IMG/VR virus record: IMGVR_UViG_3300033153_007005
Span: 1-39,309 of that record
Length of the DNA stretch: 39,309 nucleotides
Origin: a virus
Reading direction: 5' to 3' (one strand)
The notes beneath the pieces were generated by a model. It saw only the letters and a list, made by a program, of their open reading frames with translations, did not search any database and had not been told where the DNA came from. Position numbers and translations under genes: made by a program. The first letter of the stretch is position 1. Every line of letters starts with the position of its first letter. Shown here piece by piece: positions 1 to 39,309 of the stretch.

Positions 1-41
1 CAAATTCTTTCGCTGTTGCGAAGGCAAGAAAGAAGGGATGA
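1..41 (+). CDS. C-terminal end of an upstream gene (frame uncertain)
   Basis: The first bases must hold the end of a gene that begins left of the window. The most protein-like reading starts at base 3 and ends at a TGA at 39-41, giving a tail NSFAVAKARKKG. The other two frames also stay open to stops at 46 and 63, so the assignment is weak. The product cannot be identified from twelve residues. Confidence 0.3.
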   Translation, partial: NSFAVAKARKKG

Positions 42-64
42 CATAAAGAAGTTCAGGAGATGAA

Positions 65-967
65 ATGAAAGTTCTAATCACTGGAATTGCTGGGTTTATT
101 GGAAGCCACACCGCAGACAAGTTCTTAAAAGAGGGCTGGGAGGTCTGCGGAATTGACGATTACTCAACGGGCAACCACAGGAACGTCCCTGACGGTGTGG
201 ACTTTTACTGCTATGACATCACCGAATACGACACGATGAACCGCATTGTTCCAGAAATAGCCCCAGATGTGATTGTTCATTTGGCGGCCCAGCCGTCACT
301 TCTGGAAAGTGTTGCCTACCCAGAGTTTGACGCCTTGGTGAATATCATTGGAACGGTAAATCTGGCGAAGATAGCCAGAGACTTAGCCATTTTGCGCTTT
401 GTGTTTTCGTCTACATCGGCGGTTTATTCATCGCCAGACACCAGGGAAGACAGTTTGGAGCTGTTCCCGGACACCCCCTATGGGATTTCAAAGCTGGCCG
501 CAGAGAGGTATTTGCGGGCATTGCTTCCTGATCAGGCTATTGTATTGCGATATGCAAATGTTTACGGCCCACGTCAGGTTGCTCTTGGGGAGAACCAGCT
601 AGTTCCTAGAGCGTTGGATCATATCAGGCGCAGAAAGCCGTTTGTGATTAACGGCGACGGGTTGCAGACCAGGGATTTTATCTATGTTGAAGACGTGGCA
701 AATGCCAACTTCCAGGCGGCCACAGTTGGTCTCCCAGAAGATTTTGCTCTGAATGTATCATTCGGAACTTCAACCAGCGTTCTCGATGTGGTCAATGAGA
801 TAGCAAAACTTACCGCATATACAGGGGAGATCAAACACGGCCCCGCCATAGACGGGGATAGAAGGCAGGTGGTAATGCCTAACGATCTTGCCAAAGAGCT
901 GTTGCATTGGGAGCCGAAATTCTCGTTACACGAAGGGCTAAAGAAAACAGTGAGGGCGTACAAATGA
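65..967 (+). CDS. NAD-dependent epimerase/dehydratase (GalE-like)
   Basis: This 300-residue protein is a complete extended short-chain dehydrogenase/reductase of the nucleotide-sugar epimerase class. The NAD-binding glycine motif GIAGFIGSH lies at residues 7-15. A catalytic serine region follows (FSSTSAVYS), then the YxxxK pair Y139 and K143 in YGISK, and a substrate-binding ANVYGPRQ segment. Length is close to that of UDP-glucose 4-epimerases. It probably makes or interconverts a UDP- or dTDP-sugar for the glycosyltransferases that follow. The ATG is preceded by AGGAGATGAA, and its stop overlaps the next start. The exact substrate cannot be told from sequence alone. Confidence 0.93.
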   Translation: MKVLITGIAGFIGSHTADKFLKEGWEVCGIDDYSTGNHRNVPDGVDFYCYDITEYDTMNRIVPEIAPDVIVHLAAQPSLLESVAYPEFDALVNIIGTVNLAKIARDLAILRFVFSSTSAVYSSPDTREDSLELFPDTPYGISKLAAERYLRALLPDQAIVLRYANVYGPRQVALGENQLVPRALDHIRRRKPFVINGDGLQTRDFIYVEDVANANFQAATVGLPEDFALNVSFGTSTSVLDVVNEIAKLTAYTGEIKHGPAIDGDRRQVVMPNDLAKELLHWEPKFSLHEGLKKTVRAYK

Positions 968-1461
968 ATAAAAAATGTTTTCTGGTTGTAAGCCCGGAGG
1001 GAAGCGGAAACTACATGATAGCTGAAGCCCTGGTAGAAGCCGGATGTGAATATGTCAACGAGGAAGAAAATCTCCGGGAAGTATTATCTAAGTGCCAAAG
1101 CGACAAAGTTGTTATTATCCGTAGCCTTCCGCATCGGGGAAAATTCCCGGACATTATGGCGGTTTGCGATGATATTTGGTGGGCGTCATATGATATTGTT
1201 CTCGTTGTAATGGTTCGAGAACCAAACGCTACAATCAGATCGGTTCAGCGAAGAATGCCGCAAGAAACCAGCAAGGTGAAATACAACATGAAAGTTGCAT
1301 GGCAGCATATTGGGATTCTTGCAAATCATTTTCCAGTTCGTCCGATACCGTATGAGGCATTGGTTCACAGCAAACAATTTAGAGAATGGCTGTTTGGAGA
1401 GTGGGGGTTGAAATGCCCAGGCTACCATTTTAAGGATGAAAACAAAAAATACTATGGCTAA
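964..1461 (+). CDS. sulfotransferase-like P-loop protein
   Basis: The start chosen is the ATG at 964, which overlaps the epimerase stop as ATGA; a longer reading from 907 would lie inside the epimerase gene. The 165-residue product opens with a P-loop-like segment VVSPEGSGNYMIAEAL, placed as the 5'-PAPS-binding loop of sulfotransferases is. It later has VMVREPNATIRS, which resembles the 3'-phosphate-binding R-x-P...S motif. Short, and partly degenerate compared with characterised sulfotransferases. It probably acts with the neighbouring sulfotransferase-like gene on the same glycan. Alternative: a kinase-like P-loop protein of other function. Confidence 0.6.
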   Translation: MNKKCFLVVSPEGSGNYMIAEALVEAGCEYVNEEENLREVLSKCQSDKVVIIRSLPHRGKFPDIMAVCDDIWWASYDIVLVVMVREPNATIRSVQRRMPQETSKVKYNMKVAWQHIGILANHFPVRPIPYEALVHSKQFREWLFGEWGLKCPGYHFKDENKKYYG

Positions 1462-2038
1462 AATAATGGTTTTTACGATGCAAAAAGTTGGATCGTCTTC
1501 TGTGAAAAGAGCGCTGGAAGAAAAAGGCCATGTTGTTGATCGGGCATATGAGGAAAATATTCTTGAACTCGATCCGCTGGCAGCCTATGAAGCGATTTAC
1601 ACGCTGGTTAGAGACCCGGTTGCCCGGAACATTTCATGGATGTTTGAAGTGCACGGTAATAGAATACTCCAGGAAAACATTCGATTAGAACACATCAAAG
1701 ACCTGTTTTTAGAGGAGATCGACCAGACATATCCGCTGACATGGTATGACAGGGTTTTCTTTCCGGCGACAGGGCTGGATGTTTATAAATATGATTTTCC
1801 TGCCAACGGTATTTTGTTATTGGGGAAAGTACTAGTGATGCGAACAGACAAGATGCTGTTTAAGCACAGAGCGGACACTACGCTTACTCGACCTTATGGG
1901 GCGATTTATCATAATTTTCTGGAATGGGTGAGGTTTCCAAAATCCTATTTGGACAAAATGTATATGTCAAAATATACCCAACATTTTTTCCTGCCGTTTG
2001 AAATTGATGAATTTTATCAAAGGAGAATAGACAAGTGA
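1454..2038 (+). CDS. sulfotransferase family / capsular polysaccharide synthesis-like protein
   Basis: Starting at ATG 1454 the protein is 194 residues; an ATG at 1436 in the same frame would add six. Near the N-terminus it has VFTMQKVGSSSVKRAL, a PAPS-binding-loop-like sequence. Further on it has YTLVRDPVARNISWMFE, matching the R-D-P-x-x-R-x-x-S element of sulfotransferase-related putative capsular polysaccharide synthesis proteins. It overlaps the previous gene by 8 bases and ends in an overlap with the fucosyltransferase-like gene, so the five genes look like one translationally coupled operon. Probable role: transfer of sulfate to a sugar. The substrate is inferred only from context. Confidence 0.65.
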   Translation: MAKIMVFTMQKVGSSSVKRALEEKGHVVDRAYEENILELDPLAAYEAIYTLVRDPVARNISWMFEVHGNRILQENIRLEHIKDLFLEEIDQTYPLTWYDRVFFPATGLDVYKYDFPANGILLLGKVLVMRTDKMLFKHRADTTLTRPYGAIYHNFLEWVRFPKSYLDKMYMSKYTQHFFLPFEIDEFYQRRIDK

Positions 2039-2862
2039 GCGAACCCAAAAAGATACACATAACTTCTAGCGGAGACTTTTTTTACGCTTCAATTTCGACA
2101 GATTCAATGGGATACGGTATTAGCCCGAAATATATTGACTGGTCTCTGAACAACATTATGAATGACAATGCCAGAGTTGTGACCGACAGCGACATAAAAA
2201 AATATTTTGGTCCAGGCAAAATCGCCTTGCTTCTTGAACCTTATGAGCTTCACCCAGAGAACTATTGGGAAGTCGCAACCGGAAATTATGATTATGTTCT
2301 TTGTCATCACAAAGAGTGGTGCGAAAGGCTTGGCTGGCTTTATTACCCTTTCGGCGGGACATTTTTAGCCGAAGAAGATTGGAGTGTATATGCCAAGACA
2401 AAAGATGTGTCGATGTTTATTACCAACAAAAACACGATGCCCGGACACAAATTACGATGGCGTGTCTTTAGAGCATTTGGCGGAATTGAATATTTCGGCA
2501 AAGCATTTAGATTTGTCAGGAACAAACTAAAAGGATTAGAGGAATTTGCCTTTCAAATCGTGATCGAAAGCTGTCAAGCCAGAGGATATTTTACCGAGAA
2601 GCTGATTGATTGTTTCTTGACAGGAACCATTCCGATCTATTGGGGAGACCCCGACATCGAGGATCATTTTGACATATACGGGATGATGCTTTGGAGCGGT
2701 GATTTGGCTGAACTGGCGATGATCTTGGAAGAAATCAAGGTGAACAAAGAAGAAATTACGACTAATTGCTCATCGGCCATTGCGGAAAATTTTGCACGAG
2801 CAAAAAAATATGTATGTGCCGAAGATCAGATTTGGGAAAGACATCGGGAGATATTTGAGTGA
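2035..2862 (+). CDS. glycosyltransferase family 10 (fucosyltransferase-like)
   Basis: The 275-residue product carries the hallmark GT10 donor-binding signature near residues 183-204: a GYFTEKLID stretch followed by a Gly-Thr-Ile-Pro-Ile-Tyr-Trp-Gly segment. This is the alpha-1,3/1,4-fucosyltransferase motif, in which the Tyr and Glu-Lys contact GDP-fucose. The N-terminal half (acceptor side) is not recognisable. The GTG start at 2035 overlaps the preceding TGA, and the TGA at 2860-2862 overlaps the next GTG-type start, so translation is coupled. No fucose-synthesis gene is in the window; GDP-fucose would have to come from the host or from genes outside it. Confidence 0.85.
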   Translation: MSEPKKIHITSSGDFFYASISTDSMGYGISPKYIDWSLNNIMNDNARVVTDSDIKKYFGPGKIALLLEPYELHPENYWEVATGNYDYVLCHHKEWCERLGWLYYPFGGTFLAEEDWSVYAKTKDVSMFITNKNTMPGHKLRWRVFRAFGGIEYFGKAFRFVRNKLKGLEEFAFQIVIESCQARGYFTEKLIDCFLTGTIPIYWGDPDIEDHFDIYGMMLWSGDLAELAMILEEIKVNKEEITTNCSSAIAENFARAKKYVCAEDQIWERHREIFE

Positions 2863-5021
2863 AATTATATATCAGCCCCAATTACGGCAGCCGTCCTGAT
2901 AAAGCGGATGGTGGAATACGCCGTGTCGTTGAAGCGCAGAAAAGGCATCTCCCAAAATTCGGGATTGAAATAGTCGATTATCCAGATCAGGCCGACCTTA
3001 TCAATAATCACGGTGCGTCTTTGGTATCTGTGCCGGGGATACCCAGCGTGAATAGCTGTCACGGATTTATGTGGTCTAAATACGACTGGGGTTCTTGGGC
3101 GCACGAGATCAATCGGGCGGTGGTCAGGTCTATGCAGCACGCCGTTGCTCACACAGCACCTTCAAAGTGGGTTGCAAAAGCCATGACGAGGGGAATGCTG
3201 GTCAATCCAGTTATAATTTATCATGGGGTTGATGCCGAGGATTGGAATCCGTTTTTGCATAAAGAGGACTATGTTCTTTGGAATAAAGCCAGGGTAGATA
3301 AGGTTTCAGATCCAGAAGACATGAATCAGGTTGCGAAAATGCTGCCGGGCGTGAAATTTCTTTCTACTGTTGGGGAGAAAGACAAAAACGTCCGCATTTC
3401 AGGAGTTATGCCTTATCCAGAAATGAAGGGATTGATAGAAACCGCTGGTGTTTATTTGGCTACCGCAAGAGAAACATTCGGGATCGGAACGCTTGAAGCA
3501 ATGGCCGCCGGAGTTCCCGTAGTGGGTTGGGATTGGGGTGGACAATCGGAAATTATCATTCACGAAGAAACCGGGTATTTGGCCGAACCCGGCGACTTTA
3601 AAGACCTTGCCCGTGGTATTGAATATTGCCTTGCCAATAAAGAAGAAATGGGGTTGAATGCCAGGGCAGACATTGAAAAGCGGTGGGGCTGGGAAGATAA
3701 GATTGAAAAATACGCAGAGGTTTTCCGGGAGGTATATGATGAATACAAACAAGATCGTCCGAAAGTTAGTATTATTCTTACCACATATAACCTTAACCGT
3801 TATCTCCCTGACGCTCTCTCATCGGTTCAGAAACAAACCGAGGAAAGCTGGGAGTGCGTTGTTGTTGATGATTGCGGCACAGATAATGCTTTTGACATTT
3901 TTCAATTGTTCGGAAAAGAGGATAGTCGCTTCAAATATTTTCGCCCCGACAAGAACCTGGGATTGTCACTCGCAAGAAACTTCGGGGTATCCAAGTCTAA
4001 AGGTCAGTATCTCATAATGCTGGATGCCGATGATATGCTGGAAAAAAATGCCTTAAAAATTTTGTCCGGCGAGTTGGATAAAGATTGGGGCATAGACATA
4101 GCCTATGGGCACCTGGACACCTTTACAGACAACGATCCGACCCCAAAGCGGAACGACTGGCCACTGGAAAAGTTTGATTGGCGACAGCAAATGGCTCACT
4201 TGAATCAATTGCCCTACTCTGCCATGATGCGGAGAGAGGTCTTTGAGCGGTCTGGTGGTTATCGGAAGCGGCATTGGAGGGCAGAGGACGCAGCTTTCTG
4301 GTGCAGGGTTTCATCGTTTGGATTTGTTATAAAGAAAGTCACCCAGGCTTCTACTCTTTTATACAGAATGCGTGGCGACAGCAAATCAAATCACGAACCA
4401 GGCGACGGCGATTGGACAGCCTGGTATCCCTGGAGGCTGGCCGGAAACCCACGAGAGGGAATGAAGAGGATCAAGGACGGTTATAAAATCCCCGAATATT
4501 TGGTTCCCTGGGGCGCGCCACACGAAAGAACAGTTGGTAGATTTTGGGATATTCCCGATTATGCCAGCCCGTTTGTGTCCGTAATTATTCCGGTTGGGCC
4601 AGGACACGAAGACGTTGTAATAGACGCTTTGGAAAGTTTGGTTGCGCAGAACTACCTGAATTGGGAAGCGATTGTTGTCAATGATACAGGAAAGCATTTT
4701 GAATTAAAACACGCTCCGTATGCAAGGTTTGTAGACACGCATCATATTGAGGGCATGGGCCCGGCTTATGCTAGGAATCTTGGTGCCGAACATGCCAGAG
4801 GCGAAGTCTTGTTGTGGCTGGACGCCGATGATTATTTGATGCCAGATGCGCTTCAGAAAATGGTCGATGTTTATAAAAAAGAAGGGCCGTGCGTTGTTTA
4901 TACTGACTGGCTGAAAAACGAGGGCGACACGTCAAAGCCAATGAGTTATTTTGAAACCGAGGAGTTTGTTTGCGGATCTGTGCTGAATAAACTTCGGCAC
5001 AGTGTAACCTGCCTGGTTTGA
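2859..5021 (+). CDS. multidomain glycosyltransferase GT4-GT2-GT2, frame broken near its end
   Basis: The 720-residue frame holds three transferase domains. Residues 1-300 are GT4 (GT-B fold), with YHGVD near 120 and TFGIGTLEAMAAGVP near 206-220, the E-x7-E-type donor site. Residues about 302-560 are a first GT2 (GT-A fold), opening PKVSIILTTYN and carrying LMLDADDM as the DxD site. From about 569 there is a second GT2, opening PFVSVIIPV and carrying LWLDADDY. The second GT2 stops early at TGA 5019-5021, after HSVTCLV. Its missing end, DEDISGWEDWDYYIAL, is encoded immediately downstream in the +1 frame. The protein probably builds an oligosaccharide stepwise. Confidence 0.88.
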   Translation: MKLYISPNYGSRPDKADGGIRRVVEAQKRHLPKFGIEIVDYPDQADLINNHGASLVSVPGIPSVNSCHGFMWSKYDWGSWAHEINRAVVRSMQHAVAHTAPSKWVAKAMTRGMLVNPVIIYHGVDAEDWNPFLHKEDYVLWNKARVDKVSDPEDMNQVAKMLPGVKFLSTVGEKDKNVRISGVMPYPEMKGLIETAGVYLATARETFGIGTLEAMAAGVPVVGWDWGGQSEIIIHEETGYLAEPGDFKDLARGIEYCLANKEEMGLNARADIEKRWGWEDKIEKYAEVFREVYDEYKQDRPKVSIILTTYNLNRYLPDALSSVQKQTEESWECVVVDDCGTDNAFDIFQLFGKEDSRFKYFRPDKNLGLSLARNFGVSKSKGQYLIMLDADDMLEKNALKILSGELDKDWGIDIAYGHLDTFTDNDPTPKRNDWPLEKFDWRQQMAHLNQLPYSAMMRREVFERSGGYRKRHWRAEDAAFWCRVSSFGFVIKKVTQASTLLYRMRGDSKSNHEPGDGDWTAWYPWRLAGNPREGMKRIKDGYKIPEYLVPWGAPHERTVGRFWDIPDYASPFVSVIIPVGPGHEDVVIDALESLVAQNYLNWEAIVVNDTGKHFELKHAPYARFVDTHHIEGMGPAYARNLGAEHARGEVLLWLDADDYLMPDALQKMVDVYKKEGPCVVYTDWLKNEGDTSKPMSYFETEEFVCGSVLNKLRHSVTCLV

Positions 5022-5223
5022 CGAAGACATATCTGGCTGGGAAGACTGGGATTACTACATTGCCCTTCAAGATCATGGGCTGTGTAGTGTTCGGGTTCCA
5101 GAAGCGTTGTTTGTTTACCGCTTTTACGGCGGAGATCGCAGAGAAGAATCTTTCGATATGCGAAAAGATTTGTTACAATATGTTAGAAATAAGTGGAGTG
5201 AATATTATCAGGAGGAGGAAGAA
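5020..5223 (+). other. out-of-frame continuation of the second GT2 domain
   Basis: In the +1 frame relative to the glycosyltransferase, the sequence reads on from GAC at 5020 as DEDISGWEDWDYYIAL, then RVPEALFVYRFYGG. This is the usual C-terminal part of a GT2 domain (the ED/W motif and a final helix). No stop interrupts this frame before 5796, so it runs straight into the frame of the next gene, whose own ATG is at 5224. This is seen directly. Whether it is made by +1 frameshifting at GTT TGA C, is a decayed end, or reflects a one-base assembly error cannot be decided here. Confidence 0.7.
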
Positions 5224-5796
5224 ATGCCTTGTGGCGGATGCAAAGGAAGCAAAACAAGAAAAGATCGGAACGTAAAGGCGGTTGATCAGACGATTGCCCC
5301 GAATACTTCAAAGGTTATCAACGGTTATGAAATGGTCATTATGGAATACATTGGCAAGCCACATGGCCCTTTTAGGGTAAACGGGTTGGGGCCGACCAAT
5401 GCTAGGTACAAATTCGGAAAAACGCAATCGGCGAAATTCAGCTATGTTTATCCCCACGATGTTCAGCATCTTTTGGCAAAGCGAAATCAAGATGGCTCTC
5501 CGTGGTTCAAGGTTGTTGAGCCGGAGCCGATTGAGGAAAAGGTAAAACCAGAGGACTTTGTTGGGCAGGAAATTGAGCCACCGCCTCTGCCAAAGCCAGA
5601 GCCTGAACCCCAGGAAGTGTTTGTTTTTGATGTTCAAATGAAAGATTTAACAGTCAAAGAGCTGGACGACATTTTATTGGATAAAAAATATCACAGGCTG
5701 GAAATTCTGGGCGCTTTGGTTGAGCAAGAAATTAATGGGAAGAATAGAAAGACAGCCCTGAAAAAACTGAGGGATGCAATAGGTGAATTATCTTGA
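5224..5796 (+). CDS. Cys-motif phage structural-region protein with Pro-rich linker
   Basis: The start at ATG 5224 is set by a strong AGGAGGAGG ribosome-binding site at 5210-5219. The 190-residue product begins MPCGGCKGSK, a CxxC motif typical of small phage proteins beside head-tail joining genes. It continues with a GYEMVIMEYIGKPHGPFRV domain and a GxTxxRYKFGK-like strand region. A Pro/Glu-rich linker follows (EPPPLPKPEPEP), then a C-terminal helical domain with MKDLTVKELDDILL that resembles small Rho-N/HeH-like modules. Probably a virion or head-completion protein, judged by position. The same frame is open upstream into the glycosyltransferase tail. Confidence 0.6.
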   Translation: MPCGGCKGSKTRKDRNVKAVDQTIAPNTSKVINGYEMVIMEYIGKPHGPFRVNGLGPTNARYKFGKTQSAKFSYVYPHDVQHLLAKRNQDGSPWFKVVEPEPIEEKVKPEDFVGQEIEPPPLPKPEPEPQEVFVFDVQMKDLTVKELDDILLDKKYHRLEILGALVEQEINGKNRKTALKKLRDAIGELS

Positions 5797-6067
5797 TATA
5801 CTAATACTGGGATTGGCAACCTGGCGAATATCACACATGGTTGTATGGGAAGATGGCCCGTTTGACATTTTTCAAAAAATTGTCACCTTTACGGAAAAGT
5901 GGCGATTTACGAAAAGTTTGTTTTCGTGCGTCTGGTGCCTGTCGGTGTGGATAGGTGCAATTCTGGCTTTATCTGCTATAATAGATAAGACGGTAACCGT
6001 ATATCTAATGTTACCTTTCGCTTTAAGTGCTGTCGCAATTTTATTGGAGCAAATAACAGATGGCTAG
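5783..6067 (+). CDS. DUF1360-type membrane protein
   Basis: This 94-residue product starts at GTG 5783 inside the end of the previous gene. It has an N-terminal hydrophobic segment (LDILILGLATWRISHM), a WEDGPFDIFQKI motif, the conserved CVWCLSVWIGAILAL segment and a last hydrophobic helix. This pattern matches the DUF1360 family, small integral membrane proteins frequently found in phage genomes and of unknown function. The CxWC motif could bind a metal or form a disulfide. The stop overlaps the next start. Confidence 0.8.
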   Translation: MNYLDILILGLATWRISHMVVWEDGPFDIFQKIVTFTEKWRFTKSLFSCVWCLSVWIGAILALSAIIDKTVTVYLMLPFALSAVAILLEQITDG

Positions 6068-7271
6068 AGCAGAAACAAAAACCTGGTTGTCGCTTGATAG
6101 ATGGGCGGAAATAGTTGGCATAAATCCCCTTCACTTTAATCAACTGGCCTCGACAGAATTTCCCGATTTGTGTGGTCAGCCGTGGTATCAATATGATTGG
6201 CAAGACGCAGATCGTGTTGGGCGGGAAGCAATTGCAATCGCAATACGCTCGGCGGAACGGCGAATAGCAAAATATGTTGGATATAACTTGCTTCCAGATT
6301 GGCACAACGAGATCGTTCCGGTTCCACGTCCGGCATCCCCAGAACTTTTCGGAAAGGCTGTAAACCCGCGATATGCGCGGAAATCTGTCAAAGCCACGAA
6401 AGGTTATCTTATTTCTGGTGGCGTGAAGGCAAGCTCGTTGATTGAAGCCGGACTTGCTATTGTCAGATCAGATGCTGATGGTGACGGGTATAATGAGCTT
6501 TGCACCGTAACGGTGACAACTGATGTAGATGACTGTGAAATTCATCTTTATTATCCGGGCGAAAATGGGGCAGATATTTGGGAAATCAGACCCATTACGA
6601 TTTCCAGTTCTGGTGGAATTGCTACAATTACATTCAAGTCCTGGCAGGTTGTAGATCCAGACAAGACGCAAGGTCTTGACCCCAGCCCATTGACGGCTGA
6701 AACAGACAGCAACTATATCACCACTGTCGATGCCTACCGGGTATATAACGATCCGCAAACCCAGGCAACTTTTATGTGGGAAGACTTACCGGACGCCTGC
6801 GATTGTGGAAGCGAAACTTGTGAGACCTGCGCATGGTCTACACAAACAGGATGTTTACAGGTCAGGAATGACCGTCTGGGATATTTCACATTCAATCCTG
6901 CCACCTGGGATACTGACAATGAAAAGTTTACTCAATCAGAATTTTCTGTCGCCAGGGAGCCAGACAAGATCAGGCTTTATTATTATTCTGGTTGGCGAGA
7001 TCAAGACATAATCTGTCCGGCAGTAAACATGGACAGAGAACTTGAAAGAGCGATAGCGCATTTCGCTGCCACATTGCTTGACAGAGATATGTGTGCCTGT
7101 AATAATGTTCAGTATTACTTAGATTATTGGCGTGAGGATCTGGCGAGGGTAGGGGCAGACGTAACCTATCAAAACTCACCACATATACTTAGCAACCCGT
7201 TTGGGACTATGCGTGGAGCGGTTTACGCCTATAATGTTTGCAATGATAACCAGAGGAAAATAGGGCAATGA
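6060..7271 (+). CDS. putative head-tail connector protein
   Basis: The 403-residue product starts at ATG 6060, overlapping the previous stop. Near residues 55-75 it has AIAIAIRSAERRIAKYVGYNL, resembling the helical core of gp6-like head-tail adaptors. A second helical part near the end (MDRELERAIAHFAATLLDRDM) would pack against it. Between them are beta-rich insertions and a Cys cluster (CDCGSETCETCAWS, then CACNN) that may hold a metal ion or disulfides. Location just before the tail genes fits an adaptor at the portal-tail interface. Identification rests on weak motif likeness and gene order. Confidence 0.5.
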   Translation: MARAETKTWLSLDRWAEIVGINPLHFNQLASTEFPDLCGQPWYQYDWQDADRVGREAIAIAIRSAERRIAKYVGYNLLPDWHNEIVPVPRPASPELFGKAVNPRYARKSVKATKGYLISGGVKASSLIEAGLAIVRSDADGDGYNELCTVTVTTDVDDCEIHLYYPGENGADIWEIRPITISSSGGIATITFKSWQVVDPDKTQGLDPSPLTAETDSNYITTVDAYRVYNDPQTQATFMWEDLPDACDCGSETCETCAWSTQTGCLQVRNDRLGYFTFNPATWDTDNEKFTQSEFSVAREPDKIRLYYYSGWRDQDIICPAVNMDRELERAIAHFAATLLDRDMCACNNVQYYLDYWREDLARVGADVTYQNSPHILSNPFGTMRGAVYAYNVCNDNQRKIGQ

Positions 7272-7573
7272 AACAAATAGATCACGAAATAAACGGCAGA
7301 AAATATAAAATATTGCTGCCAACGGGATCGGAAAACCCCGATCTAGGAATTTTAGTCGGGCCGCCGAACTTTGTCGATGAACTGGGATTGCCAGAACCGT
7401 TTGCAACCAGGCTTCACAACCAAATGTTTAACAGAGGGCTTTTCACCCTGGCGGATGCACAAAAAAAGTCAAAAGAAATTCAGGCGGCCTTACAATCGGC
7501 ATTACGGGTCGATGCCGCCAGAATAATAGACGCTTACAATCAAGCGGAAAAGGAAACATTACCTTTTGAGTAA
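7268..7573 (+). CDS. small hypothetical protein between connector and tail tube genes
   Basis: The 101-residue product starts at an ATGA overlap with the connector stop. It opens with a short beta segment (HEINGRKYKILLPTGSE) and then seems mainly helical and charged (LADAQKKSKEIQAALQ...). No catalytic motif is visible. By position it could be a head completion, tail terminator or neck protein, but nothing in the sequence decides this. Confidence 0.6.
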   Translation: MKQIDHEINGRKYKILLPTGSENPDLGILVGPPNFVDELGLPEPFATRLHNQMFNRGLFTLADAQKKSKEIQAALQSALRVDAARIIDAYNQAEKETLPFE

Positions 7574-7584
7574 GGAGGTTTTTA

Positions 7585-9078
7585 ATGAGTACACCTAAAA
7601 TAACCCAAGCTGGTCAAACGAGAGTTTGGCTTTTGGAGAACGGCCCCGGCCCCGCCAGGGAGCCAAGGTATCAGGGAACTATGGCTGTAGGAGACGCAAG
7701 TTGGCCCGCAGGAGACATCACGCCTGTCAAGATCCCTGATCCAGATCACTTCAACAAGTTTCTTACTGCCGGTCACATTCGCGGCGCTGAAGAAAATCTT
7801 ACGATGCCAATTACTGCTAGGTATCCACAACAGGCTTCAACGTTGCTGGATCTCCGCAGGAAAATGTGTCGCGTAGACTTTCATGTGCCTTTAGGAAAAT
7901 GCACAAATCCCCAAATCTATTCCCGCTGGGAAAAGATGATGATTTACAGAGATGGTCGCATCACGAGCTGGGCCAATGAAAACGCTGGTGCATTGGACGA
8001 TGATGCCCAAGGCGTTATCAATGAAACCGGCGAATTTAGTTTCGAAGAGATGTATGAAGTCGTTCCGATGACACTTCAGGAGATTGCCGAGGCAAACGCT
8101 GTTCGGGAAATCGTGGATGTTAGTATATGTGACAGCCAGACCTGCGGCGATTGCGAAGATGAAAGCGACGGTTCAAGCAAAGTGTTTGTAACCATGATCG
8201 GAGAGGGCGCAACGCCGGGAACCCCACCTTCGGTGATCTATTCTGCTGACGGCGGATCGACTTGGGCGGCAACTGACATCGACACCGCTTTTTCGAACGA
8301 GAATCCGACCGACGGCGAATGTGTTCGGGAGTATTATGTTGTCACCGTTAATGGTAGTAATTCTGTCCATTATGCTAACAAAGAAGACATTTTGAGCGGC
8401 GCAGAAACCTGGTACGAGGTTACCACTGGATTTGTGGCCGGGAATGGGCCTAATGCTATTTTTGCTCAAAGCGGAATGGATGTTTGGGTTGTTGGCGACA
8501 ACGGTTATATCTATCACGCAACTGATATAACTTCTGAAGTAACGGTTTCCGATGCGGGTTTGGCAACGACACAGAATCTTCTGGATGTTCACGCCGTTGA
8601 TAGCGAAAACATTCTGGCGGTTGGTGAACTTAACGCTGTTGTTCTATCACAGAACGGCGGAGACACCTGGCAGGTGCTTACAGGCCCGGCGGTCGGCGAA
8701 TCTTTGAAGGCTTGCTGGATGCGTGACGAAGACACCTTCTTTGTTGGAACGAATACTGGCAAGTTGTATTACTCCAACGATGCCGGGGATAGCTGGACAG
8801 AAAAATCACTTCCGGGAAGCATTGACAATATCGACAGTATCAAGTTTTATGACGATACCGTTGGTTACATTGCTGGCAGGAGTGGTGGGTCTGGTTATAT
8901 CCTTCGCACAACTGACGGTGGATATAGTTGGTATGTTATGCCACAAAATGCCGTGGCAATTCCTGCCAATGATTATGTGAACGACATAGCGGTAAGTGGG
9001 TTCAACCCCAACTTCTTGATCGGCGGCGGTTTAGCAGATGATGGGTCGGCGGGATTCGTTGTACTTGCTGAAGGATAA
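7585..9078 (+). CDS. tail tube protein with C-terminal Asp-box (BNR) propeller-like domain
   Basis: A clear AAGGAGG site precedes ATG 7585. Residues 1-about 185 have the make-up of a phage tail tube protein. After a Cys-rich hinge (CDSQTCGDCED), the remaining ~300 residues carry repeated Asp boxes of the S-x-D-G-G-x-T-W type: SADGGSTW, SQNGGDTW, SNDAGDSW and TTDGGYSW. These are spaced as in sialidase/Ycf48-like beta-propellers. Such a domain would decorate the outside of each tail tube ring and could bind sugars or cell surfaces. At 497 residues it is far longer than a plain tube protein. No sialidase arginine triad is evident, so catalysis is not claimed. Confidence 0.75.
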   Translation: MSTPKITQAGQTRVWLLENGPGPAREPRYQGTMAVGDASWPAGDITPVKIPDPDHFNKFLTAGHIRGAEENLTMPITARYPQQASTLLDLRRKMCRVDFHVPLGKCTNPQIYSRWEKMMIYRDGRITSWANENAGALDDDAQGVINETGEFSFEEMYEVVPMTLQEIAEANAVREIVDVSICDSQTCGDCEDESDGSSKVFVTMIGEGATPGTPPSVIYSADGGSTWAATDIDTAFSNENPTDGECVREYYVVTVNGSNSVHYANKEDILSGAETWYEVTTGFVAGNGPNAIFAQSGMDVWVVGDNGYIYHATDITSEVTVSDAGLATTQNLLDVHAVDSENILAVGELNAVVLSQNGGDTWQVLTGPAVGESLKACWMRDEDTFFVGTNTGKLYYSNDAGDSWTEKSLPGSIDNIDSIKFYDDTVGYIAGRSGGSGYILRTTDGGYSWYVMPQNAVAIPANDYVNDIAVSGFNPNFLIGGGLADDGSAGFVVLAEG

Positions 9079-9102
9079 GAAAACTAAACAAAGGAGCAAG
9101 AG

Positions 9103-9660
9103 ATGAGCGAGAAAAAAATCAATCTGCCAGAGCAGGGTTCGGCTCAAATGGTGGACAAATTGTTAGAAACTGAAAAGGATGTCATTGAGTTATCTTCAGG
9201 CGTAGTCCTGAAAATCAAAGACAAGATACGCCCGTCTATAATTATTGACATCCTTTCAGACGTTGAAGACAAAAGACCCGAACCGCCAACGGTTTATGTC
9301 GAAGCAATTGGTCGGGAAGAAGTAAATTTGGACGATCCCGGATATATCGACAGAGTAAATCGGTGGGAAACGGTTAGTGCTGGTCGAATTGCAGATGCCC
9401 TTATTCTTTTGGGAACAGAGATCGAATCTATCCCAAAGGGTTTGGAAAAGCCAGAAGATAGCGGCTGGATTGACATGGTTGAAACTCTTGGTTTCAGATT
9501 GAACAGAAGGTCGGACTCCGCCCGGTATCTTGCCTGGGTCAAGCACGTAGCGATTGAAGATCAGGATGATTGGACAAAGATCACAGAAGCGGTTGGCCGA
9601 AAGGCTGGCGTGACGGAGGCCGATGTGCAACGGGCACAGAACTCCTTTCCGTCTCCGTAA
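9103..9660 (+). CDS. tail assembly chaperone, first frame (gpG-like)
   Basis: Starts at ATG 9103 after AAAGGAGCAAGAG. The 185-residue, acidic product sits between the tail tube and tape measure genes, where lambda gpG and its functional analogues lie. A second frame (9623-9904) begins inside its 3' end, in the +1 (or -2) register. This is the usual arrangement in which ribosomal frameshifting yields a small amount of a G-T fusion that chaperones the tape measure protein. Frame 1 ends ...FPSP at TAA 9658-9660. No catalytic motif is seen or expected. Confidence 0.7.
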   Translation: MSEKKINLPEQGSAQMVDKLLETEKDVIELSSGVVLKIKDKIRPSIIIDILSDVEDKRPEPPTVYVEAIGREEVNLDDPGYIDRVNRWETVSAGRIADALILLGTEIESIPKGLEKPEDSGWIDMVETLGFRLNRRSDSARYLAWVKHVAIEDQDDWTKITEAVGRKAGVTEADVQRAQNSFPSP

Positions 9661-9904
9661 GCACGGTACGGATCTAGCTGAGGCATATGTGCCTCCTACG
9701 CTTGGGGACAAACTGAACATTACAGCAAGGGCATTGTTGCCCGGCATGATTACATACCACGAAGAACATTTTGTTCGCACGAAGGCAGGATACAAACTGG
9801 ACGAGTGGTATGATCTGGCGCCACAAGAAAGGGCATTGGAAGTAGCAATCAGGCGTATTGAGTCCCTGGTTGAAAGGCATATAGCGGAGGCAAGTAAAGG
9901 GTGA
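9623..9904 (+). CDS. tail assembly chaperone, second frame (gpT-like)
   Basis: The frame is open from 9614 and reads KHGTDLAEAYVPPTLGD, then LLPGMITYHEEHFV and QERALEVAIRRIESLV. This helical make-up is common in the second chaperone segment of siphoviruses. It could be made as a fusion to the first frame by +1 (or -2) frameshifting somewhere between 9614 and 9660, for instance at CCG TAA G (9655-9661). Alternatively it could start on its own at ATG 9623, where a GGAGG at 9615-9619 lies only three bases upstream, closer than usual. It ends by overlapping the tape measure start. Confidence 0.65.
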   Translation: MCNGHRTPFRLRKHGTDLAEAYVPPTLGDKLNITARALLPGMITYHEEHFVRTKAGYKLDEWYDLAPQERALEVAIRRIESLVERHIAEASKG

Positions 9905-11922
9905 AACAAGTCGGCGTAGAAGCAGTTGTCAAAAAGCTCAATGGCTTTTTGTCCGATATAAAAAAAATGACCGGCGCTGCCGAGAACCTTTCGGAAGGGC
10001 TTCTTGACATTGGGGCAAGTCTGTCAGGAATGGGAATAGAAGCCTTCTCTGACGACATCCTGAATGTTGCAGGGGCGGCGACCGCAGCCGCCCCGGAAAT
10101 TGGCCTTTTGCTTACGGTGCTTAAGGGGTTCGGGGATAAGATAGAACAGAACAGAGAAGAACTAAAGGCATTTGCTGTCAAAACAATAAAGATCGCATTG
10201 GCGGCCCTGAGAACGTTGAAAGACATGATTGTTAGGGTAATTAATATTGCCTTGAAACCGTTCAGGGCTGCTTGGAAAGCTATTACTGGCACCATTAGAA
10301 GGGTGGCTGAGATTGCCAGCGGTATTCTTATTGCCGGAACAATCAGAAAGCTCGGCGAAGTTATCAGGGAAGCGGGGCAGAGTGCGCTGGAAGCTGGCAT
10401 TAATTTTCAGGTGATGATGGTTAGATTGGAAGGGCTTGCCGCCCGACAAGCGCTGAACAGCGGAGCGGCTGAAAATTTTAGCGAAGCTCTTGGCATGGCT
10501 GGCGTAAAATCGAAAGAACTTTTAGATTGGGTTGTTGACTTGTCCCTAACAGCCCCTATTTCAACAAACGCCATTGCGGATACCCTGACCCTGGCGACCT
10601 CATATGGTCTTGCAGAGGACGCGGCAAAAGACATGACCACCGCCGTTTTGAATTTCGCGTCTGGAATGGGGCTAACTGATGTCGCTCAACGCAGGATTAT
10701 TGAAAACTTCGGGCAAATGATTCAGCAAGGCAAAATCACCAGCATGGAACTTCGAGATATGGGGCGAGGTGCTTTTGTTCCTGTAAACGATCTTTTGAAC
10801 CGAACCGCAGAGCTTTTAGGAATGACCGCGGACGATTTTGACGGCACAGCGGGGAGCATCAATGAATTTGCCGGGGAGAACGGGCTTGATGCGGTTAAAG
10901 CCTCGATGCAAGCCTTTATTGATTTGTCCAACCAGGAATTTCAAGGCGCGATTGAGCGCATGGGCAACACAATCTCTGGTTTGAGAACTCGCTTTAAAAA
11001 TCTTATCAATTCGATTGTTGGCTTGAACATATTGCAAGCACCCCTTGAACTTATTGGCGAAAAGATTGGAGAGATTTTTACGGCACTTGGGGAAGATGAG
11101 GGGTTACAAGAAATAACTATGGGGATTGGCGAAACGCTGAAGGGGATGGTAGAAGATTTGCTCGGCGATCTCCCCAGCGTTGAAACTATTGTGGAAACAA
11201 TCAAAGGCGCTATTCAAACCATATCAGACGCCCTTGTGCAAATTCGTGAAGGGGATCTCCGCGGCGCATTAGAAACGCTGGGGGTTCCTGAAGGCTTCAT
11301 GAACTTTATTGACAGAATAAAAGAGATAATAGAAAGCGAAGATTTTCAAACTTTTGTTGATAACATTACCATCGGCTTTTCCAACATTAAGACATTCTGG
11401 GAAAACAACAAAGAGCCTATTATTGAGGCTTTATTGATTGCGGTAGGAGAAATTGCCGATGCACTGGGAATTGAACTTCCAGAGAACCCCGGTGAAACTT
11501 TTAGAAAATGGACAGAAGAGCTTGACGCCACAACAATTATTAACAAGATCAATGATGTCAAAGACGCTGTAATTAAGTTTATCGAGAAAGTTGAAGAACT
11601 TCCCGCAAAAATTGAAAAATTGATCCCGTGGATTTGGGCGTTAGGGGCTGCTTATTTGTTTTTGAAGCGCCCGTTGCTGGCCATTGGGCTTGGGTTGGTC
11701 GCTGGTGTCGCCGCGCTGGTCAAAACCGGACAGGGAGGCGATCCAACAGGCATGAGTGCGGAAAGCACAGTTGCCCAAACCCGCACGCAGGGATATTTGG
11801 GCGGAAATCAGCAAACTATCAATAATTACAACATGAACATGTCTGCTTATTATCAAGACGTGCAATCCCCGGCGGCGATCAAGGACGATGTTTCGGTATT
11901 ACTTTCGAGTATTGGGCATTGA
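9901..11922 (+). CDS. tape measure protein
   Basis: GTG start at 9901 overlapping the chaperone stop. The 673-residue product is alpha-helical. It contains the tape-measure N-terminal domain at about residues 170-330, including GVKSKELLDWVVDLSLTAP, then FASGMGLTDVAQRRIIENFG and GKITSMELRDMGRGAFVP. Hydrophobic, probably membrane-interacting segments lie at about 576-610 (WIWALGAAYLFL and LLAIGLGLVAGVAALV). Tape measure length sets tail length; at roughly 1.5 angstrom per residue this would give a tail near 100 nm. Absence of a sheath gene nearby supports a non-contractile tail. Confidence 0.93.
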   Translation: MKQVGVEAVVKKLNGFLSDIKKMTGAAENLSEGLLDIGASLSGMGIEAFSDDILNVAGAATAAAPEIGLLLTVLKGFGDKIEQNREELKAFAVKTIKIALAALRTLKDMIVRVINIALKPFRAAWKAITGTIRRVAEIASGILIAGTIRKLGEVIREAGQSALEAGINFQVMMVRLEGLAARQALNSGAAENFSEALGMAGVKSKELLDWVVDLSLTAPISTNAIADTLTLATSYGLAEDAAKDMTTAVLNFASGMGLTDVAQRRIIENFGQMIQQGKITSMELRDMGRGAFVPVNDLLNRTAELLGMTADDFDGTAGSINEFAGENGLDAVKASMQAFIDLSNQEFQGAIERMGNTISGLRTRFKNLINSIVGLNILQAPLELIGEKIGEIFTALGEDEGLQEITMGIGETLKGMVEDLLGDLPSVETIVETIKGAIQTISDALVQIREGDLRGALETLGVPEGFMNFIDRIKEIIESEDFQTFVDNITIGFSNIKTFWENNKEPIIEALLIAVGEIADALGIELPENPGETFRKWTEELDATTIINKINDVKDAVIKFIEKVEELPAKIEKLIPWIWALGAAYLFLKRPLLAIGLGLVAGVAALVKTGQGGDPTGMSAESTVAQTRTQGYLGGNQQTINNYNMNMSAYYQDVQSPAAIKDDVSVLLSSIGH

Positions 11923-11923
11923 T

Positions 11924-12850
11924 ATGAAAAGAGAACAGCTAGAATTTGATCAATATATATCACCGGACGGTTTGGTTTATCACTTTAATAATCAGGTTGA
12001 TAAATTTATTTACCCCGTTGGTGATTTAGGCATGGCCCCTATTCGGTATGTGACCCAAAGAGGGCCGTATCAACACGGCTCAACCATGCTCGATTATTTT
12101 TTAGATCCACGCATTGTTCAAGTCCGACATCGTAGAATTGCTAAAAACAGAAATGGGCAATGGGATAACCGGGCTGACCTTATCAATCATCTTAGACCTA
12201 ACAGGCAAGCTATTGGAACGTTAGAACACGGACAGTTGCGCAAGATCATGCCGGACGGCACAACCAGAGATTTAGATGTGATTGTTCAACAGGGGCCGTC
12301 TTTTAACTCACTTTTGGGTTCGAAGTGGGATGAATGGGCTTCAACCGAAATCATTCGTTTTATTGCTCACGACCCAACATTTTATGACCCAGCGGAAGTT
12401 AGTTTGTCTTTTACGTTTTCAACTTTTGATGAACTTAAATTTCCGGTGGAGTTTCCAATTTCGTTTTTTGCATCGACATTTGATGAGACCGATACAATTA
12501 ATTATGGCGGGACATGGCTGACTTATCCAGAAATAATTTTTACCGGGCCGTGCAACAACCCGATTATTACCAACACAACAACTGACGAAAAGATTGAGCT
12601 TGATTATGTTATTGCGTCCGGTGAGGTTGTGACGATTTCAACAGCGTATGGGGCGAAAACAATTACAAATGATGACGGCGACAATTTGATTGGAACGCTA
12701 ACAACTGATAGTGACCTGGCAACATTTCACATTGCTCCCGATCCAGAGGCCCCCGGCGGGGCAAATGTGTTCAGAGCGCAAGGTGCGGGTGCCGATGCCG
12801 ATGTAACGAGCATGGTGGTAAAATATTATACTAGATACATAGGAATATAA
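11924..12850 (+). CDS. distal tail protein (Dit-like)
   Basis: The start chosen is ATG 11924, just after the tape measure TGA; an in-frame ATG at 11888 would lie within the tape measure gene. The 308-residue product follows the tape measure gene, as distal tail proteins do. It shows the typical opening strand pattern (LEFDQYISPDGLVYHFN), an interior loop RGPYQHGSTMLDYFLDPR, and a gap with IIRFIAHDPTFYDP that links the N-terminal ring domain to the C-terminal galectin-like domain. It would form the hexameric hub at the tail tip. Confidence 0.75.
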   Translation: MKREQLEFDQYISPDGLVYHFNNQVDKFIYPVGDLGMAPIRYVTQRGPYQHGSTMLDYFLDPRIVQVRHRRIAKNRNGQWDNRADLINHLRPNRQAIGTLEHGQLRKIMPDGTTRDLDVIVQQGPSFNSLLGSKWDEWASTEIIRFIAHDPTFYDPAEVSLSFTFSTFDELKFPVEFPISFFASTFDETDTINYGGTWLTYPEIIFTGPCNNPIITNTTTDEKIELDYVIASGEVVTISTAYGAKTITNDDGDNLIGTLTTDSDLATFHIAPDPEAPGGANVFRAQGAGADADVTSMVVKYYTRYIGI

Positions 12851-12851
12851 G

Positions 12852-13103
12852 ATGAAAATAATCAAGCCGCATTGGTGTCCAAGATGCAAGATATATATTG
12901 AGGAGTGGAAAATAAAAGGATCGGGCGTAAAAAAGAGGATTAGACCCGGTGATCCTTGGCCGCGCCTGGAGCCAATTCGCACAGAAGCGGTTGAGAAATG
13001 CGACTCTTGTGGTTATAAAATGCGTGGTCAAATTCTAATAGAAATAAACGAACACGGAGAACCTGTAAAATTTATTGATGTGAAAGAGGTAAACGATGGC
13101 TGA
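12852..13103 (+). CDS. small zinc-ribbon protein in the tail module
   Basis: The 83-residue product carries two CxxC knuckles, HWCPRCK near the N-terminus and KCDSCGYK in the middle, spaced to bind one zinc ion. Basic residues lie between them (KGSGVKKRIRP). It begins one base after the distal tail gene and its stop overlaps the next ATG, so it is coupled to tail synthesis. The function is unknown; a structural role at the tail tip or an assembly factor are both possible. Confidence 0.7.
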   Translation: MKIIKPHWCPRCKIYIEEWKIKGSGVKKRIRPGDPWPRLEPIRTEAVEKCDSCGYKMRGQILIEINEHGEPVKFIDVKEVNDG

Positions 13104-13968
13104 AACTAGTCTTCCTTGGAGCGGAACCAGTATCGGTGATGCGGGGCCGTATTCAGATGATACCTGGAGCGATATGTATCGGAAGTTGTTCATAACCGAC
13201 AGGACAACTCAAGGCGTTCTTGATGGCTACGCAAATGAAATTGAAATCACAGGGGCTACTTCTCCTGTATCGGTAAATACTGGGGCCGCTCTTGTTGATG
13301 GCAAGTTCTACGAAAACGACAGCTCTGCCAATATTACTGTTCCAACCCCTTCCGGTGATACCAGAATTGATCGCATTGTTCTTCGGAAGTCGTGGTCTGC
13401 TCAAACGGTTAGGCTGACCAGGATTGAGGGCGTTGAAGGTGGCGGTGTTCCGGCTCTTACGCAAAACGATGGCGTGACATGGGACATTCCGCTATACCAA
13501 GTGAGCATTACGACTGGCGGAAATATCACATTGACAGACGAGAGATCATTTATTGTCCCCAATTTTGAGGCTGATGTTGGCAGAGACCCCTCCCCCACTT
13601 TTGCGGCAGACGTAGATATAAATGACAATGACCTTGATAATATCAAGCAAGCCAACATGACAGACGAACATGATAACGGCAACTCTGGAAATGCGGATAC
13701 TATTGATTGGAGAGAGGGCAATAACCAAAAGTCTAACCTGACAGATGATTGTACTTTTACATTTACCGCTCCTGACGGGCCGTGTCACCTTCAGTTGAAA
13801 CTCACTCAGGGCGCTGGATTTCCGCATACCGCAACGTGGCCTGGAACGGTGAAATGGGCGAGGGGAATTGCGCCTACTTTGTCTACGGGTGACGGAGAAA
13901 TAGACATTGTTTATTTTTGGTATGACGGAACAAATTACTATGGAACATATGCCATAGATTTTAGTTAA
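13096..13968 (+). CDS. tail fibre / receptor-binding-type structural protein
   Basis: The 290-residue protein opens with a segment frequent in phage tail-tip proteins (LPWSGTSIGDAGPYSDDTWS). It continues with a beta-rich virion-attachment region (VNTGAALVDGKFYEND, DIPLYQVSITTGG). The last ~85 residues begin with SNLTDDCTFTFTAP and continue through ATWPGTVKWARG and LSTGDGEIDIVYFWYDG to a final YG...YAIDF. They match a C-terminal trimerising beta domain found in many phage fibres. It probably contacts the host surface or anchors the glycine-rich protein that follows. No enzymatic motif seen. Confidence 0.75.
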   Translation: MAETSLPWSGTSIGDAGPYSDDTWSDMYRKLFITDRTTQGVLDGYANEIEITGATSPVSVNTGAALVDGKFYENDSSANITVPTPSGDTRIDRIVLRKSWSAQTVRLTRIEGVEGGGVPALTQNDGVTWDIPLYQVSITTGGNITLTDERSFIVPNFEADVGRDPSPTFAADVDINDNDLDNIKQANMTDEHDNGNSGNADTIDWREGNNQKSNLTDDCTFTFTAPDGPCHLQLKLTQGAGFPHTATWPGTVKWARGIAPTLSTGDGEIDIVYFWYDGTNYYGTYAIDFS

Positions 13969-13979
13969 TGAGGTAGTGT

Positions 13980-14816
13980 ATGGCAAGCGGCGGAAATATT
14001 ACATATTCTAACGGGTGGAAGATACACACATTTACTACCGCAAATGACGGCGTTGGGGCGTTTGTGGTTGATTATCACATTAGAAATGCAAAAATTCTTC
14101 TCGTTGGCGGTGGCGGCGGAGGTGGAGAACAGGGCGGCGGAGGTGGAGGCGGCGGAGAAGTTAAAGAATATTCTGACGTCGCTATCATGGCTGGTGCAGA
14201 AAACATTGTTGTTGGTGCCGGAGGAGCCGGAAGCACGGGTTCGCGTGGGGTTAATGGTGGAAACAGTAGCGCGCTTGGATATACTGCGCTTGGCGGAGGT
14301 GGTGGTGGCGATTATGATGGAGGCGCTGGAACTGTCACTGGCAAAGATGGCGGCTGTGGCGGCGGCGGAGCGTCTAGTCACCTAGGAACAACTTATGGTG
14401 GTTCTAGCACGGGCAGCGGGGGAGATGGGGCCGGAAATGGTGGATGGACAGATACTCCGTTCCCGGCTGGTGGTGGTGGGGGAGCTGGAGGTAATGGACA
14501 GGCTGGAAACAATGTGGACAATGGCGGAAATGGCGGCGTAGGCGTGGCGTCCAGCATCACAGGCGCTTCGGTATATTATGGTGGTGGCGGTGGTGGGGCA
14601 GTTTATGGCTATGGCGATCCTGGGCTGGGCGGAAACGGCGGGGGTGGCGACGGAGGAGAAACCGGGCAAGCGGCGCAAGACGGAACAGACGGGCTTGGTG
14701 GGGGCGGAGGCGGGGGTGGCAATAATTTAGGTGGTGGAGACGGAGGAAACGGAACAATCATTATCGCTTACCCCGCAAACGAAGATGATCCAAGTCCTCA
14801 CGGAGCAGATTTTTAA
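13980..14816 (+). CDS. glycine-rich tail adhesin-like protein
   Basis: Starts at ATG 13980 after GAGG. The 278-residue product begins with GGNITYSNGWKIHTFT, an opening found on many glycine-rich phage and surface proteins. It then consists largely of Gly runs interrupted by short strands (e.g. ILLVGGGG, YTALGGGG, VYYGGGGGG), ending in GTIIIAYP. Long Gly runs of this sort fold as packed polyglycine-II helices in the tip adhesins of some T-even phages, where loops between runs bind the receptor. The same architecture is inferred here. GGN codons raise the local G+C, and the opposite strand shows spurious open frames. Confidence 0.75.
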   Translation: MASGGNITYSNGWKIHTFTTANDGVGAFVVDYHIRNAKILLVGGGGGGGEQGGGGGGGGEVKEYSDVAIMAGAENIVVGAGGAGSTGSRGVNGGNSSALGYTALGGGGGGDYDGGAGTVTGKDGGCGGGGASSHLGTTYGGSSTGSGGDGAGNGGWTDTPFPAGGGGGAGGNGQAGNNVDNGGNGGVGVASSITGASVYYGGGGGGAVYGYGDPGLGGNGGGGDGGETGQAAQDGTDGLGGGGGGGGNNLGGGDGGNGTIIIAYPANEDDPSPHGADF

Positions 14817-14830
14817 AGACAGGAAAAAAT

Positions 14831-15124
14831 ATGGCTAATGGTGACAATCTTATAGGTACTGTAAAAAATCTTAGCGAAAAGGGCAAATTGTCCACAGAGG
14901 CTACCAATTCTCTTGTGTTAGCCAGTCTAAGCGATGTTTTAACGGTTGTTCGAGAAATAAAGAATGACAACGTTGATATAAAAGAAAGCATTACCGTTCT
15001 TGTTGAAAATCAAGGGAAGAATAAAGACGAAATAGATATTTTGCGCAAGAGGTCTTGGGCGGCGGACGCTATTGCTGGTGCTTTGGCGGCTGTCGGGATA
15101 ATTATAGGGGCAAGCAAGGGGTAA
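14831..15124 (+). CDS. coiled-coil protein with C-terminal membrane segment (XhlA-like)
   Basis: The 97-residue product has a coiled-coil-like middle (DNVDIKESITVLVENQGKNK) followed by one C-terminal hydrophobic segment (AIAGALAAVGIIIGA) and a short basic end. This resembles XhlA/haemolysin-type phage proteins that act in membranes at lysis. It is encoded among tail tip genes, so a tail-associated membrane role is also possible. Ribosome-binding site AGGAAAAAAT lies just upstream of ATG 14831. Confidence 0.5.
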   Translation: MANGDNLIGTVKNLSEKGKLSTEATNSLVLASLSDVLTVVREIKNDNVDIKESITVLVENQGKNKDEIDILRKRSWAADAIAGALAAVGIIIGASKG

Positions 15125-15132
15125 AACAATAA

Positions 15133-16281
15133 ATGTCTGCTCGATATAAGATTCATCTCAAAAACCAGTCTGGAGACCTGGTTGCGATATTTGATGATTT
15201 TACAAGCCTGACCATTGGGCATAGGATCAACAGTATCGACACCTGTTCTTTTGCCATTGATGACGATGACAGTCGAATTGACCTTTTTGAGACAGACGGG
15301 CAGATTGAAGTTTACCGATCCTATCCTGAATTTGGTGTAGATTGGTATTTGGAGTTTGAGGGATTTCACAGAACGTTTTCCAGACAGCATTTTGAAGACG
15401 GCAACCGCTATTTCACTTCTAACGCTAGAGGTTATAACGATCTTTTGAGAAGGCGGATTGTTGCCTATTATGCCGGAACAGACCAGGCTTCTAAGTCGGG
15501 GGCTGGCGAAACGGTGATGAAAGAATTTGTGGATGAGAACTGTGGGCCGAGTGCCACAAGTCCGCCCAGAATTTCTGACGGTGTGATTACCGGACTTACA
15601 ATAGAAGCAGATGCGGCACAGGGCGATTCGTGGGCCGGGTCAAAAGCATATATCAATATCCTGGATGTTTGTCAGGACATTGCCAATAATTCCGGGTTAG
15701 ATTTCAAAGTTCGGGGCAATGGGGCGGCTCAATTTGTTTTCAGAGTATACAGTGGTCAGCTTGGGGACGACCGGAGCGTGACAGGGCTGGACAGCTCGAC
15801 CGGACTAAACGGGGCTGGGAATGCGCCTGTCATCTTTACCTTAAACCGTGGCAACATGGGAATGCCGGTCTTTTCACAGAAGCGGATGAATGAGCGAAAT
15901 TACTGCTATGTTTTGGGTCAAGGACAGCAGAGCGACAGAGAAATAGTTGTAAGAGAAGATACCGACACTACCGACGATTCGCCTTGGAATAAGATAGAAT
16001 TTACTAGAGATGCCAGAAACTATTCCACAACGGTTTCCTATCAGAACGCCGGAGATGCCGCCTTGGTTGAAAACCAGTTTGAAGAAACTTTCAGCTTTGA
16101 GCCGCTTCAAATCGAGTCCACTTTGTATGGACGGGATTATTTCTTTGGCGATATTATTACAGCCAGATATGCCGGGTTTGAAAGAAACAAAAAATTCATT
16201 GGCATGGATATTATGGTGAACAACACCCAGGCAGACAGCCCGGAGAAAATTTCGGTGACATTAGGAGATGTATTGCCGTGA
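15133..16281 (+). CDS. ReqiPepy6 Gp37-like tail protein
   Basis: The 382-residue product has landmarks of the siphovirus ReqiPepy6 Gp37-like family. These are an N-terminal strand region (GDLVAIFDDFTSLTIGHR), then SNARGYNDLLRRRIVAYYAG, then a VMKEFVDENCGPSA segment and a C-terminal FEPLQIESTLYGRDYFFGD. Members sit after the distal tail gene and are thought to form the tail-tip hub, like Tal proteins. The stop overlaps the following GTG start. The five genes from 11924 to here therefore make up the tail tip, with fibre genes interleaved. Confidence 0.82.
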   Translation: MSARYKIHLKNQSGDLVAIFDDFTSLTIGHRINSIDTCSFAIDDDDSRIDLFETDGQIEVYRSYPEFGVDWYLEFEGFHRTFSRQHFEDGNRYFTSNARGYNDLLRRRIVAYYAGTDQASKSGAGETVMKEFVDENCGPSATSPPRISDGVITGLTIEADAAQGDSWAGSKAYINILDVCQDIANNSGLDFKVRGNGAAQFVFRVYSGQLGDDRSVTGLDSSTGLNGAGNAPVIFTLNRGNMGMPVFSQKRMNERNYCYVLGQGQQSDREIVVREDTDTTDDSPWNKIEFTRDARNYSTTVSYQNAGDAALVENQFEETFSFEPLQIESTLYGRDYFFGDIITARYAGFERNKKFIGMDIMVNNTQADSPEKISVTLGDVLP

Positions 16282-17609
16282 GCGATTTTGAAAATCCTCA
16301 ATACAGATTGGCAAGTGCTATCAAAAGCGTTTCAGACAGAGTTAAAAAGCTGGAGGCGTTTGATAATGCTATTTTTGAGATCAAGACCACGACCGGACGG
16401 CCAGCCCCGCGAGGTAATTATCATTTCGTTATTAATACTTTCGATAACACTGTGGAAATCTATGCTGACGGTGCGTGGGAAGATTTGATCGGTGCCGGGG
16501 GCGGGGGATATACCGATGAGGAAGCCCAGGATGCGGTTGGGAATATTCTCACTGATACAGCTACGATTGACTTTACCTATGACGATGCTACGCCAGAAAT
16601 TACCGCCGACGTCATTCCGGGTGGCGTTGACCATGACGCATTACTGAACTTTGTCGGAAACGAACACATAGATCATACTTCGGTTATTTTGACCGCAGGT
16701 GACGGTTTATCTGGCGGTGGCGACATTTCTGCCAACAGAACATTTAATGTGGATATGCTGGGGATGGAAGATTTGTCAGCGCCTGCCGGAGACAGAATAC
16801 TTTTTTATGACGACACGGCTGGAAAGACTGCCTGGTCAAGCGCTGGAAACCACCTTAGTTTTTTGGGAACTGATCTGAATGTTGAAGATGATTTTGTTTT
16901 GAACACAGGTGATTCGATTAGTGGTGACTTAACTTTTTCCGGCGCATTTCATCCGATTATGGTTCCGGGGTCAGATACAGACGCCGTTCTTTTAGAGGTC
17001 ACAGTAACGGGAACGCCGCAACTAATTTGGGACGAAAGTGAAGATTCTTTCTCTATAAATAAAGGGCTTATTCTTACCGCTGGCGACATTCAAATAAAAT
17101 CTCAAAACGAATTAAGATTTTATAATAATGGAAATTATATTGGGTTTGAGGCACCAGCTTTATCGGCTGATCAAATTTGGGTGTTGCCGAATGAAGATGG
17201 TGCGGCGGGCGAATTTTTACAAACAGACGGTGCCGGGAATTTAGATTGGGCTGCTGGTGGTGCTGGTGGCGGAAATTGCTATATTGAAACGGGAACATAT
17301 ACAGGCGATGGGACGGTTAATCAAACAATAAACCTGAGTGACAGCAACCTTATTATTAAACACATAATAATATGGGTTGGCGCGGCAGACGGCACGGCGA
17401 GTAATACGTTTATAACTTCTTCTTTGTATTGCGACGACGATGCTGATGGTTTATGCGTACAGACAACACAAGCTACCGGCCCAACAGGAAGATCTGGCAG
17501 AATCAAATCTGTTGGAACCGGTAATTTTCACGTTGATGACGATGGTGCCAATCGCCGTCCGAACACCGATGGAGAAACTTATTATTATACTGTGTGGGGA
17601 ACACACTAA
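16278..17609 (+). CDS. tail fibre protein
   Basis: GTG start at 16278 (GTGA overlap with the preceding stop). The 443-residue product starts with a short coiled coil (SAIKSVSDRVKKLEAF) and has beta-structured repeats frequent in phage and bacterial fibres (GDGLSGGGDISANRTFNVD; LPNEDGAAGEFLQTDGAG). It ends in a compact domain rich in Thr, Asn and Asp (ETGTYTGDGTVNQT... TYYYTVWG). The GAGNLDWAAGG-type repeat is typical of long trimeric fibres. Probable role: host recognition. The last domain likely decides specificity. Confidence 0.75.
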   Translation: MSDFENPQYRLASAIKSVSDRVKKLEAFDNAIFEIKTTTGRPAPRGNYHFVINTFDNTVEIYADGAWEDLIGAGGGGYTDEEAQDAVGNILTDTATIDFTYDDATPEITADVIPGGVDHDALLNFVGNEHIDHTSVILTAGDGLSGGGDISANRTFNVDMLGMEDLSAPAGDRILFYDDTAGKTAWSSAGNHLSFLGTDLNVEDDFVLNTGDSISGDLTFSGAFHPIMVPGSDTDAVLLEVTVTGTPQLIWDESEDSFSINKGLILTAGDIQIKSQNELRFYNNGNYIGFEAPALSADQIWVLPNEDGAAGEFLQTDGAGNLDWAAGGAGGGNCYIETGTYTGDGTVNQTINLSDSNLIIKHIIIWVGAADGTASNTFITSSLYCDDDADGLCVQTTQATGPTGRSGRIKSVGTGNFHVDDDGANRRPNTDGETYYYTVWGTH

Positions 17610-17619
17610 GGAGATCGAG

Positions 17620-17829
17620 ATGAAGCAGTTAACAAATGCACAAAAGAGAAAAATATTGGAAGGCAAGTTGGCGGGAATGAAAAAGCAGTATTTTAGTTTG
17701 TCTGTTGACAAAGAAATATATGCCCAGGGAGGAAGAAAAGAGGAATATAGTTATACAATAAAAAAGCTGGAATTGATAGAAACGGGCATAGGGATTGTCG
17801 AAAAAGAGTTGGCGAAACTGAAAAAATAA
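17620..17829 (+). CDS. small basic coiled-coil protein
   Basis: An AAGGAG site at 17608-17613 selects ATG 17620 over an upstream in-frame ATG at 17440, which lies inside the fibre gene. The 69-residue product is helical and Lys-rich (NAQKRKILEGKLAGMKKQY; LELIETGIGIVEKELAKLKK). It is the last gene before the terminator. No family recognised; similar short coiled-coil proteins after fibre genes sometimes act as chaperones, but this is only a positional guess. Confidence 0.7.
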   Translation: MKQLTNAQKRKILEGKLAGMKKQYFSLSVDKEIYAQGGRKEEYSYTIKKLELIETGIGIVEKELAKLKK

Positions 17830-17830
17830 C

Positions 17831-17865
17831 AAAAAACCCCTGGCGAAAACGACCAGGGGCTTTTT
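17831..17865. terminator. bidirectional hairpin terminator between convergent genes
   Basis: CCCCTGG at 17837-17843 pairs with CCAGGGG at 17853-17859 across a nine-base A-rich loop. An A-run precedes the stem and a T-run follows it, so it should stop transcripts from both strands. It separates the plus-strand tail operon from the minus-strand genes. Confidence 0.9.
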
Positions 17866-17881
17866 CTTTAAGCCGTGTTTT

Positions 17882-18181
17882 TTATTCTGCTGGCTTCAAA
17901 CTTTTTATAAAATCAAGCAGGGAATTTACAGATCCAGAATAGCGCACCAGGAATAATCCGAGTAAAATTGCGCTAAGGATTGTTGCAACCATGCCGTTGA
18001 AAGCCAGTTCAACACCAAGCACGTCGAAAAGATTGATGCCGAACAGGACAGACCCGCCAGCGCCAAGAATAAACGAGGCGACCAGCTTCCAGTGAAACTC
18101 CTCAATAAAGAGGGTGATAGATTCGATAATGGCTTCAACCAGCATAGCCAAGACGAAAATTACAAAAAGACTTATATTCAT
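17882..18181 (-). CDS. small membrane protein, holin candidate
   Basis: The 99-residue product has three probable membrane helices: ISLFVIFVLAMLVEAIIESI, then ASFILGAGGSVLFGI, then MVATILSAILLGLFLV. A short charged end (KSLKPAE) follows. Size and topology fit a class I holin. No endolysin gene lies next to it in this window. A good AAGGAG site precedes its ATG, and it overlaps the HAD gene stop upstream. Alternative: a membrane protein of unrelated function. Confidence 0.6.
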   Translation of the reverse strand: MNISLFVIFVLAMLVEAIIESITLFIEEFHWKLVASFILGAGGSVLFGINLFDVLGVELAFNGMVATILSAILLGLFLVRYSGSVNSLLDFIKSLKPAE

Positions 18182-18666
18182 ATCTGCTCCTTTCCTTGTT
18201 TTAAGAATTTTTCAATAAACATAAATTGACATCCTGCGTTTTCAGCCGCTTGGCGATCGGTCAAAGCATCGCCAATGAATAATGTTTCTTCGGGGCTTAT
18301 TTCCCAAAAGTCTATTATATCATTAAGCATGCCAGGCTGGGGCTTTCTGCATTCACATTTATCTTCCGGGGTATGCGGACACATCTTGACCGCCAGCGGC
18401 GATGTTTTCATGTTCAGCAACAGCGACAGCATAAAAAGCATGTTGTATGCCACAGAAAATGAGATTTCTTTCCGCCCGACACAAGCCTGATTCGATGCAA
18501 TTCCGAAAACGATTGGATAGTGCCTGATACTGTCAATCGCATCCCGTATTCCCGGCATGATTTCCCAATCGTCTTCGGTCAGCGGTGCTTTCTTTTGCAA
18601 ATCTGTTCTCCGTCGGAGGGTGTTGTCGGCGTCAAATATTACAAGCCTGACATTTGCCCAGTTCAT
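18178..18666 (-). CDS. HAD-family phosphatase (GmhB/HisB-N-like)
   Basis: The 162-residue product has all HAD motifs. They are DADNTL near residue 12 (nucleophile Asp and the second Asp), IASNQACVGR (motif II Ser), KPQPGM (motif III Lys) and GDALTDRQAA (motif IV acids). It also has the zinc loop C-P-H...C-E-C just before RKPQPGM, the feature of D,D-heptose-bisphosphate phosphatase and HisB-N relatives. Likely activity: dephosphorylation of a sugar phosphate or DNA 3'-phosphate. The target is unknown. It is coupled with the ERF gene (stop/start overlap at 18663-18666). Confidence 0.82.
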   Translation of the reverse strand: MNWANVRLVIFDADNTLRRRTDLQKKAPLTEDDWEIMPGIRDAIDSIRHYPIVFGIASNQACVGRKEISFSVAYNMLFMLSLLLNMKTSPLAVKMCPHTPEDKCECRKPQPGMLNDIIDFWEISPEETLFIGDALTDRQAAENAGCQFMFIEKFLKQGKEQI

Positions 18667-19520
18667 TTTGCACCCCTTATGGCATCGACAGCCATTTGCA
18701 GGCCTTTTCGCCAGTCACTTTCACAAGCAGATGCGATGTCGGCGGCAACCTGTTCGTCCAGCCCCATTTTACGAACCATAGGCCAGTAGTGACTTGGGGT
18801 CAGCTTACCCTTGGTTTCATTCAGAATGGTTTCGGCGTTTTCGATAGCGTCAAGCACGTCAACGCCAGCAGATTTTCCCGAATCTTTGGCTTCACGCTGG
18901 ACAGAAGCGTTGAAATCAATAAACTGCCGCATGGCGTCGGCGGCCGCCCCTTTCCCGTTCTGGTAGATCCAGTCGCAATAATCGGGGTCTTTCGCAAAGA
19001 GGTCGGCAACGGTTGGCTCTTTTCCGCCGAACAGTTCTTTTGCTTTAGGGAAAGCGACCTTGACGTCACCGGGATTGGTGATCTTTGCAGGAGATCCGCC
19101 GGACTTGAAATCTTCTGCCGGATCGTGTTCGCCGTTCTCATTCCCAACGCCAACCGACACCAGCTTGCGCAAAAAGTAGGAATGGCCGGAAGTGACCGCC
19201 TTATAAACGGCTTTGTCAGGAACACGATAGTCAATCCCGCATCCAAACCAGGGAACTTTGTATTCACTGTCATCGGCGAGAATGGTCATTTCCATGAAAA
19301 CATCTGCCTGCCACATGATTTTGTCGCCCTGCCGTGAATGCAGGGTGGTTGTGACATCGGTGATCGCCGGGATAACGGCAACACTCTCTTTGCCCAAAGC
19401 CTTACCGATGACTTCCAGGATTTTGTCAGAGCTGACATAATCGTAATTGTCATGGGTATTTCTGGCATCGGCGGTTAGCGATCCTACTTTCAACATTACC
19501 TTTGCTAGTTTTTTATTCAT
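18663..19520 (-). CDS. erf: ERF-family single-strand annealing protein
   Basis: The 285-residue product shows the ERF superfamily core. That includes DARNTHDNYDYVSSDKILEV near residues 18-37, a strand region with WQADVFMEMTIL, and the signature PWFGCGIDYRVPDKAVYKAV followed by SYFLRKLVSVG near 120. ERF proteins form rings on single-stranded DNA and anneal complementary strands in phage recombination and genome circularisation. The C-terminal third is helical and variable, as in the family. A GGAGAAAAC site precedes the ATG. SSB is encoded 4 kb away on the other strand. Confidence 0.88.
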   Translation of the reverse strand: MNKKLAKVMLKVGSLTADARNTHDNYDYVSSDKILEVIGKALGKESVAVIPAITDVTTTLHSRQGDKIMWQADVFMEMTILADDSEYKVPWFGCGIDYRVPDKAVYKAVTSGHSYFLRKLVSVGVGNENGEHDPAEDFKSGGSPAKITNPGDVKVAFPKAKELFGGKEPTVADLFAKDPDYCDWIYQNGKGAAADAMRQFIDFNASVQREAKDSGKSAGVDVLDAIENAETILNETKGKLTPSHYWPMVRKMGLDEQVAADIASACESDWRKGLQMAVDAIRGAK

Positions 19521-19539
19521 AGTTTTCTCCTTGATAAAT

Positions 19540-19830
19540 TTATAGTTGGCTTAGAAAATCATCATCGTCGTTGCCCGTATTTCTTGGTATCGACAGAGCT
19601 TCCAGCTCCATTTTCAGGGCAAGATCGTACCGCTCTTTTTCAGAGGGGGTCATGTTCGGTATCAGATCCATTTCGATATATCGCTTTACGCCAGTTCGCA
19701 TAATGTCAGACTGGTTTGGTTCTGTTGCCGTAGCCGCCGCTCTGATCTTTGCCAAAAGGTCGGTGGTCAAATGCAACGAAGTAGTTGCGTCTTTATATCC
19801 GCCAAGCGGGGGCCGCTTCTTTGTAGTCAT
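19540..19830 (-). CDS. ribbon-helix-helix-like DNA-binding regulator
   Basis: The 96-residue product has a basic N-terminus, a short strand with alternating polar residues (ATTSLHLTTDLLAKIRAAA) and a helix-turn-helix pair (EPNQSDIMRTGVKRYIEM). This is the pattern of CopG/Arc ribbon-helix-helix repressors. An acidic tail follows (GNDDDDFLSQL). It is the first gene downstream of a consensus promoter on this strand. A palindrome lying across the divergent -35 boxes would suit a dimer or tetramer of such a protein, so autoregulation is likely. Confidence 0.65.
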   Translation of the reverse strand: MTTKKRPPLGGYKDATTSLHLTTDLLAKIRAAATATEPNQSDIMRTGVKRYIEMDLIPNMTPSEKERYDLALKMELEALSIPRNTGNDDDDFLSQL

Positions 19831-19861
19831 AAAATACTCCTTTGTCTATTGTATGACTGTT

Positions 19862-19890
19862 ATTATACACCGCCAAGATAATCTTGTCAA
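19862..19890 (-). promoter_or_regulatory. sigma-70 promoter for the RHH-ERF-HAD operon
   Basis: On the minus strand TTGACA (19890-19885) is followed after exactly 17 bases by TATAAT (19867-19862). Both hexamers match consensus fully, with optimal spacing. Transcription would start near 19855 and run into the regulator gene at 19830. Confidence 0.88.
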
Positions 19891-19903
19891 TATCTATTGA
19901 CAA
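19884..19903. promoter_or_regulatory. operator-like palindrome spanning both -35 boxes
   Basis: TTGTCAAT (19884-19891) and ATTGACAA (19896-19903) are perfect inverted repeats separated by ATCT. Each arm holds the -35 hexamer of one of two divergent promoters. A repressor bound here would block both. The neighbouring ribbon-helix-helix-like protein is the obvious candidate. Confidence 0.65.
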
Positions 19904-19924
19904 TTACATAGATAGTGGTAAAAT
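19897..19924 (+). promoter_or_regulatory. sigma-70 promoter toward the HNH endonuclease gene
   Basis: TTGACA at 19897-19902, a 16-base spacer, then TAAAAT at 19919-19924 (five of six consensus bases). The predicted start point, near 19931, is only about two bases before ATG 19933, so the first mRNA would be leaderless or nearly so. Confidence 0.7.
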
Positions 19925-19932
19925 ACTTTTGT

Positions 19933-20403
19933 ATGGATATTCGGGAGAAAGATATTCAGAGATTTTGGAACAAAGTCAATGTCGGCGACTTGGACGATTG
20001 TTGGGAGTGGCAGGGGTCCAAGAGCTTTGATGGATATGGTCGCCTTAGTGTAAGCGGAAAAACAATTGCTTCTCACAGGATTTCTTGGGTCATTTCAAAT
20101 GGTAAGATCCCAAAAGATTTGTGTGTCCTGCATCGGTGCGATAATCCTGGTTGTGTAAACCCAAATCACCTTTTTCTTGGAACGCGCAAAGATAATGTAT
20201 ATGACGCTATGCGAAAAAACAGAAGGGCGAATGTTCAAGGCGAAAATGCTGGAAACTCAAAATTAACAGAAAAAGATGTGATAAGCATTCGCGAAGAATA
20301 TAGGGCGGGAGGTATAAGCCAAAATCAGTTAGCCAGAAAGTATAATGTGACCCAGGCAAACATTTGGATGGTTATTCACAGAAAATCGTGGTGGCACATA
20401 TAA
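19933..20403 (+). CDS. HNH homing endonuclease with C-terminal helix-turn-helix
   Basis: The start at ATG 19933 is chosen because an in-frame GTG at 19915 lies within the promoter. The 156-residue product opens with an RFWNKVNVGDLDDCWEW segment usual in phage HNH proteins. The nuclease core is LHRCDNPGCVNPNHLFLGT, with the two Cys pairs and His of an HNH fold, then RKDNVYDAM. The C-terminal ~50 residues form a DNA-binding helix-turn-helix (LTEKDVISIREEY, then SQNQLARKYNVTQANIW). Free-standing HNH genes of this type spread by homing into phage genomes. It is the first gene of the plus-strand replication operon. Confidence 0.88.
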   Translation: MDIREKDIQRFWNKVNVGDLDDCWEWQGSKSFDGYGRLSVSGKTIASHRISWVISNGKIPKDLCVLHRCDNPGCVNPNHLFLGTRKDNVYDAMRKNRRANVQGENAGNSKLTEKDVISIREEYRAGGISQNQLARKYNVTQANIWMVIHRKSWWHI

Positions 20404-20414
20404 AGGAGAGAGCC

Positions 20415-20477
20415 ATGGAAGCTCAAAAATTTCACAAACACACCCCCATTTACGGAAGAGCGAATAGGAGATGCTAG
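20415..20477 (+). pseudogene. short gene or gene remnant upstream of the Imm5-like gene
   Basis: An AAGGAGAGAGCC site precedes ATG 20415, which opens MEAQKFHKHTP and stops at TAG 20475. Across a CCCCC run at 20442-20446 the sequence continues more convincingly in the +1 frame as FTEERIGDARAIEMTDAIV and on into the frame of the next gene. Either a tiny gene is frame-broken here, or the run is miscounted. Product unknown. Confidence 0.3.
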
Positions 20478-20553
20478 GGCAATTGAAATGACCGATGCGA
20501 TTGTTGATCGCTTAGCTGAAGAGAGTAGTGGAAGAACTGGACAGGAGAGAGCG

Positions 20554-21003
20554 ATGAAACGGATCACGATTGATTATATTCTATCTTTGGAACCATGCTA
20601 CAACAGAGAAGAGCTAGAAGAATTGTTCAGGGGGAGGAAGTGGGTAGCTCCCAGGACTATCTGTGAAGAAGCTGACCCGGTAGATACTATGTGGCTGGCG
20701 TTAAGGGCAGGCTTCTTCACAAAAAAGCAGTTAAGGCTTTTGGCCTGTGATTTCAAAGAGCATGTCCAGAACAATGATATGGTTGATGGCGAGTTCATGG
20801 TTGCCGACTGGCCTGATGATTGGATGGATAACCCTGACTGGGTTGCGTTTGAAACTGCCGAATGTGTTGCCCGGACTGTTTGGGCTGCCGAGAAATATGC
20901 CAGGCATGCCAGGATATTTACCAAGGTAGCTAGGGCTATGGCTGCTGAAAAGGAGTGGCAGGTGAAAAGGATACTGGAAAAATTAGATAGGAGGGAGAGA
21001 TGA
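20554..21003 (+). CDS. Imm5-like phage protein (copy 1)
   Basis: ATG 20554 has an AGGAGAGAGCG site and matches the start of a paralogue on the minus strand near 32 kb; an in-frame ATG at 20488 lacks a site. The 149-residue product opens MKRITIDYILSLE and has a conserved LFRGRKWV segment and FTKKQLRLLACDFKEHV. It ends in an Ala-rich helical half (CVARTVWAAEKYARHAR) with EKEWQVKRILEKLD. This architecture resembles the Imm5-like putative immunity domain proteins common in phages; the real function is unknown. Its last codons (DRRER) contain the AGGAGGGAG site of the next gene. Confidence 0.7.
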   Translation: MKRITIDYILSLEPCYNREELEELFRGRKWVAPRTICEEADPVDTMWLALRAGFFTKKQLRLLACDFKEHVQNNDMVDGEFMVADWPDDWMDNPDWVAFETAECVARTVWAAEKYARHARIFTKVARAMAAEKEWQVKRILEKLDRRER

Positions 21004-21299
21004 ACAGAAAGTCAACGCTGAAGATACTAGGTTACGAACACAAAATTATTTTTTTGGACAAAGAAGCGTCAGGGGATGATGCGGGATGGTTTAACAGATA
21101 TTACCAGTCTATAACCCTTGACAAAGGACAATCGTGGGAGCAACAACAAAGCACACTGATTCACGAAATAATTGAGGCTATCAATTCTCATCTGGATTTA
21201 GGCTTATCGCATCAACAGATAAGCGCTTTAGAGATTGGCGTGTATTCATTTATCAGGGATAATGGGGTTGATATTACCTTTTTATTACAGGAGCGATGA
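21000..21299 (+). CDS. phage protein with HExxE metallopeptidase-like motif
   Basis: The 99-residue product starts in an ATGA overlap. It contains QSTLIHEIIEAINSHLDLGL, in which HEIIEAIN resembles a zinc metallopeptidase helix with the second His replaced. A helix SALEIGVYSFIRDNG ends the protein. Proteins of this small type are common in phage early regions; whether they bind zinc or cut anything is unknown. It lies in a run of coupled small genes. Confidence 0.6.
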   Translation: MNRKSTLKILGYEHKIIFLDKEASGDDAGWFNRYYQSITLDKGQSWEQQQSTLIHEIIEAINSHLDLGLSHQQISALEIGVYSFIRDNGVDITFLLQER

Positions 21300-21337
21300 G
21301 AAATTATATTGAGACGCTGATTAGAAAGGAGGGAGTG

Positions 21338-21667
21338 ATGGGTTGGAAATACAAAAGAGAAAAAGTCTACTACACCTTAAGGCCAATCACAATTAGAGTG
21401 CCGATGTTTATTTGGAATATAAAATGGTGGCTAATAAAAAGACGCCGGAAAAAGGCTCAAAAGATTACAGACGCTATTGACGAGAAACACCTCACCGCCT
21501 ATGAGGGAGAGAAATGTGTCTGGACGAGATGTGATGATGATTGGGCTAACGAACTATGGAGTACTTCATGTGGTCAAGAGTTCAACCTCAAAGACGGGTA
21601 TACACCAGCCGACAACGGAATGAAATATTGTTGTTTTTGCGGGAAATCTCTTGGGGAGGGTGAGTGA
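21338..21667 (+). CDS. zinc-ribbon small protein (copy 1)
   Basis: ATG 21338 follows AAGGAGGGAGTG, a strong site; an in-frame ATG at 21296 overlaps the previous stop and is the alternative start. The N-terminal third is basic with an aromatic hydrophobic stretch (VPMFIWNIKWWLIKRRRKK), possibly membrane-anchored. The C-terminal ~50 residues form a zinc ribbon: EGEKCVWTRC, then STSCGQEFNLKDGY and MKYCCFCGKSL. This half is almost identical, at DNA level too, to the gene at 38.7-39.0 kb on the other strand. Function unknown. Confidence 0.65.
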   Translation: MGWKYKREKVYYTLRPITIRVPMFIWNIKWWLIKRRRKKAQKITDAIDEKHLTAYEGEKCVWTRCDDDWANELWSTSCGQEFNLKDGYTPADNGMKYCCFCGKSLGEGE

Positions 21668-21669
21668 TG
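21503..21669 (+). repeat. dispersed inverted repeat, copy A (zinc-ribbon cassette)
   Basis: About 165 bases, beginning at GAGGGAGAGAAATG and running to the next gene start, match the complement of 38690-38850 with only scattered differences, mostly silent. The two copies lie in opposite orientation 17 kb apart, so recent duplication or exchange is likely. Confidence 0.8.
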
Positions 21670-22014
21670 AACGATAACACACAAGCGATACTGGATAAGT
21701 TTGAGAAATTTTTATTTGAGGAGTTTTATGATTATGTGACAAAGTGCAATATGCTTGAAAATTTAGAACAAATTCTCACCGCCCACGAGGAGGACTGGAT
21801 TAGTGTTGATGATAGATTACCGGAAAAATATAAGAAGGTGTTGTGTTTTGGCAATAAACCAATAACAACAAGGGGGGTGCTTGGTTTTCATCCAATGTGG
21901 CACATAGCAAGTTATGATGGCTCTAAGTTCCCACACCCAAACCGTAACGGGGGAATATTGGATTACATCACCCACTGGCAACCACTCCCCACCCCCCCAA
22001 AGGAAGGCGAATAA
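21667..22014 (+). CDS. DUF551-like small protein
   Basis: Starts at ATG 21667 in a TGATG overlap. The 115-residue product opens MNDNTQAIL, as does a minus-strand paralogue at 37.4-37.6 kb. It then has EDWISVDDRLPEKYKKVLCF and ITHWQPLPTPPKEGE, the W-x-S...LP...VL...HW-x-PLP-x-PP pattern of DUF551 proteins. DUF551 proteins are short phage and prophage products of unknown function. The final codons carry the AAGGAAGG site used by the next small gene. Confidence 0.7.
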   Translation: MNDNTQAILDKFEKFLFEEFYDYVTKCNMLENLEQILTAHEEDWISVDDRLPEKYKKVLCFGNKPITTRGVLGFHPMWHIASYDGSKFPHPNRNGGILDYITHWQPLPTPPKEGE

Positions 22015-22172
22015 TGGATGATTACGGAGGATATGAACTGTATTATTATGATCAGCTTATCGAGGAAAATTACATAGAATATGGCGAATGGCTAGACATG
22101 TTAGACGCAGATCGGGAAGCTATCCGCCAATTAGAAGAGGAAGAAGAAAGCGAAACAGATGACAGCCATTAA
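22014..22172 (+). CDS. small acidic protein
   Basis: ATG 22014 is preceded by AAAGGAAGGCGAATA at good spacing. The 52-residue product is Tyr-rich at the start (DDYGGYELYYYDQL) and strongly acidic at the end (LEEEEESETDD). No family recognised. Placement directly behind a coupled gene run and the strong ribosome-binding site support a real gene; a DNA-mimic or antirestriction role would be pure speculation. Confidence 0.55.
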   Translation: MDDYGGYELYYYDQLIEENYIEYGEWLDMLDADREAIRQLEEEEESETDDSH

Positions 22173-22330
22173 TTATTTGCAGGCTGGGATTATATGTTCG
22201 GGGTCAAACCCGCCAGCCCCATTATCCTGCTGGGGTCGCCAGCGGCAGGAGAGAAAAACAAAATCAGATACGGTATTTCCGTAATGGGTGAGTAAATTGT
22301 ACTGGCGACACTTTTACAAAGGAGAAAGAG
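22173..22330 (+). promoter_or_regulatory. structured leader region before the gene at 22331
   Basis: The 158 bases hold no gene. GGCTGG (22182-22187) can pair with CCAGCC (22213-22218). GCTGG (22229-22233) forms a tight hairpin with CCAGC (22239-22243) around GGTCG. The end carries an AAAGGAGAAAGAG ribosome-binding site. The stems could be an RNA control element; no riboswitch class is recognised. Confidence 0.35.
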
Positions 22331-22687
22331 ATGAAACTATCACAAAAACACAGACAAAAATATCCTGAAGTTTTTATTTTTCACGACAGAAACCGGATGT
22401 GGAATGGGCACGCTAGTGTTCTTGCCGGAGGCCAGTGTACGATTTACCTGATGCTGGAAGGGGGTGTGGCGGTTGTAGGACAGGCCCAATGCGTTGAGAA
22501 AGATCAATACTCGAAAAAAATCGGGAGATCAATAGCCTACGGCAGAGCATTAAGGGCTGTAAGGTTGTTAAGTAACGCAGAAATGGTCGATAGAGTAAAC
22601 AAGGCGGTGAGAAGCAAAGTAGGCAAAATAAATCCGGGTATTTTTCGGAAAGCATATTTAGGAAGAACTGGGCAAGAAATTAGATAA
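22331..22687 (+). CDS. conserved phage-type hypothetical protein
   Basis: The 118-residue product follows a strong AAAGGAG site. It has a beta-rich first half (FIFHDRNRMWNGHASVLAGG) and a motif common in short phage proteins, AQCVEKDQYSKKIGRSIAYG, followed by a basic helical end. The KKIGRSIAxGRAL segment recurs in phage early proteins of unknown role. No catalytic residues are evident. Confidence 0.65.
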   Translation: MKLSQKHRQKYPEVFIFHDRNRMWNGHASVLAGGQCTIYLMLEGGVAVVGQAQCVEKDQYSKKIGRSIAYGRALRAVRLLSNAEMVDRVNKAVRSKVGKINPGIFRKAYLGRTGQEIR

Positions 22688-22696
22688 GGAGGAACT

Positions 22697-22909
22697 ATGA
22701 ATGATTGGCTAATTGGCATACTTGGTGGTATTGCAGCACTAACGCTAAAAGAAAGCTGGGAACTTGCTTGTTGGTTGTGGGCGAACAAAGCCTACTATGA
22801 TAATAAACATATTCCTGATTATCTATATATACCCTATAAAAACCGTACAGGAAATTACTTCTATTTTAAATATAGACTAAAAGAAAATGAAAGGATGCCT
22901 AAACTATAA
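22697..22909 (+). CDS. small membrane-anchored hypothetical protein
   Basis: The 70-residue product has one N-terminal hydrophobic segment (WLIGILGGIAALTL) and a Tyr/Lys-rich remainder (YLYIPYKNRTGNYFYF). A GGAGG site precedes the ATG. It is A+T-richer than its neighbours, as is the next gene. Both may be a recently acquired pair; their stop and start share a base (TAATG). Confidence 0.6.
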   Translation: MNDWLIGILGGIAALTLKESWELACWLWANKAYYDNKHIPDYLYIPYKNRTGNYFYFKYRLKENERMPKL

Positions 22910-23517
22910 TGAAAAAACTAATTATAACCTTACTGATTGTTGTTGGTATGCTTGGGATAATAGGCAATGAAGTAAAAGCTGGAGAGTATGAACCATTAAA
23001 GCTTTGCCCTAAAACCGGCTATTGGTTTAGTTATGCTTTTCCTCAAGAAACTAGCACCAATACTTTCATTAATATTGCTTGGTTAAATAGAACGTGGGTT
23101 TTACACGAGCCTTGGACAAAAGATGAGTATTATTTAGAGCAGGTTCTTACCTGGGATTTTTTGTATTATGAAGAAATTGGTTACTGTGTTACTCTTAGTA
23201 ATGGAACAACACAACATTTTGATACAATGCCGTCGTCTTATTATAATTGTGACATTGGATGTATCACAGAAGTTATGACTTATATATCTAATCCACAACC
23301 TGACTGGACACCGACACCAGAACCTACACCAACACCCACGCCAAAGCCAACACCTACGCCAAAGCCAACACCCACGCCAAAGCCCAAGCCATATTTGCTT
23401 TACACCAGTATGTTTGAAAGAGGCGATCTTTGTTATTATACGATTGACACGGGATCGGTTCTACGCAGAAAGTGTTTCTCGTTAGAGGAAGCAGGAATTT
23501 TGGGTGGCGTCAATTAG
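22909..23517 (+). CDS. secreted protein with Thr-Pro-Lys repeat linker
   Basis: The 202-residue product has a typical signal peptide (MKKLIITLLIVVGMLGIIG, Ala-Gly cleavage region VKAGEY). It has a ~110-residue domain with several Cys, a TPTPKP repeat linker (about 30 residues of TPTPTPKPTP pattern), and a short C-terminal domain with Cys. It is probably exported and linked by an extended spacer, as in surface-exposed or cell-wall proteins. The gene is A+T-rich and looks foreign to the replication operon. No enzymatic motif recognised. Confidence 0.65.
   Translation: MKKLIITLLIVVGMLGIIGNEVKAGEYEPLKLCPKTGYWFSYAFPQETSTNTFINIAWLNRTWVLHEPWTKDEYYLEQVLTWDFLYYEEIGYCVTLSNGTTQHFDTMPSSYYNCDIGCITEVMTYISNPQPDWTPTPEPTPTPTPKPTPTPKPTPTPKPKPYLLYTSMFERGDLCYYTIDTGSVLRRKCFSLEEAGILGGVN
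23338..23388 (+). repeat. tandem Thr-Pro-Lys codon repeats
   Basis: An ACGCCAAAGCCAACACC-like unit is repeated about three times, encoding the TPKPTP linker. Such repeats expand and contract by slippage. Confidence 0.7.
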
Positions 23518-23588
23518 CAAGAATGTTTGATATTGGACACACAACTGTTAGCAACATTATTAATAGAAAAACACGGAGGCATATATGA
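23463..23588 (+). pseudogene. remnant of an HNH homing endonuclease C-terminus
   Basis: In a frame different from the secreted-protein gene, the sequence reads GWRQLARMFDIGHTTVSNII, then NRKTRRHI and a TGA overlapping the SSB start. This is the characteristic helix-turn-helix tail of phage HNH endonucleases, comparable to QLARKYNVTQANIW...WWHI at the end of the intact gene at 20.4 kb. No nuclease core is left upstream. The remnant's last codons now supply the GGAGG site of SSB. Confidence 0.65.
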
Positions 23589-23998
23589 GTTATCAAAAAT
23601 TAATGATTGTCGGCAACCTGGGCAGAGATCCAGAGATGCGCTATCTTCCCAGCGGGCAGGCTATAACGGACATGTCTGTTGCGACCAATCGGGTTTATAC
23701 AGATTCCAGTGGACAAAAAATAACAGAAACCACATGGTTTCGAGTATCGGTTTGGGGCGGAAGGGCCGAAACCTGCAATCAATACCTGAAGAAAGGAAGC
23801 AAGGTTTTGATCGAGGGGTATCTTCGGCCAGATCCAGAAACAGGCGGGCCGAGGATCTGGAATCGCAATGATGGCACACCCGCCGCCAGCTTTGAGATGA
23901 CAGGGACAAATGTTGTTTTCTTGTCCTCGAAATTGGAAAACCAGGGCGGTGCAGGTTATCATCGTCCGCCAGCCGATAAAGACGACGTACCTTTCTAA
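23585..23998 (+). CDS. ssb: single-stranded DNA-binding protein
   Basis: The 137-residue product is a bacterial-type SSB. An OB fold opens with QKLMIVGNLGRDPEMRYLPS and continues through TTWFRVSVWGGRAETCNQYL and KKGSKVLIEGYLRPD. The C-terminal acidic tip DKDDVPF is the docking site for replication and repair partners. Standard length for the phage form, with a shortened linker. It stabilises single strands in phage replication and works with the ERF annealing protein and DnaB encoded nearby. Confidence 0.95.
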   Translation: MSYQKLMIVGNLGRDPEMRYLPSGQAITDMSVATNRVYTDSSGQKITETTWFRVSVWGGRAETCNQYLKKGSKVLIEGYLRPDPETGGPRIWNRNDGTPAASFEMTGTNVVFLSSKLENQGGAGYHRPPADKDDVPF

Positions 23999-24008
23999 GG
24001 AGCAGTTT

Positions 24009-24398
24009 ATGGAAACGATCCAGGATCTGATTTTGGAAATGATGGAGAATTTGGAAAAGCTTGAAATTACGAAGTTGGAAGTTCTCCAAAGAAAAAGGGA
24101 GCTGGAGGATTCGGTGATGACCGATGAAATCAAACAGCAACTCCAAAGCATTGAGGCGGAGTTTGCGCCTGAACTGGAACGCCTGGAAACGCTGATAGCC
24201 AATGCGGAAAAGGGAATCAAAGACAGGTGTGTTGAACTGGGCAAAACCGTCACCGGCCCAACCATGCGTGTGACCTTCAACAAAAGCAGGGTATCTTGGG
24301 ACTCCAAGGCGCTGGAGGGTTATGCCCATGCGCATCCAGAAATCCTGAAAATGAGGAAAATCGGAAAGCCCTACGCAAGCTTACGAACCCTAAAATAA
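24009..24398 (+). CDS. coiled-coil phage protein, Gam-like
   Basis: AAGGAG before ATG 24009 selects this start. The 129-residue product begins with ~80 residues of charged coiled coil (LEKLEITKLEVLQRKRELED). The C-terminal part has KTVTGPTMRVTFNKSRVSWD and ALEGYAHAHPEILKMRKIGK. This arrangement is usual in phage proteins labelled host-nuclease inhibitor Gam-like, though the similarity to Mu/lambda Gam is loose. A role protecting DNA ends beside SSB and ERF is plausible but inferred. A related minus-strand gene lies at 31 kb. Confidence 0.55.
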   Translation: METIQDLILEMMENLEKLEITKLEVLQRKRELEDSVMTDEIKQQLQSIEAEFAPELERLETLIANAEKGIKDRCVELGKTVTGPTMRVTFNKSRVSWDSKALEGYAHAHPEILKMRKIGKPYASLRTLK

Positions 24399-24406
24399 TC
24401 ACCGCT

Positions 24407-24443
24407 ACCCATGGGGCATCGCAAGATCGGATGCCCTATGGGT
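24407..24443 (+). other. strong 14-bp hairpin before the replication promoter
   Basis: ACCCATGGGGCATC (24407-24420) pairs with GATGCCCTATGGGT (24430-24443) over a nine-base loop, with a single G-T wobble. No T-run follows on either side, so it is not a standard terminator. It could be a transcript-end stabiliser, an attenuating structure or a protein-binding cruciform. Confidence 0.75.
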
Positions 24444-24448
24444 GCTAA

Positions 24449-24477
24449 TTGACATCCCAAAAAATCGGGGTTAGAAT
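24449..24477 (+). promoter_or_regulatory. sigma-70 promoter for the replication genes
   Basis: TTGACA at 24449-24454, a 17-base spacer, and TAGAAT at 24472-24477 (five of six). The start point would be near 24485, giving a ~55-base leader before ATG 24540 with its AGGAG site. Confidence 0.75.
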
Positions 24478-24539
24478 ATTTATCCCAACGTGTTTGCGCA
24501 AAAACATTCCGGTGCAATTGTATTAACCAGGAGAAAACG

Positions 24540-25247
24540 ATGCAGCGCTATATTTTCAGGAACAAAGTCGAAGAAAATTTCACCGTCTTAAGAAATAGTT
24601 GTATAAGAGACAAAAAACTCACCTGGGAGGCCAGGGGAGTTCTTCACTATCTTTTAAGTATGCCTGAAGATTGGCAAACGTCCAAGGCGGATCTTATCGC
24701 TCAATCGCCTTCAGCTGGAGATAAAGTCATCAGCCGGATTTTCAAAGAACTTGAAACGGTGGGATATATTTTCAGGAAAAAGAAACGAGATAAAAAAGGT
24801 CGCTGGACATGGATCACTTTTGTATGCGACCTTCCGGCATTCCGGGAGGAACTTATGGACGAAGAAATGAGAAAAACTAAAGCAATTAAAGAAAACGCCA
24901 AACCGTCAGTAACCAAGGAAGACCTGACAAAAGCAGTAGCCGGGATAGGCAAAAGTGACCCCACAGAGGGTTATCCGGTGCATGTCAAGGATTTACTCAA
25001 CGAGTTTATAAAAGTGTCGCAGATCAAGCCTACAAAGCGTAGGAAGTCGGACTGGATAGACACGGCAAACGAATGGCGTGAAATGGGGGTAAAGCCAGGG
25101 GATGTTCAAAAAATGTACCGCCACGCAGTTGAGGGGGGCTGGGATATTTCAAGGCCGGGTTCGATCACGTCCGCCTATTATCCCATGAAGAATAAGGCAA
25201 GGGCCGAAAAACTTGTCAATGACAAGGGGTTCAGGGTGGCAAAATGA
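24540..25247 (+). CDS. replication initiator-like winged-helix protein
   Basis: The 235-residue product starts with a winged-helix DNA-binding domain of the phage replisome-organiser kind (KKLTWEARGVLHYLLSMPED; SKADLIAQSPSAGDKVISRI). A charged linker follows, and then a helical C-terminal domain (SDWIDTANEWREMGVKPGDV) that resembles helicase-loader/DnaD-like regions. It overlaps the DnaB gene start (ATGA), the normal pairing of initiator/loader with helicase. It likely recognises the phage origin and loads DnaB. Confidence 0.7.
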   Translation: MQRYIFRNKVEENFTVLRNSCIRDKKLTWEARGVLHYLLSMPEDWQTSKADLIAQSPSAGDKVISRIFKELETVGYIFRKKKRDKKGRWTWITFVCDLPAFREELMDEEMRKTKAIKENAKPSVTKEDLTKAVAGIGKSDPTEGYPVHVKDLLNEFIKVSQIKPTKRRKSDWIDTANEWREMGVKPGDVQKMYRHAVEGGWDISRPGSITSAYYPMKNKARAEKLVNDKGFRVAK

Positions 25248-26629
25248 CCGATCCTAAAGCCGTACCGCATTCCAAAGAGGCTGAAGAAGCGGTGGTCGGG
25301 GCGGTGATGATTAACCCCGATGCCCTACATATCGAGGTTTCTTTTTTGAAGCCAGAAGATTTTTATATCCACAGAAACCGCTGGATATGGGAGGCATATC
25401 TTAGATTACACTCGCAAGGTATCGCAATAGATTATGTTACTGTATCTGAAGAGCTGGGAAAAATGGGGCATCTAAAGGACATCGGGGGGGCGGCTTATTT
25501 GACCAAACTGATGAACAGTTGCCCGTCATCGCTACATGCTGAATCCTACGCTGTCCGCGTTCAGGAAACGGCAATCAGAAGGCACATGATTGCCAATGCC
25601 AACCAGGAAGCTAGAGACGCCTACGATGAGAAAAAGCCGCTGGACGAATCTGTTGCCGAGGCGGTAACCAGACTGGGAAATTTGTTTCGGGTCAAAGACA
25701 CAGCCCGGTCTATGAGAGATGCCGCGATGGATGTTATGGATATAATCCTGGAAAGGGTCAATCTTAGACATTTGGGAGAAACTGTCACGTTGGGGTTTTT
25801 GACAGGGGTTGAATATATAGACCGCAACATAAAGGGGTTGAAAAAGGGCTGGCTGGTGATGTTTGCCGGGAAGCCGAAAGTTGGCAAGTCCAGGCTGGTT
25901 GCGCAGATAGCCAATGTTCTGGCATCGCAAGCGCCGGGTATTTATATCTCGTTGGAAATGGACGAAGAATCTATGGTCTACCGCCTTTTGAGCACGATGA
26001 CGGGAGTTGATCCAACAAAAATAGAGACTGGCGATGTCGATGCAACGGCGGTGGTCAAAGCGGCCGAGAACATAAACCCCAACCTGGGATTGTGGTGTAC
26101 CCCGCATTTGACAGATCAATTGCTCCGCTCATTTCTGGCGAAACGCAAAGCAGAAAAGGGGATAGGCTGGGCGATTGTGGATTATGTTGATCTGATGGTT
26201 CCGTCGGAAACAAGACGAAATGAAACCGAGGAGGATAAAGAGATTTGGAACGGGCTAAAGAAGATCGCTTTGGAACTGGACATTTTGCTGATCGGGATTG
26301 AATCGGTAAACAAACTGGCCGCTGACGGAGTGATGACCGATGACAAAGTGGTTGGTTCCTACGGCAAAATTCATGCAGTTGATGTAGCCTTTGGTTACAG
26401 TCCTTATCATGCCCTTCCCTACAAAGGCTGTCCAGAAATAGAAGACCCTGACAGGGAACGCAGATGTCGGGTGTTGAATGTTATGGCCGATAGACACCGT
26501 GAATGCGGCGGAATTGTCATGCCCCTGGAAATGAGAAACAACACGATTAACGATCTCTGGAAAGGCGATGAGGACGCGGGCGATGAGAACGCGACCGAGG
26601 ACGAAGGGGGCAACTGGTGGGACAACTAA
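25244..26629 (+). CDS. dnaB: replicative DNA helicase, DnaB family
   Basis: The 461-residue product has the DnaB N-terminal domain (SKEAEEAVVGAVMINPDAL). Its RecA-like motor carries Walker A GKPKVGKS near residues 209-216, Walker B WAIVDYVDL near 309-317, and a signature GIYISLEMDEESMVYRLL in between. The glycine usually following the first Walker A residue is replaced, and the domain is slightly diverged from bacterial DnaB. It unwinds the fork in phage replication. Its acidic tail (DEDAGDENATEDEGG) overlaps the methyltransferase start. Confidence 0.93.
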   Translation: MTDPKAVPHSKEAEEAVVGAVMINPDALHIEVSFLKPEDFYIHRNRWIWEAYLRLHSQGIAIDYVTVSEELGKMGHLKDIGGAAYLTKLMNSCPSSLHAESYAVRVQETAIRRHMIANANQEARDAYDEKKPLDESVAEAVTRLGNLFRVKDTARSMRDAAMDVMDIILERVNLRHLGETVTLGFLTGVEYIDRNIKGLKKGWLVMFAGKPKVGKSRLVAQIANVLASQAPGIYISLEMDEESMVYRLLSTMTGVDPTKIETGDVDATAVVKAAENINPNLGLWCTPHLTDQLLRSFLAKRKAEKGIGWAIVDYVDLMVPSETRRNETEEDKEIWNGLKKIALELDILLIGIESVNKLAADGVMTDDKVVGSYGKIHAVDVAFGYSPYHALPYKGCPEIEDPDRERRCRVLNVMADRHRECGGIVMPLEMRNNTINDLWKGDEDAGDENATEDEGGNWWDN

Positions 26630-27714
26630 AATATATCGAACTGTTTGCCGGAATTGGAGGATTTAGACATGGGCTTGAAGCCTGTAATAATAGATACCAA
26701 ACAGGAGGGGAATCCGAGAATCTATCAGGACGAAAGCCCGGCGCTACTGAATACACTATACAAGGAGCCACCTTTAGTTGCGTTTACGCAAACGAATGGG
26801 ACGGGTACGCAGCAGGTATTTACAGGAGGCACTATGGAGAAATCGACACCAGAGACATTACAACCGTCAATGTTTCCGAAATCCCAGAACATGATTTGCT
26901 CACGGCTGGATTCCCTTGTCAGGCGTTTAGCGTTGCGGGAAAAGGGCTTGGATTCGAGGACACACGAGGCACACTCTTTTTTGAAATCGCTAGGATTTGT
27001 GAGCGAAAAAGACCCAGACATGTTTTGCTTGAAAATGTTAAGGGTCTGCTTAGTCACGAAGAAGGAAAAACTTTCCAGACAATTCTTGGGGTTCTTGCCG
27101 ACCTGGGGTATCGAGTTGAATGGATGGTACTTAACAGCAAGCACTTTGGAGTTCCCCAAAACAGGGAAAGGGTGTTCATTGTTGGACATCTTAGAGGAGA
27201 ATGTCGAGGAGAAGTATTTCCTCTCCGAGGAAAAAACGAGGGCGCTGGTGGGCAAATTGTCAGTACAGCCATTGACGGAAACTACGGGAAGGGCATTGAC
27301 AATCACGGACAAAGAACAATGATCCAGATAACCGACCCCGGAACTATGCAGGGTTACCGGGTATATGATCCTGAAGGAGTTAGCTCAACTATTGCGGGAA
27401 ATGCCGGAGGGGTCGGAGCAAAAACAGGGTTGTATGCGGTGAAGGATGAAGCAAGAATCCGAAGGCTAACGCCAACTGAGTGTGAGCGGTTACAGGCATT
27501 CCCCGATGGCTGGACAAAGTGGGGATTACTCGAAGACGGAATGGAAATCGAAATATCAGACACCCAAAGATATAAGTGTTTGGGCAATGCTGTAACAACT
27601 TCGGTCATCACAGCAATAGGGCAAAAACTCTTAGAACATATTGGAGAAGATGAGTGTGCAACAACAAGTCGCAAAAATCTAAATCAAGGAGGTTCGGATG
27701 CTAGTAAATGCTAA
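26617..27714 (+). CDS. DNA (cytosine-5) methyltransferase
   Basis: GTG start at 26617, within the DnaB 3' end. The 365-residue enzyme has motif I (YIELFAGIGGFRHGLE), motif IV with catalytic Cys near 104 (LTAGFPCQAFSVAGKG), motif VI (LLENVKGLL), motif VIII (FGVPQNRERVFIVG) and motifs IX-X (RLTPTECERLQAFPDGW, YKCLGNAV). It methylates cytosine in a short DNA target, probably guarding phage DNA from host restriction. An insert of about 28 residues after motif I (near residues 24-52) is unusual. The +1 frame over this insert and over a later stretch also reads like methyltransferase sequence. Confidence 0.93.
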   Translation: MGQLKYIELFAGIGGFRHGLEACNNRYQTGGESENLSGRKPGATEYTIQGATFSCVYANEWDGYAAGIYRRHYGEIDTRDITTVNVSEIPEHDLLTAGFPCQAFSVAGKGLGFEDTRGTLFFEIARICERKRPRHVLLENVKGLLSHEEGKTFQTILGVLADLGYRVEWMVLNSKHFGVPQNRERVFIVGHLRGECRGEVFPLRGKNEGAGGQIVSTAIDGNYGKGIDNHGQRTMIQITDPGTMQGYRVYDPEGVSSTIAGNAGGVGAKTGLYAVKDEARIRRLTPTECERLQAFPDGWTKWGLLEDGMEIEISDTQRYKCLGNAVTTSVITAIGQKLLEHIGEDECATTSRKNLNQGGSDASKC

Positions 27715-27778
27715 TTCTTTACACATTCCGTTGGCGGATCAGTCAGTTCAGTGCGTTGTGACTTCTCCGCCTTATTGA
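27698..27778 (+). pseudogene. N-terminal piece of the frame-broken amino-methyltransferase
   Basis: A strong AGGAGG precedes ATG 27698. The 26 codons end VQCVVTSPPY at TGA 27776-27778. SPPY is catalytic motif IV of beta-class amino-methyltransferases, and the expected continuation, WGLRDYG, follows in the +1 frame. The piece is therefore the start of the gene at 27779-28757, separated by one base at TAT TGA T. Confidence 0.85.
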
Positions 27779-28757
27779 TTGGGGCCTGCGGGATTATGGC
27801 GTGGTCGGGCAACTTGGGCTAGAGCAAACGCCAGAAGCCTATGTTAAGAACATGGTTGCTGTGTTTCGGGAAGTCTGGAGGGTTCTTAGAGATGACGGAA
27901 CTTTGTGGCTGAATCTAGGAGATAGCTATATAGGCAATATGTCCAGAGCGAGCAATGGGGGAAGGGCCGGTTACGGAACACCACGAGAGGGAGTGTTTGA
28001 TCGTGGTGGAGAAGGACTGAAAAATAAAGACCTGGCGGGCATTCCCTGGCGAGTGGCGTTTGCATTACAGTCCGATGGCTGGTATCTTAGACAAGATATT
28101 ATTTGGCATAAGTCGAACCCAATGCCGGAGAGCGTAAAGGACAGATGCACCAAAAGCCATGAGTATATCTTTCTACTGACAAAGAATAAGAAATATTATT
28201 ATGATAATGAGGCGATCAAAGAAGAAAGCAGCGAAGCCGGTAAAATAATCTCTTTAGGAGAAAAGTCTTTTAGTAAAGGGCAAGCAAGGGGTGCAAACAA
28301 AAAGCCATCCGGCAATGCGCTCAATGATGAATACGAAGTCCCTAATAAACGCAATAGGCGCTCGGTCTGGACTATAACAACAAAACCGTACTCCGGCGCA
28401 CATTATGCTGTGTTCCCGCCAGAGATTCCAGGGATTTGTATAAAAGCCGGAAGCAAGGAGGGCGATATTGTTCTTGATCCGTTTGTGGGATCGGGAACAA
28501 CTGTAATGGTGGCTAGAAATCTCGGAAGGATTGGAGTTGGGTTAGACCTGAGTTTAGACTATTTGATTAAAAACGCCAGGGTTCGATTGGGACTGGACAA
28601 ATTGGATGCCTGGACAAATGGGGCCGGAAAGAAAGTGGAATCTGGTTTAGAGGGGCTGCCGATGTTTGGCGGAAATGGCGAGACACAGAAAGACCATAAA
28701 AACGTGCGCCGAAAAGATCCACACAGCATGCATAAAGCGAGGTTAAAAGACGGTTGA
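27779..28757 (+). CDS. DNA amino-methyltransferase (N4-cytosine/N6-adenine, beta class), frame-broken
   Basis: After the TGA the +1 frame reads DWGLRDYGVVGQLGLEQTPE, continuing through VFREVWRVLRDDGTLWLNLGD (after motif IV) and SDGWYLRQDIIWHKSNPMP. It has a target-recognition stretch with RNRRSVWTI and then motif I near the end, ILDPFVGSGTT-like (VLDPFVGSGTTVMVARNLG). Motif order IV then I marks the beta class; SPPY favours N4-cytosine. The only internal in-frame start before the conserved part is ATG 27801, which would lack motif IV and be inactive. Active enzyme needs +1 frameshifting at 27776 or a corrected sequence. Confidence 0.85.
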
Positions 28758-28942
28758 TGTGCAACAATAAATACTGCAAAAATGGACAAATTCTTATATA
28801 CGAAAACGGGCAAAAATATTATCTGCCGTGCCCTGACTGTCATCCAGAATATTATAGGAGCGAAAATGAGAAGACCAAGAAGAACAAAGCCAGACGGGAA
28901 TCAATCTCAAATTGTCAGGGATTTAAAGAAGCTGGGGTTTGA
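28757..28942 (+). CDS. small zinc-ribbon protein
   Basis: ATG 28757 lies in a TGATG overlap with the methyltransferase stop. The 61-residue product has CNNKYC followed by a hairpin region (GQILIYENGQKYYLPCPDCH) whose CPDC completes a four-Cys zinc knuckle. The rest is basic (KTKKNKARRES). It overlaps the next gene by about 75 bases in another frame, so its C-terminus may be partly unconstrained. Function unknown; a nucleic-acid contact is likely. Confidence 0.55.
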   Translation: MCNNKYCKNGQILIYENGQKYYLPCPDCHPEYYRSENEKTKKNKARRESISNCQGFKEAGV

Positions 28943-29198
28943 TGTCGATGTGATTTGTGATCTTCCAGGGCTGTATGATTTGGTGGTGAGCGGCGAAAAA
29001 GAAAAAACAATTCCAAGTCTTGTCGAGGGCGTGAACAGGGAAGTATATATGACATGCTCTGTTCGGGTTGAGGTCAAACAACCGGGGGCAAAACTTACTA
29101 AGAGCGAAGAAGACTATTGGGACGAGCAGAAGCATTCAGAGGCTCTTATCATTGCGGAAAGCACTGAGGATGTGTTGAGGTGGTTCGGCAGAACATGA
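28866..29198 (+). CDS. VRR-NUC-like nuclease
   Basis: The start at ATG 28866 has an AGGAG site and precedes the conserved domain; an in-frame ATG at 28782 lies in the previous gene. The 110-residue product has the PD-(D/E)xK-type VRR-NUC layout: NQSQIVRDLKKLGFDVD, then GLYDLVV, then VRVEVKQPGAKLTKSEEDYW with the E-x-K catalytic pair, and an end strand EALIIAESTEDVLRWF. VRR-NUC enzymes cut branched DNA, often resolving Holliday junctions in phage recombination and packaging. The size is that of minimal phage members. Confidence 0.75.
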   Translation: MRRPRRTKPDGNQSQIVRDLKKLGFDVDVICDLPGLYDLVVSGEKEKTIPSLVEGVNREVYMTCSVRVEVKQPGAKLTKSEEDYWDEQKHSEALIIAESTEDVLRWFGRT

Positions 29199-30220
29199 AC
29201 CCTTGGAATTTGCAGAAGCTTGACCTTTTGGAAGCAAGAGGGTACAAATGCGAGCTTTGTGGATCTGAAACTTCCAACGACTGTCAGGTTCATCACTGTT
29301 TATTTCATAGAGTCAAGAAACCTGCCAGGCTGAAAAGGCTTTTGGATCAGCCGTACAACCTTATGGTCGTTTGCCAGCGATGCCACTTGTTGTGCAACGG
29401 GAATGAAGTCAGGCACGCCTTTTGGTGGAAACAGGTACTCCGGTATGGTTTGGTCAAAATGGTAAAATGGTATTTGGAAGTGCCGTACAGGGACAAACCT
29501 GTGTTTTGGGCTAAAGGGCCAAAATGGGGCTATTCCTACAAGGGTTTTTTTGATATAGGAAAAAATTTAGGGGAAGTTGCCTTAATAGGTGCATTTGCAC
29601 CAGGCGTATCGGATGCAGGCGCATCGGATGCAGACGCATCGGGAGAGAAGATTATGAATAGACCGCTAGAAGCCAGACAGGTAATTGAAAGTTTACACAA
29701 AATCTCTGAAACCGTTCCTATTCCTGAAGTCCCGCCGGGGCTGAAAGGCGCTATTATCGGGATTTTAGAGGACACCCTAGGCAGCAGGGTTGCCAGGTTA
29801 GAGCTATTGTTCAGGCTATTTCCCGGAAAATGGGAGACGATCGGGGAGGTTAGCACAAAGGATTTGACGCCTGGACAGTGGAATGCGTTAAATCGGTGGA
29901 TAAAGCCGGAGCGGGTTGAAACCGGGGATAAAGCGACCTGGTTTGGAAACCTGGATTTTGTGGTGGAAGCTTCACGGGTTATGGAGATTTGTCTGGGCCG
30001 GGAGGGGCAGGAACATCTTGACCCCTCCAGCAAAAACTTCTTGGAGTTCTGTCTGGGGAAATATGGCGCTATCCCGTTTATGGCTTGTGGGCATGAGGCG
30101 ACAGGACTGACAGGGCTATATAACCCATATTGTATAAAATGCGCTGAAGGGGGGAGCAACAAAAAAGCCTATCAAATTTTAGCGAATCAATCAATCATGG
30201 AGCTAGAAGAAAATGCTTAA
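29195..30220 (+). CDS. HNH nuclease with long C-terminal domain
   Basis: ATG 29195 overlaps the preceding TGA. Residues about 13-75 form an HNH domain with two zinc CxxC pairs (YKCELCGSE and VCQRCHLL) and a HHCLFHRV core. A repeat-derived linker (GVSDAGASDADASGE) follows at about residues 138-152. The ~190-residue rest has helical parts (ILEDTLGSRVARLELLFRLF) and a final Cys/His patch (ACGH...YCIKCAEG). An ATG with a GGAGAGAAG site at 29654 could start the second domain on its own, so two genes may have fused. The role is probably DNA cutting linked to packaging or recombination. Confidence 0.65.
   Translation: MNPWNLQKLDLLEARGYKCELCGSETSNDCQVHHCLFHRVKKPARLKRLLDQPYNLMVVCQRCHLLCNGNEVRHAFWWKQVLRYGLVKMVKWYLEVPYRDKPVFWAKGPKWGYSYKGFFDIGKNLGEVALIGAFAPGVSDAGASDADASGEKIMNRPLEARQVIESLHKISETVPIPEVPPGLKGAIIGILEDTLGSRVARLELLFRLFPGKWETIGEVSTKDLTPGQWNALNRWIKPERVETGDKATWFGNLDFVVEASRVMEICLGREGQEHLDPSSKNFLEFCLGKYGAIPFMACGHEATGLTGLYNPYCIKCAEGGSNKKAYQILANQSIMELEENA
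29600..29645 (+). repeat. short tandem repeat in the interdomain linker
   Basis: A 15-base unit with core GCATCGGATGCAG occurs about three times, encoding the SDAGASDADAS linker between the HNH domain and the C-terminal domain. It looks like a slippage product joining two reading frames. Confidence 0.65.
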
Positions 30221-30821
30221 TAGTGAACAAATAAATGAATTAAGGGCGTTGGGAGATACCAGAGACAAAATCGAATGGAGAATCGGGGAAATCGCAAAGG
30301 AGGCATGGGATCACAACATAGCAACCGGCGGTCAGTATTATAAGTTTCAAATATTCACGGCGGTTGCCCGTGAAGCCAGGTGCAGTAGGGGGCGTGTTGA
30401 AAAGCTATATAACATGGTTCAGTTCTATTCCAGGGAGGTTAGGGAAAGGTACCCAGATTACAAACTGGGTCATTTTGAGGTGGCCATGAACTTTGGGGTA
30501 GAGGAGGCGGCGGACGTCCTGGAATATGTAGAAACCTATATCGAGGACACAGGCAAACTGCCGAAGGTAAACGACCTAGATTTTCTTTACAGGCGGGAGG
30601 TAAAGGGGCAATTAACCGATGATGAGATAATGGAAAGCACCGGGCATAAGCCCTACAACCCGGATCTTCTCCAGGAAAAAATCATAGATTTATTAAAATC
30701 AATCAGGGGATTGTTGCTCAATAAGCCCTTGACAAATGCTCAGAAAGAAAAAATAAACAGGGGGATTGAATTGATAGAATCTGCTTTGATTGACACAACA
30801 GAAGTCATAACCTATAATTGA
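30213..30821 (+). CDS. hypothetical helix-turn-helix-type protein
   Basis: ATG 30213 overlaps the previous stop by eight bases. The 202-residue helical product has EWRIGEIAKEAWDHN, then FTAVAREARCSRGRVEKLYN, which resembles a helix-turn-helix or ParB/KorB-like recognition region. It continues with GHFEVAMNFGVEEAADVLEY and a coiled C-terminus. The layout is like phage and plasmid DNA-binding proteins of unknown role. It is the last gene of the plus-strand operon, directly before a strong terminator. Confidence 0.6.
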   Translation: MLNSEQINELRALGDTRDKIEWRIGEIAKEAWDHNIATGGQYYKFQIFTAVAREARCSRGRVEKLYNMVQFYSREVRERYPDYKLGHFEVAMNFGVEEAADVLEYVETYIEDTGKLPKVNDLDFLYRREVKGQLTDDEIMESTGHKPYNPDLLQEKIIDLLKSIRGLLLNKPLTNAQKEKINRGIELIESALIDTTEVITYN

Positions 30822-30875
30822 GACAGAAGTTTCTCGCTTCTATCTCTCCTCCTGGTTAGGTGCTGTAAAGCACGA

Positions 30876-30905
30876 CCCCCCTGGTTGATCCGCCAGGGGG
30901 GTTTA
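30876..30905. terminator. bidirectional hairpin terminator
   Basis: CCCCCCTGG (30876-30884) and CCAGGGGGG (30893-30901) form a perfect nine-base stem around TTGATCCG, followed by TTTATT. A small GTGCT/AGCAC hairpin lies just before. Same core sequence as the terminator at 17.85 kb, and again between convergent operons. Confidence 0.88.
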
Positions 30906-30977
30906 TTGTCATCAGACAAAATTCTCTTGGTTAGGGAAACATAAGCCACAGACAGATAACAATGAATATAATCAAAC

Positions 30978-31418
30978 TCATTTTATCTCCAGGGCGGCAG
31001 GTGAATATTCGATCTCACGTAACAATGTGTCCGGCTCGGCCACCTCAATATTCACTCTGGGGTTGATCTGGGTTTCTTTGCGGTGGGGCATGATCAAATT
31101 TCTGAACCTCGCGTTTTCTTCCGCGATCCTGTCCAGGACTGACCGATCATATGTTGCCCTGACATAGCCTTTAGTGAACTTTGCCCTGATCCCAAAGGCG
31201 ATAACCGACTTCCCGATCTTTGGGACGATCTCATCTATTATCGCCTGGCAACCCTGCATCTTTTCTCTGTATGGCGACTCTGCCCTTTGCAGTCGCTTTT
31301 CAGCGCGGGCCAGGGATTGACGGGCTTTGATTACCGCCTCGTCGGTTTCCCGGGCTTTGTAGGCTTTTCTCCAATCATATAAAGCCATTGTCAATTTCTT
31401 TGCTGTTTTTTTGTTCAT
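30978..31418 (-). CDS. Gam-like / coiled-coil hypothetical protein (second copy type)
   Basis: The 146-residue product starts with a basic coiled coil (SLARAEKRLQRAESPYREKM) and has PKIGKSVIAFGIRAKFTKGY and a VRATYDRSVLDRI segment. These resemble the GKxV...K.R..WD...L motif order of the gene at 24.0-24.4 kb. The C-terminus differs. It may be a distant paralogue acting on DNA ends. It has an AGGAGAAAAC site before its ATG. Function not established. Confidence 0.5.
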   Translation of the reverse strand: MNKKTAKKLTMALYDWRKAYKARETDEAVIKARQSLARAEKRLQRAESPYREKMQGCQAIIDEIVPKIGKSVIAFGIRAKFTKGYVRATYDRSVLDRIAEENARFRNLIMPHRKETQINPRVNIEVAEPDTLLREIEYSPAALEIK

Positions 31419-31435
31419 GGTTTTCTCCTTTTAGA

Positions 31436-31675
31436 TTATTCTCCCTTAGCGATCTTGCGGTCATAATCCGCTTTGATGAACTGATCGTTTATTCTGGGGT
31501 CGCCGCCGGTGAATAGAAAATCCGCCATATCGTTTTCCGCCTCACAGTCAGGACACATGTCATATTCATTTATGTCTTCTCTGTATTCTCCGCATTGGCA
31601 ACAAAATGGTGCCAGGGGATCGTCATATAACAGCTGTTCTAATTCGGCCTCATCAATGGTTAGTTTTCCGATCAT
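31436..31675 (-). CDS. small zinc-ribbon acidic protein
   Basis: The 79-residue product has FCCQCGEYRED and MCPDCEAENDMAD, two CxxC knuckles for one zinc, in an acidic context. The upstream gene's final codons hold its AGGAGGG site, as in other pairs of this region. Function unknown. Confidence 0.6.
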   Translation of the reverse strand: MIGKLTIDEAELEQLLYDDPLAPFCCQCGEYREDINEYDMCPDCEAENDMADFLFTGGDPRINDQFIKADYDRKIAKGE

Positions 31676-32064
31676 TTTTCCCTCCTATCCAATTCTTCCA
31701 ATATCCTCTTCACCTGCCATTCCCTTTCAACGCCCTGCGTGATGACGCTAGCAAACCAGGCAATGGTTCTGGCGACGCTCTCAATATTCCGAGTGCCCGC
31801 AATAACCTCATCAACCGTCACCAATTTATCAGCATTAGTAATATACCTAAGATGCTCTTTGAAGTCACAAATTAAAAGCCTTAACTGCTTTTCTGTGAAG
31901 AAGTCCTTCCTCAACAGCAGCCATAAAGCATCACCTGGCTTGGCCTCTTTACAGACAGTCTCAGGAGTTACCCACTTCCTCCCTCTGAACATCTTTTCCA
32001 GTTCTTCTCTTTTGTAGCAGGTGTTTTCTAAAGATAGAATATAATCAATCGTGATCCGTTTCAT
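31672..32064 (-). CDS. Imm5-like phage protein (copy 2)
   Basis: AGGAGGAGCT before the ATG at 32064 selects this start over an in-frame start at 32091. The 130-residue product matches the plus-strand protein at 20.5-21.0 kb over MKRITIDYILSLE, MFRGRKWVTPET, FTEKQLRLLICDFKEH and EREWQVKRILEELDRRE. The middle Ala-rich region is shorter and diverged. The two are paralogues in opposite orientation. The role is unknown; the fold resembles putative immunity proteins. Confidence 0.7.
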   Translation of the reverse strand: MKRITIDYILSLENTCYKREELEKMFRGRKWVTPETVCKEAKPGDALWLLLRKDFFTEKQLRLLICDFKEHLRYITNADKLVTVDEVIAGTRNIESVARTIAWFASVITQGVEREWQVKRILEELDRREK

Positions 32065-32432
32065 AGCTCCTCCTGGGTTAGTGGATGACAATCAAATTCC
32101 CGTTTGCAGCCGTGGCACTCTCCCCGGTCACAACGGGAAGGTGGCACGTCGTCAATTGTCTCATATGAATATGGTTGATCTGCAAAGTATATAATCATTT
32201 TGACCCATTCAATTGGCTCAACCGGGTGTTCTGGATAATCTACTTTGTCCTGAAAGACTGCTTTTGATACTTCGTTTGAAAACTGATTTGCGAAGCCGTC
32301 AACTGCTTTATCCCAATCGAACCCCGGCGATTGATTTGATTTTTTGATCCGCCCAGCCAGGAATACCGCCTTTTGACGGCGGTATTCTCTGGACTCGATC
32401 GCATTTTTGATTTTTTTAGTTATGTAGTTCAT
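32061..32432 (-). CDS. hypothetical protein with C-terminal Cys cluster
   Basis: The 123-residue product has a basic N-terminal helix (YITKKIKNAIESREYRRQKA) and an aromatic middle (WVKMIIYFADQPYSYE). Its Cys-rich end, RCDRGECHGCKREFDCHP, could bind zinc or an iron-sulfur cluster. The start and stop overlap neighbours. No family is recognised. Confidence 0.55.
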   Translation of the reverse strand: MNYITKKIKNAIESREYRRQKAVFLAGRIKKSNQSPGFDWDKAVDGFANQFSNEVSKAVFQDKVDYPEHPVEPIEWVKMIIYFADQPYSYETIDDVPPSRCDRGECHGCKREFDCHPLTQEEL

Positions 32433-32614
32433 AACTTTGCCTCAATTGTTATCGTTACAATGGTTCGTTTGGTTTGGATCAGCTCTTTATACCAGGGCTT
32501 GTTGTGATCGTTGTGAAAGGTTTCCAGGGGTAGGACTCCCCAGAATGTATAGGAGTTTCCGAACCATTGTGAAATCAATACGCTCTCATCTCTTAGCTCA
32601 AATAGAAAAGTCAT
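32429..32614 (-). CDS. small hypothetical protein
   Basis: ATG at 32614 overlaps the clamp-like gene's TGA (ATGA), so it is preferred to a GTG at 32629. The 61-residue product is beta-rich (TFLFELRDESVLISQWFGNS; RTIVTITIEAKL) and looks like one small barrel or sheet. It is coupled to the sliding-clamp-like gene, which may hint at a joint role. Nothing further can be read. Confidence 0.6.
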   Translation of the reverse strand: MTFLFELRDESVLISQWFGNSYTFWGVLPLETFHNDHNKPWYKELIQTKRTIVTITIEAKL

Positions 32615-33126
32615 TTGTCTTTTCCCCACTTTTTAATGTGCATGGGCATAATAATTGCCACCGCGTCGTTGTCCAGCTTGGAAATTTTGACAGGTTCCTC
32701 TTCACCGGTAAAGGTTAGGATTACAAGATCGTCGCCCGGCATATCCTTTAAATCGGCAAGATATTTTTTGCTTAATCCAATCTTGAACTTGACCCCGCCA
32801 TTTTTTATTTGGTCTTCTACGAGGCCAACAATTTCACTCCAGGCTGGATAGAGATCGTCGCTTTCTGTAAATTCCTGCGGCTTGGGGGTTACGGTGACCT
32901 TATTTTCTGGTATCAAGGTTTTATTCAGATAGTCCTTTAAGAACTCAGGTGTTTTAATCATGTGCAGTCGGCACCCGTCAGTTGCAACGGTGTTATTTTC
33001 TTCGATCCTGATTCCCTTCAGGGCGTTGTTGTAGCAGTATTCTTTTTTGTTTTTGCAGGCCACTTGCAACCAGCGCAGTTTCTGGGATTCGGCCTTATCA
33101 GTTGGTTTGATAACGTGTGTGTTCAT
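32611..33126 (-). CDS. mini sliding-clamp-like protein (DnaN-related)
   Basis: The 171-residue product has two stretches typical of the bacterial beta clamp. One is TVATDGCRLHMIKTPE, like ATDGHRLH in DnaN. The other is EPVKISKLDNDAVAIIMPMH near the C-terminus, like the DnaN end that finishes IMPM(R/H). A helix/strand region LSKKYLADLKDMPGDDLVIL lies between them. It is about half the length of DnaN (about 370), so it probably holds one and a half domains and would need a higher oligomer to close a ring. Likely role: processivity factor or decoy at the replication fork. Confidence 0.55.
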   Translation of the reverse strand: MNTHVIKPTDKAESQKLRWLQVACKNKKEYCYNNALKGIRIEENNTVATDGCRLHMIKTPEFLKDYLNKTLIPENKVTVTPKPQEFTESDDLYPAWSEIVGLVEDQIKNGGVKFKIGLSKKYLADLKDMPGDDLVILTFTGEEEPVKISKLDNDAVAIIMPMHIKKWGKDK

Positions 33127-33140
33127 ATTGTCTCCTTTTT

Positions 33141-33473
33141 TTATTTGGCCATTTTGTCAAATCGAACTTCATCTAACAGGTCATCTACAATTCCCCACAG
33201 TTCCCGAGACAAATATTCGTAGATGCAGATTTGAATATATTTGTGGGGTTCTTCGTTGCCGCAGGTCAAATCGGGCTTCCAGTGCCGAATAATCGGGTCT
33301 TTGCCATATTCAAGAATATCGTCGTAGTAGATCGGGCAGCTGGAATCGGCGATTTCTGCAATTATATCGTAGTAGAAATCATCTGGCTCGCTAGGGTTAT
33401 CTTCGATATAACTTCTGAGTTCGTCTTTGCAATCATCGAGTAGATCTTCGACATTATAATTTTGTGTGTTCAT
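33141..33473 (-). CDS. acidic hypothetical protein, first gene of an early operon
   Basis: The 110-residue product is strongly acidic (NVEDLLDDCKDELRSYIEDN; EPDDFYYDIIAEIADSS) with many aromatic residues. Acidic proteins made first by phages are sometimes DNA mimics, but no such family is recognised here. It is directly downstream of a minus-strand promoter. Its start region (GGAGACAATATGAACACACA) is identical to that of the clamp-like gene that follows it. Confidence 0.6.
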   Translation of the reverse strand: MNTQNYNVEDLLDDCKDELRSYIEDNPSEPDDFYYDIIAEIADSSCPIYYDDILEYGKDPIIRHWKPDLTCGNEEPHKYIQICIYEYLSRELWGIVDDLLDEVRFDKMAK

Positions 33474-33503
33474 ATTGTCTCCTTTTCTAGTGATTATATC
33501 CTC

Positions 33504-33532
33504 ATACTACCAGAACAATTATTCTTTGTCAA
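33504..33532 (-). promoter_or_regulatory. sigma-70 promoter for the early minus-strand operon
   Basis: On the minus strand TTGACA (33532-33527), a 17-base spacer, then TAGTAT (33509-33504; four of six). The -35 lies in CTATTGACAA, the same ten bases found at the 19.9 kb operator. Confidence 0.6.
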
Positions 33533-33541
33533 TAGGTAATT

Positions 33542-33553
33542 CTAACAGATTAC
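33542..33553. promoter_or_regulatory. operator-like motif copy 1
   Basis: CTAACAGATTAC at 33542-33553 lies just upstream of the minus-strand -35 box. The same 12 bases recur in reverse at 36221-36232 beside another promoter. GGTAAT/ATTACC also make an inverted repeat over this site (33535-33554). Confidence 0.45.
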
Positions 33554-33559
33554 CTTGAT

Positions 33560-34090
33560 AATATTGTTAAGAGTGGGGGGGGCAAAAGCCCGGTTTTTGA
33601 CAAAAGGGATAAAAAGGGGCTATTTCCCGGAAGGGTTTAAAACCCCTTGTTTGCATAAGGCGTTTTTTTGCTTATATACAAAAATTTAGGTGAAAATCGC
33701 TTAATAGGGCATTTTTTAGCGTTTGACTCAGGACGGTTTTTGTCAGGTCAGTGATGTCATCGCCGGGCCGGGATCGCGTCTCTGGGATTGTGGGCGATCA
33801 GGATACCCGGACGGTTGCCGACGCGTAGCCTGGAAAGATGTAGTGTCCGGGATATAATAACGCTGGATACGCTTTATGTCTTTGTTAAAGTGCAACCTTT
33901 ATTGTCTGCCACGGCCTATCGTGTGATTACTTTCCTGCCACGGCCCGTTATATGCACGCCTGCCTTAAAAGCTCTTATATAGGCAACCGTATATAGTTCC
34001 CGGCCTTCTTGCCGTTATTGTTATCTAAGCACGCCGGGGATCGGCCCGGTCATGCCTTTTATCGGGCGGGTTCTTGCCGTGCTTAAATGA
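33560..34090. other. non-coding, structure-rich region (possible origin or small RNA locus)
   Basis: About 530 bases without a credible gene. An 11-base direct repeat CTGCCACGGCC occurs at 33906-33916 and 33935-33945. TAAGCACG near 34025 pairs with CGTGCTTA near 34078, enclosing CCGGG/CCCGG and other G+C-rich stems. GATCGC/GCGATC form another stem near 33772-33800. A+T-rich tracts lie at the left. A replication origin or a structured RNA would fit; neither is shown. Confidence 0.4.
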
Positions 34091-34094
34091 TTGA

Positions 34095-34137
34095 CCTGGG
34101 CCAGTTAGATTGACCGGCCCAGGCCATAGTGTTTTTT
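34095..34137 (+). terminator. hairpin, probable terminator of the structured region
   Basis: CCTGGGCC (34095-34102) and GGCCCAGG (34116-34123) form a perfect eight-base stem, followed eight bases later by TTTTTT (34132-34137). If it is a terminator, it would stop a plus-strand RNA from the non-coding region to its left. Confidence 0.45.
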
Positions 34138-34147
34138 ATCGTTATAT

Positions 34148-34342
34148 TTAACCAACTACAATCAACTCCAGTGTTAGGACATAAAACTTGTCCTTGATCT
34201 CACTTCCGCAGCAGTGGCAGTTAAGACGGGTTGATCCCGGAAACTCCTTGAGCGTTTTTTCTGTGACGTCATCGCTATGATGTTGGTTGTAGTTGATACA
34301 ACCGGGACACAATACAATGGTCGTTTTTTTATCGGATTGCAT
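34148..34342 (-). CDS. small zinc-ribbon protein
   Basis: The 64-residue product has LCPGCINYNQHH and NCHCCGSEI, two CxxC pairs, and a beta-strand end (FYVLTLELIVVG). A GGAGGG site lies 13 bases before the ATG. It follows the larger gene at 34346 in the same direction. Function unknown. Confidence 0.6.
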   Translation of the reverse strand: MQSDKKTTIVLCPGCINYNQHHSDDVTEKTLKEFPGSTRLNCHCCGSEIKDKFYVLTLELIVVG

Positions 34343-34345
34343 GAT

Positions 34346-35185
34346 TTATCGTCCCTCCAATATTGAATAGCATCCAGGACATCGACCGTTGCCGTATTGA
34401 TCGGCCAGCAGGACGTCATCTAGGCGCAGTGGTTCGGCCTCACCTAGATTAGGTCTGTTGTCCTGGATATAATCTTCTATATCCATGATTTTATAGTCTT
34501 CCAGCTGTTTTATTACGCGGGCATTCCCTGAAGTTCCCGGATCATTTATATACCAGTGATAATTGTCATCGGTATACCAGGACGCGCCGCAGTGTGGGCA
34601 CGATATATAACCGTCCTGATCCATTAAGAACTGATCGCCGGTAACCTCGAAGACACGGGGTCGTGTGTACCCGCCTCTTATATCGCAACCGTTATGCACT
34701 TGAAGTAAAACATATTCCCCACGGTAGTTGACGCCGTTTATCTTGCCGTCAATGGAGAGGTAGGTATATTGCAGTCCTTGCGATAAATTGGAGTCGTGGT
34801 TATAGGTATTAACTGAGAACGGTTCGCCCTCACCATATAACCCGTGGACGTCGCAACCGTGGACATTAACCAGCTCTTCTAAAAACAGTTCTATATCAGC
34901 TAGGTAGGACTGATCGCTGGGTTGTTGGCGTGAGAACGCCTGAAAAACTTGATCCAGCTCCTCATCGTAGGTCAGGTTATCGGCCATGTGAAAGAACACG
35001 TTTTTTGTATATTCTACGCTGCCATATCTGAAGGATAAAGCAACCCGGTTCTCATTGATAAAATCCCGGCCCTGGTTTCTTTCCCAATGCCTGCCGTGGA
35101 CCGAACCGCTATCTAGGAAGTGTGCCCCGGTATTAGTTTTTAGCATTGTGCTAATCATATCCAGTGTTTTTTGATCCCTATTCAT
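34346..35185 (-). CDS. conserved phage protein of unknown function (HFLDSG/GRHWERN family)
   Basis: The 279-residue product has TGAHFLDSGSVHGRHWERNQ near the start, then GLYGEGEPFSVNTYNHDSNL, LSQGLQYTYLSIDG and LLQVHNGCDIRGGYTRPRVF. It ends with two CxxC pairs (CPHCGASW, CPGCYSIL). This motif series recurs in proteins of many actinobacterial and other phages; none is characterised to my knowledge. The conserved His, Trp, Asp and Asn residues suggest an enzyme or a metal-binding protein. An AGGAGATAAAAAAAC site precedes the ATG. Confidence 0.75.
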   Translation of the reverse strand: MNRDQKTLDMISTMLKTNTGAHFLDSGSVHGRHWERNQGRDFINENRVALSFRYGSVEYTKNVFFHMADNLTYDEELDQVFQAFSRQQPSDQSYLADIELFLEELVNVHGCDVHGLYGEGEPFSVNTYNHDSNLSQGLQYTYLSIDGKINGVNYRGEYVLLQVHNGCDIRGGYTRPRVFEVTGDQFLMDQDGYISCPHCGASWYTDDNYHWYINDPGTSGNARVIKQLEDYKIMDIEDYIQDNRPNLGEAEPLRLDDVLLADQYGNGRCPGCYSILEGR

Positions 35186-35299
35186 GTTTTTTTATCTCCT
35201 CTAATTTAATAATAGTTGCTGCCGTTGTTGTTCAAGTATTTTTCAATCCTGGTTTAGGTCATTGTCTTATATATATGTCTCCTCTTTTTCCTTTATTAG

Positions 35300-35428
35300 T
35301 CATAACTTTATTGCTCCTGTAAGCATATAAAACATATATAACACGGGTATCATATCCATAAACAAATCCCAACCACAAGGTTTATCTGCCCAATAGAAGG
35401 CTCTGCTTATAGCGTCTTTATCTATCAT
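35300..35428 (-). CDS. small hydrophobic protein
   Basis: ATG at 35428 has an AAAGGAGACACAAAG site. The 42-residue product (opening MIDKDAISRAFYWADKP) ends in a hydrophobic, Met/Leu/Tyr-rich segment (MIPVLYMFYMLTGAIKL) that could insert in the membrane. It fills most of the gap between its neighbours. Real status is uncertain because of its size. Confidence 0.45.
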   Translation of the reverse strand: MIDKDAISRAFYWADKPCGWDLFMDMIPVLYMFYMLTGAIKL

Positions 35429-35441
35429 CTTTGTGTCTCCT

Positions 35442-35957
35442 TTATTTTATTCTATCTAGCTGGAATGCTGTTTCAGTTGTTATCGTGGGCTGCCGGGTTG
35501 TGTCAGGTATCGGGTATATTCCGAACCCAAACGGCAGGTCGTCTATATTTATTGGAGCTATGTGGCCCAACGGGTCAAGCATGTAACCGTTATAGATAAC
35601 CACCCAGTGAGATTGATCCTCTAGCAGGTAGATCATGGGGAACTTTCCCGACATAGCATCGTCTATATATTCCCTGTCCCAGTCTATCCCGCTGTTGATC
35701 CCCGTTTCATGCAAGAGGTTCTGTATATCGGCAGGGAATAGGCGATAATCATTCCCGCCGGTATAATCCAAGTGCCACTCCCCGGACGTAGCACATGGAA
35801 CTTCCTTATTGTAGTACTTTGCTATCATCATAGCTGATGCCACCCCGCAGTCATTCCTATTCGTTTGGAGTGTAAACATCGTTAGAAGTGTGACTAATAA
35901 GTTGATCATGTTATCATTCCCGTTATATATCTCAGTGTCCTTGATCTCTCCACCCAT
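35442..35957 (-). CDS. C39-like papain-fold cysteine peptidase
   Basis: The product has TNRNDCGVASAMMIAKYYN, with the catalytic-type Cys in DCGVAS. Later it has SHWVVIYNGYMLDPLG, with the His in SHWVV and a following Asp, as in C39-like peptidases. A hydrophobic stretch INLLVTLLTMFTL precedes the domain and may be a signal anchor, in which case the start could be ATG 35909 rather than 35957. Such phage proteins may cleave peptides or act on ubiquitin-like or toxin precursors. No ATP-binding or partner gene is adjacent. The target is unknown. Confidence 0.65.
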   Translation of the reverse strand: MGGEIKDTEIYNGNDNMINLLVTLLTMFTLQTNRNDCGVASAMMIAKYYNKEVPCATSGEWHLDYTGGNDYRLFPADIQNLLHETGINSGIDWDREYIDDAMSGKFPMIYLLEDQSHWVVIYNGYMLDPLGHIAPINIDDLPFGFGIYPIPDTTRQPTITTETAFQLDRIK

Positions 35958-36001
35958 ATCTCTCCACCCATGTTTAGGGCGTCCCCTCTCTCTCCACCCA
36001 T
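35945..36001. repeat. three direct copies of a 13-base motif
   Basis: TCTCTCCACCCAT occurs at 35945-35957, 35959-35971 and 35989-36001. On the minus strand each copy is ATGGGTGGAGAGA, a potential start codon with a downstream Shine-Dalgarno-like GGAG. The first copy coincides with the start of the peptidase gene. Confidence 0.8.
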
Positions 36002-36066
36002 ATCTGAGGCGCCTGGTCGGCTTTCTTTGTGTTAGCCTGCCGTTGTGGGCGTTGCAGGGATATATG

Positions 36067-36201
36067 TTAGATACCTAGAATATTGGAGAGAACAGTGGTT
36101 ATGTCCTGAGCTGCTCCCAGGATCGCCCATACAATGATCAGTCCCAAGATTGTGAAAAGAATTTGAGGTAACTTGTCCAGCAGTGAGTTCCCGGTATACA
36201 T
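36067..36201 (-). CDS. small single-span membrane protein
   Basis: ATG at 36201 is preceded by ATGGAGGATACACAC with a good GGAGG site. The 44-residue product opens MYTGNSLLDKLPQ and has one strong membrane segment (ILFTILGLIIVWAILGAA) and a short tail. It is first in an operon led by the promoter at 36241-36268. It might be a membrane-acting early protein (antiholin, superinfection exclusion), but nothing decides this. Confidence 0.6.
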   Translation of the reverse strand: MYTGNSLLDKLPQILFTILGLIIVWAILGAAQDITTVLSNILGI

Positions 36202-36220
36202 GTGTGTATCCTCCATATCT

Positions 36221-36232
36221 GTAATCTGTTAG
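36221..36232. promoter_or_regulatory. operator-like motif copy 2
   Basis: GTAATCTGTTAG is the reverse complement of the motif at 33542-33553. It lies between the -10 box of the 36.25 kb promoter and the start of the membrane protein gene, where a bound protein would block transcription. Confidence 0.45.
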
Positions 36233-36240
36233 CTATATAT

Positions 36241-36268
36241 ATAATAGCATAATAAGGGGGGATGTCAA
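36241..36268 (-). promoter_or_regulatory. sigma-70 promoter for the 36.2-34.1 kb operon
   Basis: On the minus strand TTGACA (36268-36263), 16 bases, then TATTAT (36246-36241; five of six), inside an A+T-rich tract. It drives the small membrane protein, the peptidase and the following genes. Confidence 0.65.
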
Positions 36269-36289
36269 GTACCTATTCCAGGAATGTGC

Positions 36290-36305
36290 CTAACAGCACT
36301 GTTAG
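36290..36305. promoter_or_regulatory. palindrome CTAACAG-CA-CTGTTAG
   Basis: Two perfect seven-base arms that match the core of the operator-like motifs at 33542 and 36221. It lies about 20 bases upstream of the minus-strand promoter, as expected for a dimer binding site. Confidence 0.5.
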
Positions 36306-36898
36306 CGGCTATGACACATACACTCCTATAACCAGGGCATTGGTATGGCCATGTAACCGGCCAGATCGTGATCCCAGCTCTTGCCTGACACCCCCACCGG
36401 TTTCACCATATCCGAGGCCGGATACAGGCGTAAGCCCACTTAAAAAATAGGTCAATTTTTGAAAACCGGAAAGTAGGATATATACATTAGGAATAGCTTG
36501 TATGTCGGAAGAGGAGGCAGAGGAGAGAAGAAAAACCGGGGCTGGATCTGTGTTTATAGCAGAGACAATAAAGGGTTATCTCCATGTATTGGGTAGATAA
36601 GGCTCAATATAGGTATATATATCAAGAAAAAAAGGTTTATTTCTATCAGGAAGCGCAAACACCCCTTACGATCAGGTATTCCCAGTCCTAACAAAGGATG
36701 TTGCAAAACGAACAGCTGTTATGAGCTATTATATCATGGTTCAACGCCCAGCCAGGGTATTAGTCGCCAGAGTTCCCTGGAGCTTTGCTGTTACTCGTTA
36801 AGGTTTTTGATTAGACAAACCTGCCTTTCCAGAATGTTCTCATTCTCGGAAAAAAATCCATAGAACTGTGTGCTCGCCGTTTCTCCTTGTCTATACCA
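36306..36898. other. mostly non-coding stretch
   Basis: About 590 bases with no convincing gene. A weak plus-strand promoter (TTGAAA 36459-36464, TATACA 36481-36486) precedes a 32-codon frame. A CCAGGG/CCCTGG stem lies near 36755-36780, and an AACAGCTGTT palindrome near 36713. It may hold a small RNA or regulatory DNA. Confidence 0.4.
36502..36600 (+). CDS. possible 32-residue peptide gene
   Basis: ATG 36502 opens MSEEEAEERRKTGAG and continues VFIAETIKGYLHVLGR to TAA 36600. An AGGAA lies eight bases upstream, and a weak promoter sits further up. It is the only plus-strand frame here with start signals, but the length makes chance occurrence quite possible. Confidence 0.25.
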   Translation: MSEEEAEERRKTGAGSVFIAETIKGYLHVLGR

Positions 36899-37198
36899 CT
36901 ATTTTTCTCTGCATTTCTCGCACCGTGTTTTCCACCAACCATGCCGTAAAAGCTGGCCCGACTTCCCGCATCTTTCACAGATCAGTTCGCTGGCCCAGCT
37001 CATCACTTCTATAAGGTCTAGGAATTGCTCCGTTGCGCCATTTGTGTAGAAACAAAGCTGTCCCCACTTCTCCTTTACCTGAGTCACTTCCGTTCCCTCT
37101 GGCATAGCATCGTAAAGAATATCTATTAGTTTTGACCACCCCTTGCCTACATACGATTTAGCGGTATCTCTATCTATCGCTTTCCTCCTCATCCTCAT
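36899..37198 (-). CDS. small protein with C-terminal zinc ribbon
   Basis: The start is taken at ATG 37198 (a TTG at 37210 and an ATG at 37192 are alternatives). The ~99-residue product has GKGWSKLIDILYDAMPEGTE, then QVKEKWGQLCFYT, then ICERCGKSGQLLRHGWWKTR and CEKCREK. The pattern QIKEKFGGLRFY...CE.CG...W.TRC..C is found in small phage and bacterial proteins of unknown function. It overlaps the preceding gene by about 29 bases. Confidence 0.65.
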   Translation of the reverse strand: MRMRRKAIDRDTAKSYVGKGWSKLIDILYDAMPEGTEVTQVKEKWGQLCFYTNGATEQFLDLIEVMSWASELICERCGKSGQLLRHGWWKTRCEKCREK

Positions 37199-37382
37199 CT
37201 TTTGGTTCAAACATCTTACGCTTGTTATTACAGCTTATTCTCAGGGCATTGCCCCAACTCCATTCTTCCTCAAGTGGGGTATCCCACGTTGTTCTAACCT
37301 TACGGCAATCATAATCTCCTATCGCATTATAAGCCTTCAGGTATTTGCAATCACGGCAGTAGACTTTTTTACGCTTAATCAT
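37170..37382 (-). CDS. small Cys-rich protein
   Basis: ATG 37382 lies in a TGATG overlap with the preceding gene's stop. The 70-residue product has VYCRDCKYL and later YDCRKV and ISCNNK, four Cys suited to one zinc, and an acidic end (EPKDEDEEESDR). Function unknown. Confidence 0.6.
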   Translation of the reverse strand: MIKRKKVYCRDCKYLKAYNAIGDYDCRKVRTTWDTPLEEEWSWGNALRISCNNKRKMFEPKDEDEEESDR

Positions 37383-37642
37383 CACTCATCCTCCTTTGGT
37401 GGAGTTGGGAGTCTCGTCCAATTATACAACCCCCATATCGGCAAAGTGTAGTTCAGGTTTTCGCCAGGAAGTTTTTGCGAAGATACGTATTCTTCGATTA
37501 CTCTCCGGGTTATCTCTTTATCGCTCTCCCCCTCGTGGGCGGTGAGAATTTGTTCAATAGGCTTCAGTAAGTCTGTATTGCCATCCCAATCATCAACCAC
37601 CCTTTCAATCGCTTCCAGTATCGCTTGTGTGTTATCGTTCAT
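37382..37642 (-). CDS. DUF551-related small protein (copy 2)
   Basis: The 86-residue product shares its opening (MNDNTQAILEAIERV) and EQILTAHEGE with the plus-strand gene at 21.67 kb, and also its ending (TRLPTPPKEDE against PLPTPPKEGE). The middle is unrelated. The two are mosaic relatives whose ends are conserved and whose centre has been exchanged. AGGGAGGGAGCG precedes its ATG. Confidence 0.65.
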   Translation of the reverse strand: MNDNTQAILEAIERVVDDWDGNTDLLKPIEQILTAHEGESDKEITRRVIEEYVSSQKLPGENLNYTLPIWGLYNWTRLPTPPKEDE

Positions 37643-37669
37643 CGCTCCCTCCCTTCTAAATTCAACAGC

Positions 37670-37822
37670 TCATTTATGATAGACGTCACGATACAGACAG
37701 AACGGCCCGCCGTGACACATTTCTTTCGGACAACACAATTCTTCTCCACAGGCACCGCATTGAGCGCAATAGGGACTGCGGTGAATAACATTAATTTTCA
37801 GCCACTTCCAGAAAGCTTGCAT
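37670..37822 (-). CDS. small Cys-rich protein
   Basis: ATG at 37822 opens MQAFWKWLKINVIHRSPYCA, then QCGACGEELCCPKEMCHGGP and FCLYRDVYHK (50 residues). The eight Cys in C-x-x-C-x-x-C and CC..C..C order clearly suggest metal binding and are unlikely by chance. The best ribosome-binding site (GGGAGGGAGTG) lies before an ATG at 37841 in another frame encoding a 16-residue leader, so translation may be coupled. Function unknown. Confidence 0.6.
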   Translation of the reverse strand: MQAFWKWLKINVIHRSPYCAQCGACGEELCCPKEMCHGGPFCLYRDVYHK

Positions 37823-37840
37823 GAAGATACATGGTTCTCA

Positions 37841-38113
37841 TCACTCCCTCCCTTCTAGCCAGTCAATATTACCCATGCAAGCCGTATGTTGTATTGCCCC
37901 GCACTTCTTACACTGATGATATTCTGCCGGATGAGACCGAATATCGCTGTCCGCAAAAGGCTTGTTGCAAGCCGGACAACACATGCCGTCCATGCTGTAA
38001 AAAGTATCCACGATCTCCTGAGCGTATGGCCGCACACTAATCCCACTGTCAGTCATGTATGCAAGGAGCATTTTTTCAAGCACCAACCCAACCTTCTCTA
38101 TCTTGTTTTTCAT
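37841..38113 (-). CDS. small zinc-binding protein
   Basis: ATG 38113 in a TGATG overlap. The 90-residue product has an N-terminal helical half (KNKIEKVGLVLEKMLLAYMT) similar in style to its upstream neighbour. A zinc domain follows with CCPACNKPFAD, HQCKKCGAIQHTAC and conserved His residues, RING- or ribbon-like. It ends WLEGRE, whose codons provide the GGGAGGGAG site for the next gene. Confidence 0.65.
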   Translation of the reverse strand: MKNKIEKVGLVLEKMLLAYMTDSGISVRPYAQEIVDTFYSMDGMCCPACNKPFADSDIRSHPAEYHQCKKCGAIQHTACMGNIDWLEGRE

Positions 38114-38376
38114 CACTCACTCTCCCCTATCCAGCGCAACAACTCATCAATTACTCGCTTGTATTCAGGTGGCACGCTTTTAGCATAATACACAACCAGC
38201 CAATGCCGATATTCCTCAATCGTCTGTTTAGTGATTTGTTTCCTGATGTTAATACAAGCGTTATCATTGAGAAATAAATTTTCTATCTCATGAGCTATTG
38301 CGTAATTATAAGTCGGAGCACTAGGATACCGCTCATTAAGTATCTTCTCTATCTTCTCTATCCTGTCTTTCGTCAT
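38113..38376 (-). CDS. small helical hypothetical protein
   Basis: The 87-residue product begins TKDRIEKIEKILNERYPSAP and has an acidic/basic helical pattern (IRKQITKQTIEEYRHWLVVYY). AGGAGG is only a few bases before its ATG. It overlaps the upstream gene by 41 bases. The opening resembles that of the next gene (KNKIEKV...), which suggests tandem divergence. No function evident. Confidence 0.6.
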   Translation of the reverse strand: MTKDRIEKIEKILNERYPSAPTYNYAIAHEIENLFLNDNACINIRKQITKQTIEEYRHWLVVYYAKSVPPEYKRVIDELLRWIGESE

Positions 38377-38689
38377 TCCTCCTTTCTAACCAATCCGGGA
38401 AACTAATTGACGGTCGCAACCCCCCATCTTCTTGTATGGTTTCCTCGGAAAGCCAGTATTCATCATACAGTCGCTCAGCAATTTTGATTTCATCCACCAC
38501 GCTTTCAACAACGCAGCAACCGCACTTGGCACATCGTTTCCCGAAAGAGGTGGTCAGGGTATCTGCTATCTCCTGGGCCACTTTTTCCAACTCGTCACTC
38601 TCAAAAGAAACGCAGTAAACCCTGCCAGCAATCAGCTTTTTATGCTGGAATCCCTGTCGTTTTAATATCTCAATTATCCCGTCTTTCAT
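38336..38689 (-). CDS. small Cys-containing hypothetical protein
   Basis: ATG 38689 in a TGATG overlap. The 117-residue product opens KDGIIEILKRQGFQHKKLIA and has a CAKCGCC cluster in the middle (KRCAKCGCCVVESVVDEIKI). Its end, PDWLERRNDERQDREDRED, is highly charged and overlaps the next start. Function unknown. Confidence 0.6.
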   Translation of the reverse strand: MKDGIIEILKRQGFQHKKLIAGRVYCVSFESDELEKVAQEIADTLTTSFGKRCAKCGCCVVESVVDEIKIAERLYDEYWLSEETIQEDGGLRPSISFPDWLERRNDERQDREDREDT

Positions 38690-39000
38690 CACTCCTCCTC
38701 AAGAAATTTCCCGCAAAAACAACAATATTTCATTCCGTTATCGGCTGGTGTATACCCGTCTTTGAGGTTGAACCCCTGACCGCATGAAGTACTCCATAGT
38801 TCGCTATAGTCCCAATCATCACATCTCGTCCAGACACATTTCTCTCCCTCTCGGACAGAATATAATTCTACTAGCGGATATTCTTTCAGCAAACCACAAT
38901 TATCGCATTCATACCAGCCCTTTACCCAGCGCACCTCTGACTTGCAGGTAGGACAAAAATTGCGAAAGTATCTCCTTTCCCTCATCTCTTGCTTATCCAT
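38689..39000 (-). CDS. zinc-ribbon small protein (copy 2)
   Basis: ATG 39000 overlaps the stop of the upstream gene. The ~103-residue product has a first zinc ribbon (NFCPTCKSEVRW, ECDNCGLL). Its second half (EGEKCVWTRC, STSCGQGFNLKDGY, MKYCCFCGKFL) is nearly identical to the plus-strand protein at 21.3-21.7 kb. The N-terminal halves differ, so a shared module is attached to different partners. Function unknown. Confidence 0.68.
   Translation of the reverse strand: MDKQEMRERRYFRNFCPTCKSEVRWVKGWYECDNCGLLKEYPLVELYSVREGEKCVWTRCDDWDYSELWSTSCGQGFNLKDGYTPADNGMKYCCFCGKFLEEE
38690..38850 (-). repeat. dispersed inverted repeat, copy B (zinc-ribbon cassette)
   Basis: Reverse-complement match to 21503-21669, with few differences. 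It covers the second zinc ribbon and the following stop/start junction GGAGTGATG. Confidence 0.8.
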
Positions 39001-39309
39001 CACTCCCTCCCTTCTAACAATTCACTCAGTGGCTCATCAGTCATCGCCCATTCAGCAATACGAATGAGGTCGAGATTTTTCCTGGCAGCCCAAGTAGAAG
39101 CCCTGGCAACTATAGCAGCACTTCCGATGCCTATAACAGCCTTAGTCGCCCAAACAGCAGCCCTATCATCCCCAGTACCAGACGAGACAAAAAGCTTGGC
39201 AACCGTGGCAGCTTCCTCAGACCTATCTTTGCCAGAAATCCAGTCATCAGCCCATTTGCGGAAGGACTTCTTTTGACAAACAGAGCAAGCACCACCAATA
39301 GCATAGCGT
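39000..39309 (-). CDS. Imm5-like phage protein (copy 3), 5' end outside the window
   Basis: On the minus strand an open frame enters from the window edge and reads FRKWADDWISGKDRSEEAAT, then AAVWATKAVIGIGSAAIVAR, then an ARKNLDLIRIAEWAM end before a stop at 39002-39000. This Ala-rich helical pattern corresponds to the C-terminal half of the Imm5-like proteins at 20.6 and 31.8 kb. It ends LLEGRE, encoding the ribosome-binding site of the next gene. The N-terminal half lies right of the window. Confidence 0.6.
   Translation of the reverse strand, partial: RYAIGGACSVCQKKSFRKWADDWISGKDRSEEAATVAKLFVSSGTGDDRAAVWATKAVIGIGSAAIVARASTWAARKNLDLIRIAEWAMTDEPLSELLEGRE

Follow-up and report, generated by a model that had tools for sequence, protein, structure and literature searches.

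A five-gene sugar-modification cassette beside virion genes was found at the very left edge of the window, the whole 39,309-nt stretch analysed here, which is an IMG/VR contig (IMGVR_UViG_3300033153_007005) of an uncultured tailed phage and is probably incomplete, as a search for end repeats in it found none. The cassette (65-5021) encodes, all on the plus strand, an SDR-type nucleotide-sugar 4-epimerase-like enzyme (65-967), a 165-residue P-loop protein (P2, 964-1461), an NKWYS-type sulfotransferase-like protein (P3, 1436-2038), a glycosyltransferase of GT10, the alpha-1,3-fucosyltransferase family (2035-2862), and a large GT4-GT2-GT2 glycosyltransferase (2859-5021). Successive genes overlap by 4, 26, 4 and 4 nt, and neck and tail genes come next. 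Coordinates, overlaps and domain matches thus bear out the original prediction that five overlapping sugar-modification genes precede the head-tail joining genes, the latter being placed by synteny with tape measure and Dit genes, without HMM annotation. The prediction had also set the cassette inside the virion gene region. This holds within the window on the right-hand side, and on the left only through a presumed major capsid gene of relatives, from which the left-hand neighbours were taken because the contig begins at the cassette. Judged from sequence, it is moderately probable that the five genes form a virion-glycosylation module, an operon for glycan assembly whose expression coincides with that of the late virion genes and which includes a sulfation step.

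Under such a scheme, the epimerase-like enzyme would supply an activated sugar, the GT4-GT2-GT2 enzyme would start the glycan by attaching its initial sugars to a protein of the virion, either the major capsid or the tail tube protein, the GT10 enzyme would put on a branch or terminal sugar, and P3, perhaps together with P2, would move sulfate from host PAPS to the glycan. The variable genes that lie between the capsid and core glycosyltransferase genes would make the outer sugars differ between phages, in a serotype-like manner. It is gene position that points to the virion as the site of the glycan, for which acceptor, sugar identities, sulfation and biological purpose are all putative.

The position of the cassette was compared across the lineage. 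In about 14 related uncultured records the large glycosyltransferase gene immediately precedes those of the connector and tube, and the order large glycosyltransferase, DUF1360 protein, connector, tube is kept; in 8 records a gene that its place in the gene order suggests to be the major capsid gene lies upstream of the glycosyltransferase. The genes between the two vary and include SDRs, methyltransferases, a kinase and other glycosyltransferases. One relative (L034) repeats all five cassette genes in identical order at 36-49% identity, which puts the cassette far beyond chance, a second (L033) carries all five plus insertions, and a third (L024) has the P2 and P3 genes. As the cassette genes have diverged among the relatives about as far (36-49% identity) as the tube and connector genes (38-46%), the cassette has probably been co-inherited for long. 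Some variants look moron-like, since sugar genes occupy the same locus on the opposite strand in L013 and no glycosyltransferase lies directly upstream in L043. The survey of neighbouring phage genomes that had been suggested as a check found the position beside virion genes conserved across the lineage. Neither of the two outcomes named as refuting the prediction, a cassette away from virion genes with known non-virion targets or P-loop proteins lacking a PAPS-binding fold, was observed. Alignments rather than single sequences were needed to find these relatives in viral contigs, where single-sequence scans with P3 and the 6060-7271 protein returned nothing; tblastn of isolate phages with P2 and P3 likewise gave nothing even at E 1, nor did it with the 6060-7271 protein. 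Matches to a Methanothrix, an Ignavibacteriae, a proteobacterium and a Gemmatimonadetes bin were rejected as pointers to the host, as they look like mis-binned viral contigs, those of the last two being nearly identical to each other.

Downstream of the cassette, all on the plus strand, the protein of 6060-7271, a marker of the lineage, is a probable head-tail connector or neck protein on synteny, since in relatives its gene is flanked by the capsid/glycosyltransferase genes on one side and that of the tube on the other; it had no HMM or PDB match, and the capsid and connector alignments had none in PDB. The product of 7585-9078, with a C-terminal BNR/YCF48 propeller (PF14870, E 7e-10) and a position conserved in the lineage, is probably the tail tube protein, as suggested by its place before the tape measure, and is a possible glycan acceptor. 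A small membrane-type DUF1360 protein (5783-6067; PF07098, E 7e-9) is encoded at the same place in 11 relatives. The small gene at 5224-5796 has a Shine-Dalgarno-like AGGAGGAGGAAGAA directly 5' of its ATG and an M-x-C start whose methionine is invariant in 11 aligned sequences, and its product had no family match over cut-off. Its counterpart overlaps the glycosyltransferase reading frame in nearly all relatives, being in frame with it in more than 10 records and a separate ORF in L018.

Phage glycosyltransferases commonly modify host surface glycans, and it is conceivable, if unlikely, that the targets of the cassette enzymes are glycans of the host capsule or cell wall, altered during infection for receptor masking or superinfection exclusion, while the operon is simply a passenger of the late region. 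The large glycosyltransferase has GtrB-like matches in PHROGs, the variable gene content resembles that of capsule loci, and bacterial P3 homologs lie in capsule or exopolysaccharide clusters, one in Vibrio campbellii and another on the Thalassovita plasmid pAge77 together with gmd, GDP-fucose synthase and GT10 genes. In both of these clusters, as in the window, an NKWYS protein stands beside glycosyltransferases, and in Thalassovita also beside GT10 and sugar-nucleotide enzymes; the clusters have export machinery, however, and that of Thalassovita has GDP-fucose genes, both of which features are absent in the window. Against this reading, expression late and next to the capsid and neck genes would suit early host modification poorly, the position of the core glycosyltransferase is fixed across the lineage, and no O-antigen flippase or polymerase is among the annotated genes.

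The large glycosyltransferase, the conserved core of the cassette, has homologs of 870-1074 residues in the relatives (43-53% identity). Its GT4 and two GT2 domains were recovered with Pfam, as the description of a triple glycosyltransferase had implied; a single intact third domain was not, owing to a frame break near 5016. The third domain ends in the window before its WEDWD motif, and the remainder (FDEDISGWEDWDYY..., 5017-5223, plus strand) is out of frame with 2859-5016. The switch from frame 3 to frame 1 was placed consistently at about 5015-5017 by tblastn with 11 relatives, the window being a net 32 nt shorter than these at the junction. A programmed frameshift at the sequence GTT TGA C, which we take to be reminiscent of an RF2 site, was thought unlikely because even then about 10 conserved residues would be lacking, and there is no Shine-Dalgarno-like stimulator. 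With its third domain broken in this contig, the enzyme may build a shortened glycan here. That the cassette is altogether decaying in the window phage, as a non-functional remnant of a module working in relatives, is improbable, even though the break is the only one found in the comparable virion region against the 11 relatives and P3 is without some 17-19 residues kept by relatives, near nt 1856-1865: the other four frames are open and tightly overlapping, the first two glycosyltransferase domains are intact, and an assembly collapse could mimic both the break and the missing stretch.

The sulfation step of the proposed virion-glycosylation module would rest on P3, which matches Pfam NKWYS (PF10364) at 28.4 bits, above the cut-off of 25.1. 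Neither P2 nor P3 of the window matches the Pfam sulfotransferase families. The homologs of P3, however, match Sulfotransfer_1, _2 and _3, one of them (in L025) above the Sulfotransfer_2 cut-off, whereas the window protein matches NKWYS alone. Among PDB matches of the P3 profile, the top five are heparan sulfate 3-O-sulfotransferases (E 0.006-0.010), aligned at the R-x7-S site; a three-sequence P3 alignment used as PDB profile found nothing. The 5' phosphosulfate loop M-x-K-V-G-S has lysine in 9 of 10 homologs and arginine in the other, and the 3' phosphate site, an R-x7-S that follows a strand, keeps R59 in all 10 and S67 in 9. The P3 model (pLDDT 88) had no significant Foldseek match, the best reaching E 0.08 and SULT1C3 coming eighth with poor superposition. 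By its sequence, P3 is convincingly of sulfotransferase type and has a canonical PAPS site.

P2 had no match in Pfam or NCBIfam and none in PHROGs below E 0.08; its profile matches in PDB were to unrelated proteins and one match among plasmids was due to chance, and both were set aside. The top Foldseek matches of its AlphaFold model (pLDDT 85) mix PAPS sulfotransferases and nucleotide kinases at E 4e-5 to 1e-3 without separating the two classes, the best being adenylate kinase (3.8e-5), followed among sulfotransferases by SULT2A8 (2.0e-4), TPST2 (2.6e-4), SULT1E1 (3.8e-4) and Stf0 (9.8e-4). In four homologs the loop reads EGSG(T/N), with EGSG invariant and no basic residue, so that the P-loop lysine or arginine is absent, while R85 and S93 of an R-x7-S 3' phosphate site are invariant. 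Comparison of P2 with the profile of P3 homologs gave a short stretch at the VREP/VRDP motif with 2.5% probability. P2 may be described as sulfotransferase-like but atypical, with a P-loop fold common to PAPS sulfotransferases and nucleotide kinases. Of the two PAPS-type sulfotransferase-like proteins originally predicted, P3 has stood up through its NKWYS match, its PAPS motifs and the homolog over the Sulfotransfer_2 cut-off, whereas P2 fits by fold class and R-x7-S site and fails on the lysine. The adenylate kinase match of P2, the want of a Pfam sulfotransferase match for either protein and of a significant fold match for P3 would suit phosphate-transferring (kinase-like) or other group-transfer enzymes, but this is quite improbable given the missing Walker A lysine of P2, the invariant or nearly invariant R-x7-S residues of both and the sulfotransferase matches of the P3 homologs.

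It is very doubtful that the glycosyltransferases attach sugars to modified bases in the phage's own DNA, as the operon lies among late structural and not replication genes, no base hydroxymethylase or pyrimidine-hypermodification gene is among the annotated genes and, to our knowledge, sulfotransferases have no role on DNA, against two DNA methyltransferases in the window and the DNA hypermodification by virus-encoded glycosyltransferases that holds in other phages. The latter is attributed in passages of PMC12619734 to Pyle et al. 2024.

The remaining enzymes of the putative virion-glycosylation operon are the epimerase, with a strong family match (PF01370, E 7.2e-54), UDP-glucose 4-epimerase 4zrm as best PDB match (E 2.3e-52) and homologs of 36-37% identity in the L034 and L033 cassettes, and the GT10 enzyme. 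The latter matches PF00852 barely over cut-off (24.7 against 23.9 bits, E 2e-5) and Helicobacter pylori FucT in PDB at E 1.7e-9, aligned over the conserved motif; the C-terminal GT10 motif (Y-x-TEK...P-x-Y-W-G) is present, and homologs occur in cyanophages (about 30-36% identity) and in L033 and L034. No GDP-fucose synthesis genes (gmd/fcl) were found in the window, itself an incomplete contig, and the L033 cassette carries a heptose-7-phosphate-kinase-like (HddA-like) gene. The family assignment of the predicted GT10 fucosyltransferase was hence upheld, and the donor sugars of the cassette enzymes, fucose for GT10 included, are putative. Of the predicted virion with a sulfated, fucosylated glycan, P3 makes the sulfated part plausible, the virion location is deduced from position, and the word fucosylated is not sustained.

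Few phages are known to glycosylate their virions. NKWYS-type genes were also found in the head region of two further, unrelated phage lineages, directly after the major head protein gene in L026, L027, L028 and L030 (the L030 head protein being called by PHROG, E 1.2e-25), and, in L050, directly before genes reading as terminase and portal, beside glycosyltransferases. It is tentatively suggested that tailed phages sulfate their own virions, with NKWYS-type sulfotransferases as recurrent head-region enzymes in at least three unrelated lineages, joined here by an epimerase, a GT10 enzyme and a multidomain glycosyltransferase to give a sulfated capsid or tail glycan. A genomic slot that is fixed between the capsid and the neck genes and combines a conserved core glycosyltransferase with swappable sugar and sulfate enzymes would give phage sulfotransferases a concrete, testable role. 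A sulfated coat, if real, would change the charge of the virion, how it attaches and how antibodies or host surfaces recognise it.

Mycobacteriophages Che8 and Rita, likewise tailed phages with glycosyltransferases of their own, are reported to bear glycans on capsid and tail-tube proteins that act as a shield (Freeman et al. 2023, as cited in passages of PMC11256854 and PMC12619734). The glycosyltransferase genes of the related phage Maravista, however, are placed near the 3' genome end, whereas those of the window lie between capsid and connector, and the passages of the two papers on these phages mention no sulfotransferase, in contrast to the sulfotransferase-like genes of the window; the acceptor proteins of the window phage are putative. 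In the chlorovirus PBCV-1, an algal virus of unrelated host, A111/114R is similarly a single virus-encoded polypeptide with three glycosyltransferase domains, one a proposed fucosyltransferase, and works on the major capsid protein glycan (PMC7826918); in the window phage the domains are GT4-GT2-GT2, the fucosyltransferase-type enzyme is on a separate gene and sulfotransferase-like genes accompany the large enzyme. Sulfotransferase-family genes are also borne by marine phages, namely OM43 phages and Synechococcus phage S-SRM01, where their role has been called unclear (PMC10580990); those enzymes are of Sulfotransfer_3 type, whereas P3 is of NKWYS type.

The five cassette genes (epimerase, 65-967; protein 964, 964-1461; protein 1436, 1436-2038; GT10, 2035-2862; and the GT4-GT2-GT2 core glycosyltransferase, 2859-5021) overlap by 4, 26, 4 and 4 nt and are followed to the right by a small M-x-C gene (5224-5796), a DUF1360 protein gene, a gene for a 403-aa protein (protein 6060, 6060-7271), a gene for a tube-like protein (7585-9078) with a C-terminal BNR/YCF48 beta-propeller that is kept across the lineage, and tape measure, Dit and Gp37-like tail protein genes. 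As the window holds no recognisable terminase, portal or capsid gene, the left neighbour of the cassette is not visible there; the record, which is the entire IMG/VR entry, has its left end at the cassette, and no end repeats were found over its 39,309 bases. A lineage of uncultured phages related to the window emerged from scans that used first the core GT and next alignments of it and of protein 6060. Within the extent of each contig, about 14 distinct records carry the core GT with the M-x-C gene immediately after it, then DUF1360, a homolog of 6060 and the tube gene. A 473-484-aa protein, which we infer to be the major capsid protein from gene order and size only, is encoded upstream in eight; in record L004 it follows a terminase (HMM-confirmed), a portal (weak HMM match) and a protease-like protein. 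The original prediction that the cassette sits beside virion genes was borne out.

Between the inferred capsid gene and the core GT, L004 carries one SDR, L008 an SDR and a GT2, L009 a methyltransferase, L012 an SDR, methyltransferases, a GT2 and a kinase-like protein, and L042 no genes; given these differences, the lineage keeps a constant core GT with a changing set of sugar genes. L043, with different genes at this locus, is an exception. In L013, DUF1360 and the 6060 homolog are separated by sugar genes of the opposite strand, a block that includes a DegT-type aminotransferase with an intein-like insert (279-2309, minus strand). The core GT gene of L009 and L017 (IMGVR_UViG_3300011400_000098) is divided between the two contig ends, which suggests that the lineage has a genome of about 58 kb, here complete and circularly permuted.

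The five-gene combination itself recurs. L034 carries all five in the exact window order with similar overlaps (identities of 36, 38, 39, 36 and 49% from epimerase to core GT), and its neck and tube genes come next, as in the window; L033 has all five plus an inserted GHMP kinase and two further GTs; and in L024 methyltransferases and then 964-type and 1436-type genes lie downstream of the inferred capsid gene, where the contig ends. Divergence of the cassette genes resembles that of the virion genes, which speaks for long-term co-inheritance and not recent acquisition.

The original prediction also held that the cassette encodes a sulfotransferase-like pair, which is likely for protein 1436 and ambiguous for 964. 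Protein 1436 matches NKWYS (PF10364), as do all 10 viral sequences, its own included, while Sulfotransfer_2 was matched by three of the 10 (best 1.9e-5; an L025 homolog of 1436 lies above the cut-off), Sulfotransfer_1 by two and Sulfotransfer_3 by one. Heparan sulfate 3-O-sulfotransferases took all five top places among PDB sequences for the 1436 profile (E 0.006-0.010), with the alignment at the VRDP...S motif, and the expected PAPS ligands K17, R59 and S67 are conserved. A fold search with the 1436 model gave no significant match. Protein 1436 is likely homologous to sulfotransferases. Protein 964 gave a confident P-loop model with both kinases and PAPS sulfotransferases among its fold neighbours; it lacks the Walker A lysine needed by kinases and also the sulfotransferase P-loop lysine, keeps R-x7-S, and may be an atypical or partner subunit.

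NKWYS genes lie directly 3' of the major head protein gene in four phages of an unrelated lineage (L026, L027, L028 and L030; PHROGs identify the head protein of L030 at 1.2e-25); no GT gene adjoins them. A third lineage (L049-L051) has them immediately before an apparent terminase and portal, both identified by reading the sequence alone, beside GTs and a nucleotidyltransferase. One bacterial homolog neighbours gmd, GDP-fucose synthase and GT10. This recurrence near phage head genes, together with the bacterial neighbourhood, favours a role for NKWYS proteins in making sulfated glycans, near head genes in phages. Phage contigs L025 (8001-12803) and L048 (7823-14107) hold three NKWYS paralogs apiece.

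We lean modestly towards a cassette operon that, late in infection, would assemble a glycan on the capsid or tube protein, the glycan then being sulfated with host PAPS; sulfation and the acceptor are the least certain steps, and the fucose of the original prediction was not established. Modification of the host surface is the main rival, though an unlikely one. Mycobacteriophage virion glycosylation and the chlorovirus three-domain GT are relatives in kind, from which the cassette differs by its predicted sulfation step and its fixed slot between capsid and neck genes.

The core GT, described as triple, does have a GT4 and two GT2 domains, but the third is truncated: compared with 11 relatives, the frame switches near 5016 (junction GTT TGA C), the gene is 32 nt shorter in net terms, and the WEDWD motif that ends this domain lies in a different frame (5016-5223). 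The comparable virion region showed no other frame break. In protein 1436, 17-19 aa that are present in the L033 and L034 homologs are missing in frame at 1856-1865. The two differences point to either a decaying copy or assembly collapse at the site. In 10-plus relatives the M-x-C gene overlaps the core GT gene end in frame with no intervening stop. Translation there might also yield a GT joined to a possible virion protein. The internal M-x-C start is invariant among relatives, and L018 has the M-x-C gene as a separate ORF.

Follow-up and report, generated by a model that had tools for sequence, protein, structure and literature searches.

Two genes in a virus record are each interrupted by an in-frame TGA and continue in the +1 frame, and a pair of ORFs ahead of the tape measure gene likewise stays open across a stop codon. 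A preliminary description of the record (IMG/VR IMGVR_UViG_3300033153_007005, positions 1 to 39,309; the whole 39,309-nt stretch is hereafter the window) suggested that the two TGA sites might be a common signal of the kind found in the RF2 gene, or a systematic one-T overcall. We asked whether the three sites belong together, and what the TGA at 27776 represents.

Three interrupted frames in the window

The positions and codons of both TGA sites are as first described (site 1, GTT TGA C at 5016–5022; site 2, TAT TGA T at 27773–27779), and both sites continue in +1. Judged by comparison with related sequences, however, sites 1, 2 and 3 are not one signal: only site 2 joins a recurring family of stop inserts, and the other two are ordinary. 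They belong to the following features, both outside the stop-insert element.

2859–5021, + strand: glycosyltransferase gene whose frame stops at the TGA of site 1, with an apparent ~32-nt deletion relative to its relatives
9103–9904, + strand: two overlapping ORFs preceding the tape measure gene (site 3), a probable tail assembly chaperone of the G/GT type

Site 1 looks like a deletion of ~32 nt in the glycosyltransferase gene, because three intact syntenic relatives, two of them near-identical, carry 11 more residues (AREDALAVGGF) that are missing from the window at 5019. A hairpin at this site (z −2.54) is not claimed, as 3.7% of all stretches reach that value. At site 3, the ORFs (9103–9660 and 9623–9904) overlap upstream of a tape measure gene recognized by its PHROGs match, and the same +1 layout is kept in relatives L088 and L090 (26% identity between the first ORFs of the window and L088), the arrangement expected of a tail assembly chaperone frameshift. 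The +1 frame across this stop is indeed open, but it belongs to an ordinary overlapping ORF pair. A codon-usage scan of all stops in the window revealed no other gene broken in the manner of the two TGA sites, and the remaining +1 continuations resemble ordinary overlapping genes.

Skipping one T restores both TGA-interrupted frames only as frame arithmetic: there are 4 extra nt at 27776 and ~32 missing nt at 5019, neither of which a one-T overcall can yield. Site 1 fits a deletion and site 2 fits recoding, and any apparent shared meaning of the two may be due to chance.

A stop insert in DNA methyltransferase genes

Site 2 lies within a methyltransferase gene with the following elements.

26617–27714, + strand: C5-cytosine DNA methyltransferase gene (Pfam DNA_methylase, 5.6e-78), directly upstream and reaching into the split gene
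27698–28757, + strand: N6/N4 DNA methyltransferase gene that the stop insert splits in two (translations, Pfam, 80 intact relatives)
27698–27778, + strand: ORF1 of the split gene, ending ...VTSPPY-TGA
27733–27738, + strand: 5′ arm of a hairpin, GGCGGA (fold geometry; covariation in 9 aligned same-register carriers)
27766–27771, + strand: 3′ arm of the hairpin, TCCGCC, ending 5 nt before the stop (outermost pair −43/−5)
27773–27775, + strand: TAT, putative take-off codon (Tyr), from comparison of insert types
27776–27779, + strand: TGAT, a 4-nt insert (gap) with a stop, flanked by the Tyr of SPPY and the Trp of WGLRDYG
27777–27779, + strand: GAT, putative landing triplet (2/3 match to TAY) or, alternatively, a +1 Asp codon, from comparison of insert types
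27780–28757, + strand: ORF2 of the split gene, WGLRDYG... (Pfam N6_N4_Mtase, 3.5e-45)

The TGAT is absent from 80/80 intact relatives, where the sequence at this place is SPPY[WFY]GLRDY or closely similar; these comparators were picked by similarity to the window, and the frequencies are not population estimates. Scans of IMG/VR and GTDB, with the window added, gave 30 distinct methyltransferases (carriers) in which 3–9 additional nt lie precisely at the junction of SPPY(W) with [WFY]GLRDYG. Every insert (30/30) contains an in-frame stop directly after SPPY or SPPYW. No sense insertion was found at the site in these scans, nor any insert of 10–30 nt, though lengths up to 30 nt were permitted. 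The inserts are TGAY in 16 genes, TAG in 4, TGGTAAA in 3, TGAAGTAG in 2 and five other types once each; TAAC and TGATTAG are among the forms observed. The base following TGA is C or T in 16/16 TGA forms. Two single-T forms, L132 and L135, have no hairpin and were handled as ordinary indels.

The inserts mostly lie near codons 26–45, and, L091 apart, every carrier has an open downstream frame free of any second lesion. Identical 7- and 8-mers recur as inserts in divergent methyltransferase genes, and three carrier phages were each assembled twice independently with an identical insert site. Carriers are sporadic in distribution, and some of their genomes contain other methyltransferases. With stop inserts of this kind present in 29 further methyltransferases, chance is ruled out for site 2. 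The proposal that this site resembles a recoding site is borne out. No such site was found among isolated phages in the searches made, searches of open-licence PMC papers gave no report of it, and no suppressor tRNA was detected in the carrier loci. A group I or II intron was rejected (no Rfam match; inserts merely 3–9 nt long), as was an origin of TGAY by tandem duplication of AYTG, which fits some Trp forms but fails before Phe or Tyr codons.

All 30 carriers have the arrangement expected for bypassing, with a stop immediately 3′ of the take-off codon and a frame that resumes past the gap. In every insert type, the take-off codon and the triplet just ahead of the resume codon agree at two or three positions (TAY with GAY, AAC or TAG; TGG with TGG or TGC). 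The match is perfect (TGG/TGG) in L123, L129, L131 and L134, and 2/3 in the other types, including TAT/GAT in the window. L125 and L133 have Cys in place of Trp at the landing triplet, where decoding would not occur.

Upstream hairpin, homing endonucleases and a second N-terminus

In carriers, strong structure marks the 70 nt just 5′ of the stop (mean z −2.95 vs −0.66 in 81 intact relatives). Structure of this strength is confined to that stretch, and no RNA structure was detected downstream of the stop (z ~0). The signal survives synonymous-codon shuffling (p 7e-6), and 4 of the 11 hairpin pairs covary among 9 aligned same-register carriers, a covariation score reached by 0/500 shuffles; the outermost pair, −43/−5 relative to the stop, is identical in 8 of these 9. 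Two carriers, L091 and L100, lack the hairpin. It is a property of the carriers as a group and modest in the window alone, with a dinucleotide z of ~−1.9, a value that 8% of 70-nt stretches attain, and z −1.04 (35/200) under synonymous shuffling.

Homing endonucleases in the carrier loci were detected by clustering. A LAGLIDADG or HNH enzyme is encoded directly upstream in 13/30 carriers vs 0/81 intact relatives (Fisher 4e-9); LAGLIDADG enzymes occur in L134 and L100, for instance, and HNH enzymes in L119 and L126. These 13 loci, unlike the window, show the layout expected of a homing-endonuclease mobile cassette, an endonuclease adjoining a gene split at a conserved motif. Six carrier loci contain a second N-terminal copy, ending at the same point 577–714 nt upstream; the two copies share 61–83% amino acid identity, with synonymous sites saturated, and in 5/6 loci the hairpin is present in copy 2 and missing from copy 1. 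Neither an endonuclease nor a second N-terminal copy adjoins the split gene of the window. Because both are absent there and the hairpin is modest, the assignment of the window to the family rests on the common site and stem register.

Readings of the insert and comparison with known systems

On balance, we lean towards the TGA at 27776 being a functional recoding site that has been kept, with a hop over the insert yielding the canonical enzyme and the insert linked to homing endonucleases. Translation of the methyltransferase would start at 27698 and bring the ribosome to the Tyr codon TAT, TGA then occupying the A site. The hairpin (27733–27771) would re-form behind the ribosome and pull the mRNA, and the peptidyl-tRNA would jump forward over the insert (4 nt in the window, 3–9 nt in the family) to re-pair at a similar triplet. 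Decoding would restart at WGLRDYG, with no residue added. That most landing triplets match at just 2/3 positions speaks against such a hop. We infer that the insert is present because homing endonucleases target the conserved methyltransferase motif: it would destroy the cleavage site, and the hop would keep the gene alive. We judge the broader proposal to be evenly poised: on repeated occasions, phage methyltransferases would have evolved 3–9-nt stop gaps with a hairpin motor on their 5′ side, an immunity device of homing-endonuclease cassettes that leaves the enzyme unchanged.

It is unlikely that the inserts are instead endonuclease scars or guard marks in an inactivated methyltransferase, a recent pseudogene, with the hairpin working at the DNA level. 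The sporadic carriers, their strong association with endonuclease genes and the additional methyltransferases in some genomes would all suit this explanation, but random scars would not be stops every time, nor would the same 7- and 8-mers be expected in divergent genes. Downstream frames open across hundreds of codons, a second N-terminus conserved as protein despite saturated synonymous sites, and structure upstream of the stop only also argue against it.

A programmed +1 shift at TAY-TGA-Y, of the kind seen in prfB and antizyme, is quite unlikely. It would add one residue after SPPY, Asp or, in the TAAC form, Asn, and TAG forms would require readthrough. The pyrimidine after TGA does make the +1 codon Asp in all TGA forms, and the upstream hairpin could stimulate +1 shifts (PMC5009743). 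However, a shift at 27776 would insert an Asp that no relative encodes, and scans of IMG/VR revealed no in-frame insertion of Asp or any other residue at this place except TAG, which argues against Asp as a conserved product. The TAG (3 nt), TGATTAG and TGAAGTAG forms are unreadable by a +1 shift, and Tyr tRNA re-pairs poorly in +1 (UAU to AUU). The suggested coupling to RF2 finds no support, given the use of TAG and TAA besides TGA and a common 5′ element that is a hairpin, with no obvious Shine-Dalgarno-like element.

Termination and re-initiation, with ORF1 and ORF2 each supplying one part of a split enzyme, is very improbable: a GTG is present at 27801 in ORF2 of the window, but the junction has no conserved start codon, the catalytic loop would be split in two, and the hairpin and short insert lengths would go unexplained. 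A one-T sequencing or assembly error at site 2, conceivable in metagenomic contigs, is hardly credible given four extra bases instead of one, 29 other loci, identical sites in the three phages assembled twice, and the linkage of hairpin and endonuclease to the insert.

To our knowledge, T4 gene 60 is essentially the only case of efficient ribosome bypassing that has been studied well in bacteria or phages. If the hop over the stop insert is real, ~30 comparable natural sites differing in gap length and stop codon would allow direct tests of what governs take-off, hop length and landing, and bypassing would be linked to resistance against homing endonucleases as a general strategy. Such methyltransferase genes are likely annotated as pseudogenes or split. 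According to a 2016 review by Atkins and colleagues (PMC5009743), the existence of shorter-distance counterparts that use matched codons has long been assumed.

The RF2 gene prfB (CTT TGA C) resembles the methyltransferase sites in its early stop, TGA followed by a pyrimidine and an open +1 frame. In contrast, carriers and window have TAY before the stop instead of a CTT-like slippery P-site codon and no obvious Shine-Dalgarno-like stimulator upstream; the family also includes TAA and TAG variants and has a hairpin instead. The byp elements of Magnusiomyces mitochondria are likewise many short bypassed inserts with imperfect take-off/landing matches (PMC5009743), whereas the methyltransferase inserts occur in bacteriophage genes, at one fixed protein position, with a stop in the A site and an mRNA hairpin.

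T4 gene 60 combines an endonuclease insertion, a protective insert, a stop after the take-off codon and a 5′ stem-loop motor (PMC5009743; T4 record). As in gene 60/mobA, a homing endonuclease lies, in some carrier loci, between the gene and its separated part, and the stop directly follows the take-off codon; the T4 insert also interrupts a catalytic motif, TDADHDG, at about codon 46, close to the methyltransferase range. The T4 gap is 50 nt vs 3–9 nt, its GGA/GGA match is perfect vs mostly 2/3, it requires a nascent-peptide signal, and it lies in a different gene, where bypassing is proven, whereas for the methyltransferases it is predicted from sequence. By our measure, the region upstream of the T4 stop is not unusual (z −0.67). 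Synthetic "stop-hops", laboratory constructs in which matched codons flank a stop (PMC5009743), have exactly the form of L134 (TGG-TAG-TGG), except that the methyltransferase sites are natural.

The glycosyltransferase and tail-chaperone sites

The preliminary description treated the TGA codons at 5019 and 27776 as a shared RF2-like +1 recoding signal yielding Asp or, alternatively, as one-T overcalls. In the window, an IMG/VR virus record of 39,309 bases, the sequence at both positions is exactly as described, but the common meaning does not stand, as the two sites differ. For the glycosyltransferase gene (2859-5796), intact syntenic relatives are present in IMG/VR (loci L081-L083, 43-45% identical; L081 and L083 have the same sequence in this region). 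They read RHSVTCLV-AREDALAVGGF-DEDL...EDWEFY, whereas the window reads RHSVTCLV-TGA/C-DEDISGWEDWDYY and lacks ~32 nt, including the GGF element. Skipping one T, previously thought to restore the gene, joins the frames but does not regain the missing residues. This comparison is most simply explained by a deletion, either a broken gene or a gap in the assembly. Just 5' of the TGA is a hairpin of 10 bp (CTGTGCTGAA..TTCGGCACAG); because 3.7% of stretches reach structure of this strength, it is within the chance range and we claim no role for it.

The third site is an ORF overlap 5' of the tape-measure gene:
9103-9660, first tail-chaperone ORF
9623-9904, second tail-chaperone ORF

In the distant relatives L088 (10323-11058) and L090, the two ORFs also overlap in +1, as at 9103-9904 in the window, with another stop (TGA C, against TAA G in the window). 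Their ORF1 ends ACT TGA C, and the conserved overlap is +1 (or -2). The arrangement is the one usual for tail chaperones.

Stop inserts in the methyltransferase family

At the 27776 site, ORF2 is an N6/N4 methyltransferase (Pfam, 3.5e-45). All 80 fetched relatives are uninterrupted, with SPPY[WFY]GLRDY or a close variant; in the window, TGAT is inserted 3' of SPPY. The interrupted form was unexpectedly found in 10 further contigs in an IMG/VR scan. Wider scans covered any 4-nt insert, any 3-nt insert and, for CCG-CCN codons, any 1-30-nt insert after CCGCCNTAY. Duplicates, unrelated DNA and two forms with a single extra T were set aside, leaving 30 distinct carrier methyltransferases, including that of the window and one (L117) within a Verrucomicrobia genome assembly. 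In every carrier, a stop stands in frame immediately 3' of SPPY or SPPYW. The 3-nt, 4-nt and 1-30-nt scans revealed no in-frame sense insertion at this site, and the last, at CCG-CCN codons, found no inserts of 10-30 nt.

Insert forms in the 30 carriers (form, number)
TGAY, 16
TAAC, 1
TAG, 4
TGGTAAA, 3
TGGTGAA, 1
TGGTAG, 1
TGGTAGCCA, 1
TGATTAG, 1
TGAAGTAG, 2

Pairwise identity among carriers is mostly 35-60%, and their tree positions are scattered, with sampling biased by the choice of comparators for similarity to the window. For three carrier phages, the identical site occurs in two independent assemblies. Frames 3' of the insert stay open in carriers, with a second stop in L091 only. L091 and L093 have a second in-frame TGA at the family's Trp (QEDG*WIRS), with no 5' hairpin, and may represent a decayed copy.

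Two sister methyltransferases (L132 and L135, 55% identical) have one extra T at TAC-TTT-CGG, giving UUU_CGG, which resembles the influenza PA-X +1 shift site; a hairpin 5' of this T is absent from both. No such stop insert was found in the isolate phages searched. In Microcystis phage Mwe-JY25 (L136), a TGA at ~1899, just 5' of LKPKDL, splits a methyltransferase into two annotated CDS, at a different place from the insert described here.

RNA structure and endonucleases at the inserts

Within the 70 nt 5' of the stop, mean folding z is -2.95 in carriers vs -0.66 in intact genes; strong structure is confined to this segment, six downstream windows giving -0.3 to +0.4. The difference remains when only synonymous codons are shuffled (-2.10 vs -0.70, p 7e-6). 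The stem usually ends 5 nt 5' of the stop. The 'PLA[DA]' subtype comprises nine carriers, including the window. The outermost pair (-43/-5) is common to eight of them, and both sides have changed in 4 of 11 pairs; none of 500 shuffles reached the covariation score. The window hairpin taken alone is not significant. In other subtypes, this 3' arm finds its partner in other segments further 5', suggesting that the hairpin evolved repeatedly and was not inherited from a common source.

A LAGLIDADG or HNH gene lies directly upstream in 13/30 carriers and 0/81 intact genes by flanking-ORF clustering. Pfam supports LAGLIDADG_1 in L134, L101 and L100 (the latter two below the curated cut-off) and HNH in L119, L126, L108 and L128 (the last just below); L096-L098, L103 and L109 were called by motif or similarity to these, and the L121 fragment was judged by eye. 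Besides its upstream endonuclease, L101 has an in-frame LAGLIDADG-like insertion in methyltransferase ORF2, between LAQ and GWYVRS, a second conserved motif. No endonuclease lies beside the window copy. Directly upstream of it is a C5-cytosine methyltransferase gene (26617-27714), with C5-like genes likewise at L123, L129 and L131; downstream, the 29180-30220 ORF has a weak PHROG HNH endonuclease match (6e-7) and no Pfam match.

In six carriers, a further methyltransferase N-terminus lies 577-714 nt upstream, beyond the endonuclease, and ends around SPPY. It shares 61-83% of residues with the copy before the stop; of 102 residues identical in both, 68 are encoded by different codons, against 62 expected at saturation, so the stop-side copy has long been kept as protein-coding sequence. 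The two copies are an internal control: the peptide is nearly the same, and structure is present only beside the stop (z -2.5 to -6.3, against -0.8 to +1.1 for the other copy, at five of six loci, L100 being the exception).

Favoured translational explanation of the inserts

Since the inserts are always stops, short, and just 3' of a coding-strand hairpin, we favour a translational explanation. A +1 shift to Asp would explain only the TGAY and TAAC forms, leaves the others unexplained, and would yield a protein encoded by no relative. Hopping would account for all forms with a canonical product: the ribosome would take off from TAY or TGG, land on GAY, AAC, TAG, TGG or TGC, and continue with the residue that comes next in the family. 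The predicted landing triplet of L125 and L133 is TGC, at a position that is aromatic in the family; this would be expected of a triplet that is not decoded.

The endonuclease likely recognizes the conserved SPPY-[WFY]GLRDYG DNA, and the insert would protect carrier DNA. If, as is likely, an extra residue is not tolerated there, only an insert skipped by the ribosome could be kept. T4 gene 60 offers the same ingredients: a gene split by an endonuclease, a protective insert, a stop after the take-off codon, and a 5' stem-loop that serves as the motor (PMC5009743; T4 record).
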